Below are positions 1-48,072 of a stretch of 48,072 nucleotides of DNA, piece by piece; position 1 is the first letter of the stretch; the number at the start of each line of letters is the position of its first letter. Under the pieces are notes generated by a model that was given only the letters and a program-made list of their open reading frames with translations, had not been told where the DNA came from and did no database searches. The stretch spans positions 1 to 48,072 of the forward strand of contig JAJPJB010000023.1 in the NCBI GenBank assembly GCA_021324465.1. Reading direction: 5' to 3'. This stretch comes from Hyphomicrobiaceae bacterium. GTDB taxonomy: Bacteria; Pseudomonadota; Alphaproteobacteria; Rhizobiales; Xanthobacteraceae. The position numbers and the translations under genes are program-made.

Positions 1-1752
1 ACATTTGCGCTCGGCGCAGCAACACCTTTCTTGCTCTTGCTGCTGATCGGCATCGCCTTCCCGCTGTTCGGCGGCGGCTATTGGGGCCTGATCGCGACCC
101 GCGCCTGCGTCTACTGGGTGCTGGTATCGGGCCTCAACCTGGTGGTCGGCTTCGCCGGGCAGATCGCGATCGGCTGGGTGGCGCTGCTCACGCTCGGCGC
201 CTATGCGACCAGCGTGCTTGCGGCCGGCAATGTCACGCCCGCGCTCCCGCCCTTTTTGGCGCTGGCGATTGCGGCGTTCATCGGCGGCGTTTTCGGCGTG
301 ATCATCGGCCTGCCGGCGCTGCGACTGCGCACATTCTATTTCGCCATCACGACGCTTGGCTTTGCCACCATCGTCACCCAGGTGGCGCTCGCCTGGCAGA
401 GCGTGACCGGCGGAGGCGTGGGCGTCCCCGGTCCGATCTTCCCGGCGCCGTTGTCGTCGCAATGGGGCTTCTACTATCTGTGCTTTGCCTTCGCGGCGCT
501 GTGCACCTGGATGACGGCGAATGTCGGGAGCAGCCGCTTCGGGCGTGCGCTTACCGCGATTCGCGACGCGGAAGTCGCGGCGGAAGCCTGCGGCATCGCC
601 AAGCCAGCTTTGCTGACAATGGTGTTCGTGTTCAGCGGCGCGCTTGCCGCCGTCGCCGGCGGGCTGTTCGCCTCCCTCCAATCCTACATAACGCCGGACG
701 CCTTCACGCTTGACCTGTCGGTCCTGTTCTTCATCGCCATCTTGATCGGCGGGCGCGGCTCGATTTTAGGACCGCTGCTCGGCACGATTCTTCTCACCGT
801 ATTGCCCGAATTCGCCGCACCGCTGGTGGCGTGGTCAACGTTCCTCTACGCGGTCCTGCTGCTGGTCATCGTGCTGGCGATCCCCGGCGGCATTGCCGAG
901 ATGTTGGATTTTAAAAATCGTCGCCCGCTCGAGACCCATCGCGCGATCGTGCCGCGGCCTGAACTGCTCGAGCGGCTGCTCGGCGCGATCCCTGACGTAG
1001 GCGCGCTGACGCTGGAACAGGTGGCGCTGAGCTTTGGCGGGGTGAAAGCGATCGACGGTCTCGATCTCGAGATCCGGCGCGGTCAGGTGCATGGCCTGAT
1101 CGGACCGAATGGCAGCGGCAAGACCACGACGCTGAATGTCATTTCCGGATATTATGCGCAGCAGCACGGCGCCGTTAGGCTGAACGGCGTCCCGCTGCCG
1201 CTCCTGGCGCGCCACCGGCGCGCGCATTTGCGTATAGCGCGCACCTTCCAGACACCGCGCATTGTCGGCTCGGCCTCGGTGCTGCAGAATGTCATGATCG
1301 GGGGCACCATCGACGGCAGCGGCACCTTTGTGGAATCCTTGCTGTCGCTGCCGCGCCATCGGCGCGACGAAAGCAAGCTCAACGATGCCGCCATGCTGGC
1401 ACTCGCGGTCGTCGGGCTCGAGCGTCTGGCGGCGGTCTGCGCCGATCGCCTTCAGCACAGCGAGCTTCGTTTCACCGAGATCGCGCGCGCCTTGATGCTG
1501 CGCCCGGCCTATCTCCTGCTCGACGAGCCGGCCGCCGGCCTCTCGGCCGAGGAGATCGAGCGGCTTGGCGCGCTCCTCCTCGCCGTCGCGCGCGCCGGTA
1601 CCGGCGTGCTGGTGGTCGAGCATCATCCCGATCTGATTTTCGACATTTGTCATCGCGTCACTGTGCTCAATCTCGGAAAAATCCTGGCGGCGGGATCGCC
1701 GGCCGAAATCCGCTCGCATCGCGAGGTGGTCAATGCCTATCTCGGCGGCTGA
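1..1752 (+). CDS. Branched-chain amino acid-type ABC transporter, LivM permease fused to LivG ATPase (5' partial)
   Basis: The reading frame is open from the first base, so the true start lies before the window. Bases 1 to about 920 encode a hydrophobic LivM-type permease with the usual glycine-rich stretch (GFAGQIAIG, near base 150). From about base 990 a cytoplasmic ATPase follows, with Walker A GPNGSGKTT near base 1105 and Walker B YLLLDEPAAG near base 1515. The ABC signature is degenerate: LQHSELR stands where LivG proteins normally have L-P/S-Y-G-Q-Q-R, so ATP turnover could be altered. It overlaps the next gene (LivF) by 20 bases, which indicates co-translation in one operon. Substrate is unknown; HAAT-family importers in such loci often carry aromatic or other small carboxylates. 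The matching binding protein and LivH are presumably upstream of the window. Confidence 0.9.
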   Translation, partial: TFALGAATPFLLLLLIGIAFPLFGGGYWGLIATRACVYWVLVSGLNLVVGFAGQIAIGWVALLTLGAYATSVLAAGNVTPALPPFLALAIAAFIGGVFGVIIGLPALRLRTFYFAITTLGFATIVTQVALAWQSVTGGGVGVPGPIFPAPLSSQWGFYYLCFAFAALCTWMTANVGSSRFGRALTAIRDAEVAAEACGIAKPALLTMVFVFSGALAAVAGGLFASLQSYITPDAFTLDLSVLFFIAILIGGRGSILGPLLGTILLTVLPEFAAPLVAWSTFLYAVLLLVIVLAIPGGIAEMLDFKNRRPLETHRAIVPRPELLERLLGAIPDVGALTLEQVALSFGGVKAIDGLDLEIRRGQVHGLIGPNGSGKTTTLNVISGYYAQQHGAVRLNGVPLPLLARHRRAHLRIARTFQTPRIVGSASVLQNVMIGGTIDGSGTFVESLLSLPRHRRDESKLNDAAMLALAVVGLERLAAVCADRLQHSELRFTEIARALMLRPAYLLLDEPAAGLSAEEIERLGALLLAVARAGTGVLVVEHHPDLIFDICHRVTVLNLGKILAAGSPAEIRSHREVVNAYLGG

Positions 1753-2479
1753 GCCACTCCTGGAAGCGGCCGGCGTTTCCGCCGGATACGGCAAGATTCG
1801 CGTCTTGCGCGACGTGGACCTGACGGTGGGTCCGGGTGAGGTCGTGGCGCTGCTTGGCCCCAATGGCGCCGGCAAGACGACGCTGCTGCGCGCCGTCTCG
1901 GGACTATTGCCGTGGTCGGGCCGCGTGCGCTTTGCCGGGCGCGATCTTTCAAATCTCAGCCCGCGCGATATCGTCAAAGCCGGGCTGGCGCATGTCGTCG
2001 AAGGCCACCGTGTGTTCACGCAGCTTGCCGTGCGGGATAATCTGTTGCTGGCCGCTTATGGGCTGCCGCGCCGCGAACGCGCCACACGCGTTGAAGAAGT
2101 GTTGGCACTGTTTCCTGAAATCGCCGCCAAGCGGGACGAACGCGCGGCCTCGCTCTCCGGCGGTCAGCAGCAGATTCTCGCCGTGGCGCAGGGCCTGGTG
2201 CGGCGGCCGCGGCTGCTCATGCTGGACGAGCCGTCGGCCGGCCTGTCGCCGGTCCTGGTGGACCGCGTGCTCGTCGTGGTGCGGCGGCTGCGCGAAGCCG
2301 GAACCGCCGTCCTCCTGGTCGAGCAACTGATCGAGAAGGCGCTCGCCCTCGCCGATCGCGTATACGCGCTGGCGCGCGGATCGATCGTGCTGGAGGCGCG
2401 AACGAGCGAGGCCGATCTGCCCGCCCGGCTGGAGCATGCCTATTTGGCAAGCGGCAAGCCCGCTGCTGCATCCGGCTGA
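1733..2479 (+). CDS. livF: Branched-chain amino acid-type ABC transporter ATP-binding protein LivF
   Basis: This 248-residue protein is a full-length LivF-type ATPase. It shows Walker [10 protein letters not shown] (about residues 43-51), signature LSGGQQQ, Walker B LLMLDEPSAGLSP and the H-loop region written LLVEQLIEKAL, where LivF proteins typically have VEQ rather than a histidine. It would pair with the LivM-LivG fusion whose end it overlaps by 20 bases to energise import at the inner membrane. The ATG at 1733 is the first in frame, and the overlap supports translational coupling. The family call is secure; the transported substrate is not visible. Confidence 0.9.
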   Translation: MPISAAEPLLEAAGVSAGYGKIRVLRDVDLTVGPGEVVALLGPNGAGKTTLLRAVSGLLPWSGRVRFAGRDLSNLSPRDIVKAGLAHVVEGHRVFTQLAVRDNLLLAAYGLPRRERATRVEEVLALFPEIAAKRDERAASLSGGQQQILAVAQGLVRRPRLLMLDEPSAGLSPVLVDRVLVVVRRLREAGTAVLLVEQLIEKALALADRVYALARGSIVLEARTSEADLPARLEHAYLASGKPAAASG

Positions 2480-2513
2480 TGCTCCAAGCGGACGGCGGTC
2501 GAAGGGCTTCGCG

Positions 2514-3287
2514 ATGGATCTCGGCTTACAAGACTGCAAGGCCCTGGTGGTGGGCGCCAGCAAGGGATTGGGCAAGGCCTGCGCCAAATCGCTGGCCGAG
2601 GAAGGCGCCCGCGTCTTCATCTGTGCGCGCACCACCGAAGAGCTCAAGCGCGCGGCGACCGAATTGGGCGCCGCCGCCTATTGCGCCGCCGACGTGTCGC
2701 AGCCAGCAGACGTGAAGCGCGTTGTCGGCGAGGCCATTGCCGCGCTGGGCGGGCTCGATTGCCTCGTCACCAATGCCGGCGGGCCGCCGACCGGTCCGTT
2801 CGAACAAGTCGGCGATGGCGACTGGGAGATTGCCTTCAGGCTCAATTTGATGAGCGCCGTTCGCCTTATCCGCGAGGCTCTGCCCGCGTTGAAGGCATCG
2901 GGCCGCGGCCGCATCGTCAATCTCACCGGCTATGGCGTGAAAGAGCCGATGACCGATCTTGTCGTGTCGGATTCGGTGCGCGCCGGCGTCACCGTCATGG
3001 CCAAGACCATCGCCTCCGATCTCGCGCCCTACGGCATTACCGTCAACAATATCGCGCCCGGCCCGATCATGACCGACCGGCTCAGTGAGATCCTTTCGGC
3101 GCGGGCGCGACTTCTCGGGGTGGCGCCTGAGCAGCAATTCAAGCGTCTCGCGGAAACAATTCCGGTCCGCCGCATGGGATGGCCCAATGAGATCGGCGAT
3201 CTTTGCGCTTATCTCTGTTCGCCGCAGGCCGGCTACATTACCGGCCAGACCATCGTGGTCGACGGCGGCGTCAATCGGTCGATCTGA
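2514..3287 (+). CDS. SDR-family oxidoreductase, atypical BKR-like (catalytic YxxxK not conserved)
   Basis: The 257-residue product starts MDLGLQDCKALVVGASKG. The frame is open further upstream, but the ATG at 2514 puts the first Rossmann strand at the normal distance. GASKGLGKA is the cofactor loop and NAGG sits at the usual strand 4. The active-site block reads LVVSDSVRAGV where a normal SDR has YxxxK, so tyrosine is replaced by serine and lysine by arginine. A subgroup of 3-oxoacyl-ACP-reductase-like SDRs has this divergence. It lies 34 bases after livF and is probably co-transcribed. Classical NAD(P)-dependent alcohol/ketone chemistry cannot be assumed. Confidence 0.85.
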   Translation: MDLGLQDCKALVVGASKGLGKACAKSLAEEGARVFICARTTEELKRAATELGAAAYCAADVSQPADVKRVVGEAIAALGGLDCLVTNAGGPPTGPFEQVGDGDWEIAFRLNLMSAVRLIREALPALKASGRGRIVNLTGYGVKEPMTDLVVSDSVRAGVTVMAKTIASDLAPYGITVNNIAPGPIMTDRLSEILSARARLLGVAPEQQFKRLAETIPVRRMGWPNEIGDLCAYLCSPQAGYITGQTIVVDGGVNRSI

Positions 3288-3319
3288 GGGCCACACGCGT
3301 AAGAGCGCGATCAATAGGA

Positions 3320-3337
3320 AGCTTGAAAACTTGAAAT
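3320..3337. promoter_or_regulatory. CTTGAAA direct repeats upstream of MBL-fold gene, possible regulator site
   Basis: CTTGAAA occurs at 3323-3329 and again at 3331-3337, within AAGCTTGAAAACTTGAAA, about 75-90 bases before the start at 3412. The word AAGCTTGAAA is nearly shared with the palindrome at 31801-31826 (CAAGCTTGAAA). This is an AT-rich island in a GC-rich gap. I cannot place a convincing -35/-10 pair around it, so this is only a candidate operator. Confidence 0.3.
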
Positions 3338-3411
3338 GTCATTGCGCAGAATTCCACGGTGGTCGGAACAAGCAATCGAAGTAGTAAGCCAACGACAAAG
3401 TCGGGATCAGG

Positions 3412-4290
3412 ATGAAAAAACTTACCATCGGCGACGTCACCATCACCAGCATTATCGAGCGCGACGGACCATGGCGGACGCCGCAGGAAATGTTCCCCGC
3501 CTATGACCCGGCCATCGGCAAGCGTCATCTTAGCGAGCTCGATCCGGAGGTTTTCGATCCTGTGTCCGGCAAAATGGTCATCACTTATCAGACTTATATC
3601 GTGCGCACGCCCAGGCACACCGTGCTGATCGATACCTGCACCGGCGAAGACAAGGGCTATCCGCCGCCGATGGACTTTCCCAAACAGCCCTGGCTCGACG
3701 GTTTTGCAGCCGCGGGCCTGCGCTTCGAGGACATCGATTACGTGTTCTGCACGCACCTGCATATCGACCATTGCGGCTGGAACACGGTGCTGCGCAACGG
3801 CCGATGGGTACCGACCTTTCCAAAGGCCAAGTACATTTTTCACAAGGGCGAATACGCCGCCTGGGAAGAATCGACCAGGCGCGGCGAAACCCGCGCCGGC
3901 GGCGGCGGCAATGTGTTTCGCTACAATTGCCAACCGATCGTCGAGGCCGGCCAGGCGCTGCTCGTCGATGAAACCTATCAACTCGACGACACATTCTCTC
4001 TGACGCCGACGCCCGGCCATTCACCGTGCCATTGCTGCGTTAATGTCCGCTCGCGCGGAAAGCAAGCCGTCGTCGTCGGCGACATGATGCATCACGCGTT
4101 GCAATGCCGCGAGCCGGAATGGTCGACGATTTTCGATTGGGACCCGGCGCAGGCTGCACGATCGCGGCGGAAGTTTCTGAGCGAGGCCGCCGGCACCGGC
4201 ACGTTCGTCTTGCCGATCCACTTTCCGCATCCGACCACCGGGCTGATCGAAGCTGATGGCGAACGCTTTCGCTACAGGTTTGTGCGATAA
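3412..4290 (+). CDS. Metallo-beta-lactamase-fold hydrolase
   Basis: This 292-residue protein carries the MBL zinc motif HLHIDH (H115, H117, D119, H120) followed by CGWN. The later ligands are in TPGHSPCH (near residue 205) and GDMMHHALQC, and the last in LPIHFPHPTTG. The layout resembles lactonase- or arylsulfatase-like MBL enzymes that hydrolyse esters or lactones. There is no signal peptide, so it is cytoplasmic. A gap of 124 bases separates it from the preceding SDR and holds a candidate operator, so it may have its own promoter. It converges on the FadB-like gene with only 11 bases between stops. The substrate cannot be told from sequence. Confidence 0.85.
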   Translation: MKKLTIGDVTITSIIERDGPWRTPQEMFPAYDPAIGKRHLSELDPEVFDPVSGKMVITYQTYIVRTPRHTVLIDTCTGEDKGYPPPMDFPKQPWLDGFAAAGLRFEDIDYVFCTHLHIDHCGWNTVLRNGRWVPTFPKAKYIFHKGEYAAWEESTRRGETRAGGGGNVFRYNCQPIVEAGQALLVDETYQLDDTFSLTPTPGHSPCHCCVNVRSRGKQAVVVGDMMHHALQCREPEWSTIFDWDPAQAARSRRKFLSEAAGTGTFVLPIHFPHPTTGLIEADGERFRYRFVR

Positions 4291-4301
4291 AGGTTCCGCC
4301 G

Positions 4302-6386
4302 CTACCGGATTTCGGCTGCCCTTCGAAAGCCAAAGCCGGTCGCAGCCGCGACCAGATCCACCGCCCTGGCGATCCGTGCAGGGTCTTGCCGGCTCGCCCA
4401 GAACAGCGGACCGCCGCGATAATCGGGAAAGCCATAGCCGTGCGCGAATACAAGATCGATGTCGGATGCGCGCTGCGCGATGCCGTCGGCGAGAACCAGC
4501 CGCGCTTCGTTGATCATGGCGCCCAGCGCGCGGTCGACGATCTCTTCCGGCGCGATCTTGCGGCGAGCGAAGCCGTTGGCCGCCGACTCCTCGATGATGA
4601 TTTTTTCGACCAAGGGATCGGGCTCGCCACGGCGCGCGCCGTGCGGGTAGCCATACCAGCCCGCCCCGGTTTTTTGCCCAAAGCGCCCGGCCTCGCAGAG
4701 CCTGTCCAGGATCGCAACATGGCGGGCGCGCGGATCGCGCGTGGCCGCCTGTCGCTTGCGGTTGGCCCAGGCGATGTCGAGTCCGGACAGGTCGCCGACC
4801 CGGAAGGGGCCCATGGCGAAGCCAAAGTCTTCCAGCGCATCGTCGATGTCCTGGGGCAGCGCGCCTTCCTGCAGCATGAATTCGCACTGGTTGCGGTACA
4901 CGTTATAGATGCGATTGCCGATGAAACCTTCGCAGACGCCGGCGAGCACGCCGACCTTGCCGAGCCGGCGGGCCAGGGCGAATCCGGTCGCGAGTGTCTC
5001 GCGCGAAGTCTTGGCGCCGCGCACGATTTCCAGAAGCCGCATGACATTGGCCGGGCTGAAGAAGTGCAGGCCTAGCACAAGATGCGGACGGCCGGTTGCC
5101 GCGGCGAGTACATCGACGTTGAGATAAGATGTATTGGTCGCCAAGATCGCATCCGGCTTCATCACGCGATCGAGCTCGGCCATCACCTTGGCCTTGACTC
5201 CCATGTCTTCAAAGACGGCCTCGATAACGAGGTCGGCGTCGCGCGCCGGCGCAAGTTCGCTGCCCAGCGTCAGGCGCTCGAGCCGCGCTTGCGCTGTCGC
5301 CTGATCGATGCGCGTTTGCGCGACCGCGCGCGCTTGAAGCTCGGCGATTTTCGACTGGGCGCGCTGCAGCGCGTCCGTTTTGGTGTCGATCAGGAGCGTA
5401 TGCAGTCCGGATTCGATCAGCGCCGCGGCGATGCCGGAGCCCATGGTGCCGGCGCCGATGACCGCGACTTTGGCCAATGCTCTTGCCGGCACGCCTTCGA
5501 GGTCGCGAAGGCGTGAGGCTTCGCGCTCGGCAAAAAACAGATGGCGCAGCGCGAAGGCCTCCTCCGCCGTGCGCAGCGCATGAAACGCGGCGCGCTCCCG
5601 CGCCATGCCCTCATCAAGCGGCGTCTCAGCCGCCCAGCGCACCGCTTCGACGGCGCGGGCGATATAGGGCCGGCCCTTGGCCTTTTTCAGCGCGCTATCG
5701 GCCGCGGCCGCGACAACTTCGTCGTTCTCGGCGGGAACCGGCACAGCAGCCAGATTGCGCTTGCCGGACAGCGAAAGCGCAAGCGCAACCGCTTCCGCGC
5801 GCAAATCAGCCTTGGCGATGGCATCGAGCAAGCCGAGCGCGAGCGCCTCTTGCGCCGGCATGCGACGGCCAGAGGTGATGAATTCGATGGCTTTCGAGAC
5901 GCCGATGAGCCGCGGCACGCGTTGCGTTCCGCCCGCGCCGGGGATGATGCCGAGCTTCACCTCAGGCAGCGCGACCACCAGATCCGGTGCGCCGATCCGC
6001 GCATCGCAGGCGAGCGCAAGCTCAAAGCCGCCGCCCATGGCCGCGCCGTGCAAAGCGGCGACGATCGGCTTTGGACAATCACCGAGCGCGGCGAGCACCT
6101 GCGGCATTTCCGGCGGCAGCAGCGGGCCGCCAAACTCTTTCAGGTCGGCACCGGATACAAACGTCTTCCCGGCGCCGATCAACACCGCGGCCTTGATCCC
6201 GTCATCGGCGGCGAGTTCTCGCACCGCATCGAGGAGCTGCGCCCGCAGCGCCGCCGAGGCGACATTGACGGGCGGATTATCGAGCACGATCACGGCACAG
6301 CCGCGCTCACGCTCGAGCCGCACAATGCGCCTCTCGCGCTGCGCAAGCGAGGCTCCCGGATTTTTGGTCGCAGCCTGGTCACCCAT
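4302..6386 (-). CDS. FadB/FadJ-like bifunctional enoyl-CoA hydratase / 3-hydroxyacyl-CoA dehydrogenase
   Basis: The protein of about 694 residues has an N-terminal crotonase domain (GADLKEF; the oxyanion-hole helix start GGGFELALACD; catalytic glutamates around ALPEVKLGIIPGAGG). After it comes a 3-hydroxyacyl-CoA dehydrogenase domain with NAD loop GAGTMGSG and the HFFSPANVM motif, then the C-terminal dehydrogenase repeats. It would hydrate an enoyl-CoA and oxidise the 3-hydroxyacyl-CoA during beta-oxidation. I chose the ATG at 6386; an in-frame GTG at 6416 would add ten residues and neither has a clear ribosome site. It follows the MarR gene closely and is likely co-transcribed, giving the operon a beta-oxidation module. 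Fatty-acid versus ring-derived acyl-CoA preference is undetermined. Confidence 0.9.
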   Translation of the reverse strand: MGDQAATKNPGASLAQRERRIVRLERERGCAVIVLDNPPVNVASAALRAQLLDAVRELAADDGIKAAVLIGAGKTFVSGADLKEFGGPLLPPEMPQVLAALGDCPKPIVAALHGAAMGGGFELALACDARIGAPDLVVALPEVKLGIIPGAGGTQRVPRLIGVSKAIEFITSGRRMPAQEALALGLLDAIAKADLRAEAVALALSLSGKRNLAAVPVPAENDEVVAAAADSALKKAKGRPYIARAVEAVRWAAETPLDEGMARERAAFHALRTAEEAFALRHLFFAEREASRLRDLEGVPARALAKVAVIGAGTMGSGIAAALIESGLHTLLIDTKTDALQRAQSKIAELQARAVAQTRIDQATAQARLERLTLGSELAPARDADLVIEAVFEDMGVKAKVMAELDRVMKPDAILATNTSYLNVDVLAAATGRPHLVLGLHFFSPANVMRLLEIVRGAKTSRETLATGFALARRLGKVGVLAGVCEGFIGNRIYNVYRNQCEFMLQEGALPQDIDDALEDFGFAMGPFRVGDLSGLDIAWANRKRQAATRDPRARHVAILDRLCEAGRFGQKTGAGWYGYPHGARRGEPDPLVEKIIIEESAANGFARRKIAPEEIVDRALGAMINEARLVLADGIAQRASDIDLVFAHGYGFPDYRGGPLFWASRQDPARIARAVDLVAAATGFGFRRAAEIR

Positions 6387-6442
6387 GACGGCATTTGTCC
6401 GGCTGCCGTGCGGCACGGTCCGTCTCTAGTCCGAGCAGCGCG

Positions 6443-6958
6443 CTACTGATTGCAATCATAGGCAATACCGACTTCGACCACCGAATGCTTCAGCGCGGCC
6501 AGGTCTTTCATCAGCCGCTCTGCGGCTTCCGGGCTCAGGCCGTTGAACAGTGTTGCAAGCCAAGCCTCGTGCGCGGCGGCAAGTTTTTTGAAAATCTCCA
6601 TGCCCGCTTTGGTCAGCCGCACCACCGACGCGCGCCCGTCGCTGGGATCATCGACACGGCGCACATAGCCTTCCTCGATGAGCCGGTCGACAAGCCCGGT
6701 CAGATTGCCATTGGTGACCATCATGCGCTTCGACAGTTCGCTCAAACGCAGCCCGTTGGGCTCGCGATCCAATTGCGCCATCAGGTCGAAGCGCGGGAGC
6801 GTGAATTCGAACTCGCTGCGCAGCCGCTGTCGGATCTCGGCCGTGATGAGATTGGTGCACGAAAGCAGCCGCAACCACAGCCGCAACTGATGCTTGCTGC
6901 CCTTGGGCTCGTCACGCACCAGCGTTTCAACATCGGTATGTTCAAATTCACGCGGCAT
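6443..6958 (-). CDS. MarR-family transcriptional regulator
   Basis: This 171-residue winged-helix protein has the MarR layout: N-terminal dimerisation helices (LRLWLRLLSCTNLI), helix-turn-helix with NGNLTGLVDRL, wing DDPSDGRASVVRLT, and a C-terminal helix pair. It is clearly paralogous to the MarR protein at 34939-35415 (shared LPRFD, NGN-TG-VDRL, RLT-G and AAHE-W). GAGG lies upstream of the ATG. It sits between iorB and the FadB-like gene on the same strand. Such regulators are commonly relieved by aromatic acids or their CoA esters. The palindromes at 10816-10833 and 18520-18537 are its most plausible targets, which is inference from position. Confidence 0.9.
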   Translation of the reverse strand: MPREFEHTDVETLVRDEPKGSKHQLRLWLRLLSCTNLITAEIRQRLRSEFEFTLPRFDLMAQLDREPNGLRLSELSKRMMVTNGNLTGLVDRLIEEGYVRRVDDPSDGRASVVRLTKAGMEIFKKLAAAHEAWLATLFNGLSPEAAERLMKDLAALKHSVVEVGIAYDCNQ

Positions 6959-7070
6959 CAGCGCCTCTATGCAAGCAACGGCAGATGCAGATCATTGATG
7001 AACGAGCCTACATGTCAGATCAGGCGGCTGCGATTTCGATCAACCATTCAGGGGCAACAATGCGGGGAGT

Positions 7071-8615
7071 TTACAGGGTGGCGATGGTGGCAATGGCACC
7101 ATCCAATATCTTGCCGTCTTCGTCGGCCAAGGCCGCGTCGCGCAATCGCCGCACCCAATCAGGGGCGTCGCCGCGCTCGCGCAGCCGTATCGCGGCGGCG
7201 AGCGCCTTGTCGAATTTGGACAGGCCTCGGGCATGCGTGTCGGAATAGCCTTTCACCAGGCGGCGTAATTCGATGATGGCCTTTGCCAGCGCAGGATTTG
7301 AGGCGGCAGCGGCGCGCGCGGCTTCGAGCCAGGCATCGCGATGTGCCACTTCGCGCTTGTGCCGCAGAGTGGCGCGGCGGAAGCGCCGCAGGCCGGCGAG
7401 GAGATAGAGCGGCAGAAACCAGCGGATCGTGGTGGTGCGCACGCGGCGCCCTCGATTGACCACGCGGTCAAGCGCGTGAAGCAGGCGCGGCCGCGCCTCG
7501 AACCAAAGTCCTAGCTTTGCCGGCAGAGTGCCAATCACCTCCTCCATGCGCGGATGCATGAATTCGGTGATGTCCACGATTTGGTCCGGCGCAGCGGTGA
7601 CCTCGGCGCGCACGCGGTCAAAGCGGCTGGCCCGCGTCTTGAGGTCGGCGACGCGGATCACATCGTCGTAGGCCATGGCAAGCGCGATATATTTGGCGGC
7701 AGCGCGGACAAGCGTGGCGTCGGTGCCGTGTTGGAACGGCAGGAAAGTCGCAACCAGATCAAGATATTCGCGCCCGTAGGCGATATCCTGGAAATCGACC
7801 ACGCGCCGCAAACCGGCCGCCAGTATCGCATGCGCCTCCACCGGAAACTCGGCGCGCGCACGGGCAACCAGCGCATCGAACTGCGCATCGCCGATCGGCT
7901 CAAGCTTCGGCTCGGCCGTGCCCGCGACGGCTTTCACCGGCTTTACTGGATTTACGGCGCCATCGTAGCCAGCGGCAAAGGCGCGCAGACTTGCATCGAC
8001 GCCAACGCCGGCCTTGCGGATCGCCGCTTCGTACGCCTCGCGCGGAAACGGCAGCGCCTTCGCGCCGGCGAGCGCGCCGAACAGGACCGCGGAGATCGCG
8101 CTTCCCGTCCGTTCGGCGAGCGCCGCCATGTCGAAGGCGAGGAACCGCTTCGCCGCGACTTGCGCCGCCCGGTAGACCTTGGCGTCATCGGCAATGCCGT
8201 CGCCGGGCGCGATCTTTTCGGCCACCGCATAAGAGCGATGCGATGAGGCGATCAGTGTCGTGCGCTCCGGCGAGACCAGTCCGCGCTGCATGGCGCGGCC
8301 GGCCTCCATCAATTCGGCGCCGATCACGATGTCGACTTTGCCGGGCGTCGGCATAAGCGCCAGGACCGGGCAGCGGCCGTCGGCGCGCGCCTTGATCATT
8401 TCCACGTAATAGATGGTCGCGCCGGTGCGCTGCGCGACGCCCGGCACGGAGGTCGACTGCGCGATGAAACCTTGGCTCTCGGCCAGCGTCACAATCCAGT
8501 CGACCAGCACGCCGCCGCCCTGCCCGCCCATTGCCAAGACCGCCACCGAGATCGGCTCGGCGACGTCAAGCTGTTCGGGCCCATCCACATTGCGCATCGG
8601 CGTCATCACATTCAT
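7071..8615 (-). CDS. iorB: Indolepyruvate/2-oxoacid:ferredoxin oxidoreductase, beta subunit (long form)
   Basis: The 514-residue product begins MNVMTPMRNVDG. Residues up to about 220 form the gamma-type domain of 2-oxoacid oxidoreductases (VLAMGGQGGG near residue 31, SVPGVAQRTGA, PTPGKVDIVIGAEL). About 290 extra residues follow, an alpha-helical, basic-rich extension found in long proteobacterial IorB proteins and absent from the roughly 200-residue archaeal form. It pairs with IorA just upstream (stop at 8624, eight bases before this ATG) to turn a 2-oxoacid plus CoA into an acyl-CoA and CO2. The true substrate here may be an aryl-2-oxoacid other than indolepyruvate. Confidence 0.87.
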   Translation of the reverse strand: MNVMTPMRNVDGPEQLDVAEPISVAVLAMGGQGGGVLVDWIVTLAESQGFIAQSTSVPGVAQRTGATIYYVEMIKARADGRCPVLALMPTPGKVDIVIGAELMEAGRAMQRGLVSPERTTLIASSHRSYAVAEKIAPGDGIADDAKVYRAAQVAAKRFLAFDMAALAERTGSAISAVLFGALAGAKALPFPREAYEAAIRKAGVGVDASLRAFAAGYDGAVNPVKPVKAVAGTAEPKLEPIGDAQFDALVARARAEFPVEAHAILAAGLRRVVDFQDIAYGREYLDLVATFLPFQHGTDATLVRAAAKYIALAMAYDDVIRVADLKTRASRFDRVRAEVTAAPDQIVDITEFMHPRMEEVIGTLPAKLGLWFEARPRLLHALDRVVNRGRRVRTTTIRWFLPLYLLAGLRRFRRATLRHKREVAHRDAWLEAARAAAASNPALAKAIIELRRLVKGYSDTHARGLSKFDKALAAAIRLRERGDAPDWVRRLRDAALADEDGKILDGAIATIATL

Positions 8616-8623
8616 GCGCGGTC

Positions 8624-10774
8624 TCACGAGAACGCGATGCGGCGGCGGTCGCGGTGCCGTTGCAGGAAGCCGATCACCGCCCCGCGAAGCCGCGCCAGCA
8701 GGCGGTCGAACGTGGTCGGGTTGTGCACGATATCGGCGCGATAAAACGACGGGCACAGCACGGCGGCTTCGGCCACTTCGCCGCAATTGCCGCAGCCGAC
8801 ACAGGAATTATCCACCGCGGCGACCGGATCGTCCTTCAGCGGATCGTCGGTGCGCTTGACGGAGAGCGACGGGCAGCCGGATAGGCGGATACAGGCGTGA
8901 TCGCCGCTGCAGACATCCTCATCGACGCCGAAGCGCTCGCGCACCATGCGCTGCCCGGCTTTCACCGCTCTGTTGAACAACGGCTTGACGCGACGCTGCT
9001 TGTTCAACATGCATTCCGATGACGCAACGATGATTTTTGGACCCTTCTCGTTGGTCGTCAGCGCCTCTTTCAGCGTGTCGCGCACTTTTGCGACATCATA
9101 GGTCCGGTCAATCTGGCGCACCCAGCTCGCGCCGACGCCTTTCACCGCATCGGCGATCGGGTGCTTGGTCGAGCGCGAGCGGTTGTCGGCGCGCGAAGAC
9201 GGGATGTCTTGGCCGCCGGTGGCGGACGAATAATAATTGTCCACCACCATGATGACGCCGTCGTGCCGATTAAACACCGCATTGCCGATGCCGCTTGCCA
9301 AACCATTGTGCCAAAAACCGCCGTCGCCGATCATCGCGATCGGACGCTTGCCGGCTTTCACGTTGAAGGCCGAGGCCGAGGCCGGCCCGAGTCCGTAGCC
9401 CATCGTTGTCGCGCCGATGTTGAACGGCGGCAGAATAGAGAACAGGTGGCAGCCGATATCGGCGGAGACATGATGCGGACCGAGCTCTTTTTCGACGAGC
9501 TTCATCGCCGCAAAGATCGGCCGCTCCGGACAGCCGGTGCAGAAGCCGGGCGGGCGCGGCGGCACCACGGCAGCCAATGCTTTGATCTCGTCGGCGATTG
9601 GCTGCGCCGGCTCGTTGCGACCGCGGATCTGTTCGGGCAAAGCATCCGGCATCGTGGCGGCGAGAAATGCACGCAGGCCTGCCGACAGCGCTTCCGCCGT
9701 GTATTCGCCGGCGACCGGTAAGACGTCCTTACCGTAGATTTTGGTCGAGATCTCCGCCTTGCGCAGGATCGCGTGCAGCGCCGTTTCGATGAACTCCGGC
9801 TGCCCTTCCTCGACCATCAGCACCGCGGACTTGCCGGAGCAGAACGCCGCCAGCTCGCTGTCGATCAGCGGATAGGTCACGTTCATCACGTAGAGCGGTA
9901 CGCGCGTTGCGCCCCAGACATCGGCCAGGCCGAGCTGCTGCAGCGCGCGGATCACGCCGTTGTAGAGACCGCCTTGCAGCACGATGCCGATGTCGGCGAG
10001 CTCGCCATCGAAAGTCTCGTTGAGCTTGCGCGTTTTGATGAACTCGATCGCCGCGGGCAGGCGCTGCGCAATCTTCTCCTTCTCCTGCACAAAAGCGGCA
10101 GGCGGCAAGACGATCCGGCCGGTGTCACGCTGTGGGTTCTCCAGTGCCTGGGCCAGCGTGAACGGCGGCGGCTTGTTGTCCTTGGCAATGAAGCGGCCGT
10201 GAACGTGACAAGCGCGAATGCGCACTTCCAGCATCACCGGCGTGTTGGACGCTTCCGACAGCTCGAAGCCGTCTTCGACGGCCTTGACGATACTTTCCAG
10301 GTTGGGACGCGGATCGAGCAGCCAGATTTGCGACTTCATCGCAAAGGCGTGCGAGCGCTCCTGCATGATCGAGGAGCCCTCGCCGTAATCCTCGCCGATG
10401 ATGATCAGCGCGCCGCCCTTGACGCCGCCCGAAGCCAGATTGGCCAGCGCGTCTGAGGCCACGTTGGTACCGACCGTCGATTTCCAGGTCACCGCGCCGC
10501 GGATCGGATACATGACCGACGCCGACAGCATCGCGCCGGCAGCGGCTTCCGACGCCGAAGTCTCAAAATGCACGCCGAGCTCGGCGAGCACGTCTTGCGC
10601 GTCGGACAAAACGTCCATCAGATGCGAGATCGGCGCGCCCTGGTAGCCGCCGACATAGCCGACGCCGGACTGCAGCAGCGCCTTGGTGATCGCGAGAATC
10701 CCCTCGCCGCGGAATTCCTGGCCGGCGCCGAGTCTCAGATCGGCGACTTCCTTGGCAAACGAACGTTCAGCCAT
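8624..10774 (-). CDS. iorA: Indolepyruvate/2-oxoacid:ferredoxin oxidoreductase, alpha subunit
   Basis: The 716-residue protein has an N-terminal pyrimidine-binding domain (GYQGAPISHLMDV, FETSASEAAAGAM), a middle transketolase-C-like domain, and a TPP-binding domain with CTGCPERP and GDGGFWHNGLASGIGNA. The C-terminus is a ferredoxin-like module whose cysteines lie in CSGDHACIRLSGC and CVGCGNCG...CPSF. Known IorAB enzymes oxidatively decarboxylate arylpyruvates to aryl-acetyl-CoA and pass electrons to ferredoxin. Here the gene starts a sub-operon with iorB behind its own promoter and operator (10816-10844). Its neighbours (Rieske dioxygenase, cyclase-type hydrolase) make isatinate (2-aminophenylglyoxylate) an attractive alternative substrate, which is inference. 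Confidence 0.92.
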   Translation of the reverse strand: MAERSFAKEVADLRLGAGQEFRGEGILAITKALLQSGVGYVGGYQGAPISHLMDVLSDAQDVLAELGVHFETSASEAAAGAMLSASVMYPIRGAVTWKSTVGTNVASDALANLASGGVKGGALIIIGEDYGEGSSIMQERSHAFAMKSQIWLLDPRPNLESIVKAVEDGFELSEASNTPVMLEVRIRACHVHGRFIAKDNKPPPFTLAQALENPQRDTGRIVLPPAAFVQEKEKIAQRLPAAIEFIKTRKLNETFDGELADIGIVLQGGLYNGVIRALQQLGLADVWGATRVPLYVMNVTYPLIDSELAAFCSGKSAVLMVEEGQPEFIETALHAILRKAEISTKIYGKDVLPVAGEYTAEALSAGLRAFLAATMPDALPEQIRGRNEPAQPIADEIKALAAVVPPRPPGFCTGCPERPIFAAMKLVEKELGPHHVSADIGCHLFSILPPFNIGATTMGYGLGPASASAFNVKAGKRPIAMIGDGGFWHNGLASGIGNAVFNRHDGVIMVVDNYYSSATGGQDIPSSRADNRSRSTKHPIADAVKGVGASWVRQIDRTYDVAKVRDTLKEALTTNEKGPKIIVASSECMLNKQRRVKPLFNRAVKAGQRMVRERFGVDEDVCSGDHACIRLSGCPSLSVKRTDDPLKDDPVAAVDNSCVGCGNCGEVAEAAVLCPSFYRADIVHNPTTFDRLLARLRGAVIGFLQRHRDRRRIAFS

Positions 10775-10815
10775 CTGGGCCTCTATCGCGCGACGATCCG
10801 GCTTGCCGCGCCAGT

Positions 10816-10844
10816 TATTTTAGACTTAAAGCAATGCCGGTCAA
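10816..10844 (-). promoter_or_regulatory. Sigma70-type promoter of iorAB with embedded MarR-type operator
   Basis: Read on the minus strand, TTGACC (10844-10839) and TAAAAT (10822-10817) are separated by 16 bases, five of six matches each to TTGACA and TATAAT. The spacer and -10 hold an 18-base imperfect palindrome, TATTTTAGACTTAAAGCA on the plus strand (10816-10833). It matches 14 of 18 bases of the perfect palindrome at 18520-18537. A repressor bound here would block the polymerase. The start codon of iorA is 42 bases downstream. Confidence 0.6.
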
Positions 10845-10865
10845 CCGCCGTTCAAGCGCGTCTCG

Positions 10866-11597
10866 TCAGATGACAATCGTCCCGATGCTGGCGCCCCCGC
10901 AGACAAACAGCGTCTGTCCGGTCACGAATCCATTGGCGCGGTCGCAGAAGAACATCACCGCCCGCGCGACATCGTCGCTGCGGCCGAGCCGCTTTACCGG
11001 GATCGCCTCCGCCAGCGCCTGTTCGCGCACGCTGTCCGCCGGAATGACGCTGCGGAACATTTCGGTATCGGCAATCGGACCGGGCGCCACAACATTGACG
11101 GTAATGCCGTCGGCTGCGAGTTCAAGAGCCCAGGTCCGCGCCATGCCGATCATGCCAGCTTTGGTCGCGGCATAGGCCGAGCGCGTCTGCAGACCGAGCG
11201 CGCCGCGCGAGGACATCAGGACGATGCGACCGAAGCGCTCGCGCTTCATCGCCGGCAGGAGAGCCTGCGCAAGCGAAATCGCCGCGCCAAGATGAAGCTG
11301 CGTCAGCGCGTCGAGATCCTCCTGCTGGACGTCCGGCAGCAGTGCCGGCCGGATAGCGCCGGCGTTGTGCACGACATGCGAGACCGCAAATCGGCACGCA
11401 ATCTCTTTGGCCGCCTGTTCGGTCGCCGCGCGGTCAAGCAAATCGACTTCGATCGCGTGCAGCTTTGCGTGCGTTGTTGGCGGCTTGCGCCGCGCCAGCG
11501 CGATGACCTCGTAATCGGCCGCCAGCATCTGCCGGCAGATCTCCGCGCCGATGCCGGTCGAGGCGCCGGTGACCACCGCGACATTGCGCGCCGTCAT
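10866..11597 (-). CDS. SDR-family NAD(P)-dependent oxidoreductase
   Basis: The 243-residue protein has all classical SDR motifs: TGASTGIGAE near residue 10, HNAG in strand 4, catalytic serine in MSSRGALG, YAATK, and the PGPIADTEMF substrate loop. It probably oxidises or reduces a hydroxyl/keto intermediate of the dioxygenase pathway. GGGAGCGG precedes the ATG, and the gene begins 13 bases after the stop of the cyclase-family gene, so it is in the same operon. It is the last gene before the iorAB promoter. The exact substrate is unknown. Confidence 0.88.
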   Translation of the reverse strand: MTARNVAVVTGASTGIGAEICRQMLAADYEVIALARRKPPTTHAKLHAIEVDLLDRAATEQAAKEIACRFAVSHVVHNAGAIRPALLPDVQQEDLDALTQLHLGAAISLAQALLPAMKRERFGRIVLMSSRGALGLQTRSAYAATKAGMIGMARTWALELAADGITVNVVAPGPIADTEMFRSVIPADSVREQALAEAIPVKRLGRSDDVARAVMFFCDRANGFVTGQTLFVCGGASIGTIVI

Positions 11598-11610
11598 GAC
11601 CGCTCCCGTG

Positions 11611-12384
11611 TCACGACACCAGCGCCAGCACGCGCAATGGGCTGCCCGAGCCCTGCTTGATCTTTAACGGCGCGGCGATGATCACGGCGCCCTTGGGCGG
11701 AAGCAGATCGAGATTGGTCAGGCATTGCAGGCCGAAGCGGCCTTTACCGTGCATATAAAAATGCGCCGGAAACGGCGGATTGAAGTGATGGCCCTGGCCG
11801 AAATCGGTGCCAATGGTCTCGGTGCCGAAGCCATGCACATCGCGTTGCTCGACAAGCCATTTTACGACCGCGGGCTCCGGCCCAGGCGTGTGCGCGCCGT
11901 CGTCACGCAGATTGGCGTAATCGGCAAAACTCTGCTTCGACCAGTCGGTGCGCAACAAAACCCAATGGCCCGGCTCGATCTTGCCGTGCCGCGCTTCCCA
12001 GGCCTCGACAAAGGGAATCGTCAATGCGAAATCCGGATCGGCCGCACACTCATTCGAGCAGTCGATCACAACAGCGGGGGCGATGAACTTTCTCACGTCG
12101 ATCGTGTCGACGGCGTTGTTCTGCAAATCCTTGCCGGAGATCCAGTGGATCGGCGCGTCGAAATGCGTGCCGGTATGCTCGCCGAGGCTGATGTTGTTCC
12201 AGTACCAGGCCGGCCCGCGCTCGTCGTAACGCGACACTTCCTCGATGCGAAACGGCGCGCATTGGCCGAGCTCGGGTGCAAGAACAATGGTCGGAAAATC
12301 CTGCGACAGGGTCTGCGTCAGATCGATGACGCGGATCTGGCCGTTGGCGATGGCGCGGGCAAAAGACAGGACATCGACGCTCAT
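11611..12384 (-). CDS. Cyclase-family (kynurenine formamidase / isatin hydrolase-like) metal-dependent hydrolase
   Basis: The 257-residue product starts MSVDVLSFARA with AAGGAAG just upstream; the frame is open further 5' but that part overlaps the preceding gene. The metal site is HTGTHFDAPIH (H70, H74, D76, H80), the hallmark of the cyclase family that includes kynurenine formamidase and isatin hydrolase. Isatin hydrolase opens the lactam of isatin to isatinate and its length is similar. Location beside a Rieske dioxygenase and iorAB, with a 2-aminobenzoyl-CoA operon in the same window, favours an isatin-like amide substrate over N-formylkynurenine. Family membership is firm, the substrate is inference. 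Confidence 0.85.
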   Translation of the reverse strand: MSVDVLSFARAIANGQIRVIDLTQTLSQDFPTIVLAPELGQCAPFRIEEVSRYDERGPAWYWNNISLGEHTGTHFDAPIHWISGKDLQNNAVDTIDVRKFIAPAVVIDCSNECAADPDFALTIPFVEAWEARHGKIEPGHWVLLRTDWSKQSFADYANLRDDGAHTPGPEPAVVKWLVEQRDVHGFGTETIGTDFGQGHHFNPPFPAHFYMHGKGRFGLQCLTNLDLLPPKGAVIIAAPLKIKQGSGSPLRVLALVS

Positions 12385-12395
12385 GGTGACTTCCT

Positions 12396-13640
12396 TCAGC
12401 TCGTCGCCATTTCGCGCTCGAGCGCCTTTGGGTTGACCGCAAGCCGCGCGCGGATGTCTTCGGCAATATCGCCGACAAAGACATCCTCGACGCCCTGCTG
12501 CAGTCCGCGCACCACGCCGCGCGCCAGCGCCGCAGGAGCGACCTTTGGCGGCGGCACGGTCTGAAACCATTCTGTTTCAAGCGGCCCGAAAAACACGTTC
12601 ATGACTTTGACGCCGCCCGGCCGCAATTCGGCACGCATGCAATGCGCCGCCGACAGGCAGGCCGCTTCCGCCGCCGAGTAGCTGCCGTAAGCGGGCCAGT
12701 TCATCAACGCGTGCACCGACAGCAGATTGACGAAGGCCGCCGCCGAGTTCACGCCGTCGGCGCCGCGGGCGCGCAGGATCGGGCCGAAGGCCTGCGCGAG
12801 ACGTACCAGCCCCAAATAACGGACGTCGATCTGCTCGCGCACGACGGTCAAGCCGTGTCGGTCGACAATACCGCCGGAGCGCACATGCTCGGCGGTATTC
12901 ACCACGATATCAATGCGCGCGCCGTTCTGCTCGGCCTGTTCGGTGACGGATTCCGTATCGGTCACGTCGAGCGGCACGATTTCGACCGGCGCGATCTTGC
13001 GCAACGCGTCCAGCCCCGGGAACGGCTTCCAGGCGTCGGCGACGCCGACGAAGACAATCGCGGCGCCGGCATCGGCAAAGGCCTTGGCCATCGCCTGGCC
13101 GACGGGCGTTCGCCCGTCGGTGATCAGCACGCGACGGAATTTCGGATCGCAAGTCATCTCGCGGAGATGCGGATCGTCGGCCATGTTCGGAGTATCCTGT
13201 TCGGGCAAAGCGATCGCGACCGCCGAGCCGCTTTTGTCGAGCTTGAGTTCGAGCCGCACGCGGTCGCCCTCGCGCGTGTCGCCGTGCAGATGCGCGACCA
13301 TCACGGGGCCGGCATCAAGCTTCACTGTGCCGACACGCCAGGGCATGCGCTCGCGAAAATACGGTTCCGGCGATGTGTGCACCGTTGTTTCCGCGAGCAG
13401 TGCGCCGCCGCGCGAGACGTCGCGAAACGGCAAGCGCGCGGACAGGCAGGACGGACAGCAGTCGCGCGGCGGATAGATCACGGTCTTGCAGTCCTCGCAG
13501 ACCTGCAGGGCGAAGCGGCCTTCGGCGGCGGCCGCGGTAAGGCCGTGCGCGGTTCGGCTGCGGATGCCTTGGGGACTGAGCGGCCGGCGGGTCCGCTGCA
13601 ACGGATTTTTGCGCTTGGGGCGGACAAGGGGCTCTGTCAC
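12396..13640 (-). CDS. DUF35 (zinc ribbon/OB-fold) protein fused to a degenerate SDR domain
   Basis: The 414-residue protein starts with GTG immediately after the TAA of the upstream gene. Residues about 35-150 form a DUF35 module: a rubredoxin-like zinc ribbon with C48, C51, C62 and C65, then an OB fold. From about residue 168 an SDR domain follows, but its signature residues are altered. The cofactor loop reads TDGRTPVG instead of TGxxxGxG, and the active site is S308-Y321-xxx-E325, with glutamate in place of lysine. DUF35 proteins partner thiolase-like enzymes and help bind acyl-CoA; in steroid degradation one completes the Ltp2 aldolase. The adjacent thiolase-like gene is the expected partner. 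The SDR half may be structural or have changed chemistry. Confidence 0.85.
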   Translation of the reverse strand: MTEPLVRPKRKNPLQRTRRPLSPQGIRSRTAHGLTAAAAEGRFALQVCEDCKTVIYPPRDCCPSCLSARLPFRDVSRGGALLAETTVHTSPEPYFRERMPWRVGTVKLDAGPVMVAHLHGDTREGDRVRLELKLDKSGSAVAIALPEQDTPNMADDPHLREMTCDPKFRRVLITDGRTPVGQAMAKAFADAGAAIVFVGVADAWKPFPGLDALRKIAPVEIVPLDVTDTESVTEQAEQNGARIDIVVNTAEHVRSGGIVDRHGLTVVREQIDVRYLGLVRLAQAFGPILRARGADGVNSAAAFVNLLSVHALMNWPAYGSYSAAEAACLSAAHCMRAELRPGGVKVMNVFFGPLETEWFQTVPPPKVAPAALARGVVRGLQQGVEDVFVGDIAEDIRARLAVNPKALEREMATS

Positions 13641-14816
13641 TTAAGCTCTCGCTAGGATTGCGGCGCCGGATGCCAGACCGCGGTCGTAGTTGATCATACC
13701 GAAACCGGAAACAACACCATTGCGCGCGTCGGGCACAGCTGAGCCGAGCGGCTGTTGGGTAAGTTGGCGTACGGCTTCCACCAGACCGAGCAGACCGCCG
13801 CCGGCGCCCGCCTGTCCGACCGACAGCTGGCCGCCGGACGTATTGTTTGGAAACGAGCCGTCGTTGGTGAATGTATGCGAGCGCACGAAATCCGGCCCTT
13901 CGCCCTTTTTGCAAAAGCCGAGATCCTCGAACTGCATCATGACGATCACCGGATAATCGTCATAGGTCTGCACGAAGTCGACCGCGTCGGGCTTGATGCC
14001 GGCCATCGACCAGAGGTCGGATATATCCACCGCCCAGCCGCCGCGGACCTGGATCGGGTCGGAAGGATAGGCATTGTGCCGCTCGATGGTCGATAGGATA
14101 CGCGCATAGGGCAGCCTCAGCGCCTTGGCGGCGTCCTCGCGGCATACCAGGAGCCCTTCCGCGCCGGCGCAGGGCATGACGCAATCGAACAAGTGAATCG
14201 GATCGGCAATCGGCCGCGCCGTCATATAATCATCGAGCGTCAGCTTCTTCTTCATCATCGCGTGCGGGATCGACAGCGCATTGTCGCGCTGGGCGATGCA
14301 GATCTTGGCAAAATCTTCGCGCTTGGCGCCGTAGAGGTTCATGTAATTTTTGGTAATCAGCGCGAACGACGCGTTCGCGCCGCCCGAGCCGTAGGGATAG
14401 ACCGCGTCCTGGGCGAAGCGCGAAAAGGTCGAGAGCGTCTTGCGAAACGAGTCGACGTGGTTGGTGTCGCCGGCGATGCATGCGACGATTTCGGCGTCGC
14501 CCGACTGAACGGCGCGCGCCGCGCGCCGCAATGCGACGATGCCGCTCGCGCCGCCGAACGGGATGTGATCGAGCCAGCGCGGCGAGACGCCGAAATGCTG
14601 GGTGAGCCCCACCGCGGTGTCTGGCCCGAGCGTGAAGCTCGATACCGCAAGCCCGTCGATATCTGCGGCATGTAGCTTGGCACGCTTGCACAGTTCCCGC
14701 AGCGCGCGGCCGAGCCACCATTGCGCGCTATTGGTCGAATAGCGCCGATAGGGAATCGTGACCGGCAGACAGGCGACGACGCCGTCGTAGGATTTGCGCT
14801 TCGCCCCTGCAGCCAT
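13641..14816 (-). CDS. Thiolase-superfamily (SCP2/Ltp2-like) protein without the catalytic cysteine; probable aldolase
   Basis: The 391-residue protein starts MAAGAKRKSYDG and has the SCP2-thiolase fold throughout, including FCKKGEG and NTSGGQLSVGQAGA. The nucleophile position reads GGASG (G89) instead of CASG, and the GHP histidine is Q335, so classical Claisen thiolysis is unlikely. Conserved-looking tyrosines Y285 and Y288 sit in the QTYDDYP segment. Ltp2, a steroid-degradation aldolase of this superfamily, likewise lacks the thiolase cysteine, uses tyrosines and needs a DUF35 partner. Here the DUF35-SDR gene follows without a gap. I infer retro-aldol cleavage of a tertiary 3-hydroxyacyl-CoA. 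An inactive thiolase or another C-C lyase is the alternative. Confidence 0.85.
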   Translation of the reverse strand: MAAGAKRKSYDGVVACLPVTIPYRRYSTNSAQWWLGRALRELCKRAKLHAADIDGLAVSSFTLGPDTAVGLTQHFGVSPRWLDHIPFGGASGIVALRRAARAVQSGDAEIVACIAGDTNHVDSFRKTLSTFSRFAQDAVYPYGSGGANASFALITKNYMNLYGAKREDFAKICIAQRDNALSIPHAMMKKKLTLDDYMTARPIADPIHLFDCVMPCAGAEGLLVCREDAAKALRLPYARILSTIERHNAYPSDPIQVRGGWAVDISDLWSMAGIKPDAVDFVQTYDDYPVIVMMQFEDLGFCKKGEGPDFVRSHTFTNDGSFPNNTSGGQLSVGQAGAGGGLLGLVEAVRQLTQQPLGSAVPDARNGVVSGFGMINYDRGLASGAAILARA

Positions 14817-14824
14817 GCCGCCGA

Positions 14825-15307
14825 TCACATGAAGAGCTGGATGCTGCCGAACGCGGCCTCGCTGTTGACGAGATCGACGCGCTTGAGCTTGATCCGCAAT
14901 CGGCCGTCGTCGACCGTGAGCGTATGCGTCGCCCACGCGGCATAGAGCTGCTGGTCGTCGAAGCGGGTTTCAATGTAGTGCATCGGCGTCCAGGTCACGT
15001 ATTCGTTGCCGGCCTCGTCGCGCCGCTCGATCTGCGGCACCTGCAGAATGTGATGGCAACGGCTCTTCGGCTTCTGGGAAAAAGTGCGATTGCCCTTGAG
15101 CCGCTCGACGCGAATGGTGAGCAGGAATTTGTCCTCATACATCAAGGACGCGACGAGCTTCGGATCGGTCTGGCCCCATTCCAGCGGCATCCAGTAGATG
15201 CCGTCCTCGGTGAACAGATCGAGCCATTCGTCGAAACGGTGCTGATCGATCAGGCGCGCTTCGCGCGTGACGAAATCGACAAGGTCCTGGTTGCTTGGGA
15301 CATTCAT
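14825..15307 (-). CDS. Aromatic-ring-hydroxylating dioxygenase, beta subunit
   Basis: This 160-residue protein has the NTF2-like cone fold of Rieske dioxygenase small subunits, recognisable from LIDQHRFDEWLDLFTEDGIYWMP at the N-terminus (first 20 or so residues after position 15) and WKL/IKLKRVDLVNSEA near the end. The subunit is structural and holds the alpha3-beta3 mushroom together. It begins four bases after the alpha stop, and its stop is eight bases before the thiolase-like start, so the genes are one transcript. Family length is 155-190 residues, so it is complete. Confidence 0.9.
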   Translation of the reverse strand: MNVPSNQDLVDFVTREARLIDQHRFDEWLDLFTEDGIYWMPLEWGQTDPKLVASLMYEDKFLLTIRVERLKGNRTFSQKPKSRCHHILQVPQIERRDEAGNEYVTWTPMHYIETRFDDQQLYAAWATHTLTVDDGRLRIKLKRVDLVNSEAAFGSIQLFM

Positions 15308-15311
15308 GGCT

Positions 15312-16625
15312 TCACATCGACATGGTCATGAATTTCGACCAGGCGCGGAATTGATTGCGCATCTGCCACTCCGACGTCCCGTTCATCTCCGCCGTGACGT
15401 CCGCCTGTTCTGACGGGCTGTAAAGCCGCTGCAGGTTCACCCATTGATTGGCATCGACGTGCAATCCCTCCTGCGCGCGCTCATACATTTCAAGATCGTC
15501 GTGACCGACGACCGACGTTGGCGCATTGATCAGACGGTTGTACATCAAGGTGCGCTCGAGCAGCATGTCCGGAGCATCAACCAGGCGGAAGGTCCAGGAT
15601 TCCACCAGCGTCTTGTTGACGGCGAGCGGTTTGAACAGGCGTATCAGCTGGATCGGCCCCTTGATCATCAGATTGGGGAAATAGATCGTATTGTGTCGGT
15701 TCTCGCCGAGAATGGCCTTGGCGCGGTTCTCGCCATAAGCCTGCACCATTTTCTCGTAATAACCAGGAATGGCGGAATAGTCGGAGTGGATCGAATGGTG
15801 CACGCCGGTATGGCCATGGCCGTTGGGCCAGACGCGGATGCCCATATTCTCGAAGAACTCGTAGGGCGCCATGAACGGGGCATAGATCTCGACCGCCATC
15901 GGCTTCTTGGTGCCGGGCGGATATCTGTTGAACACCGCAACCGCCGTGCCGGCCGATGATTCATGCGCCACCATCGGATGACAGGTGTCGGTCTGGTTTT
16001 CGACCAGCATCTTCCAATTGCAATTGTGCATATAGCGTAAGACGCCGCCCGCCACTTCGAGCTTCCCGACCGGCGAGCGGTCAATCATATTGTCGAAGCT
16101 CGACAGGCTGTCGCCGAAATATTCCTCAAAATCCATGCCGGCGTCGTTGAGCTTGGCAAAGACGAAGCCGCGGTAATTCTTGACATGGCGCACTGCGGCC
16201 ATGCCGGCCGCGGCGCGGCTCGTCTCCAACCCCGTATTCTCGTAGCCCTTGCGCAGCGGAATCGCGAGCAGCGAACCGTCGGTGCGGAAGCTCCAGGCGT
16301 GATAGGGGCAGCGAAAGAATTTTCCCGCATTGCCGCAGGTTTCCGACGTGATGCGCGTGCCCTTGTGCGGACAGCGGTTGAACAGGACTTTGACGGTATT
16401 GTCGGTATGGCGCACCATCAGCACCGGCTGCGCGCCGATGGTCGTGCCGAAATAGTCACCCGGATTGGGGATCTGGCTGTCGTGGCCCACATAGATCCAC
16501 GTGTTGGCGAAGAGGTGCTCCATTTCAAGCGCAAACACCTCCTCGTCGATATAGACGTCGCGGTGGACTTCGGTGTCCCGGACCAGACTGCGAACAGCTT
16601 CGACATTCCCGCGGTATCTGGCCAT
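15312..16625 (-). CDS. Rieske aromatic-ring-hydroxylating dioxygenase, alpha subunit
   Basis: The 437-residue protein has a Rieske 2Fe-2S centre with C85-x-H87 and C106-xx-H109. The mononuclear iron motif is EN-xx-D-xx-H-xxxx-H with bridging D213 and ligands H216 and H221. The third ligand is probably an aspartate in VVGHDDLEMYERA. It inserts O2 into an aromatic ring or heteroaromatic double bond, using electrons from the reductase encoded directly upstream (21-base gap). GGGAGAGAG precedes the ATG. Context with isatin-hydrolase-like and IorAB genes suggests an indole-ring substrate such as indole-3-acetate; the sequence alone does not fix this. Confidence 0.93.
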   Translation of the reverse strand: MARYRGNVEAVRSLVRDTEVHRDVYIDEEVFALEMEHLFANTWIYVGHDSQIPNPGDYFGTTIGAQPVLMVRHTDNTVKVLFNRCPHKGTRITSETCGNAGKFFRCPYHAWSFRTDGSLLAIPLRKGYENTGLETSRAAAGMAAVRHVKNYRGFVFAKLNDAGMDFEEYFGDSLSSFDNMIDRSPVGKLEVAGGVLRYMHNCNWKMLVENQTDTCHPMVAHESSAGTAVAVFNRYPPGTKKPMAVEIYAPFMAPYEFFENMGIRVWPNGHGHTGVHHSIHSDYSAIPGYYEKMVQAYGENRAKAILGENRHNTIYFPNLMIKGPIQLIRLFKPLAVNKTLVESWTFRLVDAPDMLLERTLMYNRLINAPTSVVGHDDLEMYERAQEGLHVDANQWVNLQRLYSPSEQADVTAEMNGTSEWQMRNQFRAWSKFMTMSM

Positions 16626-16646
16626 CGCTCTCTCCCTACGGCCGAA

Positions 16647-17630
16647 TCATAAATCCAGCACCAAACGCGGCGTCTTCGATCGCGATACGCAAATCTGCAT
16701 CAGCTTGCCGGCGGCCTTCTCGGCCTCGGACAAAATAAAGTCGCGGTGATCCGGGACGCCTTCGATGACGCCGACTTGGCAAATGCCGCATTCGCCGCGC
16801 TTGCAATCGTGGATCGGGTCCTTGCCGGCCTCGATCAACACATCGAGAATGCTCTTTCCGGCAGGGATCTGGAAGCTTTCGCCGGTGCTTTTGAGCACGA
16901 CCTCGAAGGCCTGATCTCCCGCCTTCGGCCCCGGCGTGGTGAAGATTTCAAAATGCAGTCGTCCGCTGCACCAGCCGAGCTGTTGCGCCGCCGCGATCGA
17001 CCGCTCGATCATCGGCGTCGGCCCGCAGCAGTAGAGCGGCTCGTCGTCGTGCAACGCGCTCATTAAGCCCGCCACATCGAAAACCCCGGCGACATCGTCG
17101 GTATGGATCGCAAGCCTGTTGCCGGCAAGCTTCTCGATCGCCGCCAAAAAGGCCAGCTGATCGCGCGCGCGGCCGGCATAATAGAACCGAAACGGATGCC
17201 CGCGCGCGGTGAGTTCCGCCGCCATCGAGACGATCGGTGTCACGCCGATGCCGCCGGCCAGGAGGATCACCGGCTTGGCGGCCGCTTCCAGTCGGAAATT
17301 GTTGCTCGGACCCGCGGCAATGACGGTGTCGCCGGGCTTGAGCGAATGCATATAGGCGGAGCCGCCCGTACTCGGCTCTTCGCGCTGCACTCCGAGCAGG
17401 TAGGAGCGCGGATTTACACTGAAGGAAGGATCGGCAGACAGGTTGACCAGCGAATAAGAACGCTCGTCGCCTTGCGGGATGCGCACGTCAATGTGTGCAC
17501 CGGCCTCCCAGGGCGGCAATGGCTCACCGTCGGCGCGCGCAAGGCGGATGGCGCGGATGCGGGCGGTTTCCTGCCGCACTTCCGTCACCGTGAGATTCAG
17601 TCCCGCCCGCTCGCGCAGCCCACGTTCCAT
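16647..17630 (-). CDS. Phthalate dioxygenase reductase-type (FMN/NAD/2Fe-2S) oxidoreductase
   Basis: The 327-residue protein starts MERGLRERAGLNL. In order it has a flavin domain (RSYSL near residue 75), an NAD domain (GGIGVTPIVS; CGPTPM) and a C-terminal plant-type 2Fe-2S domain (CKRGECGICQ and a final cysteine in MQICVS). This order is that of phthalate dioxygenase reductase and vanillate demethylase reductase. It would carry electrons from NADH to the Rieske alpha subunit next door. It starts 17 bases after the stop of the racemase-like gene. It is the only such reductase gene in the window, so it may also serve the second dioxygenase at 25111-27027. Confidence 0.92.
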   Translation of the reverse strand: MERGLRERAGLNLTVTEVRQETARIRAIRLARADGEPLPPWEAGAHIDVRIPQGDERSYSLVNLSADPSFSVNPRSYLLGVQREEPSTGGSAYMHSLKPGDTVIAAGPSNNFRLEAAAKPVILLAGGIGVTPIVSMAAELTARGHPFRFYYAGRARDQLAFLAAIEKLAGNRLAIHTDDVAGVFDVAGLMSALHDDEPLYCCGPTPMIERSIAAAQQLGWCSGRLHFEIFTTPGPKAGDQAFEVVLKSTGESFQIPAGKSILDVLIEAGKDPIHDCKRGECGICQVGVIEGVPDHRDFILSEAEKAAGKLMQICVSRSKTPRLVLDL

Positions 17631-17647
17631 GGCACGTTCGCCAGCTG

Positions 17648-18421
17648 TTACAGCCCTTTCGGGTGCTGCAAAAACTCCTCGATGATTTCCGGCGGCGGCT
17701 GGAAATAGTCGGACACCCGGCTCACGCCCAGACCGGTGAGACGCTTCAGCTTCACCGCGAGCTCCGCCATTTTCACGACGATGGGAATGCCGTTGATCAC
17801 CGGCGCACCATCCACCGTGTGATCGTGGAGCGTCGCGAACAGCAGCATCGGAATGCCGCCGCCGGGAATGAGCACGTCCACGCCAGCCGCCACCAGGGGC
17901 TTGGCCTGCTCGGCAAACAGGCACTCGACGTCCTTTGCCAGCTCTTCCGATTCGTACGCCTTCAAGATCTGGCCCGGCTCGAACTGCATCGCGTGCACAC
18001 CGGTCACGCGGCGCTCGAGCCCGTATTTCGTGATCTGGTGATGAAACCATGGGATGAAACGCGTGTTGATGGTGACGATGCCGATGCGCTGCCCGAGCTG
18101 GCAGCTGTAGAGCATCGACGCCTCGCCAAGCGCGACCACCGGAATATTCACGACCGCCCGCGCTTCATAAAGGCCGGCGTCCTGAAAGTGGCCGACAATG
18201 AAGGCATCGTAGCCTTCGCGCTCGGCTTTGATCGCGTTGCAGATCATCTCGCGCGCACAGCGCATTTCCACAAGCGAATGCGCGTAGGAATCGTGCGGCG
18301 TGATGCCTTTGATATCGACGCTCGTCCCCGGATCGACGATTGCATCGAGATGCCGGCGCAGGCGATCCCAATACGTCTTGCCGTTCGCATAGTCGACGTA
18401 GCTCTGATACCAAATGCGCAA
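17648..18421 (-). CDS. Asp/Glu/hydantoin racemase-superfamily protein lacking both catalytic cysteines
   Basis: The 257-residue protein belongs to the Asp/Glu/hydantoin racemase fold (N-terminal RIWYQSYVDYA; VALGEASMLYSCQLGQRIGIVT in the middle). I chose a TTG at 18421 because GGGAGCGGG lies seven bases before it; an upstream TTG at 18439 would add six residues. The two cysteines that act as acid/base in racemases are missing. The first site reads VGHFQDAG (H78) and the second LIPGGGIPM (glycines around 187-189). Arylmalonate decarboxylases keep only one cysteine and this protein has neither. It is first in the minus-strand operon, so it should matter to the pathway, possibly as an isomerase, decarboxylase or lyase with new chemistry. 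Confidence 0.8.
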   Translation of the reverse strand: MRIWYQSYVDYANGKTYWDRLRRHLDAIVDPGTSVDIKGITPHDSYAHSLVEMRCAREMICNAIKAEREGYDAFIVGHFQDAGLYEARAVVNIPVVALGEASMLYSCQLGQRIGIVTINTRFIPWFHHQITKYGLERRVTGVHAMQFEPGQILKAYESEELAKDVECLFAEQAKPLVAAGVDVLIPGGGIPMLLFATLHDHTVDGAPVINGIPIVVKMAELAVKLKRLTGLGVSRVSDYFQPPPEIIEEFLQHPKGL

Positions 18422-18502
18422 TTTCCCGCTCCCTATCAACAGGTTGGGCGCACGCCCCGCGGTGCAAATAGCCCTGCGACGCTGGCGACAACGGACAGAC
18501 GC

Positions 18503-18537
18503 TTGCCATCGCCACCAGATGCTTTAAAGTTAAAGCA
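18503..18537 (+). promoter_or_regulatory. Divergent promoter region with perfect MarR-type palindrome TGCTTTAA-AG-TTAAAGCA
   Basis: The palindrome at 18520-18537 has perfect 8-base arms around AG. It lies between the divergent starts of the racemase-like gene (18421) and livK (18617). A candidate plus-strand promoter is TTGCCA (18503-18508), 16 bases, then TAAAGT (18525-18530), so the palindrome covers the -10 as at the iorAB promoter. I could not place a good minus-strand promoter. The shared site would let one regulator control uptake and both catabolic operons. Confidence 0.55.
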
Positions 18538-18616
18538 ATTTTCGCGCACGTCCAGAGGATTGTTTTTCGCGCGGATCGACGGGGACATCCAGACGGACTA
18601 ACGGGTGGAGGTGGTC

Positions 18617-19777
18617 ATGCTGTTGCGGTTTGGCGTTGGCGTTGCGTCATACTTGTTGGCTGCCTTGCTGGCTGCGACGACGGCTTCCGCCGCCGACATC
18701 ACGGTGGGCTTCGTCACCTCGCTGAGCGGTCCAGGCGCGTCGATCGGCATTCCTTATGAGAAGGGAATCCTCGCCGCCGATGCTTACGCGGGCAAGGTCG
18801 GCGATACCAATATCAAATTGATCCGGCTCGATGATGCGTCCGATCCGTCTGCCGCCTCGCGCGACGCCCGCAAGCTTGTCGAAGAGGACAAGGTCGATCT
18901 CTTGATCGGCACGTCGGGGACACCGGGCGTGATCGCCATGGCCGTGGTGGCAGCGGAAACCAGGACGCCGATGATCTCGCTGACGCCAGCGACCGAGCCG
19001 CAGAACCCGAACGGGCAATGGATGATTTCCATTCCGCAGCCGCCACCACTGATGGTCGCCGCCGTGGTCGACCGCATGAAAAAGGACGGCGTCAAGAAGG
19101 TCGCCTATATCGGCTTTTCCGATTCATGGGGCGATCTCGTCTACGACGCGCTGATGAAGAATGTCGGGCCGGCTGGCATCGATGTGGTGACCAATGAACG
19201 CTATGCCCGTTCCGATACGTCGGTCACTGGCCAGGTGCTCAAGATCGTTGCCGCCCAGCCCGACGCCGTGATCACCGGCGGTTCCGGCACGCCGGGCGCG
19301 CTGCCATATCTGGCGCTCGCCGACCGCAGCTACAAAGGCGGGCTCTACGGCACGCATGCGCTGATCAATCCGGACTTCGTGCGCGTCGGCGGCGCGGCCG
19401 TCGAGGGCCTGATTGCGCCAACCGGTCCGGTGGTCGTCGCCGAGCAACTGCCGGACAGCAATCCGACCAAGAAAGTCTCGCTCGTGTTCCGCGACGTCTA
19501 TCAGAGGACCAATAACGCGCCGCAGAATGATGCGTTCTCCGCCTATTCGTTCGATGCCTGGCTGGTCTTCCTCGATGCCGCCAAGCGCGCCCTGCCCAAA
19601 GCGCAGCCGGGCACGGCGGAGTTCCGCGCGTCGCTGAAGGACGCGCTCCTCACTACAAAGAACGTCGTCGGCACCCATGCGGTCTACAATTATCAGCCCG
19701 GCGGCTTCTTCGGCGTCGACGAACGCTCGCGCGTTCTGGTTCAGCTGCAGAAGGGGGAATGGAAACTGCTGCAGTGA
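18617..19777 (+). CDS. LivK-type periplasmic substrate-binding protein (HAAT family)
   Basis: The 386-residue protein begins MLLRFGVGVASYLLAALLAATTASAADITVG, a clear Sec signal peptide with cleavage after ASA or AAD. The ATG at 18617 has GGAGGTGG at the right distance; an upstream GTG at 18605 is less likely. The mature part is a type I periplasmic fold (VGFVTSLSGPGASIGIPYEKG, RLDDASDPSAASRDARKL, IGTSGTPGV). It captures a small ligand for the LivH/LivM-LivG/LivF proteins that follow. Its divergent pairing with the dioxygenase operon suggests the ligand is that operon's aromatic substrate, not an amino acid. Confidence 0.92.
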   Translation: MLLRFGVGVASYLLAALLAATTASAADITVGFVTSLSGPGASIGIPYEKGILAADAYAGKVGDTNIKLIRLDDASDPSAASRDARKLVEEDKVDLLIGTSGTPGVIAMAVVAAETRTPMISLTPATEPQNPNGQWMISIPQPPPLMVAAVVDRMKKDGVKKVAYIGFSDSWGDLVYDALMKNVGPAGIDVVTNERYARSDTSVTGQVLKIVAAQPDAVITGGSGTPGALPYLALADRSYKGGLYGTHALINPDFVRVGGAAVEGLIAPTGPVVVAEQLPDSNPTKKVSLVFRDVYQRTNNAPQNDAFSAYSFDAWLVFLDAAKRALPKAQPGTAEFRASLKDALLTTKNVVGTHAVYNYQPGGFFGVDERSRVLVQLQKGEWKLLQ

Positions 19778-19795
19778 CAGGGCCGTGACAGGGCC
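19774..19795 (+). repeat. 11-base tandem duplication at the livK stop codon
   Basis: GTGACAGGGCC is repeated exactly at 19774-19784 and 19785-19795; the first copy includes the TGA stop of livK. A GGCC-rich inverted segment follows (GGCCATAGCGGCC). It looks like a recent slippage event in the livK-livH spacer, and it may form a weak hairpin. Confidence 0.7.
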
Positions 19796-19827
19796 ATAGC
19801 GGCCATCTTGACGATGGGCCTTTCTCG

Positions 19828-20895
19828 ATGACGCCGGAGATCGCCGTTCTCCTCGCTCAAGACGGCATCACCACCGGCGCGATCTACGTCCTGGTCGCGC
19901 TCGGGATCGTTCTGATCTTCCTCTCGACGCGCGTCATCTTCGTCCCGTTCGGCGACGTCGTCGGCTATGCAGCCCTGACGCTGGCGGCGCTGCAGCTCAA
20001 GCGCATACCCGGCACGGTCTGGCTGGTGCTGACGCTGGCGGCAATCGCGACCGTGGTGGAAGTCTACGGCCTCACTCGCCGGCACCAGGCGCGCCGCATC
20101 CCGCAGGCGCTGCTTTATTATGCCGCGCTGCCGGTCGCGCCCGCTGCGACCGCCTATCTTGCCGCCGGTTACGATCTGCCCATGTGGGCAGGAATCCCGA
20201 TCACGTTCGCGGTCGTTCTCCCGATTTCGCCGCTTTTGTATCGAATCGCATTCCGACCGCTCGCCGACGCATCGGTCCTGGTGCTTCTGATTGTCGCAGT
20301 CGCGGCGCATTTTGCGCTGTCCGGTATGGCGCTGGTCTTTTTCGGCCCCGAGGGATTCCGCACCGCGCCGCTGACGCGTGCGTTCTTCAGCGTCGGCCCG
20401 ATGACGGTATCCGGCCAGAGCATTCTGGTTGTGGCCAGCGCCGCCGTTTTTGGCCTGCTTCTGTTTCTGTTCTTTGAACGCACGCTCAACGGCAAAGCCT
20501 TGCGCGCCACCGCGGTCAACCGGGTCGGCGCGCGCCTGGTCGGCATTGAGCTCTCGAACACTGCGGCAACCGCGTTTTTGTTGGCCTCGGCGCTCGCTGC
20601 CATCTCCGGCATCCTGATCGGGCCGATCACCACCCTCTATTATGACTCCGGTTTTCTCATCGGCCTGAAGGCGTTCGTCGGCGCCATAATCGGCGGATTG
20701 GTGAGCTATCCGGCCACGATCGTCGGCGCCATCCTTGTGGGATTGGGTGAAAGCTATGCATCGTTTTGGAACAGCGCGCTCAAGGAAGTGATCGTCTTCG
20801 GCTCGCTCATTCCAATCCTCTTGTGGCAGTCGTTTGCCACGCGCGGCGGCGTCGTGGAGGACGTCGAGGAAGAGGAAGGCGAGAGCCGGACATGA
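19828..20895 (+). CDS. LivH-type ABC transporter permease
   Basis: This 355-residue, strongly hydrophobic protein has the LivH start (GITTGAIYVLVALGIVLIF) and the C-terminal permease motif (LIGLKAFVGAIIGGLVSYPATIVGAILVG). It is about 50-60 residues longer than typical LivH proteins, with extra sequence between about residues 50 and 125. The C-terminus is acidic ([13 protein letters not shown]). The gap to livK is 50 bases and holds an 11-base tandem duplication. Its stop overlaps the next start as ATGA. It acts in the inner membrane as half of the importer channel. Confidence 0.9.
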   Translation: MTPEIAVLLAQDGITTGAIYVLVALGIVLIFLSTRVIFVPFGDVVGYAALTLAALQLKRIPGTVWLVLTLAAIATVVEVYGLTRRHQARRIPQALLYYAALPVAPAATAYLAAGYDLPMWAGIPITFAVVLPISPLLYRIAFRPLADASVLVLLIVAVAAHFALSGMALVFFGPEGFRTAPLTRAFFSVGPMTVSGQSILVVASAAVFGLLLFLFFERTLNGKALRATAVNRVGARLVGIELSNTAATAFLLASALAAISGILIGPITTLYYDSGFLIGLKAFVGAIIGGLVSYPATIVGAILVGLGESYASFWNSALKEVIVFGSLIPILLWQSFATRGGVVEDVEEEEGESRT

Positions 20896-22664
20896 AGCGT
20901 GTGCGTTCCCGCCTGGTCATGCTCATTGCGATCGCTCTCGTTGCCGTCGCGCCAGCGATCTTCGGCAGCTTCACCATCACGCTGATGAACTATATCGGCA
21001 TCTATGCGATGGCAGCACTTGGTCTCGTGCTGATGACCGGCATCGCCGGCCTGACATCGTTCGGCCAAGCCGCCTTTGTCGGCATCGGCGCCTATGCTAC
21101 CGCATGGTACACCGTGGCGCATGGCGGTTCTCCCTGGATCGGTCTCCTGCTGGCGCTGGCGCTGACCGCGCTGGTCGCAACGATCCTCGGCGTTGCCACC
21201 TTGCGGCTTGGCGGACATTTTCTGCCGCTGAGCACGATCGCCTGGGGCATCGCGATCTATTTTTTGTTCGGCAATACCGACGCGCTCGGCCGCTATAGCG
21301 GCCTGTCCGGCATTCCGCCGATCGCCATCGGGCCGCTCTCGTTCGAAGGCACGATTGCGGTCTACTTTTTCATTTGGGCCGTGCTCGGCATCGTCATGCT
21401 GCTGTGCTGGAATTTGCTTGACTCGCGCCAGGGCCGTGCCATCCGCTGCCTCCGTGGCGGCACCGCGCTGGTCGAAAGCCTCGCCATCGATTCTTTCCGC
21501 ATCCGCCTTGCCGTTTTTGTGCTGGCGGCGCTGCTCGCCGGACTGTCGGGCTGGTTCTACGCGCATATCCAGCGCTATGTCGGTCCGATCCAATTCGACA
21601 TCGACGCCGGCATCGAGCTTCTGTTGATGGCGCTGGTCGGCGGCGCCGGCCAGATTGCCGGCGCCGTCGTCGGCTCCGCCATTGTCACCCTCGCCAAGAA
21701 TGTGCTGCAGGACGTGCTCCCGGCCATCACGAGCTATAGCGGACAATTCGAGGCGGTAGTGTTCGGCGTCGTCTTCATCATCCTGCTGCAAAAGGCGCGC
21801 GGCGGCGTCGTGCCCATCATCAAGAAATATCTGCCGCGTCCGGAACAAAACGTTCTGCCGATCAAAGCATCGCCGCTGCCGCGCCGACAACGAACCAGCG
21901 CGCCGGGCCAAGCCGTGCTCGCGATTGAAGGGGCTACAAAACGGTTTGGCGCACTCGCCGCCGTCAATAAGGTCAGCTTCGAGGTCAAAGCACGCGAAGT
22001 GCTCGGCCTGATCGGGCCGAATGGCGCCGGCAAAAGCACTCTGCTCAACCTGATCACCGGTGTGCTCAAGCCCAACACCGGGACTATTGTGTTTCAGGGT
22101 GCCGACATCACAAAGCTGCCGCCGCGGCGCATTGCAGCCGCCGGCGTGGCCCGCACCTTCCAGCACGTCAAGCTGCGCCCCAATATGACGCTGCTCGACA
22201 ACGTCCTGCTGGGCATTTACGCGCGCACGCGCGCGGGTTTCCTCGCCGGCGCGCTGCGCCTGGACCGCGCCGAGGAGAGCGCGGCCCGCGCGGAGGCTTT
22301 GCACCAATTGCGCCGCGTCGGGCTCGGCGACCGCTACGGCGACCTGGCCGGCAATCTGCCGCTTGGCCAGCAGCGGCTTCTCGAAGTCGCCCGCGCGCTT
22401 GCGGCCGATCCCACCCTGCTCGTGCTGGACGAGCCAGCGGCGGGCTTGCGGCGGCTGGAAAAGCAAACGCTGTCGGACTTGCTGCGCGATCTGCGCACGC
22501 AAGGCATGACGATCATCCTTGTCGAGCACGACATGGAATTCGTCATGAACCTGGTCGACCGGATCGTGGTGATGGATTTTGGCGTAAAGCTCGCCGAAGG
22601 GCTGCCGGCCGCCATTCGCGCCGACGGGCGCGTGCAGGAAGCCTATCTGGGTGGCGTGGCATGA
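20892..22664 (+). CDS. LivM permease fused to LivG ATPase
   Basis: The ATG at 20892 overlaps the livH stop as ATGA and gives a 590-residue fusion. Roughly residues 1-310 form the LivM permease ([40 protein letters not shown]). From about residue 340 comes a LivG ATPase with Walker [10 protein letters not shown] (base 22016 region), signature [15 protein letters not shown], Walker [12 protein letters not shown] and the H-loop VEHDMEFV. The ATPase half looks intact, unlike the fusion at the start of the window. Fusing permease to ATPase fixes their ratio. The next gene overlaps by four bases. Confidence 0.92.
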
Positions 22665-23392
22665 CGACATTATTGTCGGTCGAAGACCTGCATGTCAGCT
22701 ACGGCAAGATGGAGGCCGTCAGCGGCGTGTCGCTCGACATGCAGGCGGGCCAGATCGTCACCGTCATCGGTCCAAATGGCGCCGGCAAGACCACGCTGCT
22801 GTCGGCCCTGATGGGACTTCTGCCGTGCAAAGGAAGAAGCCGCTATGAAAGTGACGATCTCACCGCGCTCAGCACCGAAGAGCGGGTGCGGCGGGGCATC
22901 TGCTTGGTGCCGGAGCGCCGCGAGCTGTTCAGCGACATGACGGTTGCCGACAATCTGATCCTCGGCGCCTATACGCGCTGGCGCGAGCGGCGTGCCGTAC
23001 AGGCGGATTTGGACGAGGTCTTTAGGCGCTTTCCGAAGCTCGCGGAGCGACGCCGCCAATTGGCGGGAACGCTGTCCGGCGGCGAGCAGCAGATGCTGGC
23101 GCTCGGCCGCGCGCTGATGGCAAAGCCCCGCCTGCTGCTGCTCGACGAGCCGAGCCTGGGGCTGGCGCCGCTCATCGTGCGCGAAATCTTCCGCATCGTG
23201 GTGGGGCTGCGCGAGCTCGGCGTCTCGATCCTCCTGGTCGAGCAAAATGCCCGCGCCGCGCTGGAAACTGCCGATTTCGGCTATGTGCTCGAGACCGGCT
23301 GCGTCGTCCATTCCGGTCCAGCCGCCGGGCTCGCGCATGACCCGCGCGTCATCGCGAGCTATCTCGGCGGCAAAGTCGAGCCATCATCATGA
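22661..23392 (+). CDS. livF: LivF-type ABC transporter ATP-binding protein
   Basis: The 243-residue protein is a canonical LivF with GPNGAGKTT, signature [15 protein letters not shown], Walker [15 protein letters not shown] and VEQNARAAL after it. It completes a LivKHMGF importer encoded from 18617. ATGA overlaps join it to both the LivM-LivG gene before it and the acyl-CoA ligase after it, showing tight co-translation of uptake and activation. Confidence 0.93.
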
Positions 23393-25017
23393 CGATCGGC
23401 GTGACTTCGGCATCCCGGCTGCGCAAGCAATGGTCGGAGGCGTTTGCGCCGGCTGAGCGCACCCTGCCGGGGATGTTGCTGCGGCAAGCGAAACGCATTC
23501 CGGAAGCTCCCTTGGTCTCGGCCGGCGACCGCACGCTGACCTATGCGCAGGCCTGCGACATGGCCGCGCGTTCCGCCGCGGCTCTGCGAGCGAGTGGCAT
23601 CAGGGCCAGCGAGCGCGTCGCCCTGATCTGCTCGAACCGCATGGAGTTCTTCGAAATATTTCTTGGCTGCGCCTGGCTCGGCGCGGTCCTAGTTCCCATC
23701 AATGTGGCTTCGCGCGGACCGCAGTTGCAGCACATTTTGTCGAATTGCGGGGCGCGGCTCCTGATCATCGAAGATGCCTATGCCGACAATCTCGCCATGC
23801 TCGATGCGTCGGCGCTCGCCGTCGAAGCGATCTGGTCGATCGACGCCGGCGCGACCATCCGGATGGGGGGTATCGAAGCCGTTGCCATGCCGCGCACCGC
23901 GACCGCGATCGCGCCGGCGCCGCTGCGCCCCGGCGATATGGCCATGATCCTCTACACGTCAGGCACAACGGGGCCGTCAAAAGGCGTCTGCTGTCCGCAT
24001 GGACAATATTTCTGGTGGGCCGTGAACACGGCGGCGCTGCTTGAGTTGCGGGGCGATGACGTGCTGTGCACGACCCTGCCGCTATTCCACACCAATGCGC
24101 TGAACACCTTCTATCAGGCGGTGCTGATAGGCGGCATGGTCCGATTCGAAAGACGATTTTCAGCGTCGGGCTTCTATGCGGCGCTGGCACGCCACGGTGC
24201 GACGGTGACGTATCTCCTCGGCGCCATGGTGCCGATCCTGCTGTCGCGCCCGGTCGCGGCGGAAGAGAGAGAGCATGCGACGCAGGTCGCGCTGGCGCCC
24301 GGCGTGCCCGCACAGTTTCATGCAGCGTTCATGCAGCGGACAGGCATCCGCCTGCTCGACGGCTGGGGCTCGACCGAGACCAATTTTGTGCTTGGGACCA
24401 CCGTCGACCGGCAACGCCCCGGGACCATGGGGCCGGTCTTCGAGGGGTTTGCAGCCCGCGTCGTCGACGAGGAAGACAACGAGGTTGCCGACGGCAGCCC
24501 GGGCGAGCTTGTGGTGCGTGCCGACGATCCCTTTGCCTTTGCCACCGGCTATTTCGGCGCGCCGGAAAAGACCGTCGAAGCCTGGCGGAATCTGTGGTTT
24601 CACACTGGCGATCGGGTCATTCGCGAGGCGGACGGCTATTTCCGCTTCATCGACCGGCTCAAAGACGCGATCCGGCGCCGCGGCGAGAACATTTCGTCAT
24701 TCGAGGTCGAGCAGGTGCTGTTGAGCCATCCAAGCGTCGCCAATGCGGCCGCCTTTCCGGTCCGTTCGCAATTGGCGGAGGACGAGGTCATGGCCGCCGT
24801 CATCCTTCATCCCGGCAAGACACTGACCGCCCCTGAATTGATCGATTTCTGCAAGCCGCGCCTGCCCTATTTTGCCGTGCCGCGCTATCTCGAATTCATG
24901 GCCGAGCTGCCGATGACCGAAAACGGCAAGGTGCAGAAGTATAAGCTGCGCGAGCGCGGGGTCACCGCCGCGGCCTGGGACCGGCAAGTCTTCGAGGAAA
25001 CGTCAAAGCTGCGGTGA
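23389..25017 (+). CDS. AMP-forming acyl-CoA ligase (CaiC-like)
   Basis: The 542-residue protein belongs to the ANL superfamily. The P-loop-like motif is [11 protein letters not shown] (about residue 190), A5 is DGWGSTE, A7 is WFHTGDRV and A8 is [15 protein letters not shown]; the A10 lysine lies in [13 protein letters not shown]. It forms an acyl-adenylate and then a CoA thioester. Similarity by eye is to crotonobetaine/carnitine-type ligases, but position after the importer and beside a Rieske dioxygenase suggests an arylacetate-type acid such as indole-3-acetate or its dioxindole product. Substrate is inference. Confidence 0.9.
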
Positions 25018-25110
25018 CCGACTTAAGCGGCGGGTCTGCCGCGCCGCACACAGGCTCGTCGCGATCGGCGTAATTTCTGCTATCTTGGCACCGCAGCCCC
25101 GGAGTGACGC

Positions 25111-26451
25111 ATGCTGTCCGCGCAAAATCTTGCTTCGCTTGTGCAGCCCGCCCGCGTTCATCGGCAGCTCTATTGCGATCCGGCGATCTTCGAGCTCGAG
25201 CTGCAGCGGATCTTCGGCACGGCGTGGATTTATGTCGGCCACGAGAGCCAGATCAAAAAGCCCGGCGACTATTTCCGCACCTTCATCGGACGCAAACCCG
25301 TCGTGCTGGTGCGCGACGCCGAAGGCGAGATCCGGGTCATCCACAATCAGTGCGCTCATCGCGGCTCGCTGGTCGTCGCCAACGATACGGGTCATGCCGA
25401 CGAGTTTCAGTGCTGCTATCACGGCTGGACCTATCACCTTGACGGCCGGCTGAAGGCGGTGCCGCTGCAGCACGGCTATCCGCGCGACTTCGATCCAAAA
25501 AATCCGAAGACGGCGATGACGCAGGTGCCGCGCGTGAAAAGCTATCGCGGCTTTGTGTTCGCCAGCGAAGCTGAGGACGGCCCGAGCCTCGAAGATTTTC
25601 TCGGCCACATGACGACATCGTTCGACGACATGATTGACCGCGCGCCGGACGGTGAGATTGAAATCGCAGGCGGCGTGCTCAAGCACGCCTACGATGCCAA
25701 CTGGAAAATCTATCTGGAAAATCTGTGCGACGCGGCGCACCCATGGTTCACCCACCGCTCGTCGATCGAAGCCGCGCAGCAGCAGTCGGACAAGGTCCAT
25801 TCCGACGGCTCGGGCGAGATCGCCATCCGCCAGATGCGCCAGAACGGCGCGCCTTACAGCTTCTGGGAAAGCCAGGTCGGCATCTGGACCTATCCGAACG
25901 GCCATTCCTATCTCGGCGACTATCACGATGACGCCAAGCTGGTCGCGGCGATGAACGACCCGCTGTTCCGCGACTACATCGCGGCCATGGAGGAGAAGAA
26001 AGGCAGGGCCGAGACGCGGCGCGTGCTTGAAGTAAGGCGGTGGAACAGCAATGTCTATCCGAACCTTTCGTTCATGAGCCAGTTTCAGCAGCTGCGCGTC
26101 GTGCATCCGATCGCCGTCAATCGCACGGTCGTGCACACTTACAGTTTTCGTCTCAAGGGCGCGCCCGAGCGGATGTTCCGCAACACGATCAGCTTTGCCA
26201 ATATCGTAAACGGCACCGGTTCGCTGGTGCTGACCGACGATCTCGAAATCTACAATCGCATCGGCATGGGGCTGTCGAGCGAAGGCGCCGAGTGGATCGA
26301 GATCGGGCGCGGCTTGGAAAGCGACCTGCCCGACGCGCATGGCGGCCGGCGCGGCAAGAATTCGACCAGCGAAATCTACATCCGCAAAATGTTGCAAGCC
26401 TGGCTGAGCTATATGACGAACGGCCACAGCCAAATGCGCGCGGCCTCATAA
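25111..26451 (+). CDS. Rieske aromatic-ring-hydroxylating dioxygenase, alpha subunit (second system)
   Basis: The 446-residue protein has Rieske ligands C81-x-H83 and C101-xx-H104 and the mononuclear iron motif EN-xx-D-xx-H-xxxx-H (D207, H210, H215). It resembles the alpha subunit at 15312-16625 in length and motif spacing but is clearly distinct in sequence. GGAG stands seven bases before the ATG. The 93-base gap to the ligase gene shows only a short GC hairpin, so read-through from the livK promoter is likely. No reductase or ferredoxin gene adjoins it. It probably acts on a related aromatic substrate. Confidence 0.92.
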   Translation: MLSAQNLASLVQPARVHRQLYCDPAIFELELQRIFGTAWIYVGHESQIKKPGDYFRTFIGRKPVVLVRDAEGEIRVIHNQCAHRGSLVVANDTGHADEFQCCYHGWTYHLDGRLKAVPLQHGYPRDFDPKNPKTAMTQVPRVKSYRGFVFASEAEDGPSLEDFLGHMTTSFDDMIDRAPDGEIEIAGGVLKHAYDANWKIYLENLCDAAHPWFTHRSSIEAAQQQSDKVHSDGSGEIAIRQMRQNGAPYSFWESQVGIWTYPNGHSYLGDYHDDAKLVAAMNDPLFRDYIAAMEEKKGRAETRRVLEVRRWNSNVYPNLSFMSQFQQLRVVHPIAVNRTVVHTYSFRLKGAPERMFRNTISFANIVNGTGSLVLTDDLEIYNRIGMGLSSEGAEWIEIGRGLESDLPDAHGGRRGKNSTSEIYIRKMLQAWLSYMTNGHSQMRAAS

Positions 26452-26460
26452 TCCCCGGCA

Positions 26461-27027
26461 ATGGCTAAAAGACAAAAACGCGCTCGCGTCCCCACTGTAC
26501 CGCGGCGGCGGCCGCTTGCCGGAGTCCGCCGGATTGCGCGCCTTCCTGCGCCGCAGCCGCTCGATCTGCGGCATTGCGAGCTGTTTCTGCAAAACGAGGC
26601 GCGGCTGCTCGACGATGGCAAGTTCGATGATTGGCTGGCCTTGTTCACGTCCGAGGCCTGGTACTGGGTGCCGAGCCAGCCGGGACAGGCCGATCCGTTC
26701 GAGACGGTCTCGCTGATCTACGACGACCGCCGCCTGCTCGAGACCCGCGTTCGCCGGCTTGCCAGCCCCCGCATGTATTCGCAGGAGCCGCGCTCGCGCA
26801 CGACCCGCATCATCGGCAATGTCACGATCGAGGAAAGCGGCAAAACCTCCTGCACGGTGCGTTCCAAATTCATGATGATCGAGTACCGGCGCGAGCAGCA
26901 GCGCCTGTTCGGCGGCACCGCCCTGCACGGCCTCGTGCAGGATCAAGGCCGCATCATGATCGCCTGGAAACGCGTTGACCTCGTCAATTGCGACGCGCCG
27001 CTCGACGGCATCACGATTCCGTTTTAG
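26461..27027 (+). CDS. Aromatic-ring-hydroxylating dioxygenase, beta subunit (second system)
   Basis: The 188-residue protein has the NTF2-like small-subunit pattern (LLDDGKFDDWLALFTSEAWYW; AWKRVDLVNCDAPLDG at the end), starting nine bases after the alpha stop. The first 30 residues are basic and proline-rich and not part of the usual fold, so the family start would be nearer residue 34. No alternative start with a ribosome site is visible there. It would assemble with the alpha subunit encoded just upstream. Confidence 0.9.
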   Translation: MAKRQKRARVPTVPRRRPLAGVRRIARLPAPQPLDLRHCELFLQNEARLLDDGKFDDWLALFTSEAWYWVPSQPGQADPFETVSLIYDDRRLLETRVRRLASPRMYSQEPRSRTTRIIGNVTIEESGKTSCTVRSKFMMIEYRREQQRLFGGTALHGLVQDQGRIMIAWKRVDLVNCDAPLDGITIPF

Positions 27028-27179
27028 GATGCGGCGATTTTAACTCGAGAATGCATCGATTGCTCCACTCGCCCTGCGTAAGCAACCCGGCGACTGGATG
27101 CCCGCTTGCTCCGGAATGAGTAGAAGACGCTGGAGCGGACTCGTCCCGCCAATCTCCGTAATCGCGTCGTCCATGCGCC

Positions 27180-28301
27180 TCACGTCCCGGTCGGCCGATG
27201 CAGCGCGGTTCGGGTGCGCTGCCGCACCAGCCATTTGGAGCGGCCGGCAATGCCGAGCGCGAGCGTGCGCATGGCCGGCGGCCACGTTGTCGGCAGGCCG
27301 AGAAAATAGGAGATGCGCTGCGTGTGTTCGGTCAGCGGCCGCTCCTGACGTTCCCAGGTGGCGAGTGCGGATGCAACATCGGTGGTGCGTTCGAGATAGA
27401 CGGCGAGCGAAAGCGCATTCATCATGGCGCAGCCGCCACCCTGGCCGATATTCGGCGGCAAAGCATGCGCGGCATCGCCCACGACCGCGACACGGCCAGC
27501 CGACCAGCGTTTGAGCCTGATCAGGTCGAAGCGATCGTAGCGGCCCTGCTCGCCGATCCGGTCGATCAAAGCCTCAAGATGGGGGAACGCGCGTTTCCAT
27601 TCGGCCTTGCGCACCGGCAAGGCCTTGGCGGCGGCGTCGCTGTCGAGCATGGTCAGCGCGATATAAATATCCGTCTCACTGCACGGTGTGTAGAGCAGCC
27701 GGCGCGTGCCGGACCAGTATTCTATGGTCTTGGCGCCGTCGGTGATTTCGCGTTCCGCGGCGGTCTTGTCGATCAAGAGCCGGGTACAGCCGTCGACCAG
27801 ATATTTGCGCTTTGCAAGCAGGCCGAGGCCCTCGCGCAGACGTGAATTGCTGCCGTCGGCGCAGACAATCAGATCGGCTTTGGCGCTACGTCCATTTGCC
27901 AGTGTCAGTTCGCCGTCCGCACTCGCTGCGACAGCCGTTGAACCGGTCACGATTTCGACGCCGGCGCGCGCGGCCGAGGCTGCCAGCGCATTGATGACAT
28001 TCTGCCGCACGATGCTGAAGACGCGGCTGCCAGCCCAGCGATGCACCGAGATCAGCCGATCGCGGCCGTCGCGCACCTCGCGCGTATGTGCAAACGGCGC
28101 GCCCTTCACCGCGGCATCGTAGGCGCCGACCGCCTCCAGCACGCGCAAGCCGTTCTCGTAGATGTAAATGCCGGCGCCAGTGGTGCGCAGCCGGTCGGCA
28201 CGCTCATGCACGCGCACGCTCCAGCCGCGCTGGGCCAGCGCGCAGGCTGCGGTCAGACCGGCAAATCCTGCGCCAGCGATCTCGGCATGCCGCTTGCTCA
28301 T
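27180..28301 (-). CDS. FAD-dependent aromatic monooxygenase (class A flavoprotein)
   Basis: The 373-residue protein has the FAD-binding GxGxxG (GAGFAGLTAA, residues 9-18 region), a DG-type motif (VCADGSNSRLREGLG) and the GDAAHALPPNIGQGG motif of para-hydroxybenzoate hydroxylase-like enzymes. It would use NAD(P)H and O2 to hydroxylate an aromatic acid, in the manner of salicylate or 6-hydroxynicotinate hydroxylases. It lies alone on the minus strand. Its start codon is the last of four ATG codons carried by a 14-base tandem repeat (28291-28346), an unusual leader described separately. Substrate is unknown. Confidence 0.9.
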   Translation of the reverse strand: MSKRHAEIAGAGFAGLTAACALAQRGWSVRVHERADRLRTTGAGIYIYENGLRVLEAVGAYDAAVKGAPFAHTREVRDGRDRLISVHRWAGSRVFSIVRQNVINALAASAARAGVEIVTGSTAVAASADGELTLANGRSAKADLIVCADGSNSRLREGLGLLAKRKYLVDGCTRLLIDKTAAEREITDGAKTIEYWSGTRRLLYTPCSETDIYIALTMLDSDAAAKALPVRKAEWKRAFPHLEALIDRIGEQGRYDRFDLIRLKRWSAGRVAVVGDAAHALPPNIGQGGGCAMMNALSLAVYLERTTDVASALATWERQERPLTEHTQRISYFLGLPTTWPPAMRTLALGIAGRSKWLVRQRTRTALHRPTGT

Positions 28302-28346
28302 CGCCGCTTGCTCATGACCGCTTGCTCATGACCGCTTGCTCATGAC
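28291..28346 (-). repeat. Four tandem 14-base repeats covering the start of the FAD monooxygenase gene
   Basis: The unit on the plus strand is CGCTTGCTCATGAC, at 28305-28318, 28319-28332 and 28333-28346, with a variant copy (ending TCGC) at 28291-28304. On the minus strand each copy contains ATGAGCAAGCG. Because 14 is not a multiple of three, the extra ATGs are in shifting frames. Each opens a five-codon frame (M-S-K-R then S or R) whose TGA overlaps the next ATG, ending at the true start at 28301. Confidence 0.9.
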
Positions 28347-28456
28347 CGGGTCGCGCATATTCTCATGAGATCGACTGTGCAAAAAAGAGGTGGCTCTTTG
28401 AGGCACGGCGCGTATGATGGCCGCACTGCTGATCTGATCGATCCACGGAGCTGTTC

Positions 28457-28873
28457 ATGGCCCGGCTGCGCCACTTTGCCGTCTGCGTCAACGATCTCGA
28501 CAAGGCTGCGAAATTCTACGAAACCGTCTTCGACCTCAAGCGCATCGACCGCGAGGATCTCGAGATCGGCTCGGCGATCTATATGAGCGACGGCGTGATC
28601 AATCTCGCGCTGCTCAATTTTTCCACCGGCGCCGGCAGCAAAGCCTCGGATCTCAAGGATCCGAAGGGCTTTGTCGGCGCGCACCATTTCGGCTTTCAGG
28701 TCGATGACCTCGCCGAAACCCAGAGGCGCATCGAAGCGAACGGCGGCAAATTCTTCTTCGACCTCGGCGATCAGCGGCACGGCAACTTCGAACGCAAATT
28801 CAAGGATCCCGACGGGGTCATCTTCGATATTTCGCAGAACGGCTGGCAGGGCACCGACGGCTATAAGAAATAA
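28457..28873 (+). CDS. VOC-superfamily (glyoxalase/dioxygenase-fold) protein
   Basis: The 138-residue protein is a single pair of VOC beta-alpha-beta-beta-beta units: RLRHFAVCVNDLDKAAKFYETVF at the N-terminus (first 20-odd residues) and HHFGFQVDDLAETQRRI in the second half. Candidate metal ligands are H6, a histidine in GAHHFGF and an acidic residue in GVIFDIS, where aspartate replaces the commoner glutamate. It could be a small isomerase, lyase or extradiol-type enzyme. It stops four bases from the convergent binding-protein gene. No specific function can be given. Confidence 0.87.
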   Translation: MARLRHFAVCVNDLDKAAKFYETVFDLKRIDREDLEIGSAIYMSDGVINLALLNFSTGAGSKASDLKDPKGFVGAHHFGFQVDDLAETQRRIEANGGKFFFDLGDQRHGNFERKFKDPDGVIFDISQNGWQGTDGYKK

Positions 28874-28876
28874 CCG

Positions 28877-29899
28877 TCACTGCACGAATTGGTTGGTGTA
28901 GAGGTCATCGACCGGCGACTTTTTCTGGATGATGCCTTTGGCGAGATAGAAGTCCTGCAGATTGGCGAGCCGCTGCGGATCGATCGCGCCGAGCACTTTC
29001 TGACCCGGATAGACCAGACGGTCGTAATAGGAAAACGCCTCCTTCACCTGGCCTTCCTTGCCGTTCCACTCAGGCACGAATCTCACGAAGTCGGTCGCGG
29101 CCGCCGCCGGATCGTCCATGATGTCCTTCATGCCGTGCAGCGCCGCCTTGACGAAGGCGCGCACCATGTCCGGCTTGTCCCTGATGATCTGATCGGAGGC
29201 GGCGATTGCCTGCGCCATGTGCGGAAAAAATTCGTCGGTCGGCAGCACTTTGATGGAAACACCCGCGGCCTCGACCGGCGGAATCCAGTCCGGCACGCCG
29301 GCCATGCCGACCGACTTGCCGGTGGCGACCATTTGCCAGACGCCCACCGGACCGGCCGCCTGAATATCGACGTCGTCCTTGCTCAGGCCCGCGCTCGCCA
29401 GCAAGCCGAGCAGCGCATAGAAGGTCGTGTCCTGGTAGGACATCACAGTGATCGTCTTGCCTTTCAGATCAGCCGGCTTGCTGATGCCGGAATCGGCGCG
29501 GACGACGAGCTGCATGAAACCCTTGCCGCCGAACACCGCGACCATTTTCACCGGCACCCCGTTCTGCCGCACGATGATCGGCGCGTCGGCGACGATGCCG
29601 CCGAGCGGCACATTGCCGGCACCAACTTCCTTGGCGACGTCGACGCCGCCGCGCCCGACCGCGTAAGTCACGTCAAGCCCGGCCTGCGCGAAATAGCCCT
29701 TGCCCTTGGCCAGCTGGATCGGGCCGAAGGCCGGCAGCAGCGGGGGTGCGGGGAACAAATAGGTGATCTTTTCATCCGCCCGCGCCGGCGATGCAGAGTC
29801 CAAGATGCCAAGGCCGGCGCCGAAGCCAGCGCCAAGACCCAGCCCGATACCGGACAGGCTCCCCAGAACGGTGCGGCGAGAAAATCTGGGATCGAACAT
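28877..29899 (-). CDS. NitT/TauT-type ABC transporter substrate-binding protein with Tat signal
   Basis: The 340-residue protein begins MFDPRFSRRTVLGSLSGIG, a twin-arginine signal followed by a hydrophobic glycine-rich stretch and a likely cleavage at SPARA-DEK. AAGGAG lies six bases before the ATG at 29899. The mature part is an NMT1/THI5-like type II binding fold (FGPIQLAKGKGYFAQAGLDVTY; GKTITVMSYQDTT). It delivers a ligand to the ATPase and permease encoded divergently from 30064. Export of a folded binding protein by Tat is less common than by Sec for this family. Ligand unknown. Confidence 0.9.
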   Translation of the reverse strand: MFDPRFSRRTVLGSLSGIGLGLGAGFGAGLGILDSASPARADEKITYLFPAPPLLPAFGPIQLAKGKGYFAQAGLDVTYAVGRGGVDVAKEVGAGNVPLGGIVADAPIIVRQNGVPVKMVAVFGGKGFMQLVVRADSGISKPADLKGKTITVMSYQDTTFYALLGLLASAGLSKDDVDIQAAGPVGVWQMVATGKSVGMAGVPDWIPPVEAAGVSIKVLPTDEFFPHMAQAIAASDQIIRDKPDMVRAFVKAALHGMKDIMDDPAAAATDFVRFVPEWNGKEGQVKEAFSYYDRLVYPGQKVLGAIDPQRLANLQDFYLAKGIIQKKSPVDDLYTNQFVQ

Positions 29900-29990
29900 G
29901 ATTGGCTCCTTCATGGGCAGGAAGGCGGCGGAAGACACAGCGATCTGCCCTAAAGCGACCCCGGTCTTTGCACTCCGTCTTGCACCGATC

Positions 29991-30019
29991 TTGGCACTAT
30001 ACTTGTATACTTGTCTAAT
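29991..30019 (+). promoter_or_regulatory. Sigma70-type promoter with TATAC-TT-GTATA operator in the spacer
   Basis: TTGGCA (29991-29996) and TCTAAT (30014-30019) are 17 bases apart, five of six matches to each consensus, about 45 bases before the ATPase start at 30064. The spacer contains the inverted repeat TATAC-TT-GTATA (29998-30009) and a tandem direct repeat ATACTTGT (29999-30014). TTGTATAC-type words are typical of GntR-family operators. The site lies between divergent genes of one importer, so it may control both. No GntR gene is in the window. Confidence 0.5.
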
Positions 30020-30063
30020 CTGGGCGGCGACACGCGCGCAATCGGCCCAAACAATCAGCCTGG

Positions 30064-30879
30064 ATGGTCGAATTGTCCGTCGTCCGTCTCGAATATAGCA
30101 ATGTGACGATGCGCTTTGCGCAAAGCGGCCGCGGCACACTGACGGCAGTGCGCGACGTGAGCTTTGCGGTCCACGATGGCGAGGTTGTCTCGCTAATCGG
30201 GCCGAGCGGTTGCGGCAAAAGCACGCTTCTCAATATCGGCTCCGGCCTGACCGCGCCCAGCGCGGGCATCGCGCTGGTCGACGGCGAACGCGTCGAAGGC
30301 GCCAATGCCCATGTCGCCTTCATGCTGCAAAAGGATCTGCTGTTGCCGTGGCGCACGGTTGCCGAGAACGTCATGTTGGGCGTCGAGATTCAGCGCCTGC
30401 CCTTGGCGGAGCGCAAGAAACGCGCCGAAAAGCTCCTCGCCAGTTTCAACCTCGCCGAGTTCTCGGCCCACTATCCGCACCAATTGTCCGGCGGCATGCG
30501 CCAGCGCATAGCGCTCGCGCGCACGCTGGCCGTCGACCCGCACGTGCTCCTGCTCGACGAACCATTTTCGGCAGTCGATGCGCAAACGAGGATGGTTCTG
30601 CAGCGCGATCTCGCGCAGACGCTCAGCAAAGCGCGCAAGACCGCGCTCCTGATTACGCACGATTTGCTCGAGGCAGTGACGCTGTCCGATCGCGTTCTGG
30701 TCATGAGCGCGCGGCCCGGGACCATCATCGACGAAATCGCGATCGATCTGCCGCACCGCGACGATCCATTCGCGCGACGTCATGATCCCAAGGTGAACGA
30801 CTACGCCGCCCGGCTGATGGATCGCCTTGAGATCAGTCGCGTTGCGATCGAAAGCCAAGCGGCGGAAGGTGCAGCATGA
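30064..30879 (+). CDS. NitT/TauT-type ABC transporter ATP-binding protein
   Basis: The 271-residue protein is a complete SsuB/TauB-type ATPase: Walker A GPSGCGKST (residues 46-54), Q-loop FMLQKDLLLPW, signature LSGGMRQR (141-148), Walker B LLLLDEPFSAVDAQTR and H-loop LITHDLLEA. It overlaps the permease gene as ATGA. No good ribosome site precedes the ATG at 30064, so initiation a few codons away is possible. It is an intact reference for the damaged paralogue at 43117-43692, and could in principle energise that importer too. Confidence 0.92.
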   Translation: MVELSVVRLEYSNVTMRFAQSGRGTLTAVRDVSFAVHDGEVVSLIGPSGCGKSTLLNIGSGLTAPSAGIALVDGERVEGANAHVAFMLQKDLLLPWRTVAENVMLGVEIQRLPLAERKKRAEKLLASFNLAEFSAHYPHQLSGGMRQRIALARTLAVDPHVLLLDEPFSAVDAQTRMVLQRDLAQTLSKARKTALLITHDLLEAVTLSDRVLVMSARPGTIIDEIAIDLPHRDDPFARRHDPKVNDYAARLMDRLEISRVAIESQAAEGAA

Positions 30880-31673
30880 GCGGGCACACGCGCGTCTCGC
30901 AGGTTCGCCGCGGCGCACCTGCAAGCCTGGCGCTGCTCGCGGCGTTTTTTGCCGCCTGGCAATGGGGGCCAAGCCTGTTCGGCATTCCAAGCTTTATCGT
31001 GCCACCGCTGACCATGGTCGCCCGCGAATTCGTGCATGCCTGGCAATTCGACCATCTGTTGTTCCATACCGGCGTCACCGTGGCCGAAGTCCTGGTCGGC
31101 TTCGCGCTCGGCAGCCTGTTCGGTGCTTTCGTCGGATATCTGCTCGGCATGTCGCCGACGGCAGAATTCGTGCTTTCCCCTTATCTGCTGGCGCTGCAGA
31201 TTGCGCCAAAAGTCGCCTTCGCGCCGCTGTTCATCCTGTGGATGGGTTTCACCGTCTATCCAAAAATTCTGGTTGCGGTTCTGATCGTGTTCTTTCCGGT
31301 CATGGTCAACGTGCTGACCGCGATCCGCGGCGTCGACCCCGACCTGATCAATCTCGCGCGCTCCTTCAAAGCGACGCGCGCGCAGATTTTTTGGTTGATC
31401 GAGTTCCCGACCTCAATGCCGCCGATGTTTGCGGGACTGCGCATCGGCTCGACGCTGGCTGTGGTCGGCGTGGTGGTCGGCGAACTGGTCGGCGGCAATA
31501 CCGGACTTGGCTATCTTCTGACCTTCGGCGAGGGCCAGGCCAATACGCCGATGGTGTTCGTGTCCATTGTGATGCTCACGCTCGTCGGCGGCGTCGCCTA
31601 TCTCGGCGTCATCCTGGTGGAACGGCGTGTGCTGCACTATCTGCCGGCGCGGTCGGCGAACCGGGGCCTTTAG
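30876..31673 (+). CDS. NitT/TauT-type ABC transporter permease
   Basis: The 265-residue hydrophobic protein has the BPD permease block, with the coupling-helix region [23 protein letters not shown] (EAA-loop, about residues 150-172) and [21 protein letters not shown] after it. It forms the inner-membrane channel with the ATPase encoded upstream (ATGA overlap) and the Tat-exported binding protein encoded divergently. The 214-base region after it separates it from the aminobenzoyl-CoA operon. Confidence 0.92.
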
Positions 31674-31800
31674 TTCCTTCTATGCCGTCCTGCCGGCCTG
31701 CCGTTTCTTGGGATTGATAACTCAAGGTATTGTTTTCTCTCGGCTTTTATCATGCGCCGGCATCAAAGTTCCACGCTGCCCCGCGGCCTTTGAAAATCGC

Positions 31801-31826
31801 TTCAAACTTGAACGTTCAAGCTTGAA
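31801..31826. promoter_or_regulatory. 26-base near-perfect palindrome upstream of the aminobenzoyl-CoA operon
   Basis: The site reads TTCAAACTTGAAC then GTTCAAGCTTGAA. The two 13-base arms are inverted repeats with a single mismatched pair, centred between 31813 and 31814. It lies 62 bases before the operon's first start codon at 31888, in an AT-rich island. Size and symmetry fit a MarR dimer site, and a MarR gene lies in the operon (34939). I could not place a convincing -35/-10 pair. Confidence 0.6.
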
Positions 31827-31887
31827 ATATTTGGCCGTGGGTGCCATGCTCCGCGACTCACATGGCTCAACCCAAGGGCGGCATCGC

Positions 31888-34179
31888 ATGAAGATCGCTT
31901 GCCTCGGAGGCGGCCCGGCTGGCCTTTATTTCGCGATCAGCATGAAGCTGCGCGACGCCGCCCACGACATCACCGTGTTCGAGCGCAACCGGCCCGACGA
32001 TACGTTCGGCTGGGGCGTGGTGTTTTCCGACGAGACGTTTGACAACATCACCGCCAACGACCCGCTCAGCGCCGAAATGATCCGTTCCCATTTCGCCTAT
32101 TGGGACGACATCGCCGTGCATTATCGCGGACAGCGCATCGTCTCGGGCGGCCACGGCTTCTCCGGCATCGCTCGCAAAAAGCTGTTGATGCTGCTGCAGG
32201 AGCGCGCGCGGGCGCTCGGCGTGGACCTTCGTTTCCAGACTGAGATCGCAAGCGCCGGCGCGCTGGCCAAAGACCATGATCTCGTGATCGCCGCGGACGG
32301 GCTGAATTCAAGGACACGCAGCGAATTCGCCGAACATTTCAAGCCCGCCGTCGACACCCGCAAGAACAAATTTGTCTGGCTCGGCACGAATCAAAAATTC
32401 GACGACGCCTTCACCTTCATCTTCGAAGAAACCGAGAACGGCTGGATCTGGGCGCACGCCTACCAGTTCGATACCGGTACCGCCACCTTCATCGTCGAAT
32501 GCTCGCCTGCGACCTGGGACAAATTCGGCTTCGGCGCGATGAGCCAGGAGGAAAGCTGCCGCGCCTGCGAACGCATCTTTGCAAAATATCTCGGCGGTCA
32601 TCGGCTGATGTCGAATGCGGCGCATCTGCGCGGCTCGGCCTGGCTGAATTTTCCCCGCGTGCTGTGCGAGAAGTGGTCGTACCGCAACATCGCGCTGATG
32701 GGCGACGCCGCCGCCACGGCGCATTTTTCCATCGGTTCGGGCACCAAGCTTGCCATGGAGAGCGCAGTCGCGATGGCGAATTATCTGCACAGCGAGCCGA
32801 CATTGCACGCTGCATTTTCGAAATATGAGGAGGCGCGCCGCACCGAAGTGCTGCGTCTGCAGTCCGCGGCGCGCAATTCGCTGGAATGGTTCGAGGATGT
32901 CGAGCGCTATCTGCATCTCGACCCGATTCAGTTCAACTATTCGCTGCTGACGCGCTCGCAGCGCATCAGCCACGAAAACTTGCGGCTGCGCGACAAGAAA
33001 TGGCTCGAAGGCGCCGAAGCCTGGTTTCAGCGGCTCGCCGGCGCAAGCGACAATGTCGTGCGGCGGCCGATGTTCGCGCCGTTTCGGCTGCGCGATCTGC
33101 GGCTGAAGAACCGCGTCGTCGTCTCGCCGATGGCGCAATACAAGGCGGTCGATGGCTGCCCGACCGATTGGCATTTGGTACACTATGGCGAGCGCGCCAA
33201 GGGCGGCGCGGGTCTGGTCTGCATCGAGATGACCTGCGTGAGCGCGGAAGGCCGCATCACGCCCGGCTGCACCGGCATGTACGCGCCGAAACATGAGGCG
33301 GCCTGGAAGCGCATTGTCGACTTTGTCCATGCCGAGACTGATGCAAAAATCTGTTGCCAGCTCGGCCATTCGGGCGCCAAGGGCTCGACCCAGCTCGGCT
33401 GGGAGGAAATGGACGCGCCACTGAAGGACGGCAACTGGCCGCTGATGTCGGCCTCTGCCACCGCATGGTCGGATCGCAACCAGCGCGCGCGCGCGATGAC
33501 GCGCGCCGATATGGACTGCGTGCGCGAGCAATTCGTGTCGGCTGCGAAAATGGCGCAGCGCGCCGGTTTCGACATGCTCGAAATTCATTGCGCGCACGGC
33601 TATCTGCTCTCTTCTTTCATCACGCCGCTGACCAATTTGCGCACTGACGAATATGGCGGCTCGCTCGAGAATCGCATGCGCTATCCGCTTGAAATCTTCC
33701 ATGCGGTGCGCGAAGTGTGGCCGGCAGAGAAACCGATCTCCGTCCGTATCTCCGCGAACGACTGGGTCGGCGAAAGCGGCATCCAGCCGCCGGACGCAGT
33801 CGCCATCGCGCGCATGCTGCAGGAGGCCGGTGTCGACATTTGCGACGTGTCCGCCGGGCAGACCTCGATCCATGCGCGCCCGGTCTATGGCCGCATGTTT
33901 CAGACGCCGTTCTCCGATCGTATCCGCAACGAGACCGGCATGGCGACCATGGCGGTCGGCAATATCTTCGATCCGGATCACGTCAACTCGATCCTGATGG
34001 CCGGCCGCGCCGATCTGGTGTGCCTGGCGCGGCCGCATCTCGCCGATCCGTACTGGACGCTACACGCCGCGGCAAGGCTCGGCGAACGCTGCGAGGCCTG
34101 GCCGCTGCCCTATCTCGCGGGACGCGATCAGCTTTACCGCCTTTCAGGCAATCCGGAGCCGACGCCAAGCACGGTATGA
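31888..34179 (+). CDS. 2-aminobenzoyl-CoA monooxygenase/reductase-like bifunctional flavoprotein (or salicylyl-CoA 5-hydroxylase)
   Basis: The 763-residue protein starts [15 protein letters not shown] at the ATG at 31888. Residues 1 to about 380 form a class A FAD monooxygenase ([42 protein letters not shown]). Residues about 395-760 form an old-yellow-enzyme NADH:flavin oxidoreductase ([54 protein letters not shown]). This fusion is known from 2-aminobenzoyl-CoA monooxygenase/reductase of Azoarcus evansii, which hydroxylates the ring and then reduces it, and from salicylyl-CoA 5-hydroxylases. The aryl-CoA ligase, hydratase and dehydrogenase genes downstream support CoA-bound aerobic ring degradation. 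The aminobenzoyl assignment over salicylyl is inference. Confidence 0.88.
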
Positions 34180-34180
34180 G

Positions 34181-34945
34181 ATGACAGACCTTGCCGGGAA
34201 ACACGCGCTGGTGACAGGAGGCGGCAGCGGCATAGGCGCGAGCATCGCCAAGACGCTGGCGCGCGCCGGCGCCCAGGTCATGATCGCCGGCCGGCGCAAG
34301 GAGGCGCTTGAGCAAACGGCAGCCTGCGCCGCCAATATGTCCGCCATCGTCGCCGACGTCACCGATCAGGATTCGATCGCAAAGCTGTACCGATACGCGG
34401 AGACCGTGCATGGAGCCTTCGATATCGTCGTCGCCAATGCAGGCAGTGCCGAGAGCGCGCCGGCGGAACAGATCACGCCCGCCCGTTGGAGCAAGACGCT
34501 CGACGTCAATCTCACCGGCGCCTTCTTTTCGGTAAAGCCGGCGCTTGCCGGTATGCGTGCCCGCGGCTGGGGGCGTATCATCTTCATTGCCTCGACCGCC
34601 GGCCTGAAAGGCTATGCGTATGTCGCCGCCTATGTCGCGGCCAAGCATGGCGTGGTCGGTCTCGCCCGCGCTTTGGCGGTGGAGACCGCAAAGGACGGCA
34701 TCACCGTCAATGCTGTCTGCCCCGGCTACACCGAAACGCCGTTGCTCGAGCAAGCGGTGCGCCGCATCGCGCTGAAGACCGGGCGCAGCGAGGCCGAGGC
34801 CCGCCATGCCGTTATGGCCAGCAACCCGCAAGGCCGCATCATTGCCCCGCAAGAGATTGCCAATGTCGTGCTCTGGCTCTGCGCCGCCGAGAGCGCCGCC
34901 ATTACCGGCCAGGCGATTTCCGTATCAGGAGGTGAAACATGGTAA
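34181..34945 (+). CDS. SDR-family 3-hydroxyacyl-CoA-type dehydrogenase
   Basis: The 254-residue protein is a classical SDR: TGGGSGIGAS, NAGSAES, catalytic serine in IASTAGLKG, YVAAK, and VCPGYTETPL. It starts one base after the upstream stop and overlaps the MarR gene by seven bases. In this operon it most likely oxidises a 3-hydroxyacyl-CoA or ring hydroxyl formed after ring reduction. Its active-site residues are complete, unlike the SDR at 2514. Confidence 0.88.
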   Translation: MTDLAGKHALVTGGGSGIGASIAKTLARAGAQVMIAGRRKEALEQTAACAANMSAIVADVTDQDSIAKLYRYAETVHGAFDIVVANAGSAESAPAEQITPARWSKTLDVNLTGAFFSVKPALAGMRARGWGRIIFIASTAGLKGYAYVAAYVAAKHGVVGLARALAVETAKDGITVNAVCPGYTETPLLEQAVRRIALKTGRSEAEARHAVMASNPQGRIIAPQEIANVVLWLCAAESAAITGQAISVSGGETW

Positions 34946-35415
34946 GTGCGCCGTTGCCGGCGGAGGGCCGCGAGGCCGAGAGCAAAGCGCGGCTGCGCCT
35001 GTGGATCAGGCTGCTACGCGCCAGCCGTCAGATCGAGAAGATCACGCGCGAGCGCCTCAAATCGCAATTCAATGCGACGCTGCCGCGCTTCGACGTGATG
35101 GCTGCGCTCTATCGCCGGCCCAACGGCATGCTGATGAGCGAGATATCGCGGTTTCTCATGGTCTCGAACGGCAATGTCACCGGCATTGTCGACCGGCTGG
35201 TGTGCGACGGTTTTGTCGCGCGCTCGCAACGCGACGGCGACCGCCGCACCTCTTTCGTGCGGCTGACGCGAAAAGGCCGCGCTGCCTTTGCCGAAATGGC
35301 GGCGGCGCATGAGGGCTGGATCGACGAACTGCTCGGCGGCATCCCGGTGCGCGAGGCCGAGCAACTGTCGGCCAAGCTGAAGCTATTCAAGAGCGGCTGG
35401 GAGGGCGAAGCGTGA
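34939..35415 (+). CDS. MarR-family transcriptional regulator, probable regulator of the aminobenzoyl-CoA operon
   Basis: The 158-residue winged-helix protein has dimerisation helices ([17 protein letters not shown]), helix-turn-helix ([18 protein letters not shown]), wing ([13 protein letters not shown]) and C-terminal helices with AAHEGW. It is a paralogue of the MarR protein at 6443-6958. It lies inside the operon, overlapping the SDR gene before it and joined as GTGA to the hydratase after it, so it is probably autoregulated. The palindrome at 31801-31826 is the obvious candidate target. Related MarR regulators of aromatic-CoA pathways respond to aryl-CoA esters. Confidence 0.9.
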
Positions 35416-36236
35416 GCACCGTCACGACCAGCATGGCCGAGTTCCGGCCCAAACATTTTCTCTGGCGCATGGACGGCCGGGTTGCCGCGATCAAGCTCAA
35501 TCGGCCGGAGCGCAAAAATCCGCTCACCTTCGACTCCTATGCCGAGCTGCGCGATGCATTTCGCGCCATGCCCTATGCCGGCGACGTCGATGCGGTCGTG
35601 TTTCTCCCGAACGGCGGCAATTTTTGTTCTGGCGGCGATGTGCACGAGATTATCGCGCCGCTTATTGCCATGGCGATGAAAGATCTTTTGGCCTTCACGC
35701 GCATGACCGGCGACCTGGTCAAGGCAATGCTCCACTGTGGCAAGCCGATCATCGCCGCGATCGACGGCGTTGCCGCCGGCGCCGGCGCCATCATTGCCAT
35801 GGCGTCGGACATCCGCATCGCAACGCCGCAGGCGCAGACCGCGTTTCTGTTCAATCGTGTCGGGCTTGCCGGTTGCGACATGGGCGCCTGCGCGATCCTG
35901 CCGCGGATCATCGGTCAGGGCCGCGCCGCCGAGCTGCTCTTTACCGGGCGTTCCATGACGGCGCGGGAGGGTGAAGCCTGGGGATTCTTCAACAAGCTGG
36001 TCGCCGCCGACGCCTTGGAGCAGGAGGCTCTCTCGCTGGCGCATCGCATTGCTTCGGGCCCGACTTTCGCCAATGGCATCACCAAGACGCAGCTCAATCA
36101 GGAATGGTCGATGAGCCTCGATCAGGCGATCGAGGCGGAAGCGCAGGCGCAGGCGATCTGCATGCAGACCAAAGACTTCGAGCGCGCCTATCGCGCCTTC
36201 GCCGTCAAGCAGAAACCGGTCTTCGAGGGCGACTAG
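35412..36236 (+). CDS. Enoyl-CoA hydratase/isomerase-family protein
   Basis: This 274-residue crotonase-fold protein starts with GTG overlapping the MarR stop, with GGGAGGG upstream. It shows the oxyanion-hole segments [10 protein letters not shown] and [17 protein letters not shown], and the second-glutamate region [17 protein letters not shown], where the usual glutamate/glutamate pair is not obvious. It would hydrate or isomerise the alicyclic enoyl-CoA formed from the aryl-CoA. Ring-opening hydrolase activity is an alternative within this fold. Confidence 0.88.
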
Positions 36237-37384
36237 TGGCTGATAAGAGCTTTCTCAGTTGGCCGTTCTTTGCCGATCGCCATCGCGCGCTTGCCGAGAC
36301 GATCGAGCGCTGGAGCGCGGCCAATCTGCCGGTCGCGCATCGCGATGTCGATGCCGCATGCCGTGATCTCGTCGCAAGACTCGGCCGCGACGGTTTTCTC
36401 AAGCACACGGCGCCCGATCCCGACGCGCCCGAGCCGATCGATGTTCGCGCGCTCTGTCTGATCCGCGAGACGCTGGCGCGTCACGACGGCCTTGCCGATT
36501 TCGCTTTCGCCATGCAGGGCCTGGGCGCCGGCCCGATCAGCCTGTTCGGCAATGCCGCGCAGCGGCAGTGGCTGCGGCGCACGCGGACCGGCGAAGCGAT
36601 TGCCGCCTTTGCGCTTACCGAGCAGAAGTCCGGGTCCGATGTCGCCAATATCGCCATGACGGCGCGCCGCGAGGGCGAGCATTACGTTCTTGACGGCGAG
36701 AAGACCTGGATTTCGAACGGCGGCATCGCCGACATCTACGTGGTCTTCGCCCGCACGGGCGAAGCACCCGGCGCCAAAGGCCTTTCCGCCTTTCTGGTGC
36801 CCGGCGACACGAACGGGCTTTCGGTTGCCGAACGGCTCGACGTCATTGCTCCGCATCCGCTGGCGCGATTGCAATTTGATCGCGTGCGCGTGCCGGCATC
36901 CGCCTTGATCGGCGCGCCCGGCGGTGGCTTTAAGACCGCCATGGCGACGCTCGATGTGTTCCGCGCCACGGTTGGCGCCGCAGCGCTCGGCTTCGCCCGG
37001 CGCGCGCTCGACGAGGCAGCGGCGCGCGTGCGCGGCCGCGCGCTGTTCGGCGGACCCATGGCCGAGTTGCAGATGGTGCAAGGCTATATCGCCGAGATGG
37101 CGCTCGACATCGACGCCGCGGCGCTGCTGGTCTATCGTGCGGCCTGGACCAAGGACTCGGGCGCCGCTCGCGTCACGCGCGAAGCGTCGATGGCAAAGCT
37201 TTTTGCCACCGAGCGGGCGCAGCGCGTCATCGACAAGGCGGTGCAGCTTCACGGCGGCGACGGCGTCCGCCACGGCGCGACCGTCGAGCGCCTGTATCGC
37301 GAGATCAGAGCGCTGCGCATTTATGAGGGTGCGTCCGAAGTTCAGAAAATCGTCATCGCGCGCCAGGCGCTTTCAGGGGCATGA
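36236..37384 (+). CDS. Acyl-CoA dehydrogenase
   Basis: The GTG at 36236 overlaps the hydratase stop by one base, has GAGGG upstream and gives 382 residues ([19 protein letters not shown]), the normal family length. Motifs are the FAD loop [34 protein letters not shown] and the C-terminal [17 protein letters not shown] with the catalytic-base glutamate in the YEGASE position. It introduces a double bond into an acyl-CoA and passes electrons to ETF. In this operon the substrate is likely the reduced ring acyl-CoA. Confidence 0.92.
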
Positions 37385-37387
37385 TCC

Positions 37388-39046
37388 ATGACTCTGCAAT
37401 CGACTCTGCAACGGCCATCGCAAACGCTCGGCTATACGGCGCACCAGGATACGTTCACCCGCGACAATCTTCCGCCGCCGGAGCAATGGCCGCATATCTC
37501 GCTTGCAGGCTTCGATTATCCGGAGGTGCTCAACGCCGGCGTTGAGCTCACCGATCGCATGGTGGCGCGCGGCTTTGGCGATCACGTCGCGCTCATCGGC
37601 AACGGCCGGCAGCGTACCTACAAGGAGCTCTCCGACTGGACCAATCGCATCGCGCATGCGCTGGTCGAGGACTTTGGCATCAAGCCCGGCAATCGCATTC
37701 TTATTCGCGCCGCCAACAATCCCGCGGTGGTCGCATGCTGGCTTGCCGCGACCAAAGCCGGCGCCGTCGTGGTCAACACGATGCCGATGCTGCGTGCCGG
37801 CGAGCTCAGCAAGATCGTCGATAAGGCGGAGGTCGGGCTTGCGCTCTGCGATACGCGGCTGACGGACGAGCTCGTCACCTGCGCCAAGACCAGCAAATAT
37901 CTCAAACAGGTGATCGGCTTCGACGGCACCGCCAATCACGATGCCGAGCTCGACCGCGTCGCGCTCAGCAAGCCGGTGACATTCGAGGCGGTCAAGACCG
38001 GCCGCGACGACGTCGCACTGTTGGGCTTCACCTCGGGCACCACCGGCGAGCCCAAGGCGACCATGCATTTTCATCGCGATCTTCTGATCATCGCCGACGG
38101 CTATGCCAAAGAAATTCTCGGCGTGACGCCGAACGACATCTTTGTCGGCTCGCCGCCGCTCGCCTTCACCTTCGGTCTGGGCGGCCTGGCGGTCTTCCCG
38201 CTGCGTTTCGGAGCCACCGCGACGCTTCTGGAAAACGCTTCGCCCGCCAACATGATCGAGATCATCGAGCGCTACAAGGCGACAATCTCATTCACCGCCC
38301 CGACCGCCTATCGCGTCATGCTGGCGGCGATGGATCAGGGCGCCAATCTTTCGTCATTGCGCGCCGCCGTGTCGGCCGGCGAGACTTTGCCGGCCCCCGT
38401 CTTCAAGGACTGGGTCGCCAGGACCGGCAAGCCCATTCTCGACGGCATCGGCTCGACCGAAATGCTGCACATTTTCATCTCCAACCGTTTCGGCGATGCC
38501 GCGCCTGGCACGACCGGCAAGCCGGTGACCGGCTACGAAGCCAAGATCGTCGACGATGACATGAACGAAAAGCCGCGTGGCGAAATTGGGCGCCTTGCGG
38601 TGCGTGGTCCGACCGGCTGCCGCTATCTCGCCGACAAGCGGCAGACGAGCTATGTGCGCGACGGCTGGAATCTGACCGGTGATTCGTTCTCGCAGGACGA
38701 AACCGGCTATTTCCATTTCGCCGCGCGCAGTGACGACATGATCATCTCGGCCGGCTACAACATCGCCGGCCCCGAAGTCGAGGCGGCGCTGCTGTCGCAT
38801 CCCGACGTCCGGGAATGCGCGGTAATCGGCGCGCCGGATGAAGGCCGCGGCCAGATCGTCGAAGCCTATGTCGTGCTGCAAGAAGGCGTCCTAGCCGGCG
38901 TCGACACGATCAAACGCCTGCAGGAGCATGTCAAGGCGACGATTGCGCCATTCAAATATCCGCGCTCCGTCAAATTCGTCGACGCGCTGCCCAAGACTCA
39001 GACCGGCAAGATACAGCGCTTCCGCCTGCGATCGGGCGCGCCGTAA
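37388..39046 (+). CDS. Benzoate-CoA ligase-family enzyme, probable 2-aminobenzoate-CoA ligase
   Basis: The 552-residue ANL enzyme has FTSGTTGEPKATMHFHRD (A3), DGIGSTEMLHIF (A5), GWNLTGDSF (A7), ARSDDMIISAGYNIAGPEVE (A8, first 20) and the A10 lysine in PKTQTGKIQRF. The IGSTEMLHIF segment with the aromatic-acid pocket is typical of benzoate-type ligases, including 2-aminobenzoate-CoA ligase. It would activate free anthranilate so that the monooxygenase/reductase at 31888 can act. It starts three bases after the dehydrogenase stop. A 4-hydroxybenzoate or salicylate ligase cannot be excluded. Confidence 0.9.
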   Translation: MTLQSTLQRPSQTLGYTAHQDTFTRDNLPPPEQWPHISLAGFDYPEVLNAGVELTDRMVARGFGDHVALIGNGRQRTYKELSDWTNRIAHALVEDFGIKPGNRILIRAANNPAVVACWLAATKAGAVVVNTMPMLRAGELSKIVDKAEVGLALCDTRLTDELVTCAKTSKYLKQVIGFDGTANHDAELDRVALSKPVTFEAVKTGRDDVALLGFTSGTTGEPKATMHFHRDLLIIADGYAKEILGVTPNDIFVGSPPLAFTFGLGGLAVFPLRFGATATLLENASPANMIEIIERYKATISFTAPTAYRVMLAAMDQGANLSSLRAAVSAGETLPAPVFKDWVARTGKPILDGIGSTEMLHIFISNRFGDAAPGTTGKPVTGYEAKIVDDDMNEKPRGEIGRLAVRGPTGCRYLADKRQTSYVRDGWNLTGDSFSQDETGYFHFAARSDDMIISAGYNIAGPEVEAALLSHPDVRECAVIGAPDEGRGQIVEAYVVLQEGVLAGVDTIKRLQEHVKATIAPFKYPRSVKFVDALPKTQTGKIQRFRLRSGAP

Positions 39047-39059
39047 ACGAGGGCCGATA

Positions 39060-39458
39060 ATGACAATGACGTTTCTCCATCCGCGGAGCTGGAAGCGGCC
39101 GAGCGGTTACACCAACGGCATCGCCGCCAAAGGCCGCATCGTTTTTCTTGCCGGCCAAGTCGGCTGGAACGCCGAGCAGAAATTCGAGAGCAGGGATTTC
39201 GTCGCGCAAGCGCGCCAGGCGCTCGCCAATATCGTCGCCCTGATCGCCGAAGCTGGCGGCAGCGCGGAAAATATCACGCGCCTGACCTGGTTCGTCGTCG
39301 ACAAGGCGGAGTATCTGTCGCGACTGGGCGACCTCGGCAAAGCCTATCGCAGCATCATGGGCGAGCACTTTCCGGCCATGTCGCTGGTGCAAGTCGTGGC
39401 GCTGGTCGAGGACGAGGCCAGGGTTGAAATCGAGGCGACCGCCGTGGTGCCGGATTAA
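39060..39458 (+). CDS. RidA/YjgF-family protein without the canonical arginine
   Basis: The 132-residue protein is a Rid-family chorismate-mutase-like trimer subunit (VFLAGQVGWNAEQ; QARQALANIVALIAEAGG; VEIEATAV). GAGGG lies five bases before the ATG. The arginine that RidA needs for imine/enamine hydrolysis (F-P-A-R-S in RidA) is M107 here (FPAMSLVQV), so it belongs to an arginine-less Rid subgroup. An amino-substituted ring intermediate in this pathway would pass through an enamine, so the location is suggestive, but the mechanism must differ from RidA. Confidence 0.88.
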   Translation: MTMTFLHPRSWKRPSGYTNGIAAKGRIVFLAGQVGWNAEQKFESRDFVAQARQALANIVALIAEAGGSAENITRLTWFVVDKAEYLSRLGDLGKAYRSIMGEHFPAMSLVQVVALVEDEARVEIEATAVVPD

Positions 39459-39505
39459 GGCGGTCCCGCCGCTTGCCAGCACCAAGAGCGCAAGGATCAA
39501 GTGTT

Positions 39506-40570
39506 TTGGACCAAACTTTGCGTCCCTTAGCGAGCACAACTGGACCCGGGCTCGTCTTTCCATTTCCGGCACCGCCCGCACCGGGCCAGGTCCTGCAAGT
39601 GGCGCCCGGCATTCTGTGGGCGCGCATTCCGCTGCCATTTCGGCTCAATCATGTGAATGTCTACATGATCGATGACGGCGACGGCTGGGCCATCTTCGAT
39701 ACCGGAATTGACGACGCCACGACACGCAATGTGTGGGAACATTTGCTTGCCGGCCCATTATACGGACGACGCATCACGCGCCTCATCGTGTCGCATTTTC
39801 ATCCTGATCATATCGGGCTGGCGGGATGGCTGACGCAGCGCTTCGACGTTCCGCTCGTGACGACACAGACCTCGTATCTGTTGTGCCTCAATACGTCGCT
39901 CAGCCCGGGCGCCCTGGACGCCCAGTTTTACCGAGACTTTTATCTCAGGCACGGGCTCGGCGCGGAAGCGACCCAAGTCGTGTGCACGCGCGGCCATGAC
40001 TATCTGAGGATGGTATCGCCATTGCCGCAAACATTCTTTCGCCGCGCCGCTGGCGATGCCATTGCACTCGGCGGGCGGGCCTTCTCCGTCCTGTCCGGCG
40101 ATGGCCACGCCCCCGAGCAACTGATGCTCTACTGTGCCGAGGAAGAGCTTCTTCTCGCCGCCGATCAAGTCATTGCCAAGATCTCGCCGAATGTCAGCGT
40201 CTGGGCGGTCGAGCCGGACGGCGACCCGCTCGGACTCTATCTGCGCTCGCTCACCTCATTGAAGGCGCAGATTGCCGCGAACAGTCTCGTTCTGTCGGGA
40301 CATCAGCTGCCGTTCTATGGTCTTGTCACGCGTGCAGACGAGCTGACCGATCATCACGCGCGGCGCTGTCGGGCAATCGCCGATGCGTGCCGCATTGCGC
40401 CGAAATCGGCAGCCGAGCTTGTGCCCGTGCTTTTTTCTCACCTGTCGCTTGATCCGCACCAGATGAGCTTTGCATTCAGCGAAGTGTTGGCGCATGTGAA
40501 CTTCATGCTGCGCAGTGGCGCGGCATGTTGGCTCGACGAAAGCGCTGACGTGCTGCGCTTGACCGCTTGA
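39506..40570 (+). CDS. Metallo-beta-lactamase-fold hydrolase
   Basis: The 354-residue protein has VSHFHPDHIG (HxHxDH zinc motif), DTGIDD in the first strand block, LSGDGHAPEQ and VLSGHQLPFYGL for the later ligands. The C-terminal helical region (ADELTDHHARRCRAIADAC) resembles glyoxalase II-like thioesterases with a degradation-family extension. I chose TTG at 39506 because AAGGA ends nine bases before it; a TTG at 39473 would add eleven residues. It lies 47 bases after the RidA-family gene and may be the operon's last gene, perhaps as an acyl-CoA thioesterase. Confidence 0.83.
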   Translation: MDQTLRPLASTTGPGLVFPFPAPPAPGQVLQVAPGILWARIPLPFRLNHVNVYMIDDGDGWAIFDTGIDDATTRNVWEHLLAGPLYGRRITRLIVSHFHPDHIGLAGWLTQRFDVPLVTTQTSYLLCLNTSLSPGALDAQFYRDFYLRHGLGAEATQVVCTRGHDYLRMVSPLPQTFFRRAAGDAIALGGRAFSVLSGDGHAPEQLMLYCAEEELLLAADQVIAKISPNVSVWAVEPDGDPLGLYLRSLTSLKAQIAANSLVLSGHQLPFYGLVTRADELTDHHARRCRAIADACRIAPKSAAELVPVLFSHLSLDPHQMSFAFSEVLAHVNFMLRSGAACWLDESADVLRLTA

Positions 40571-40579
40571 GCAGCGCAT

Positions 40580-41575
40580 TCATTTCTTCGGCTTGAGATC
40601 ATCGGCGAGGAAACTTGTGTCCATGATCTTCGACCAGTCCACGTCACCGCTCAGCGCGCCGACCAGCTTTTGCGCGCGCAGCATGGCGTCCATGCCGGCG
40701 AGGTCGAAATTGCCCGGTCCCCAGTAGGCTACGCCGGATTTGCTTGGCGCGATCAGATTGTTGATCGTGCTCTTGGCGACGTCGAGATCGAGGTTGTAGG
40801 CCTTGGCGACAATGTCGGCCGCCTCGTCCGGATGCGCCACCATGAAGGCGACGGCCTTGCGACGCCCGCGCAGGATGGCGCGGATGAAGTCGCCCTTGCT
40901 GGCGGCAGCCTCGCCGGTGGTAACGCCGACGACGTTGCAAAGCGGCGGCAGCACGTCGCTGGCCGACACCAGAACGCGGAACCGCGATTTGTTCTTCGAC
41001 CAGACCGGATCGGCAATCGCCGAAGCATCGATCAGGCCCAGATTGAGCGCCACGACCGCTTCGCCAAAACCGCCGGTCTTGACCAGTTCGGCCTGGTCGG
41101 GCTTGAGCCCCGCCGCTTCGAGCAAGAGAATATCCAGCGCCTGGCTGGTCGAGCGCGGATTGGTATAGCCGATCTTCTTGCCGGCAAGGTCCTTGATAGC
41201 CTTGATCGGCGATTCGGGCTTCACCGCCCAGACGAATTCATTGACGGTGAGCACATTGTCGCTGATAATCTTGAGGTCCGCGCCCTGCTGAATCGCGGCG
41301 ACCGTGCCGGCAAGGTCGACCTCGCCGTACGAGAGATGGCCGGTCATCAGATTGCGCACAGTCGTGCCGCCGCCTGCCGAAGACAGGATGCCGCTGACAT
41401 TGGCACCCTCGTCCTTGAAGAACCCTTTCGCCATCGCGACCGCATAGGGCATGCCATTGGCGGCCACGCCGTAATTGCTGACCACGATCTGCTCCTGCGC
41501 GAAGGCGCGCGGCGAAAGCAGCGCGACAAAGGCGAGAGCGGCGACAAAGATGCTACATGTCCTCATTGTTGGCAT
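40580..41575 (-). CDS. NitT/TauT-type ABC transporter substrate-binding protein
   Basis: The 331-residue protein starts MPTMRTCSIFVAALAFVALL with GGGAGGAG directly upstream. The Sec signal peptide ends at AFA-QEQ. The mature part is an NMT1/SsuA-like fold (YAVAMAKGFFKDEGANVSG; GKKIGYTNPRSTSQALDILL). It is the last gene of the minus-strand importer operon, converging on the MBL gene with nine bases between. It would deliver an unknown ligand to the two permeases encoded upstream. Confidence 0.92.
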   Translation of the reverse strand: MPTMRTCSIFVAALAFVALLSPRAFAQEQIVVSNYGVAANGMPYAVAMAKGFFKDEGANVSGILSSAGGGTTVRNLMTGHLSYGEVDLAGTVAAIQQGADLKIISDNVLTVNEFVWAVKPESPIKAIKDLAGKKIGYTNPRSTSQALDILLLEAAGLKPDQAELVKTGGFGEAVVALNLGLIDASAIADPVWSKNKSRFRVLVSASDVLPPLCNVVGVTTGEAAASKGDFIRAILRGRRKAVAFMVAHPDEAADIVAKAYNLDLDVAKSTINNLIAPSKSGVAYWGPGNFDLAGMDAMLRAQKLVGALSGDVDWSKIMDTSFLADDLKPKK

Positions 41576-41612
41576 TTTCTCCTCCCGAACGGTTCTTGTT
41601 GGTGGCGGCATC

Positions 41613-42365
41613 TTACGGCATGCGTCGGTGCAGCCGGTGGTCGACAACGATCAGCACGGTGCTTACCGAGGCAGCGAACAGAACAATCAGCAGCGTTATC
41701 GCCATAATCAGCGGCACGTTTTGCAAGCCGATCGCGGTCATCAATAGATAGCCGAGGCCGCGTTGCGAACCGAACATCTCGCCGAGCAGCGTGCCGATCA
41801 ATGTCAGCGCGAAGCCGAGGCGAAGCCCGGTAAAGACTTCTGGCAGCGCGGCGGGCAGCAGCACCGAGACGATGATCTTGCCCGGCTTCAGTCGCAGCAC
41901 GCGCGCGGTCTTGAGCAGGATCTGATTGAGATTGCGCACGGCGGTCATCGTGAAGATCGCGATCGGGACAACGCCGTGAATGGCCCCGAAGGCGATCTTG
42001 GCCGGCAAGCTGAGGCCGAAGGCCAGGAGAATGATCGGATAGAGCGTGATCTTGGGAATGGAATAGAATGACACCAGCACGGGTTCAAAAATGTCGCCGG
42101 ACAGCCGATGCGCGCCCAGCAGAAATCCGATCGCCAAGCCTGAAAGGATGGCGATCGCGAGCGCGAAGAAGAAGGCGCGCGAGGTTTCTTCCACATGGTC
42201 CCAGAAAGTCGGCGTCGCTAGTAACTGCGCGAGGTAGCGAAAGGTTGCGAGTGGCGAAGTCATGGCCTGGCTGCCGACAACCGCGAACAGCGCCTCCCAG
42301 GCGAGAAGAAGCGAGACGATAAGAACGAGCGCATTGAGAGCGAGCCGCCATCCTTGCGCGTTCAT
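41613..42365 (-). CDS. NitT/TauT-type ABC transporter permease
   Basis: The 250-residue membrane protein starts MNAQGWRLALNALVLIV at an ATGA overlap with the preceding permease gene. It has the BPD permease core with the EAA-like coupling loop NLNQILLKTARVLRLKPGKI and GLRLGFALTLIGTLLGEMFGS. Two different permease genes in tandem indicate a heterodimeric channel with the product of 42362-43120. The coupling helix is normal, so it still expects an ATPase partner. Confidence 0.9.
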   Translation of the reverse strand: MNAQGWRLALNALVLIVSLLLAWEALFAVVGSQAMTSPLATFRYLAQLLATPTFWDHVEETSRAFFFALAIAILSGLAIGFLLGAHRLSGDIFEPVLVSFYSIPKITLYPIILLAFGLSLPAKIAFGAIHGVVPIAIFTMTAVRNLNQILLKTARVLRLKPGKIIVSVLLPAALPEVFTGLRLGFALTLIGTLLGEMFGSQRGLGYLLMTAIGLQNVPLIMAITLLIVLFAASVSTVLIVVDHRLHRRMP

Positions 42366-43120
42366 GACCGGCTCCGCCGCCGCGCGATGACGCGCTCCCA
42401 ATGCGATAGCGCCGCGTTGAGCGCAATCGACGTGATCAGAATCAGAAGAATCAGCGGGTACATAACCCTGTTGTCGAAATTGTTGTAAGCGAAGCTGATC
42501 TCGTAGCCGATCCCGGTTCGTGACATGATGAATTCCGCTCCGATTACGCCGATAAAGGCGTAAGCGACCGCAAGCCGCACGCCGGTCAGGAGGTAGGGCG
42601 CAGCCGACGGCAGCGTGACCTTCAGCGCGGTCGCGATGGGTCCCAGCCGATAGACCCGCGCCGTCTTCATGAGCACGCGCGAGACGCGGTCGAGTCCGTT
42701 CAGCGTGTTGACGATCACCGCCACCACGGCGAGCATGAACCCGGTCAGAACTTGCGGCACGTCGCCGAGGCCGAACATGATGATGAGCAGCGGATAGAAC
42801 GCGTAGATCGGAATTGCGTAATAAGTCGCAAACAGCGGCTCCAGCACCTGTCGCGCCGCATGCCAGCCGTGCAAGGCGACGCCAAGCGCGATCCCGGCAA
42901 TCACCGCCAATCCGCTGGCAACGGCGACATTCACAAAAGTCTTGAGCATCGCGGCATTCATTTTGCCCGAAATCAACAGCAGGACGAGGTCGCGTACCAT
43001 GTCGGTCGGCGGCTGCATGGTGAGGCGATCAATCACGCCCGACCGGCACAGCAATTCGAGCAGCAGGACGAAGCCGCCGATTAAGACGAAACGGTAATAG
43101 ACGGAGCGCGTAAGCTTCAT
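42362..43120 (-). CDS. NitT/TauT-type ABC transporter permease
   Basis: The 252-residue protein starts MKLTRSVYYRFVLIGGFVLL at an ATGA overlap with the ATPase gene. The permease core includes NTLNGLDRVSRVLMKTARVY (coupling loop) and TGVRLAVAYAFIGVIGAEFI. It forms the second half of a heterodimeric channel with the downstream permease. The frame is intact although the neighbouring ATPase gene is damaged, so the operon may still be in use or the damage is recent. Confidence 0.9.
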   Translation of the reverse strand: MKLTRSVYYRFVLIGGFVLLLELLCRSGVIDRLTMQPPTDMVRDLVLLLISGKMNAAMLKTFVNVAVASGLAVIAGIALGVALHGWHAARQVLEPLFATYYAIPIYAFYPLLIIMFGLGDVPQVLTGFMLAVVAVIVNTLNGLDRVSRVLMKTARVYRLGPIATALKVTLPSAAPYLLTGVRLAVAYAFIGVIGAEFIMSRTGIGYEISFAYNNFDNRVMYPLILLILITSIALNAALSHWERVIARRRSRS

Positions 43121-43692
43121 GGCTCGCCCGCCTTCTTGCCGAGCGCCTTGAGCGATTCGCCGCGCAGCAATCGCCACAGCCTTCCGGTAATTTCACCGAA
43201 CGATGGCGCGGCGACGATCTGGCTGTCGCGATCGCGCGGCCAGCGGGTTTCGACAATTTCCAGGATGCGTCCGGGGCGTGCCGACATCACTGCAATGCGG
43301 TCAGCCAGCATCGCCGCTTCGTCGAGCGCATGGGTGATCAAGAGTATCGTGGCGCCGCTATCGCGCCAGACCCGAAGCAGCTCGTCGCCCATCAGAAGTC
43401 GGGTCTGCTGATCGAGCGCCGCAAAAGGCTCGTCGAGAAGAATGAGCCGCGGCCGCAGGACAAGCGTGCGGGCAATGCAAACACGCTGGCGCATGCCGCC
43501 CGCGCAACCGGATGGACCGACAACGGCAAAAAACTCGCCCCTGCGCAATTCGAGCGTCAACGGCCCGACTGCGTGCACCTTCTCGCCGGCAGCGCCGGCA
43601 TAAACGCGTGTGACATCTTGCAATGCGATATTCGCAGCCGGTATCCCGGATTTGTCCTGCGCGCTCGGATGCGAGGTCACACGATCGTCCAT
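43117..43692 (-). CDS. NitT/TauT-type ABC transporter ATP-binding protein with large in-frame internal deletion (probably inactive)
   Basis: Only 191 residues remain of a family that normally has about 260. The N-terminus is normal up to the start of Walker A (VVGPSGC, residues 58-63), then passes directly into AGGMRQRVCIARTL, the end of the ABC signature. Compared with the intact paralogue at 30064, about 91 residues are missing, including the Walker A lysine, the Q-loop and the start of LSGG. Walker B LILLDEPFAALD and the H-loop LLITHALDEA remain. ATP binding should be lost. The junction lies near 43500. It is still joined by overlap to the SDR before and the permease after. A real deletion or an assembly collapse are both possible. 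Confidence 0.85.
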   Translation of the reverse strand: MDDRVTSHPSAQDKSGIPAANIALQDVTRVYAGAAGEKVHAVGPLTLELRRGEFFAVVGPSGCAGGMRQRVCIARTLVLRPRLILLDEPFAALDQQTRLLMGDELLRVWRDSGATILLITHALDEAAMLADRIAVMSARPGRILEIVETRWPRDRDSQIVAAPSFGEITGRLWRLLRGESLKALGKKAGEP

Positions 43693-44456
43693 CCGCCATC
43701 GACCGGATAGACGGCACCGGTCATGCCTTGACTGGTTGGGCCGCAAAGAAATGCAATCAGGCCGGCGACGCTCTCGATTGGGATGAATTTGCCACCAGGC
43801 TGGTTCGCGGCAAGGTAATCGCGGGTCGCTTGCTCGGTGGAGATCCCCTGCTCCCGTGCGACGGTCGCCAGGCGGCTAAGGATTGCCGGCGTTGGCAGCA
43901 CGCCGGGCGCAATCGCATTGCAGGTGATCTCGGTGCCCGCGGTTTCCAGCGCAATGGCCCGGGTCAGGCCGAGAATGGCCGTCTTCGTCGTCACATAATC
44001 AATGCGGTTGGCGACCGCGACAAAACTGTAGACCGAGGCAAGATTGATGATCCGGCCCCAGCCGCGCTGCCGCATGCCGGGCAGCGCCAGGCGCACGGTG
44101 TGGAACGTCGCTGACAGATTGACGGCAAGCGCCTCATTCCAGCTTTCCACCGGAAACTGCTCGATCGGCGCGAAATGGCGCACCACGGCATTGTTGACCA
44201 GGATATCGACGCCGCCGAATGCATCGGTCGCAAATCGGATCAAATCGGCAATGCGCTCGGGCTTGGTGAGATCGGCACCGTGGAAGCGAACGTCGACGTC
44301 GTGTTTGCGCGCGAGCTCGCTGCGCACTCGCTCGGCGTCATCGGCCGAAGCAATCCCATTGAGAATGATCCGGCACCCTTCCGCGGCCAATCGGCCGGCA
44401 ATCGCGTAGCCCAGTCCCGCGGTGGAGCCGGTTATGAGCGCACATTTACCGCGCAT
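43677..44456 (-). CDS. SDR-family oxidoreductase (3-hydroxybutyrate dehydrogenase-like)
   Basis: The 259-residue protein is a complete SDR: TGSTAGLGYA, NNAVVRH in strand 4, catalytic serine in LASVYSFV, YVTTK and IAPGVLPTP. The pattern and length recall D-3-hydroxybutyrate dehydrogenase. GGGAGCG precedes its ATG, which lies 11 bases after the MBL gene's stop. The following ATPase gene overlaps its 3' end by 16 bases. It probably handles the product of the adjacent MBL-fold hydrolase or the imported ligand. Confidence 0.88.
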   Translation of the reverse strand: MRGKCALITGSTAGLGYAIAGRLAAEGCRIILNGIASADDAERVRSELARKHDVDVRFHGADLTKPERIADLIRFATDAFGGVDILVNNAVVRHFAPIEQFPVESWNEALAVNLSATFHTVRLALPGMRQRGWGRIINLASVYSFVAVANRIDYVTTKTAILGLTRAIALETAGTEITCNAIAPGVLPTPAILSRLATVAREQGISTEQATRDYLAANQPGGKFIPIESVAGLIAFLCGPTSQGMTGAVYPVDGGWTIV

Positions 44457-44467
44457 GAAACGCTCCC

Positions 44468-45268
44468 TCAGCTTCGCGGATCGGCGTCGAGCCGTACCAC
44501 CCAGCCCTCCAGGCCGGGTTTGGCGGCGGGGTAGCGCCTGAGCACGTCCGGATCATGACCGGGAATAATGTGCGCGGTCGAGCTCGCGAGCTTGCGCAAC
44601 ATCTCGTAGCCTTCGAGCACTTCGGCGGGATTATAGGTGGTCGGAAAGACGCGCCCCTCCTCGAAATGATTGTAAAGATGCGTCGCATCGGCGGCCAGCA
44701 CGACATAGCCGCGGCGGGTCTTGACCCGCAGGCATTGCAGCCCCTTCGAATGGCCGCCGATCCTGTGCACCGTAATGCCGGGCGCAATCTCATCGGCGCC
44801 GTCGTGAAAGACGACGCGGCCGGCAAACACTTTGCGTAACATCGCGACCACGTCCTCCACTTCGAACGGCGTTTTCAGGAAGCCGTGGCACATGCAGCGT
44901 CCCGTCGCATAAGCCATCTCGGCATCCTGCAGATGATATTTCGCGCGCGGGAAAATGTCGTGATTGCCGGCGTGGTCGTAATGCAGGTGCGACACGATCA
45001 CGTCTTCGACGCGATCAGGCGCGATAGCCAACGCCTTCAGGCCATCGTCAATGGGCCGGACCAGGACGCGCTTGCGCTTCCTGCCCATCGCGGCATCAAA
45101 ACCGGTATCGAGAATGTAGGTCGCTTCTTCGCCGACGACGGCCCAGATGTAATAGTCGAGCGGCTGCAGAATATCGTGGGCATCGCCGCCGATATAATTC
45201 GCCGGTGATTGACGATCGTGATGCCCGTAATGGACGGCGTATATTTCGTAGTCTTGCTCGTCGGGCAT
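44468..45268 (-). CDS. N-acyl homoserine lactonase-like metallo-beta-lactamase-fold hydrolase
   Basis: The 266-residue protein has VSHLHYDHAGN (H94, H96, D98, H99), GHSKGLQ, an aspartate in AADATHLYN and a final histidine in IIPGHDPDVL. That ligand set and length match the AiiA/AttM-type lactonase group. It could cleave a lactone or ester taken up by the importer encoded behind it; quorum quenching is possible but unproven. It is the first gene of the minus-strand operon, reading away from a 275-base divergent region with a 31-base palindrome. No strong ribosome site is visible. Confidence 0.87.
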   Translation of the reverse strand: MPDEQDYEIYAVHYGHHDRQSPANYIGGDAHDILQPLDYYIWAVVGEEATYILDTGFDAAMGRKRKRVLVRPIDDGLKALAIAPDRVEDVIVSHLHYDHAGNHDIFPRAKYHLQDAEMAYATGRCMCHGFLKTPFEVEDVVAMLRKVFAGRVVFHDGADEIAPGITVHRIGGHSKGLQCLRVKTRRGYVVLAADATHLYNHFEEGRVFPTTYNPAEVLEGYEMLRKLASSTAHIIPGHDPDVLRRYPAAKPGLEGWVVRLDADPRS

Positions 45269-45385
45269 AGAGGCGTCTCGGCAGTCATCGCGGTAGCCAG
45301 CGCGGCATGCACCGTCTTAGAGACCACAACACCAGTGGGAAGCCACCCACGCACCGCACGCGCATGTCCACTGCGCCCGGCAATA

Positions 45386-45422
45386 TTGACAGTCATTCAG
45401 ATTGACCGTCAATCTGAATGAC
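45386..45422. promoter_or_regulatory. 31-base perfect palindrome (operator) in the divergent region, with a second overlapping half-size site
   Basis: GTCATTCAGATTGAC (45392-45406), one C, then its exact inverse complement (45408-45422) make a perfect 31-base palindrome with core ATTGAC-C-GTCAAT. A shorter palindrome TGAC-A-GTCA sits at 45387-45395, 16 bases centre to centre. TTGACA and TTGACC words in it could serve as -35 elements. It lies between the divergent genes at 45268 and 45544 and lacks a T-run, so an operator (TetR-like in style) is more likely than a terminator. Confidence 0.65.
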
Positions 45423-45486
45423 GAGCTCCGCAACTGCGCAACGCCGCGCCGACGAAAAGGGAGGTCGCGCCCGGCCGCGGCATCGA

Positions 45487-45519
45487 CCGCTGTTCCAAAT
45501 AAACCGCTATTCCAAATAA
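45487..45519 (+). repeat. 17-base-period direct repeat upstream of secreted hydrolase gene
   Basis: CCGCTGTTCCAAATAA (45487-45502) and CCGCTATTCCAAATAA (45504-45519) differ at one base and are spaced by one base. They end 11 bases before the GGGAGG ribosome site of the gene at 45544. Such a repeat can bind an activator or affect translation. Confidence 0.6.
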
Positions 45520-45543
45520 GGACAACACAAGGGAGGATTTGCA

Positions 45544-46458
45544 ATGAGGCCGTCGCTGCGAAATTGCTGCCTGTTCGCGATGATCCTCGCCGGCGCACTT
45601 TGGTTCGCTGCGCCGCTCTTCGCCGATGATCTGAAATACAAGCCTGTCACGGTGAAGACGCCAGACGGATTGACCATTGCGGCGCAGGATTGGGGCAATC
45701 CGGCCGCGCCCGGCATTCTGCTCATTCACGGCTTCTCGCAGAGCGGGATGTCGTGGATGCGTCAGACCGACAGCGATCTGATCAGGGAATTCCACGTCGT
45801 CACTTATGACCTGCGCGGTCACGGCAATTCCGACAAGCCGCTCGATCCGGCCACATATCGCGATTCCAAGGCGTGGGGCGAGGAAGTCCAGGCCGTGATC
45901 GATGCGACGGGCCTCCGGCGGCCGGTTTTGGTCGGCTGGTCTTATGCCGGCCGCGTGATTTCCGACTACATCGCCACCGAAGGCGCCGGCAAAATCGCCG
46001 GCATCAACTTTGTCGACGCATCAATCAAGTTCGATCCGGCGCTGGTCGGCGACAATCTCAAGAACTTGCCGCTGATGGCATCCGAGGATCTCGCAACCAA
46101 TATTGCGGCCACGCGCACCTTCCTACACGGCTGCTTCTCGCGCCAGCCGAGCGCCGATGATTTCGAGACCATGCTCGCCTTCAACATGATGGTGCCGCCC
46201 AAAGTGCGTGCCGGGCTCTCGGGGCGGCCGCTCGATGCGACTGAGATGATGTCGAAATTGAAACTGCCCGTGTTGGTCACGCATGGGGCCGAGGACCGCA
46301 ACGCCAAGCTCGGCGTCGCGCAATATACGGCTTCTGTGATTCCGAGCGCCAAGCTGTCGGTCTACGACGGCATCGGCCATTCGCCCTTCTACGAGGACGC
46401 GCCGCGATTCAACGGCGAGCTTGCCGCCTTCGTGCGCGCCGCAAACAAAATGGATTGA
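45544..46458 (+). CDS. Secreted alpha/beta-fold hydrolase
   Basis: The 304-residue protein begins with a signal peptide (MRPSLRNCCLFAMILAGALW, then FAAPLFA-DD). The alpha/beta hydrolase core has the oxyanion motif IHGFSQSG, nucleophile S133 in GWSYAG, acid D251 in HGAEDRN and H279 in GIGHSPF, a complete triad. GGGAGG precedes the ATG. It is periplasmic or exported and probably cleaves an ester, lactone or amide outside the cytoplasm. It pairs with a second secreted hydrolase 40 bases downstream and a third binding protein, suggesting extracytoplasmic processing before uptake. Confidence 0.9.
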   Translation: MRPSLRNCCLFAMILAGALWFAAPLFADDLKYKPVTVKTPDGLTIAAQDWGNPAAPGILLIHGFSQSGMSWMRQTDSDLIREFHVVTYDLRGHGNSDKPLDPATYRDSKAWGEEVQAVIDATGLRRPVLVGWSYAGRVISDYIATEGAGKIAGINFVDASIKFDPALVGDNLKNLPLMASEDLATNIAATRTFLHGCFSRQPSADDFETMLAFNMMVPPKVRAGLSGRPLDATEMMSKLKLPVLVTHGAEDRNAKLGVAQYTASVIPSAKLSVYDGIGHSPFYEDAPRFNGELAAFVRAANKMD

Positions 46459-46497
46459 TCGCTCCGTAACACTCAATCCGTGCCTTGGAGGGCAGCC

Positions 46498-46545
46498 ATG
46501 GCTCGATCAGTGGCTCGATCAGTGGCTCGATTAGTGGCCCGATTG
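46498..46545 (+). repeat. Four in-frame 12-base tandem repeats in the signal-peptide region
   Basis: The unit GTGGCTCGATCA occurs as ATGGCTCGATCA, GTGGCTCGATCA, GTGGCTCGATTA and GTGGCCCGATTG. The first two differ only in the initiator base and divergence increases downstream. It encodes MARS-VARS-VARL-VARL. Copy-number change would lengthen or shorten the positively charged n-region without a frameshift. Confidence 0.85.
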
Positions 46546-47604
46546 GCAGTAGCGCCGGTGTTTGTCATCGCAGCATGGGCGATGGCCTGCGCCAACGACG
46601 ACATCGTGTTGCGCGGGATGGGCTCGTTCCACGTGGGCGGCCGCATTGTCGGAATATCCGGCAAGCCGGTGCGCGAGATCGTGCGCGTGCCGGGCGGACC
46701 GCCGTCGAAGCTCGATCCTAACGGCCAATATCAGGTCGAGCAGATGTATGCCCAGTACTTCCTGCCGAAGAACCGCAGGGGCAAAGTTCCCTTGCTGATG
46801 TGGCACGGTGGCGGGCTTACCGGTGTCACCTACGAAACCACGCCGGATGGACGCGAAGGCTGGCTCAACATGTTCATCCGCAAGGGCTGGGATACCTATG
46901 TCTCCGATGCCGTGGAGCGCGGTCGGGCGGGTTTTGCCAGCGCTGACGTCTGGCCGGGCGAGCCCATCTTCATCACTTATGCCGATCCGTTCGAGCGGTT
47001 TCGCATCGGTGCCGGCGAGGGTTCGTGGAACCCCGATCCGGCCAAGCAGAAGCTGATGCCAAACCTGCAGTTTCCGGTCGAGGCCTACGCCAACTACATG
47101 AAGCAAATCGTGCCGCGCTGGCTCTCAACCGACGATGCCGTGATCGCCGCCTATGTGGCGCTGGTCGACAAGGTTTGCCCCTGCGTGGTGCTCGCCCACA
47201 GCCAGGGCGGCTCGTTCGCATTCAAGGTTGCGGAGCTCCGGCCCGACAAGATCAAGGCGATCGTCGCCGTGGAATCGGCAAGCGCCGGCAGTCTCGACAA
47301 GGCGGCCGCGCTCAAAAATATCCCGGTGCTCATGATCTTCGGCGACAATGTCGACCTGCATCCGCGCTGGGTCGCCTATCGCAAGCTCGATCTCGCTTAT
47401 GCCGATGCCGTGCGCGCCGCTGGCGGCAAGTTCGATGTCGTCTATCTTCCCGACCTCGGCATCAAGGGCAATTCCCACATGATGATGATGGACAAGAACA
47501 ATGCCGTGATCGCCGACGTGATCCAGGACTGGCTGGTCAAGCAAGGGCTCGCCAGCGAGAATGTCGGTGCACACAAGCGCAAGCGGCGTGCAGTGCATTC
47601 CTGA
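46498..47604 (+). CDS. Secreted alpha/beta hydrolase, esterase 713-like
   Basis: The 368-residue protein starts at the ATG at 46498, with GGAGGG seven bases before. Its N-terminus is four in-frame copies of a 12-base repeat coding (M/V)-A-R-(S/L), followed by a hydrophobic stretch (VAPVFVIAAWAMACA) that looks like a Sec signal with an unusually arginine-rich n-region. After it comes GMGSFHVGGR, typical of the Alcaligenes esterase 713 group, then WHGGGLTG, nucleophile S235 in AHSQGG and a likely catalytic histidine in GIKGNSHMMM. It probably acts on an ester in the periplasm. Substrate unknown. Confidence 0.88.
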   Translation: MARSVARSVARLVARLAVAPVFVIAAWAMACANDDIVLRGMGSFHVGGRIVGISGKPVREIVRVPGGPPSKLDPNGQYQVEQMYAQYFLPKNRRGKVPLLMWHGGGLTGVTYETTPDGREGWLNMFIRKGWDTYVSDAVERGRAGFASADVWPGEPIFITYADPFERFRIGAGEGSWNPDPAKQKLMPNLQFPVEAYANYMKQIVPRWLSTDDAVIAAYVALVDKVCPCVVLAHSQGGSFAFKVAELRPDKIKAIVAVESASAGSLDKAAALKNIPVLMIFGDNVDLHPRWVAYRKLDLAYADAVRAAGGKFDVVYLPDLGIKGNSHMMMMDKNNAVIADVIQDWLVKQGLASENVGAHKRKRRAVHS

Positions 47605-47658
47605 AAGTCGGCGATTTCTTTCTGCGCCTGTGAGGCGATCAATGCGGACAAGTCCGAG

Positions 47659-48072
47659 ATGAGAAGCCCGCCAAGCTCGCGCAAGTTCGCCCGGACGGTT
47701 TTAGCGTTCGCGGGTGCTTGCGGCTTCCTGCTCATGCCGCATGCTGCGGCATGGACCGCCGACAAATTGCGGATCGGCGTCAATCTGACCACGATCGAAA
47801 CGCTGCCGATCTATGTTGCCGCCGATACCGCGGGCGATGCCGTCGAGTTGACAGGCGGCGCCATTCCGGCCCTGACGGCAGGCAAGGTCGAGGCGGCGAC
47901 CAATGCTGAGACGCAGGCGCTGCTACGGTCCAGCGCCAGTCCGGACATCCGCGTCATCCTGACCGTTGCCGAGTACAGCTATCACATCATCGCACGCCGG
48001 TCGTCCGGCATCCAAAAAGCGTCAGACCTCCGCGGCAAGAAGATCGCAACCTCGCTTAACAGCTCGGCGCAT
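47659..48072 (+). CDS. NitT/TauT-type ABC transporter substrate-binding protein (3' partial)
   Basis: The frame runs from the ATG at 47659 to the window edge (138 codons seen). It starts MRSPPSSRKFARTVLAFAGA, a Sec signal ending near AAAWTA-DK. The mature start is LRIGVNLTTIETLPIYVAAD, with a glycine-rich GGAIPALTAGKVEAATNAE and SDLRGKKIATSLNSSAH near the edge, as in NMT1/SsuA-like binding proteins. It follows the esterase by 54 bases on the same strand and is presumably followed by permease and ATPase genes outside the window. Confidence 0.85.
   Translation, partial: MRSPPSSRKFARTVLAFAGACGFLLMPHAAAWTADKLRIGVNLTTIETLPIYVAADTAGDAVELTGGAIPALTAGKVEAATNAETQALLRSSASPDIRVILTVAEYSYHIIARRSSGIQKASDLRGKKIATSLNSSAH

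Follow-up and report, generated by a model that had tools for sequence, protein, structure and literature searches.

A probable link between an iad-type auxin degradation locus and a 2-aminobenzoyl-CoA operon in a Hyphomicrobiaceae bacterium

Loci of the iad type, for degradation of indole-3-acetate (IAA), have been described in Variovorax, Achromobacter and Bradyrhizobium. Their reported pathway consists of oxygenation, CoA activation and side-chain removal, leading to isatin or dioxindole and to isatinate, and its CoA activation was inferred from annotation (PMC9613470, PMC12633357). Monooxygenase activity is reported for the Rieske enzyme, and dioxindole-3-acetate is formed by the SDR enzyme IadJ (PMC12633357); the latest iad paper infers a ketothiolase (IadG) and an alcohol dehydrogenase (IadH). 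The genes iadA and iadB (COG4231/COG1014), together with the Rieske genes iadDE, have been described as exclusive markers of iad-like loci (PMC9613470), and the open-licence PMC texts searched here give no reaction for iadA/iadB. In Variovorax, the steps up to dioxindole-3-acetate have been shown, F, G, H and I are required, and isatin, dioxindole, isatinate and anthranilate have been detected; the MarR gene iadR adjoins iadA.

The abm pathway of Azoarcus/Aromatoleum evansii comprises AbmG, an SDR enzyme, an enoyl-CoA hydratase, an acyl-CoA dehydrogenase, a ligase, RidA and a MarR regulator. We found the same set in the window, the whole 48,072-nucleotide stretch of Hyphomicrobiaceae DNA analyzed here. 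Judged by sequence, the minus-strand run at 6443-18421 is an iad-type IAA locus and the plus-strand run at 30064-39458 is a 2-aminobenzoyl-CoA (abm) operon. All enzyme classes named in a sequence-only reading of the window (Rieske alpha/beta and reductase, thiolase-fold, DUF35, cyclase-family, SDR, IorA, IorB, Liv, ligase and abm) are encoded by open frames that match the respective families:

6443-6958, minus: MarR-family regulator, possible IadR, after iadB (PF01047, 3e-13)
7071-8615, minus: IadB-like, IorB plus DUF6537, 2-oxoacid:ferredoxin oxidoreductase beta (NF006179 693 bits, cut-off 348; DUF6537, POR)
8624-10774, minus: IadA-like, IorA with TPP domain and C-terminal Cys-rich motifs of Fe-S type (TIGR03336 286 bits, cut-off 651)
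10866-11597, minus: IadJ-like SDR dehydrogenase (Pfam; position as in iad loci)
11611-12384, minus: IadI, isatin hydrolase A type, with GLQC, WxW and HxxxHxDxxxH (PDB 5nnb/5nna, E about 1e-111)
12396-13640, minus: IadH, DUF35 (ChsH2) fused to a degenerate SDR domain (domain matches, motif columns)
13641-14816, minus: IadG, predicted thiolase-fold retro-aldolase without nucleophilic Cys (PDB matches, motif columns)
14825-15307, minus: IadE, Rieske oxygenase beta (PF00866)
15312-16625, minus: IadD, Rieske oxygenase alpha (family matches; 71-88% identity in 80 loci)
16647-17630, minus: IadC, ferredoxin-type reductase (family matches)
17648-18421, minus: Asp/Glu-racemase-family gene, first of the operon (PF01177)
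18605-23392, plus: Liv-type importer, livK, livH, livMG fusion and livF (family matches)
23389-25017, plus: acyl-CoA ligase (PRK06155), probable IadF replacement (NF004808 820 bits, cut-off 722)
25111-27027, plus: second Rieske alpha/beta pair, putative other input module (36%/43% to IadD/IadE)
27180-28301, minus: FAD monooxygenase, same putative module (family match)
28340-28780, minus: small gene, same putative module (neighbourhood)
28877-30139, minus, and 30064-31673, plus: NMT1-type ABC importer (family match)
31888-34179, plus: AbmG, monooxygenase-reductase (NF006101 1291 bits, cut-off 1078; a family that groups 2-aminobenzoyl-CoA and salicylyl-CoA enzymes together)
34181-34945, plus: abm SDR (family match)
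34939-35415, plus: MarR regulator of the abm operon (family match)
35412-36236, plus: abm enoyl-CoA hydratase, PRK08258 (NF006107 475 bits, cut-off 330)
36104-37384, plus: abm acyl-CoA dehydrogenase (family match)
37388-39046, plus: benzoate-CoA-ligase-family enzyme, probable anthranilate-CoA ligase (TIGR02262 370 bits, just below the cut-off of 375)
38928-39458, plus: RidA-type imine deaminase (family match)

With the published iad locus the window shares C-D-E-G-H-I-J plus A-B and IAA as presumed substrate; a MarR gene, possibly iadR, adjoins B, and the window carries the marker combination of iadA/iadB and iadDE by family matches. Among the 63 of 80 related loci with a length of at least 19 kb, each of A, B, C, D, E, G, H, I and J was present near IadD in 48 to 63 loci, and the arrangement is therefore more than chance. 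The sequence-only reading had called for a comparison with published iad loci, and orthology and synteny agree on the iad type. Its operon range of 8624-18421 leaves out IorB and the MarR gene that follows it. The conserved C-to-J neighbourhood differs at F, which is absent in position and probably replaced by another ligase placed after the Liv genes; this is not a canonical IadF, being 30-35% identical to the iad-resident ligase elsewhere. The window differs further in that MarR adjoins iadB, not iadA (relatives of this regulator, 40-54% identical, occur in 26/80 iad loci), in having AbmG about 15 kb from IadD, in the additional racemase-family gene, and in the chemistry that we assign to G/H and A/B. 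The racemase-family gene, unmentioned by the sequence-only reading, has 78-81% matches in two other loci (L010, L012). Identity is only 28-32% between the FadB-like gene at 4302-6416 and its relatives in some iad loci.

We consider it likely that the two runs are joined, with IAA converted through dioxindole-3-acetate and its CoA ester to isatin plus acetyl-CoA, then to isatinate and 2-aminobenzoyl-CoA, and on to ring opening; that the whole route operates in the present organism is what we infer. IadCDE and IadJ would form dioxindole-3-acetate from IAA, and the ligase would convert it to the CoA ester. The earlier proposal of a dioxygenase producing dioxindole-3-acetate departs from the reported monooxygenase activity and the reported role of IadJ (PMC12633357). 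Most of the route proposed there as far as isatin and isatinate is already published. The three steps that follow CoA activation, namely retro-aldol cleavage, isatin hydrolysis and oxidation by IadAB, are supported by sequence and genome context.

The best PDB match of IadG is CtSal (9myr, 3e-49), and Ltp2 (6ok1) matches at 6e-35. In CtSal, Gly stands in place of the thiolase Cys, and the Tyr of YDCY is catalytic. In our alignment, the thiolase Cys position is the Gly of GG(A/V)S in IadG, the nucleophilic Cys is replaced in 60/60 orthologues, and YDDYP and GGQLSxGQ are kept in all 60. IadG thus has the features of the Sal/Ltp2 retro-aldolases, with no nucleophilic Cys, the Tyr of YDxY/F and a DUF35 partner. 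The Cys of YDCY, the catalytic acid of Sal, is absent and Asp takes its place in 60/60 orthologues, so the enzyme is Sal-like and not a Sal. The partner noted in the sequence-only reading is borne out, with the addition that its DUF35 is fused to an SDR domain. In 58 IadH orthologues, the catalytic SDR Tyr is kept in 14 and the Lys in 22; the window copy has the Tyr and replaces the Lys with Glu, unlike an active SDR alcohol dehydrogenase, and in four loci read (L181, L183, L184, L187) the SDR half is missing, leaving 137-145 aa. A ketothiolase and an alcohol dehydrogenase were rejected for IadG/IadH on account of these missing residues.

A thiolase without nucleophile paired with DUF35 makes a retro-aldol, as had been suggested from the sequence, the best reading of IadG/IadH, here assigned to the Sal/Ltp2 type, and their features fit the release of isatin plus acetyl-CoA from the CoA ester by IadG and the DUF35 part of IadH. 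The steroid retro-aldolases Sal-Shy and Ltp2-ChsH2 (9MYR, 6OK1) share with IadGH the thiolase fold without nucleophilic Cys, YDx(Y/F), the DUF35 partner and, as predicted for IadGH, beta-hydroxyacyl-CoA cleavage. IadGH differs in having YDDY rather than YDCY/YDHF, a DUF35 fused to a degenerate SDR rather than a hydratase, and an indolic proposed substrate. Against this scheme, the iadI mutant of Variovorax builds up C8H7NO2, a formula that fits dioxindole and not isatin, and a reduction must therefore occur somewhere.

The next enzyme, IadI, would hydrolyze isatin to isatinate (2-aminophenylglyoxylate). The isatin hydrolase A signatures, the Mn site HxxxHxDxxxH, the WxW pocket and GLQC (PMC6117287), are present in the window protein and in 57/57 orthologues, and with the PDB matches they confirm the cyclase-family hydrolase of the sequence-only reading as an isatin hydrolase type. 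IadAB, as a 2-oxoacid:ferredoxin oxidoreductase, then probably oxidizes isatinate to 2-aminobenzoyl-CoA, consuming CoA and releasing CO2 by oxidative decarboxylation. Phenylglyoxylate:acceptor oxidoreductase similarly converts an arylglyoxylate and CoA to aroyl-CoA and CO2; its subunit make-up differs from that of IadAB, and the likeness is in the proposed reaction only. A PDB search with IorA gave no match at E 0.001. Ring opening of 2-aminobenzoyl-CoA would be performed by AbmG and the abm beta-oxidation enzymes. Each of the 60 listed PDB matches of AbmG was related to a single half of the protein, either the OYE-type or the VioD-type half. Neither the retro-aldolase role of IadGH nor the IadAB step was found in the accessible open-licence PMC literature. 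The same end point, 2-aminobenzoyl-CoA, is reached with different genes in the anaerobic iaa route of Aromatoleum (cited in PMC9613470).

Support for the IadAB step, also foreseen by the sequence-only reading, comes from genome context. The AbmG family was found in every IadD-positive genome of two family samples, 53/53 against 182/338 IadD-negative genomes and 63/63 against 46/137, although 37 of the 53 belong to one genus and the Fisher tests on co-occurrence ignore relatedness. In a set of 48 iad-positive genomes overlapping with these samples, AbmG was present in all 48, IadA had a match of at least 65% identity in 47, and anthranilate 1,2-dioxygenase scored above its cut-off in none. With the IorA class drawn at 63% identity, a line set after the results were seen, genomes having the class without IadD carried AbmG in 35/40 and 13/13 cases, compared with 147/298 and 33/124 for those with neither. 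Of 39 IorA loci without iad nearby, 7 had an isatin hydrolase at a distance of up to 5 kb and 15 had abm genes at up to 9 kb, so that 20 had at least one of the two and 19 had neither; 10 of the 12 loci with at least two abm genes came from one genus. In iad-positive genomes whose iorAB lies apart from iad, 5 of the 8 loci read had an isatin hydrolase as neighbour.

The published route, with isatinate going to free anthranilate, the abm ligase at 37388-39046 activating it and IadAB having some other job, seems unlikely to us. In its favour, the end product reported is anthranilate, which the iadC-K2 region alone fully restores in a Variovorax locus deletion (PMC12633357). Anthranilate formation therefore does not require IadAB, which counts against the IadAB step. 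The same study found strong accumulation of C8H7NO3, the isatinate formula, only in strains overexpressing iadC-K2, which by our reading of the gene order are without iadAB. A ligase is found in the abm operons of the window, Aromatoleum evansii and others (L130, L131), as expected if free anthranilate is a substrate. The window operon keeps its own ligase and may draw on free anthranilate, which the sequence-only reading had expected the route to avoid; compared with the A. evansii pathway, the isatinate-derived CoA ester would be a second entry besides the ligase. Against the published route, no enzyme is assigned to isatinate to anthranilate in the open-licence PMC texts searched here, and IadAB-like genes are often associated with isatin hydrolase and abm in the absence of iad. 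Some fused clusters without a ligA-type ligase (L119/L120, L180-L187, L201, L204) also speak against it, as does the fused form iorAB-marR-...-abmG-...-isatin hydrolase-iadCDEFGHJ, likewise without such a ligase, and genome G017, with iad and abmG, has a best ligA match of 37% identity. Such clusters do not prove direct CoA formation, since a ligA homologue of 50-56% is present elsewhere in each of the 17 genomes that were checked among those with iorAB close to abmG.

The family name would suit a true indolepyruvate oxidoreductase, turning tryptophan-derived indolepyruvate into indoleacetyl-CoA and feeding the locus from above, and an enzyme of this kind in an indolepyruvate to IAA route is reported in work cited by PMC10946135. 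We regard this as very improbable: IadA falls far under the equivalog cut-off of the IOR alpha subunit (TIGR03336, 286 versus 651 bits), and in IadD-negative genomes the same class can adjoin isatin hydrolase and AbmG (L142, L189). It is also doubtful that the two halves are separate, side-by-side pathways, with abm, the second Rieske pair, the FAD monooxygenase and the NMT1 importer degrading another compound. Some parts of the right half do recur in one genus with their own iorAB and no neighbouring iad operon, but abm and iad are contiguous in several different arrangements and AbmG occurs in all IadD-positive genomes sampled. The joined route and a second compound may both hold, with abm serving two inputs. 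The genes between the operons do not all serve the IAA route. The Liv genes have counterparts adjoining many iad loci; the second Rieske pair, the FAD monooxygenase and the NMT1 importer resemble a module for a different input and were left out of the route. Importer relatives of 61-77% occur in L168, L172 and L179.

With confidence slightly above even, we propose a new enzyme activity for IadAB, that of a CoA-acylating isatinate:ferredoxin oxidoreductase, and place IadGH with the Sal/Ltp2 retro-aldolases as a member acting on a non-steroid substrate. Aerobic iad degradation would then lead to 2-aminobenzoyl-CoA as in anaerobes, with free anthranilate a shunt product; where the isatin hydrolase-IadAB-AbmG module occurs in the absence of iad, it would serve as a general sink for isatin/indole, and in some betaproteobacteria the end would run via 5-hydroxyanthranilate and a gentisate-type dioxygenase. 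The genes iadA/iadB serve as exclusive markers for the auxin-degrading loci of root bacteria; assigning their reaction and correcting IadG/IadH would complete the pathway. If true, the proposal would explain the fate of the IAA ring carbon, bear on engineered auxin-degrading strains with iad cassettes, and offer a candidate enzyme that could bridge isatin and ring cleavage, a gap in the pathway of indole-degrading bacteria. Among loci scanned for their neighbours, L199 had two-component genes, an alpha/beta hydrolase, a transporter and a dehydratase, L198 had TRAP and Liv-type transport genes and a ketopantoate reductase, and L196 had one ArgJ gene.

The window is contig C32 of a 4.57-Mb host genome (99.7% completeness). 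The gene content described in the sequence-only reading was borne out with corrections, and all three operons were found:

6443-18421, minus strand: iad (indole-3-acetate, IAA) run; from 18421 down to 6443, racemase-family gene, reductase, Rieske alpha, Rieske beta, thiolase-fold, DUF35-SDR fusion, cyclase-family hydrolase, SDR, IorA, IorB-DUF6537 and MarR
18605-25017, plus strand: Liv importer and acyl-CoA ligase
25111-31673, after the acyl-CoA ligase and before the abm operon: second Rieske pair, FAD monooxygenase and NMT1-type importer
30064-39458, plus strand: abm (2-aminobenzoyl-CoA) operon, the last block, 3' of the NMT1-type importer

Comparison with published loci identified the minus-strand run as the iad locus described in the available text of PMC9613470, where iadA and iadB are named as exclusive markers of iad-like operons. 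In the accessible part of PMC12633357, IAA is acted on by IadCDE as monooxygenase, dehydrogenase IadJ forms C10H9NO4, IadF (acyl-CoA synthase), IadG (ketothiolase) and IadH (alcohol dehydrogenase) are inferred from annotation, IadI is suggested as a possible amidase, and the product is anthranilate; neither iadA nor iadB turned up in a text search of that part. The route proposed earlier, from IAA through isatin and isatinate to 2-aminobenzoyl-CoA, was thus mostly known, apart from the IadG/IadH and IadAB steps. As an iad locus the window is ordinary; its joining of iad and abm in one cluster is less usual. It is useful as a lead to a comparative case for reassigning these two pairs.

With the Rieske alpha subunit (IadD) as query, we searched genomes of bacteria and archaea and took the best 80 of 573 stretches as loci. 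In these, the IadD matches were 71-88% identical and included Bradyrhizobium, Rhodopseudomonas, Aromatoleum, Achromobacter and Nitratireductor. Among the 63 of these 80 loci spanning at least 19 kb, matches of at least 40% identity near IadD were found for J and E in all 63 loci, for C in 53, for G and H in 50, for I in 49, and for A and B in 48.

The nearest solved structure to IadG was CtSal (9MYR, 3e-49), with Ltp2 (6OK1) at 6e-35. According to the available text of PMC12329534, Sal has Gly at the position of the thiolase nucleophilic Cys, is incapable of thiolysis and uses Tyr302 in YDCY as base. All 60 IadG orthologues from the best 80 of 573 loci (identity of at least 40%, coverage of at least 75%) read GG(A/V)S at the Cys position and have the motifs YDDYP and GGQLSxGQ. 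The DUF35 domain of IadH is related to ChsH2 (6ok1_B, 1e-8), while its SDR domain has the catalytic Tyr in 14 and Lys in 22 of 58 orthologues. In four loci of the Achromobacter family, IadH is just 137-145 residues long with J directly next, and the one scanned contained DUF35 domains only. These patterns suggest that the natural reaction of an IadG/IadH-type pair would be the retro-aldol cleavage of dioxindole-3-acetyl-CoA to isatin and acetyl-CoA. The published iadI mutant counts against isatin release: in the accessible part of PMC12633357, it accumulates C8H7NO2, a formula fitting dioxindole. For the sequence of IadI itself, the nearest match was isatin hydrolase A (5nnb, about 1e-111), whose signature we took from the available text of PMC6117287. 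With the metal, WxW and GLQC motifs present in 57/57 orthologues, its substrate should be isatin.

As isatinate is 2-aminophenylglyoxylate, its conversion by a 2-oxoacid oxidoreductase that depends on CoA would yield 2-aminobenzoyl-CoA; IadAB would convert isatinate and CoA to this ester. The NF006101-family monooxygenase-reductase AbmG was found in all 48 IadD-positive genomes from the best 80 of 573 loci (45 above cut-off, three as partial matches). In the specificity check, anthranilate 1,2-dioxygenase of the TIGR03228 type was above cut-off in 0/48 of them, with weaker matches in five. In the window's family, IadD occurred in 53/391 genomes and AbmG in 53/53 with IadD versus 182/338 without; in the family of an Achromobacter, the corresponding numbers were 63/200, 63/63 and 46/137. 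We defined iad-class IorA by at least 63% identity, a line set after a gap in the results was seen. Genomes with such an IorA and no IadD match, among them at least three with other iad genes (G219, G116 and G467), had AbmG in 35/40 and 13/13 cases in the two families, respectively, and those with neither in 147/298 and 33/124. All these counts ignore relatedness, one genus contributing 37 of the 53 IadD-positive genomes of the window's family. We consider the whole explanation, joining the iad locus to abm through a retro-aldolase and IadAB, probable, the retro-aldolase part being surer than the IadAB part.

We read 42 further IorA loci and set aside three with other iad genes nearby (L140, L170 and L191). 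Among the remaining 39, 38 from IadD-negative genomes and one from the IadD-positive G128, seven had an isatin hydrolase within 5 kb and 15 had one or more abm genes within 9 kb; 20 had either, two both (L142 and L189) and 19 neither. At least two abm genes were present in 12, 10 of them in one genus. In IadD-positive genomes whose iorAB lies apart from iad, an isatin hydrolase was its neighbor in five of eight loci read. The 15 iorAB-linked cyclases listed (L144/L145 aside) carried GLAS, the isatin hydrolase B signature, in 10 cases, GLQC in three and GLTS in one, with one cut; the one compared with the PDB was nearest to isatin hydrolases. Given these iad-free and detached neighborhoods, IadAB-like genes connect isatin hydrolase with AbmG, and do so independently of auxin at least in part. 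An amine-oxidase-like flavoprotein, a possible isatin source, adjoins isatin hydrolase and iorAB in L189 (17389-18984) and L121 (5795-7375). In G128, abm genes accompany the only listed iad-class IorA (C1:5348484), which is about 2 Mb away from iad (IadD at C1:3262272).

Several layouts bring iad and abm genes together (ARRANGEMENTS). In L119/L120 the abmG run and iorA diverge from each other, as they also do in A. evansii (L049, L129) with about 4 kb between them; Liv genes separate iad and abm in L130, and in L131 the two are placed end to end. A third genus, represented by two genomes (L201, L204), has the order rid-acd-abmG, marR, ligase, livK, iadI, iadH, iadG, racemase, Liv. In 15 Achromobacter-family genomes, iorA and iadD are on opposite sides of AbmG, each no more than 8.4 kb away by printed positions. 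Four of these were read (L180-L187) as iorA-iorB-marR-small gene-abmG-...-isatin hydrolase-C-D-E-F-G-H-J, with E lacking a call in L184 and the abmG-to-hydrolase genes left as a gap in L180 and L184. L182, where this stretch was scanned, has a thioesterase as the small gene and next a gentisate-type cupin, an FAA hydrolase and a C-N hydrolase, which suggests a 5-hydroxyanthranilate branch. An indole-isatin-anthranilate-gentisate route in an Alcaligenes strain is cited in the available text of the review PMC6221969, its anthranilate-to-gentisate step being unexplained. Aromatoleum evansii KB740 (L049, L129) has two AbmG copies, one adjoining an iad locus.

LigA, the benzoate-CoA-ligase-family enzyme of the abm operon, is present in the joined clusters of L129, L130, L131 and the window. 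No ligase of this type was called in the L180-L187 runs or seen in the L119/L120 cluster, whose genome has a sole ligA match at E 1e-80, 37% identical. The ligase-free clusters suggest direct formation of the CoA ester and do not prove it, as all 17 genomes tested (the 15 Achromobacter-family genomes and two more) have a ligA homologue of 50-56% elsewhere.

The abm operon of the window retains its own ligase and may serve two inputs, as relatives of the 25111-31673 module accompany iorAB and abm genes without a nearby iad locus. Such relatives were found for the second Rieske alpha (76-78%; G128 and G182, loci L176 and L179), the second Rieske beta (G128), the FAD monooxygenase (74-79%; G182 and G242), the small gene at 28340-28780 (50%; G182) and the NMT1 importer (all three genomes), in each case near iorAB and abm genes; G182 and G242 are without IadD, and in G128 it is about 2 Mb from the module. 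The module, recurring whole or in part near iorAB and abm in L168, L172, L176 and L179, is a candidate for another aromatic input pathway.

The Asp/Glu-racemase-family gene (17648-18421) leads the iad operon also in L010 and L012 (78-81%), while L201 and L204 have a relative of 42% close to IadG. The PRK06155-type ligase (23389-25017) seems to stand in for the canonical IadF, both being present in L009. A FadB-like enoyl-CoA hydratase/3-hydroxyacyl-CoA dehydrogenase (4302-6416) adjoins the iad operon, and its enzyme could finish the ring products.
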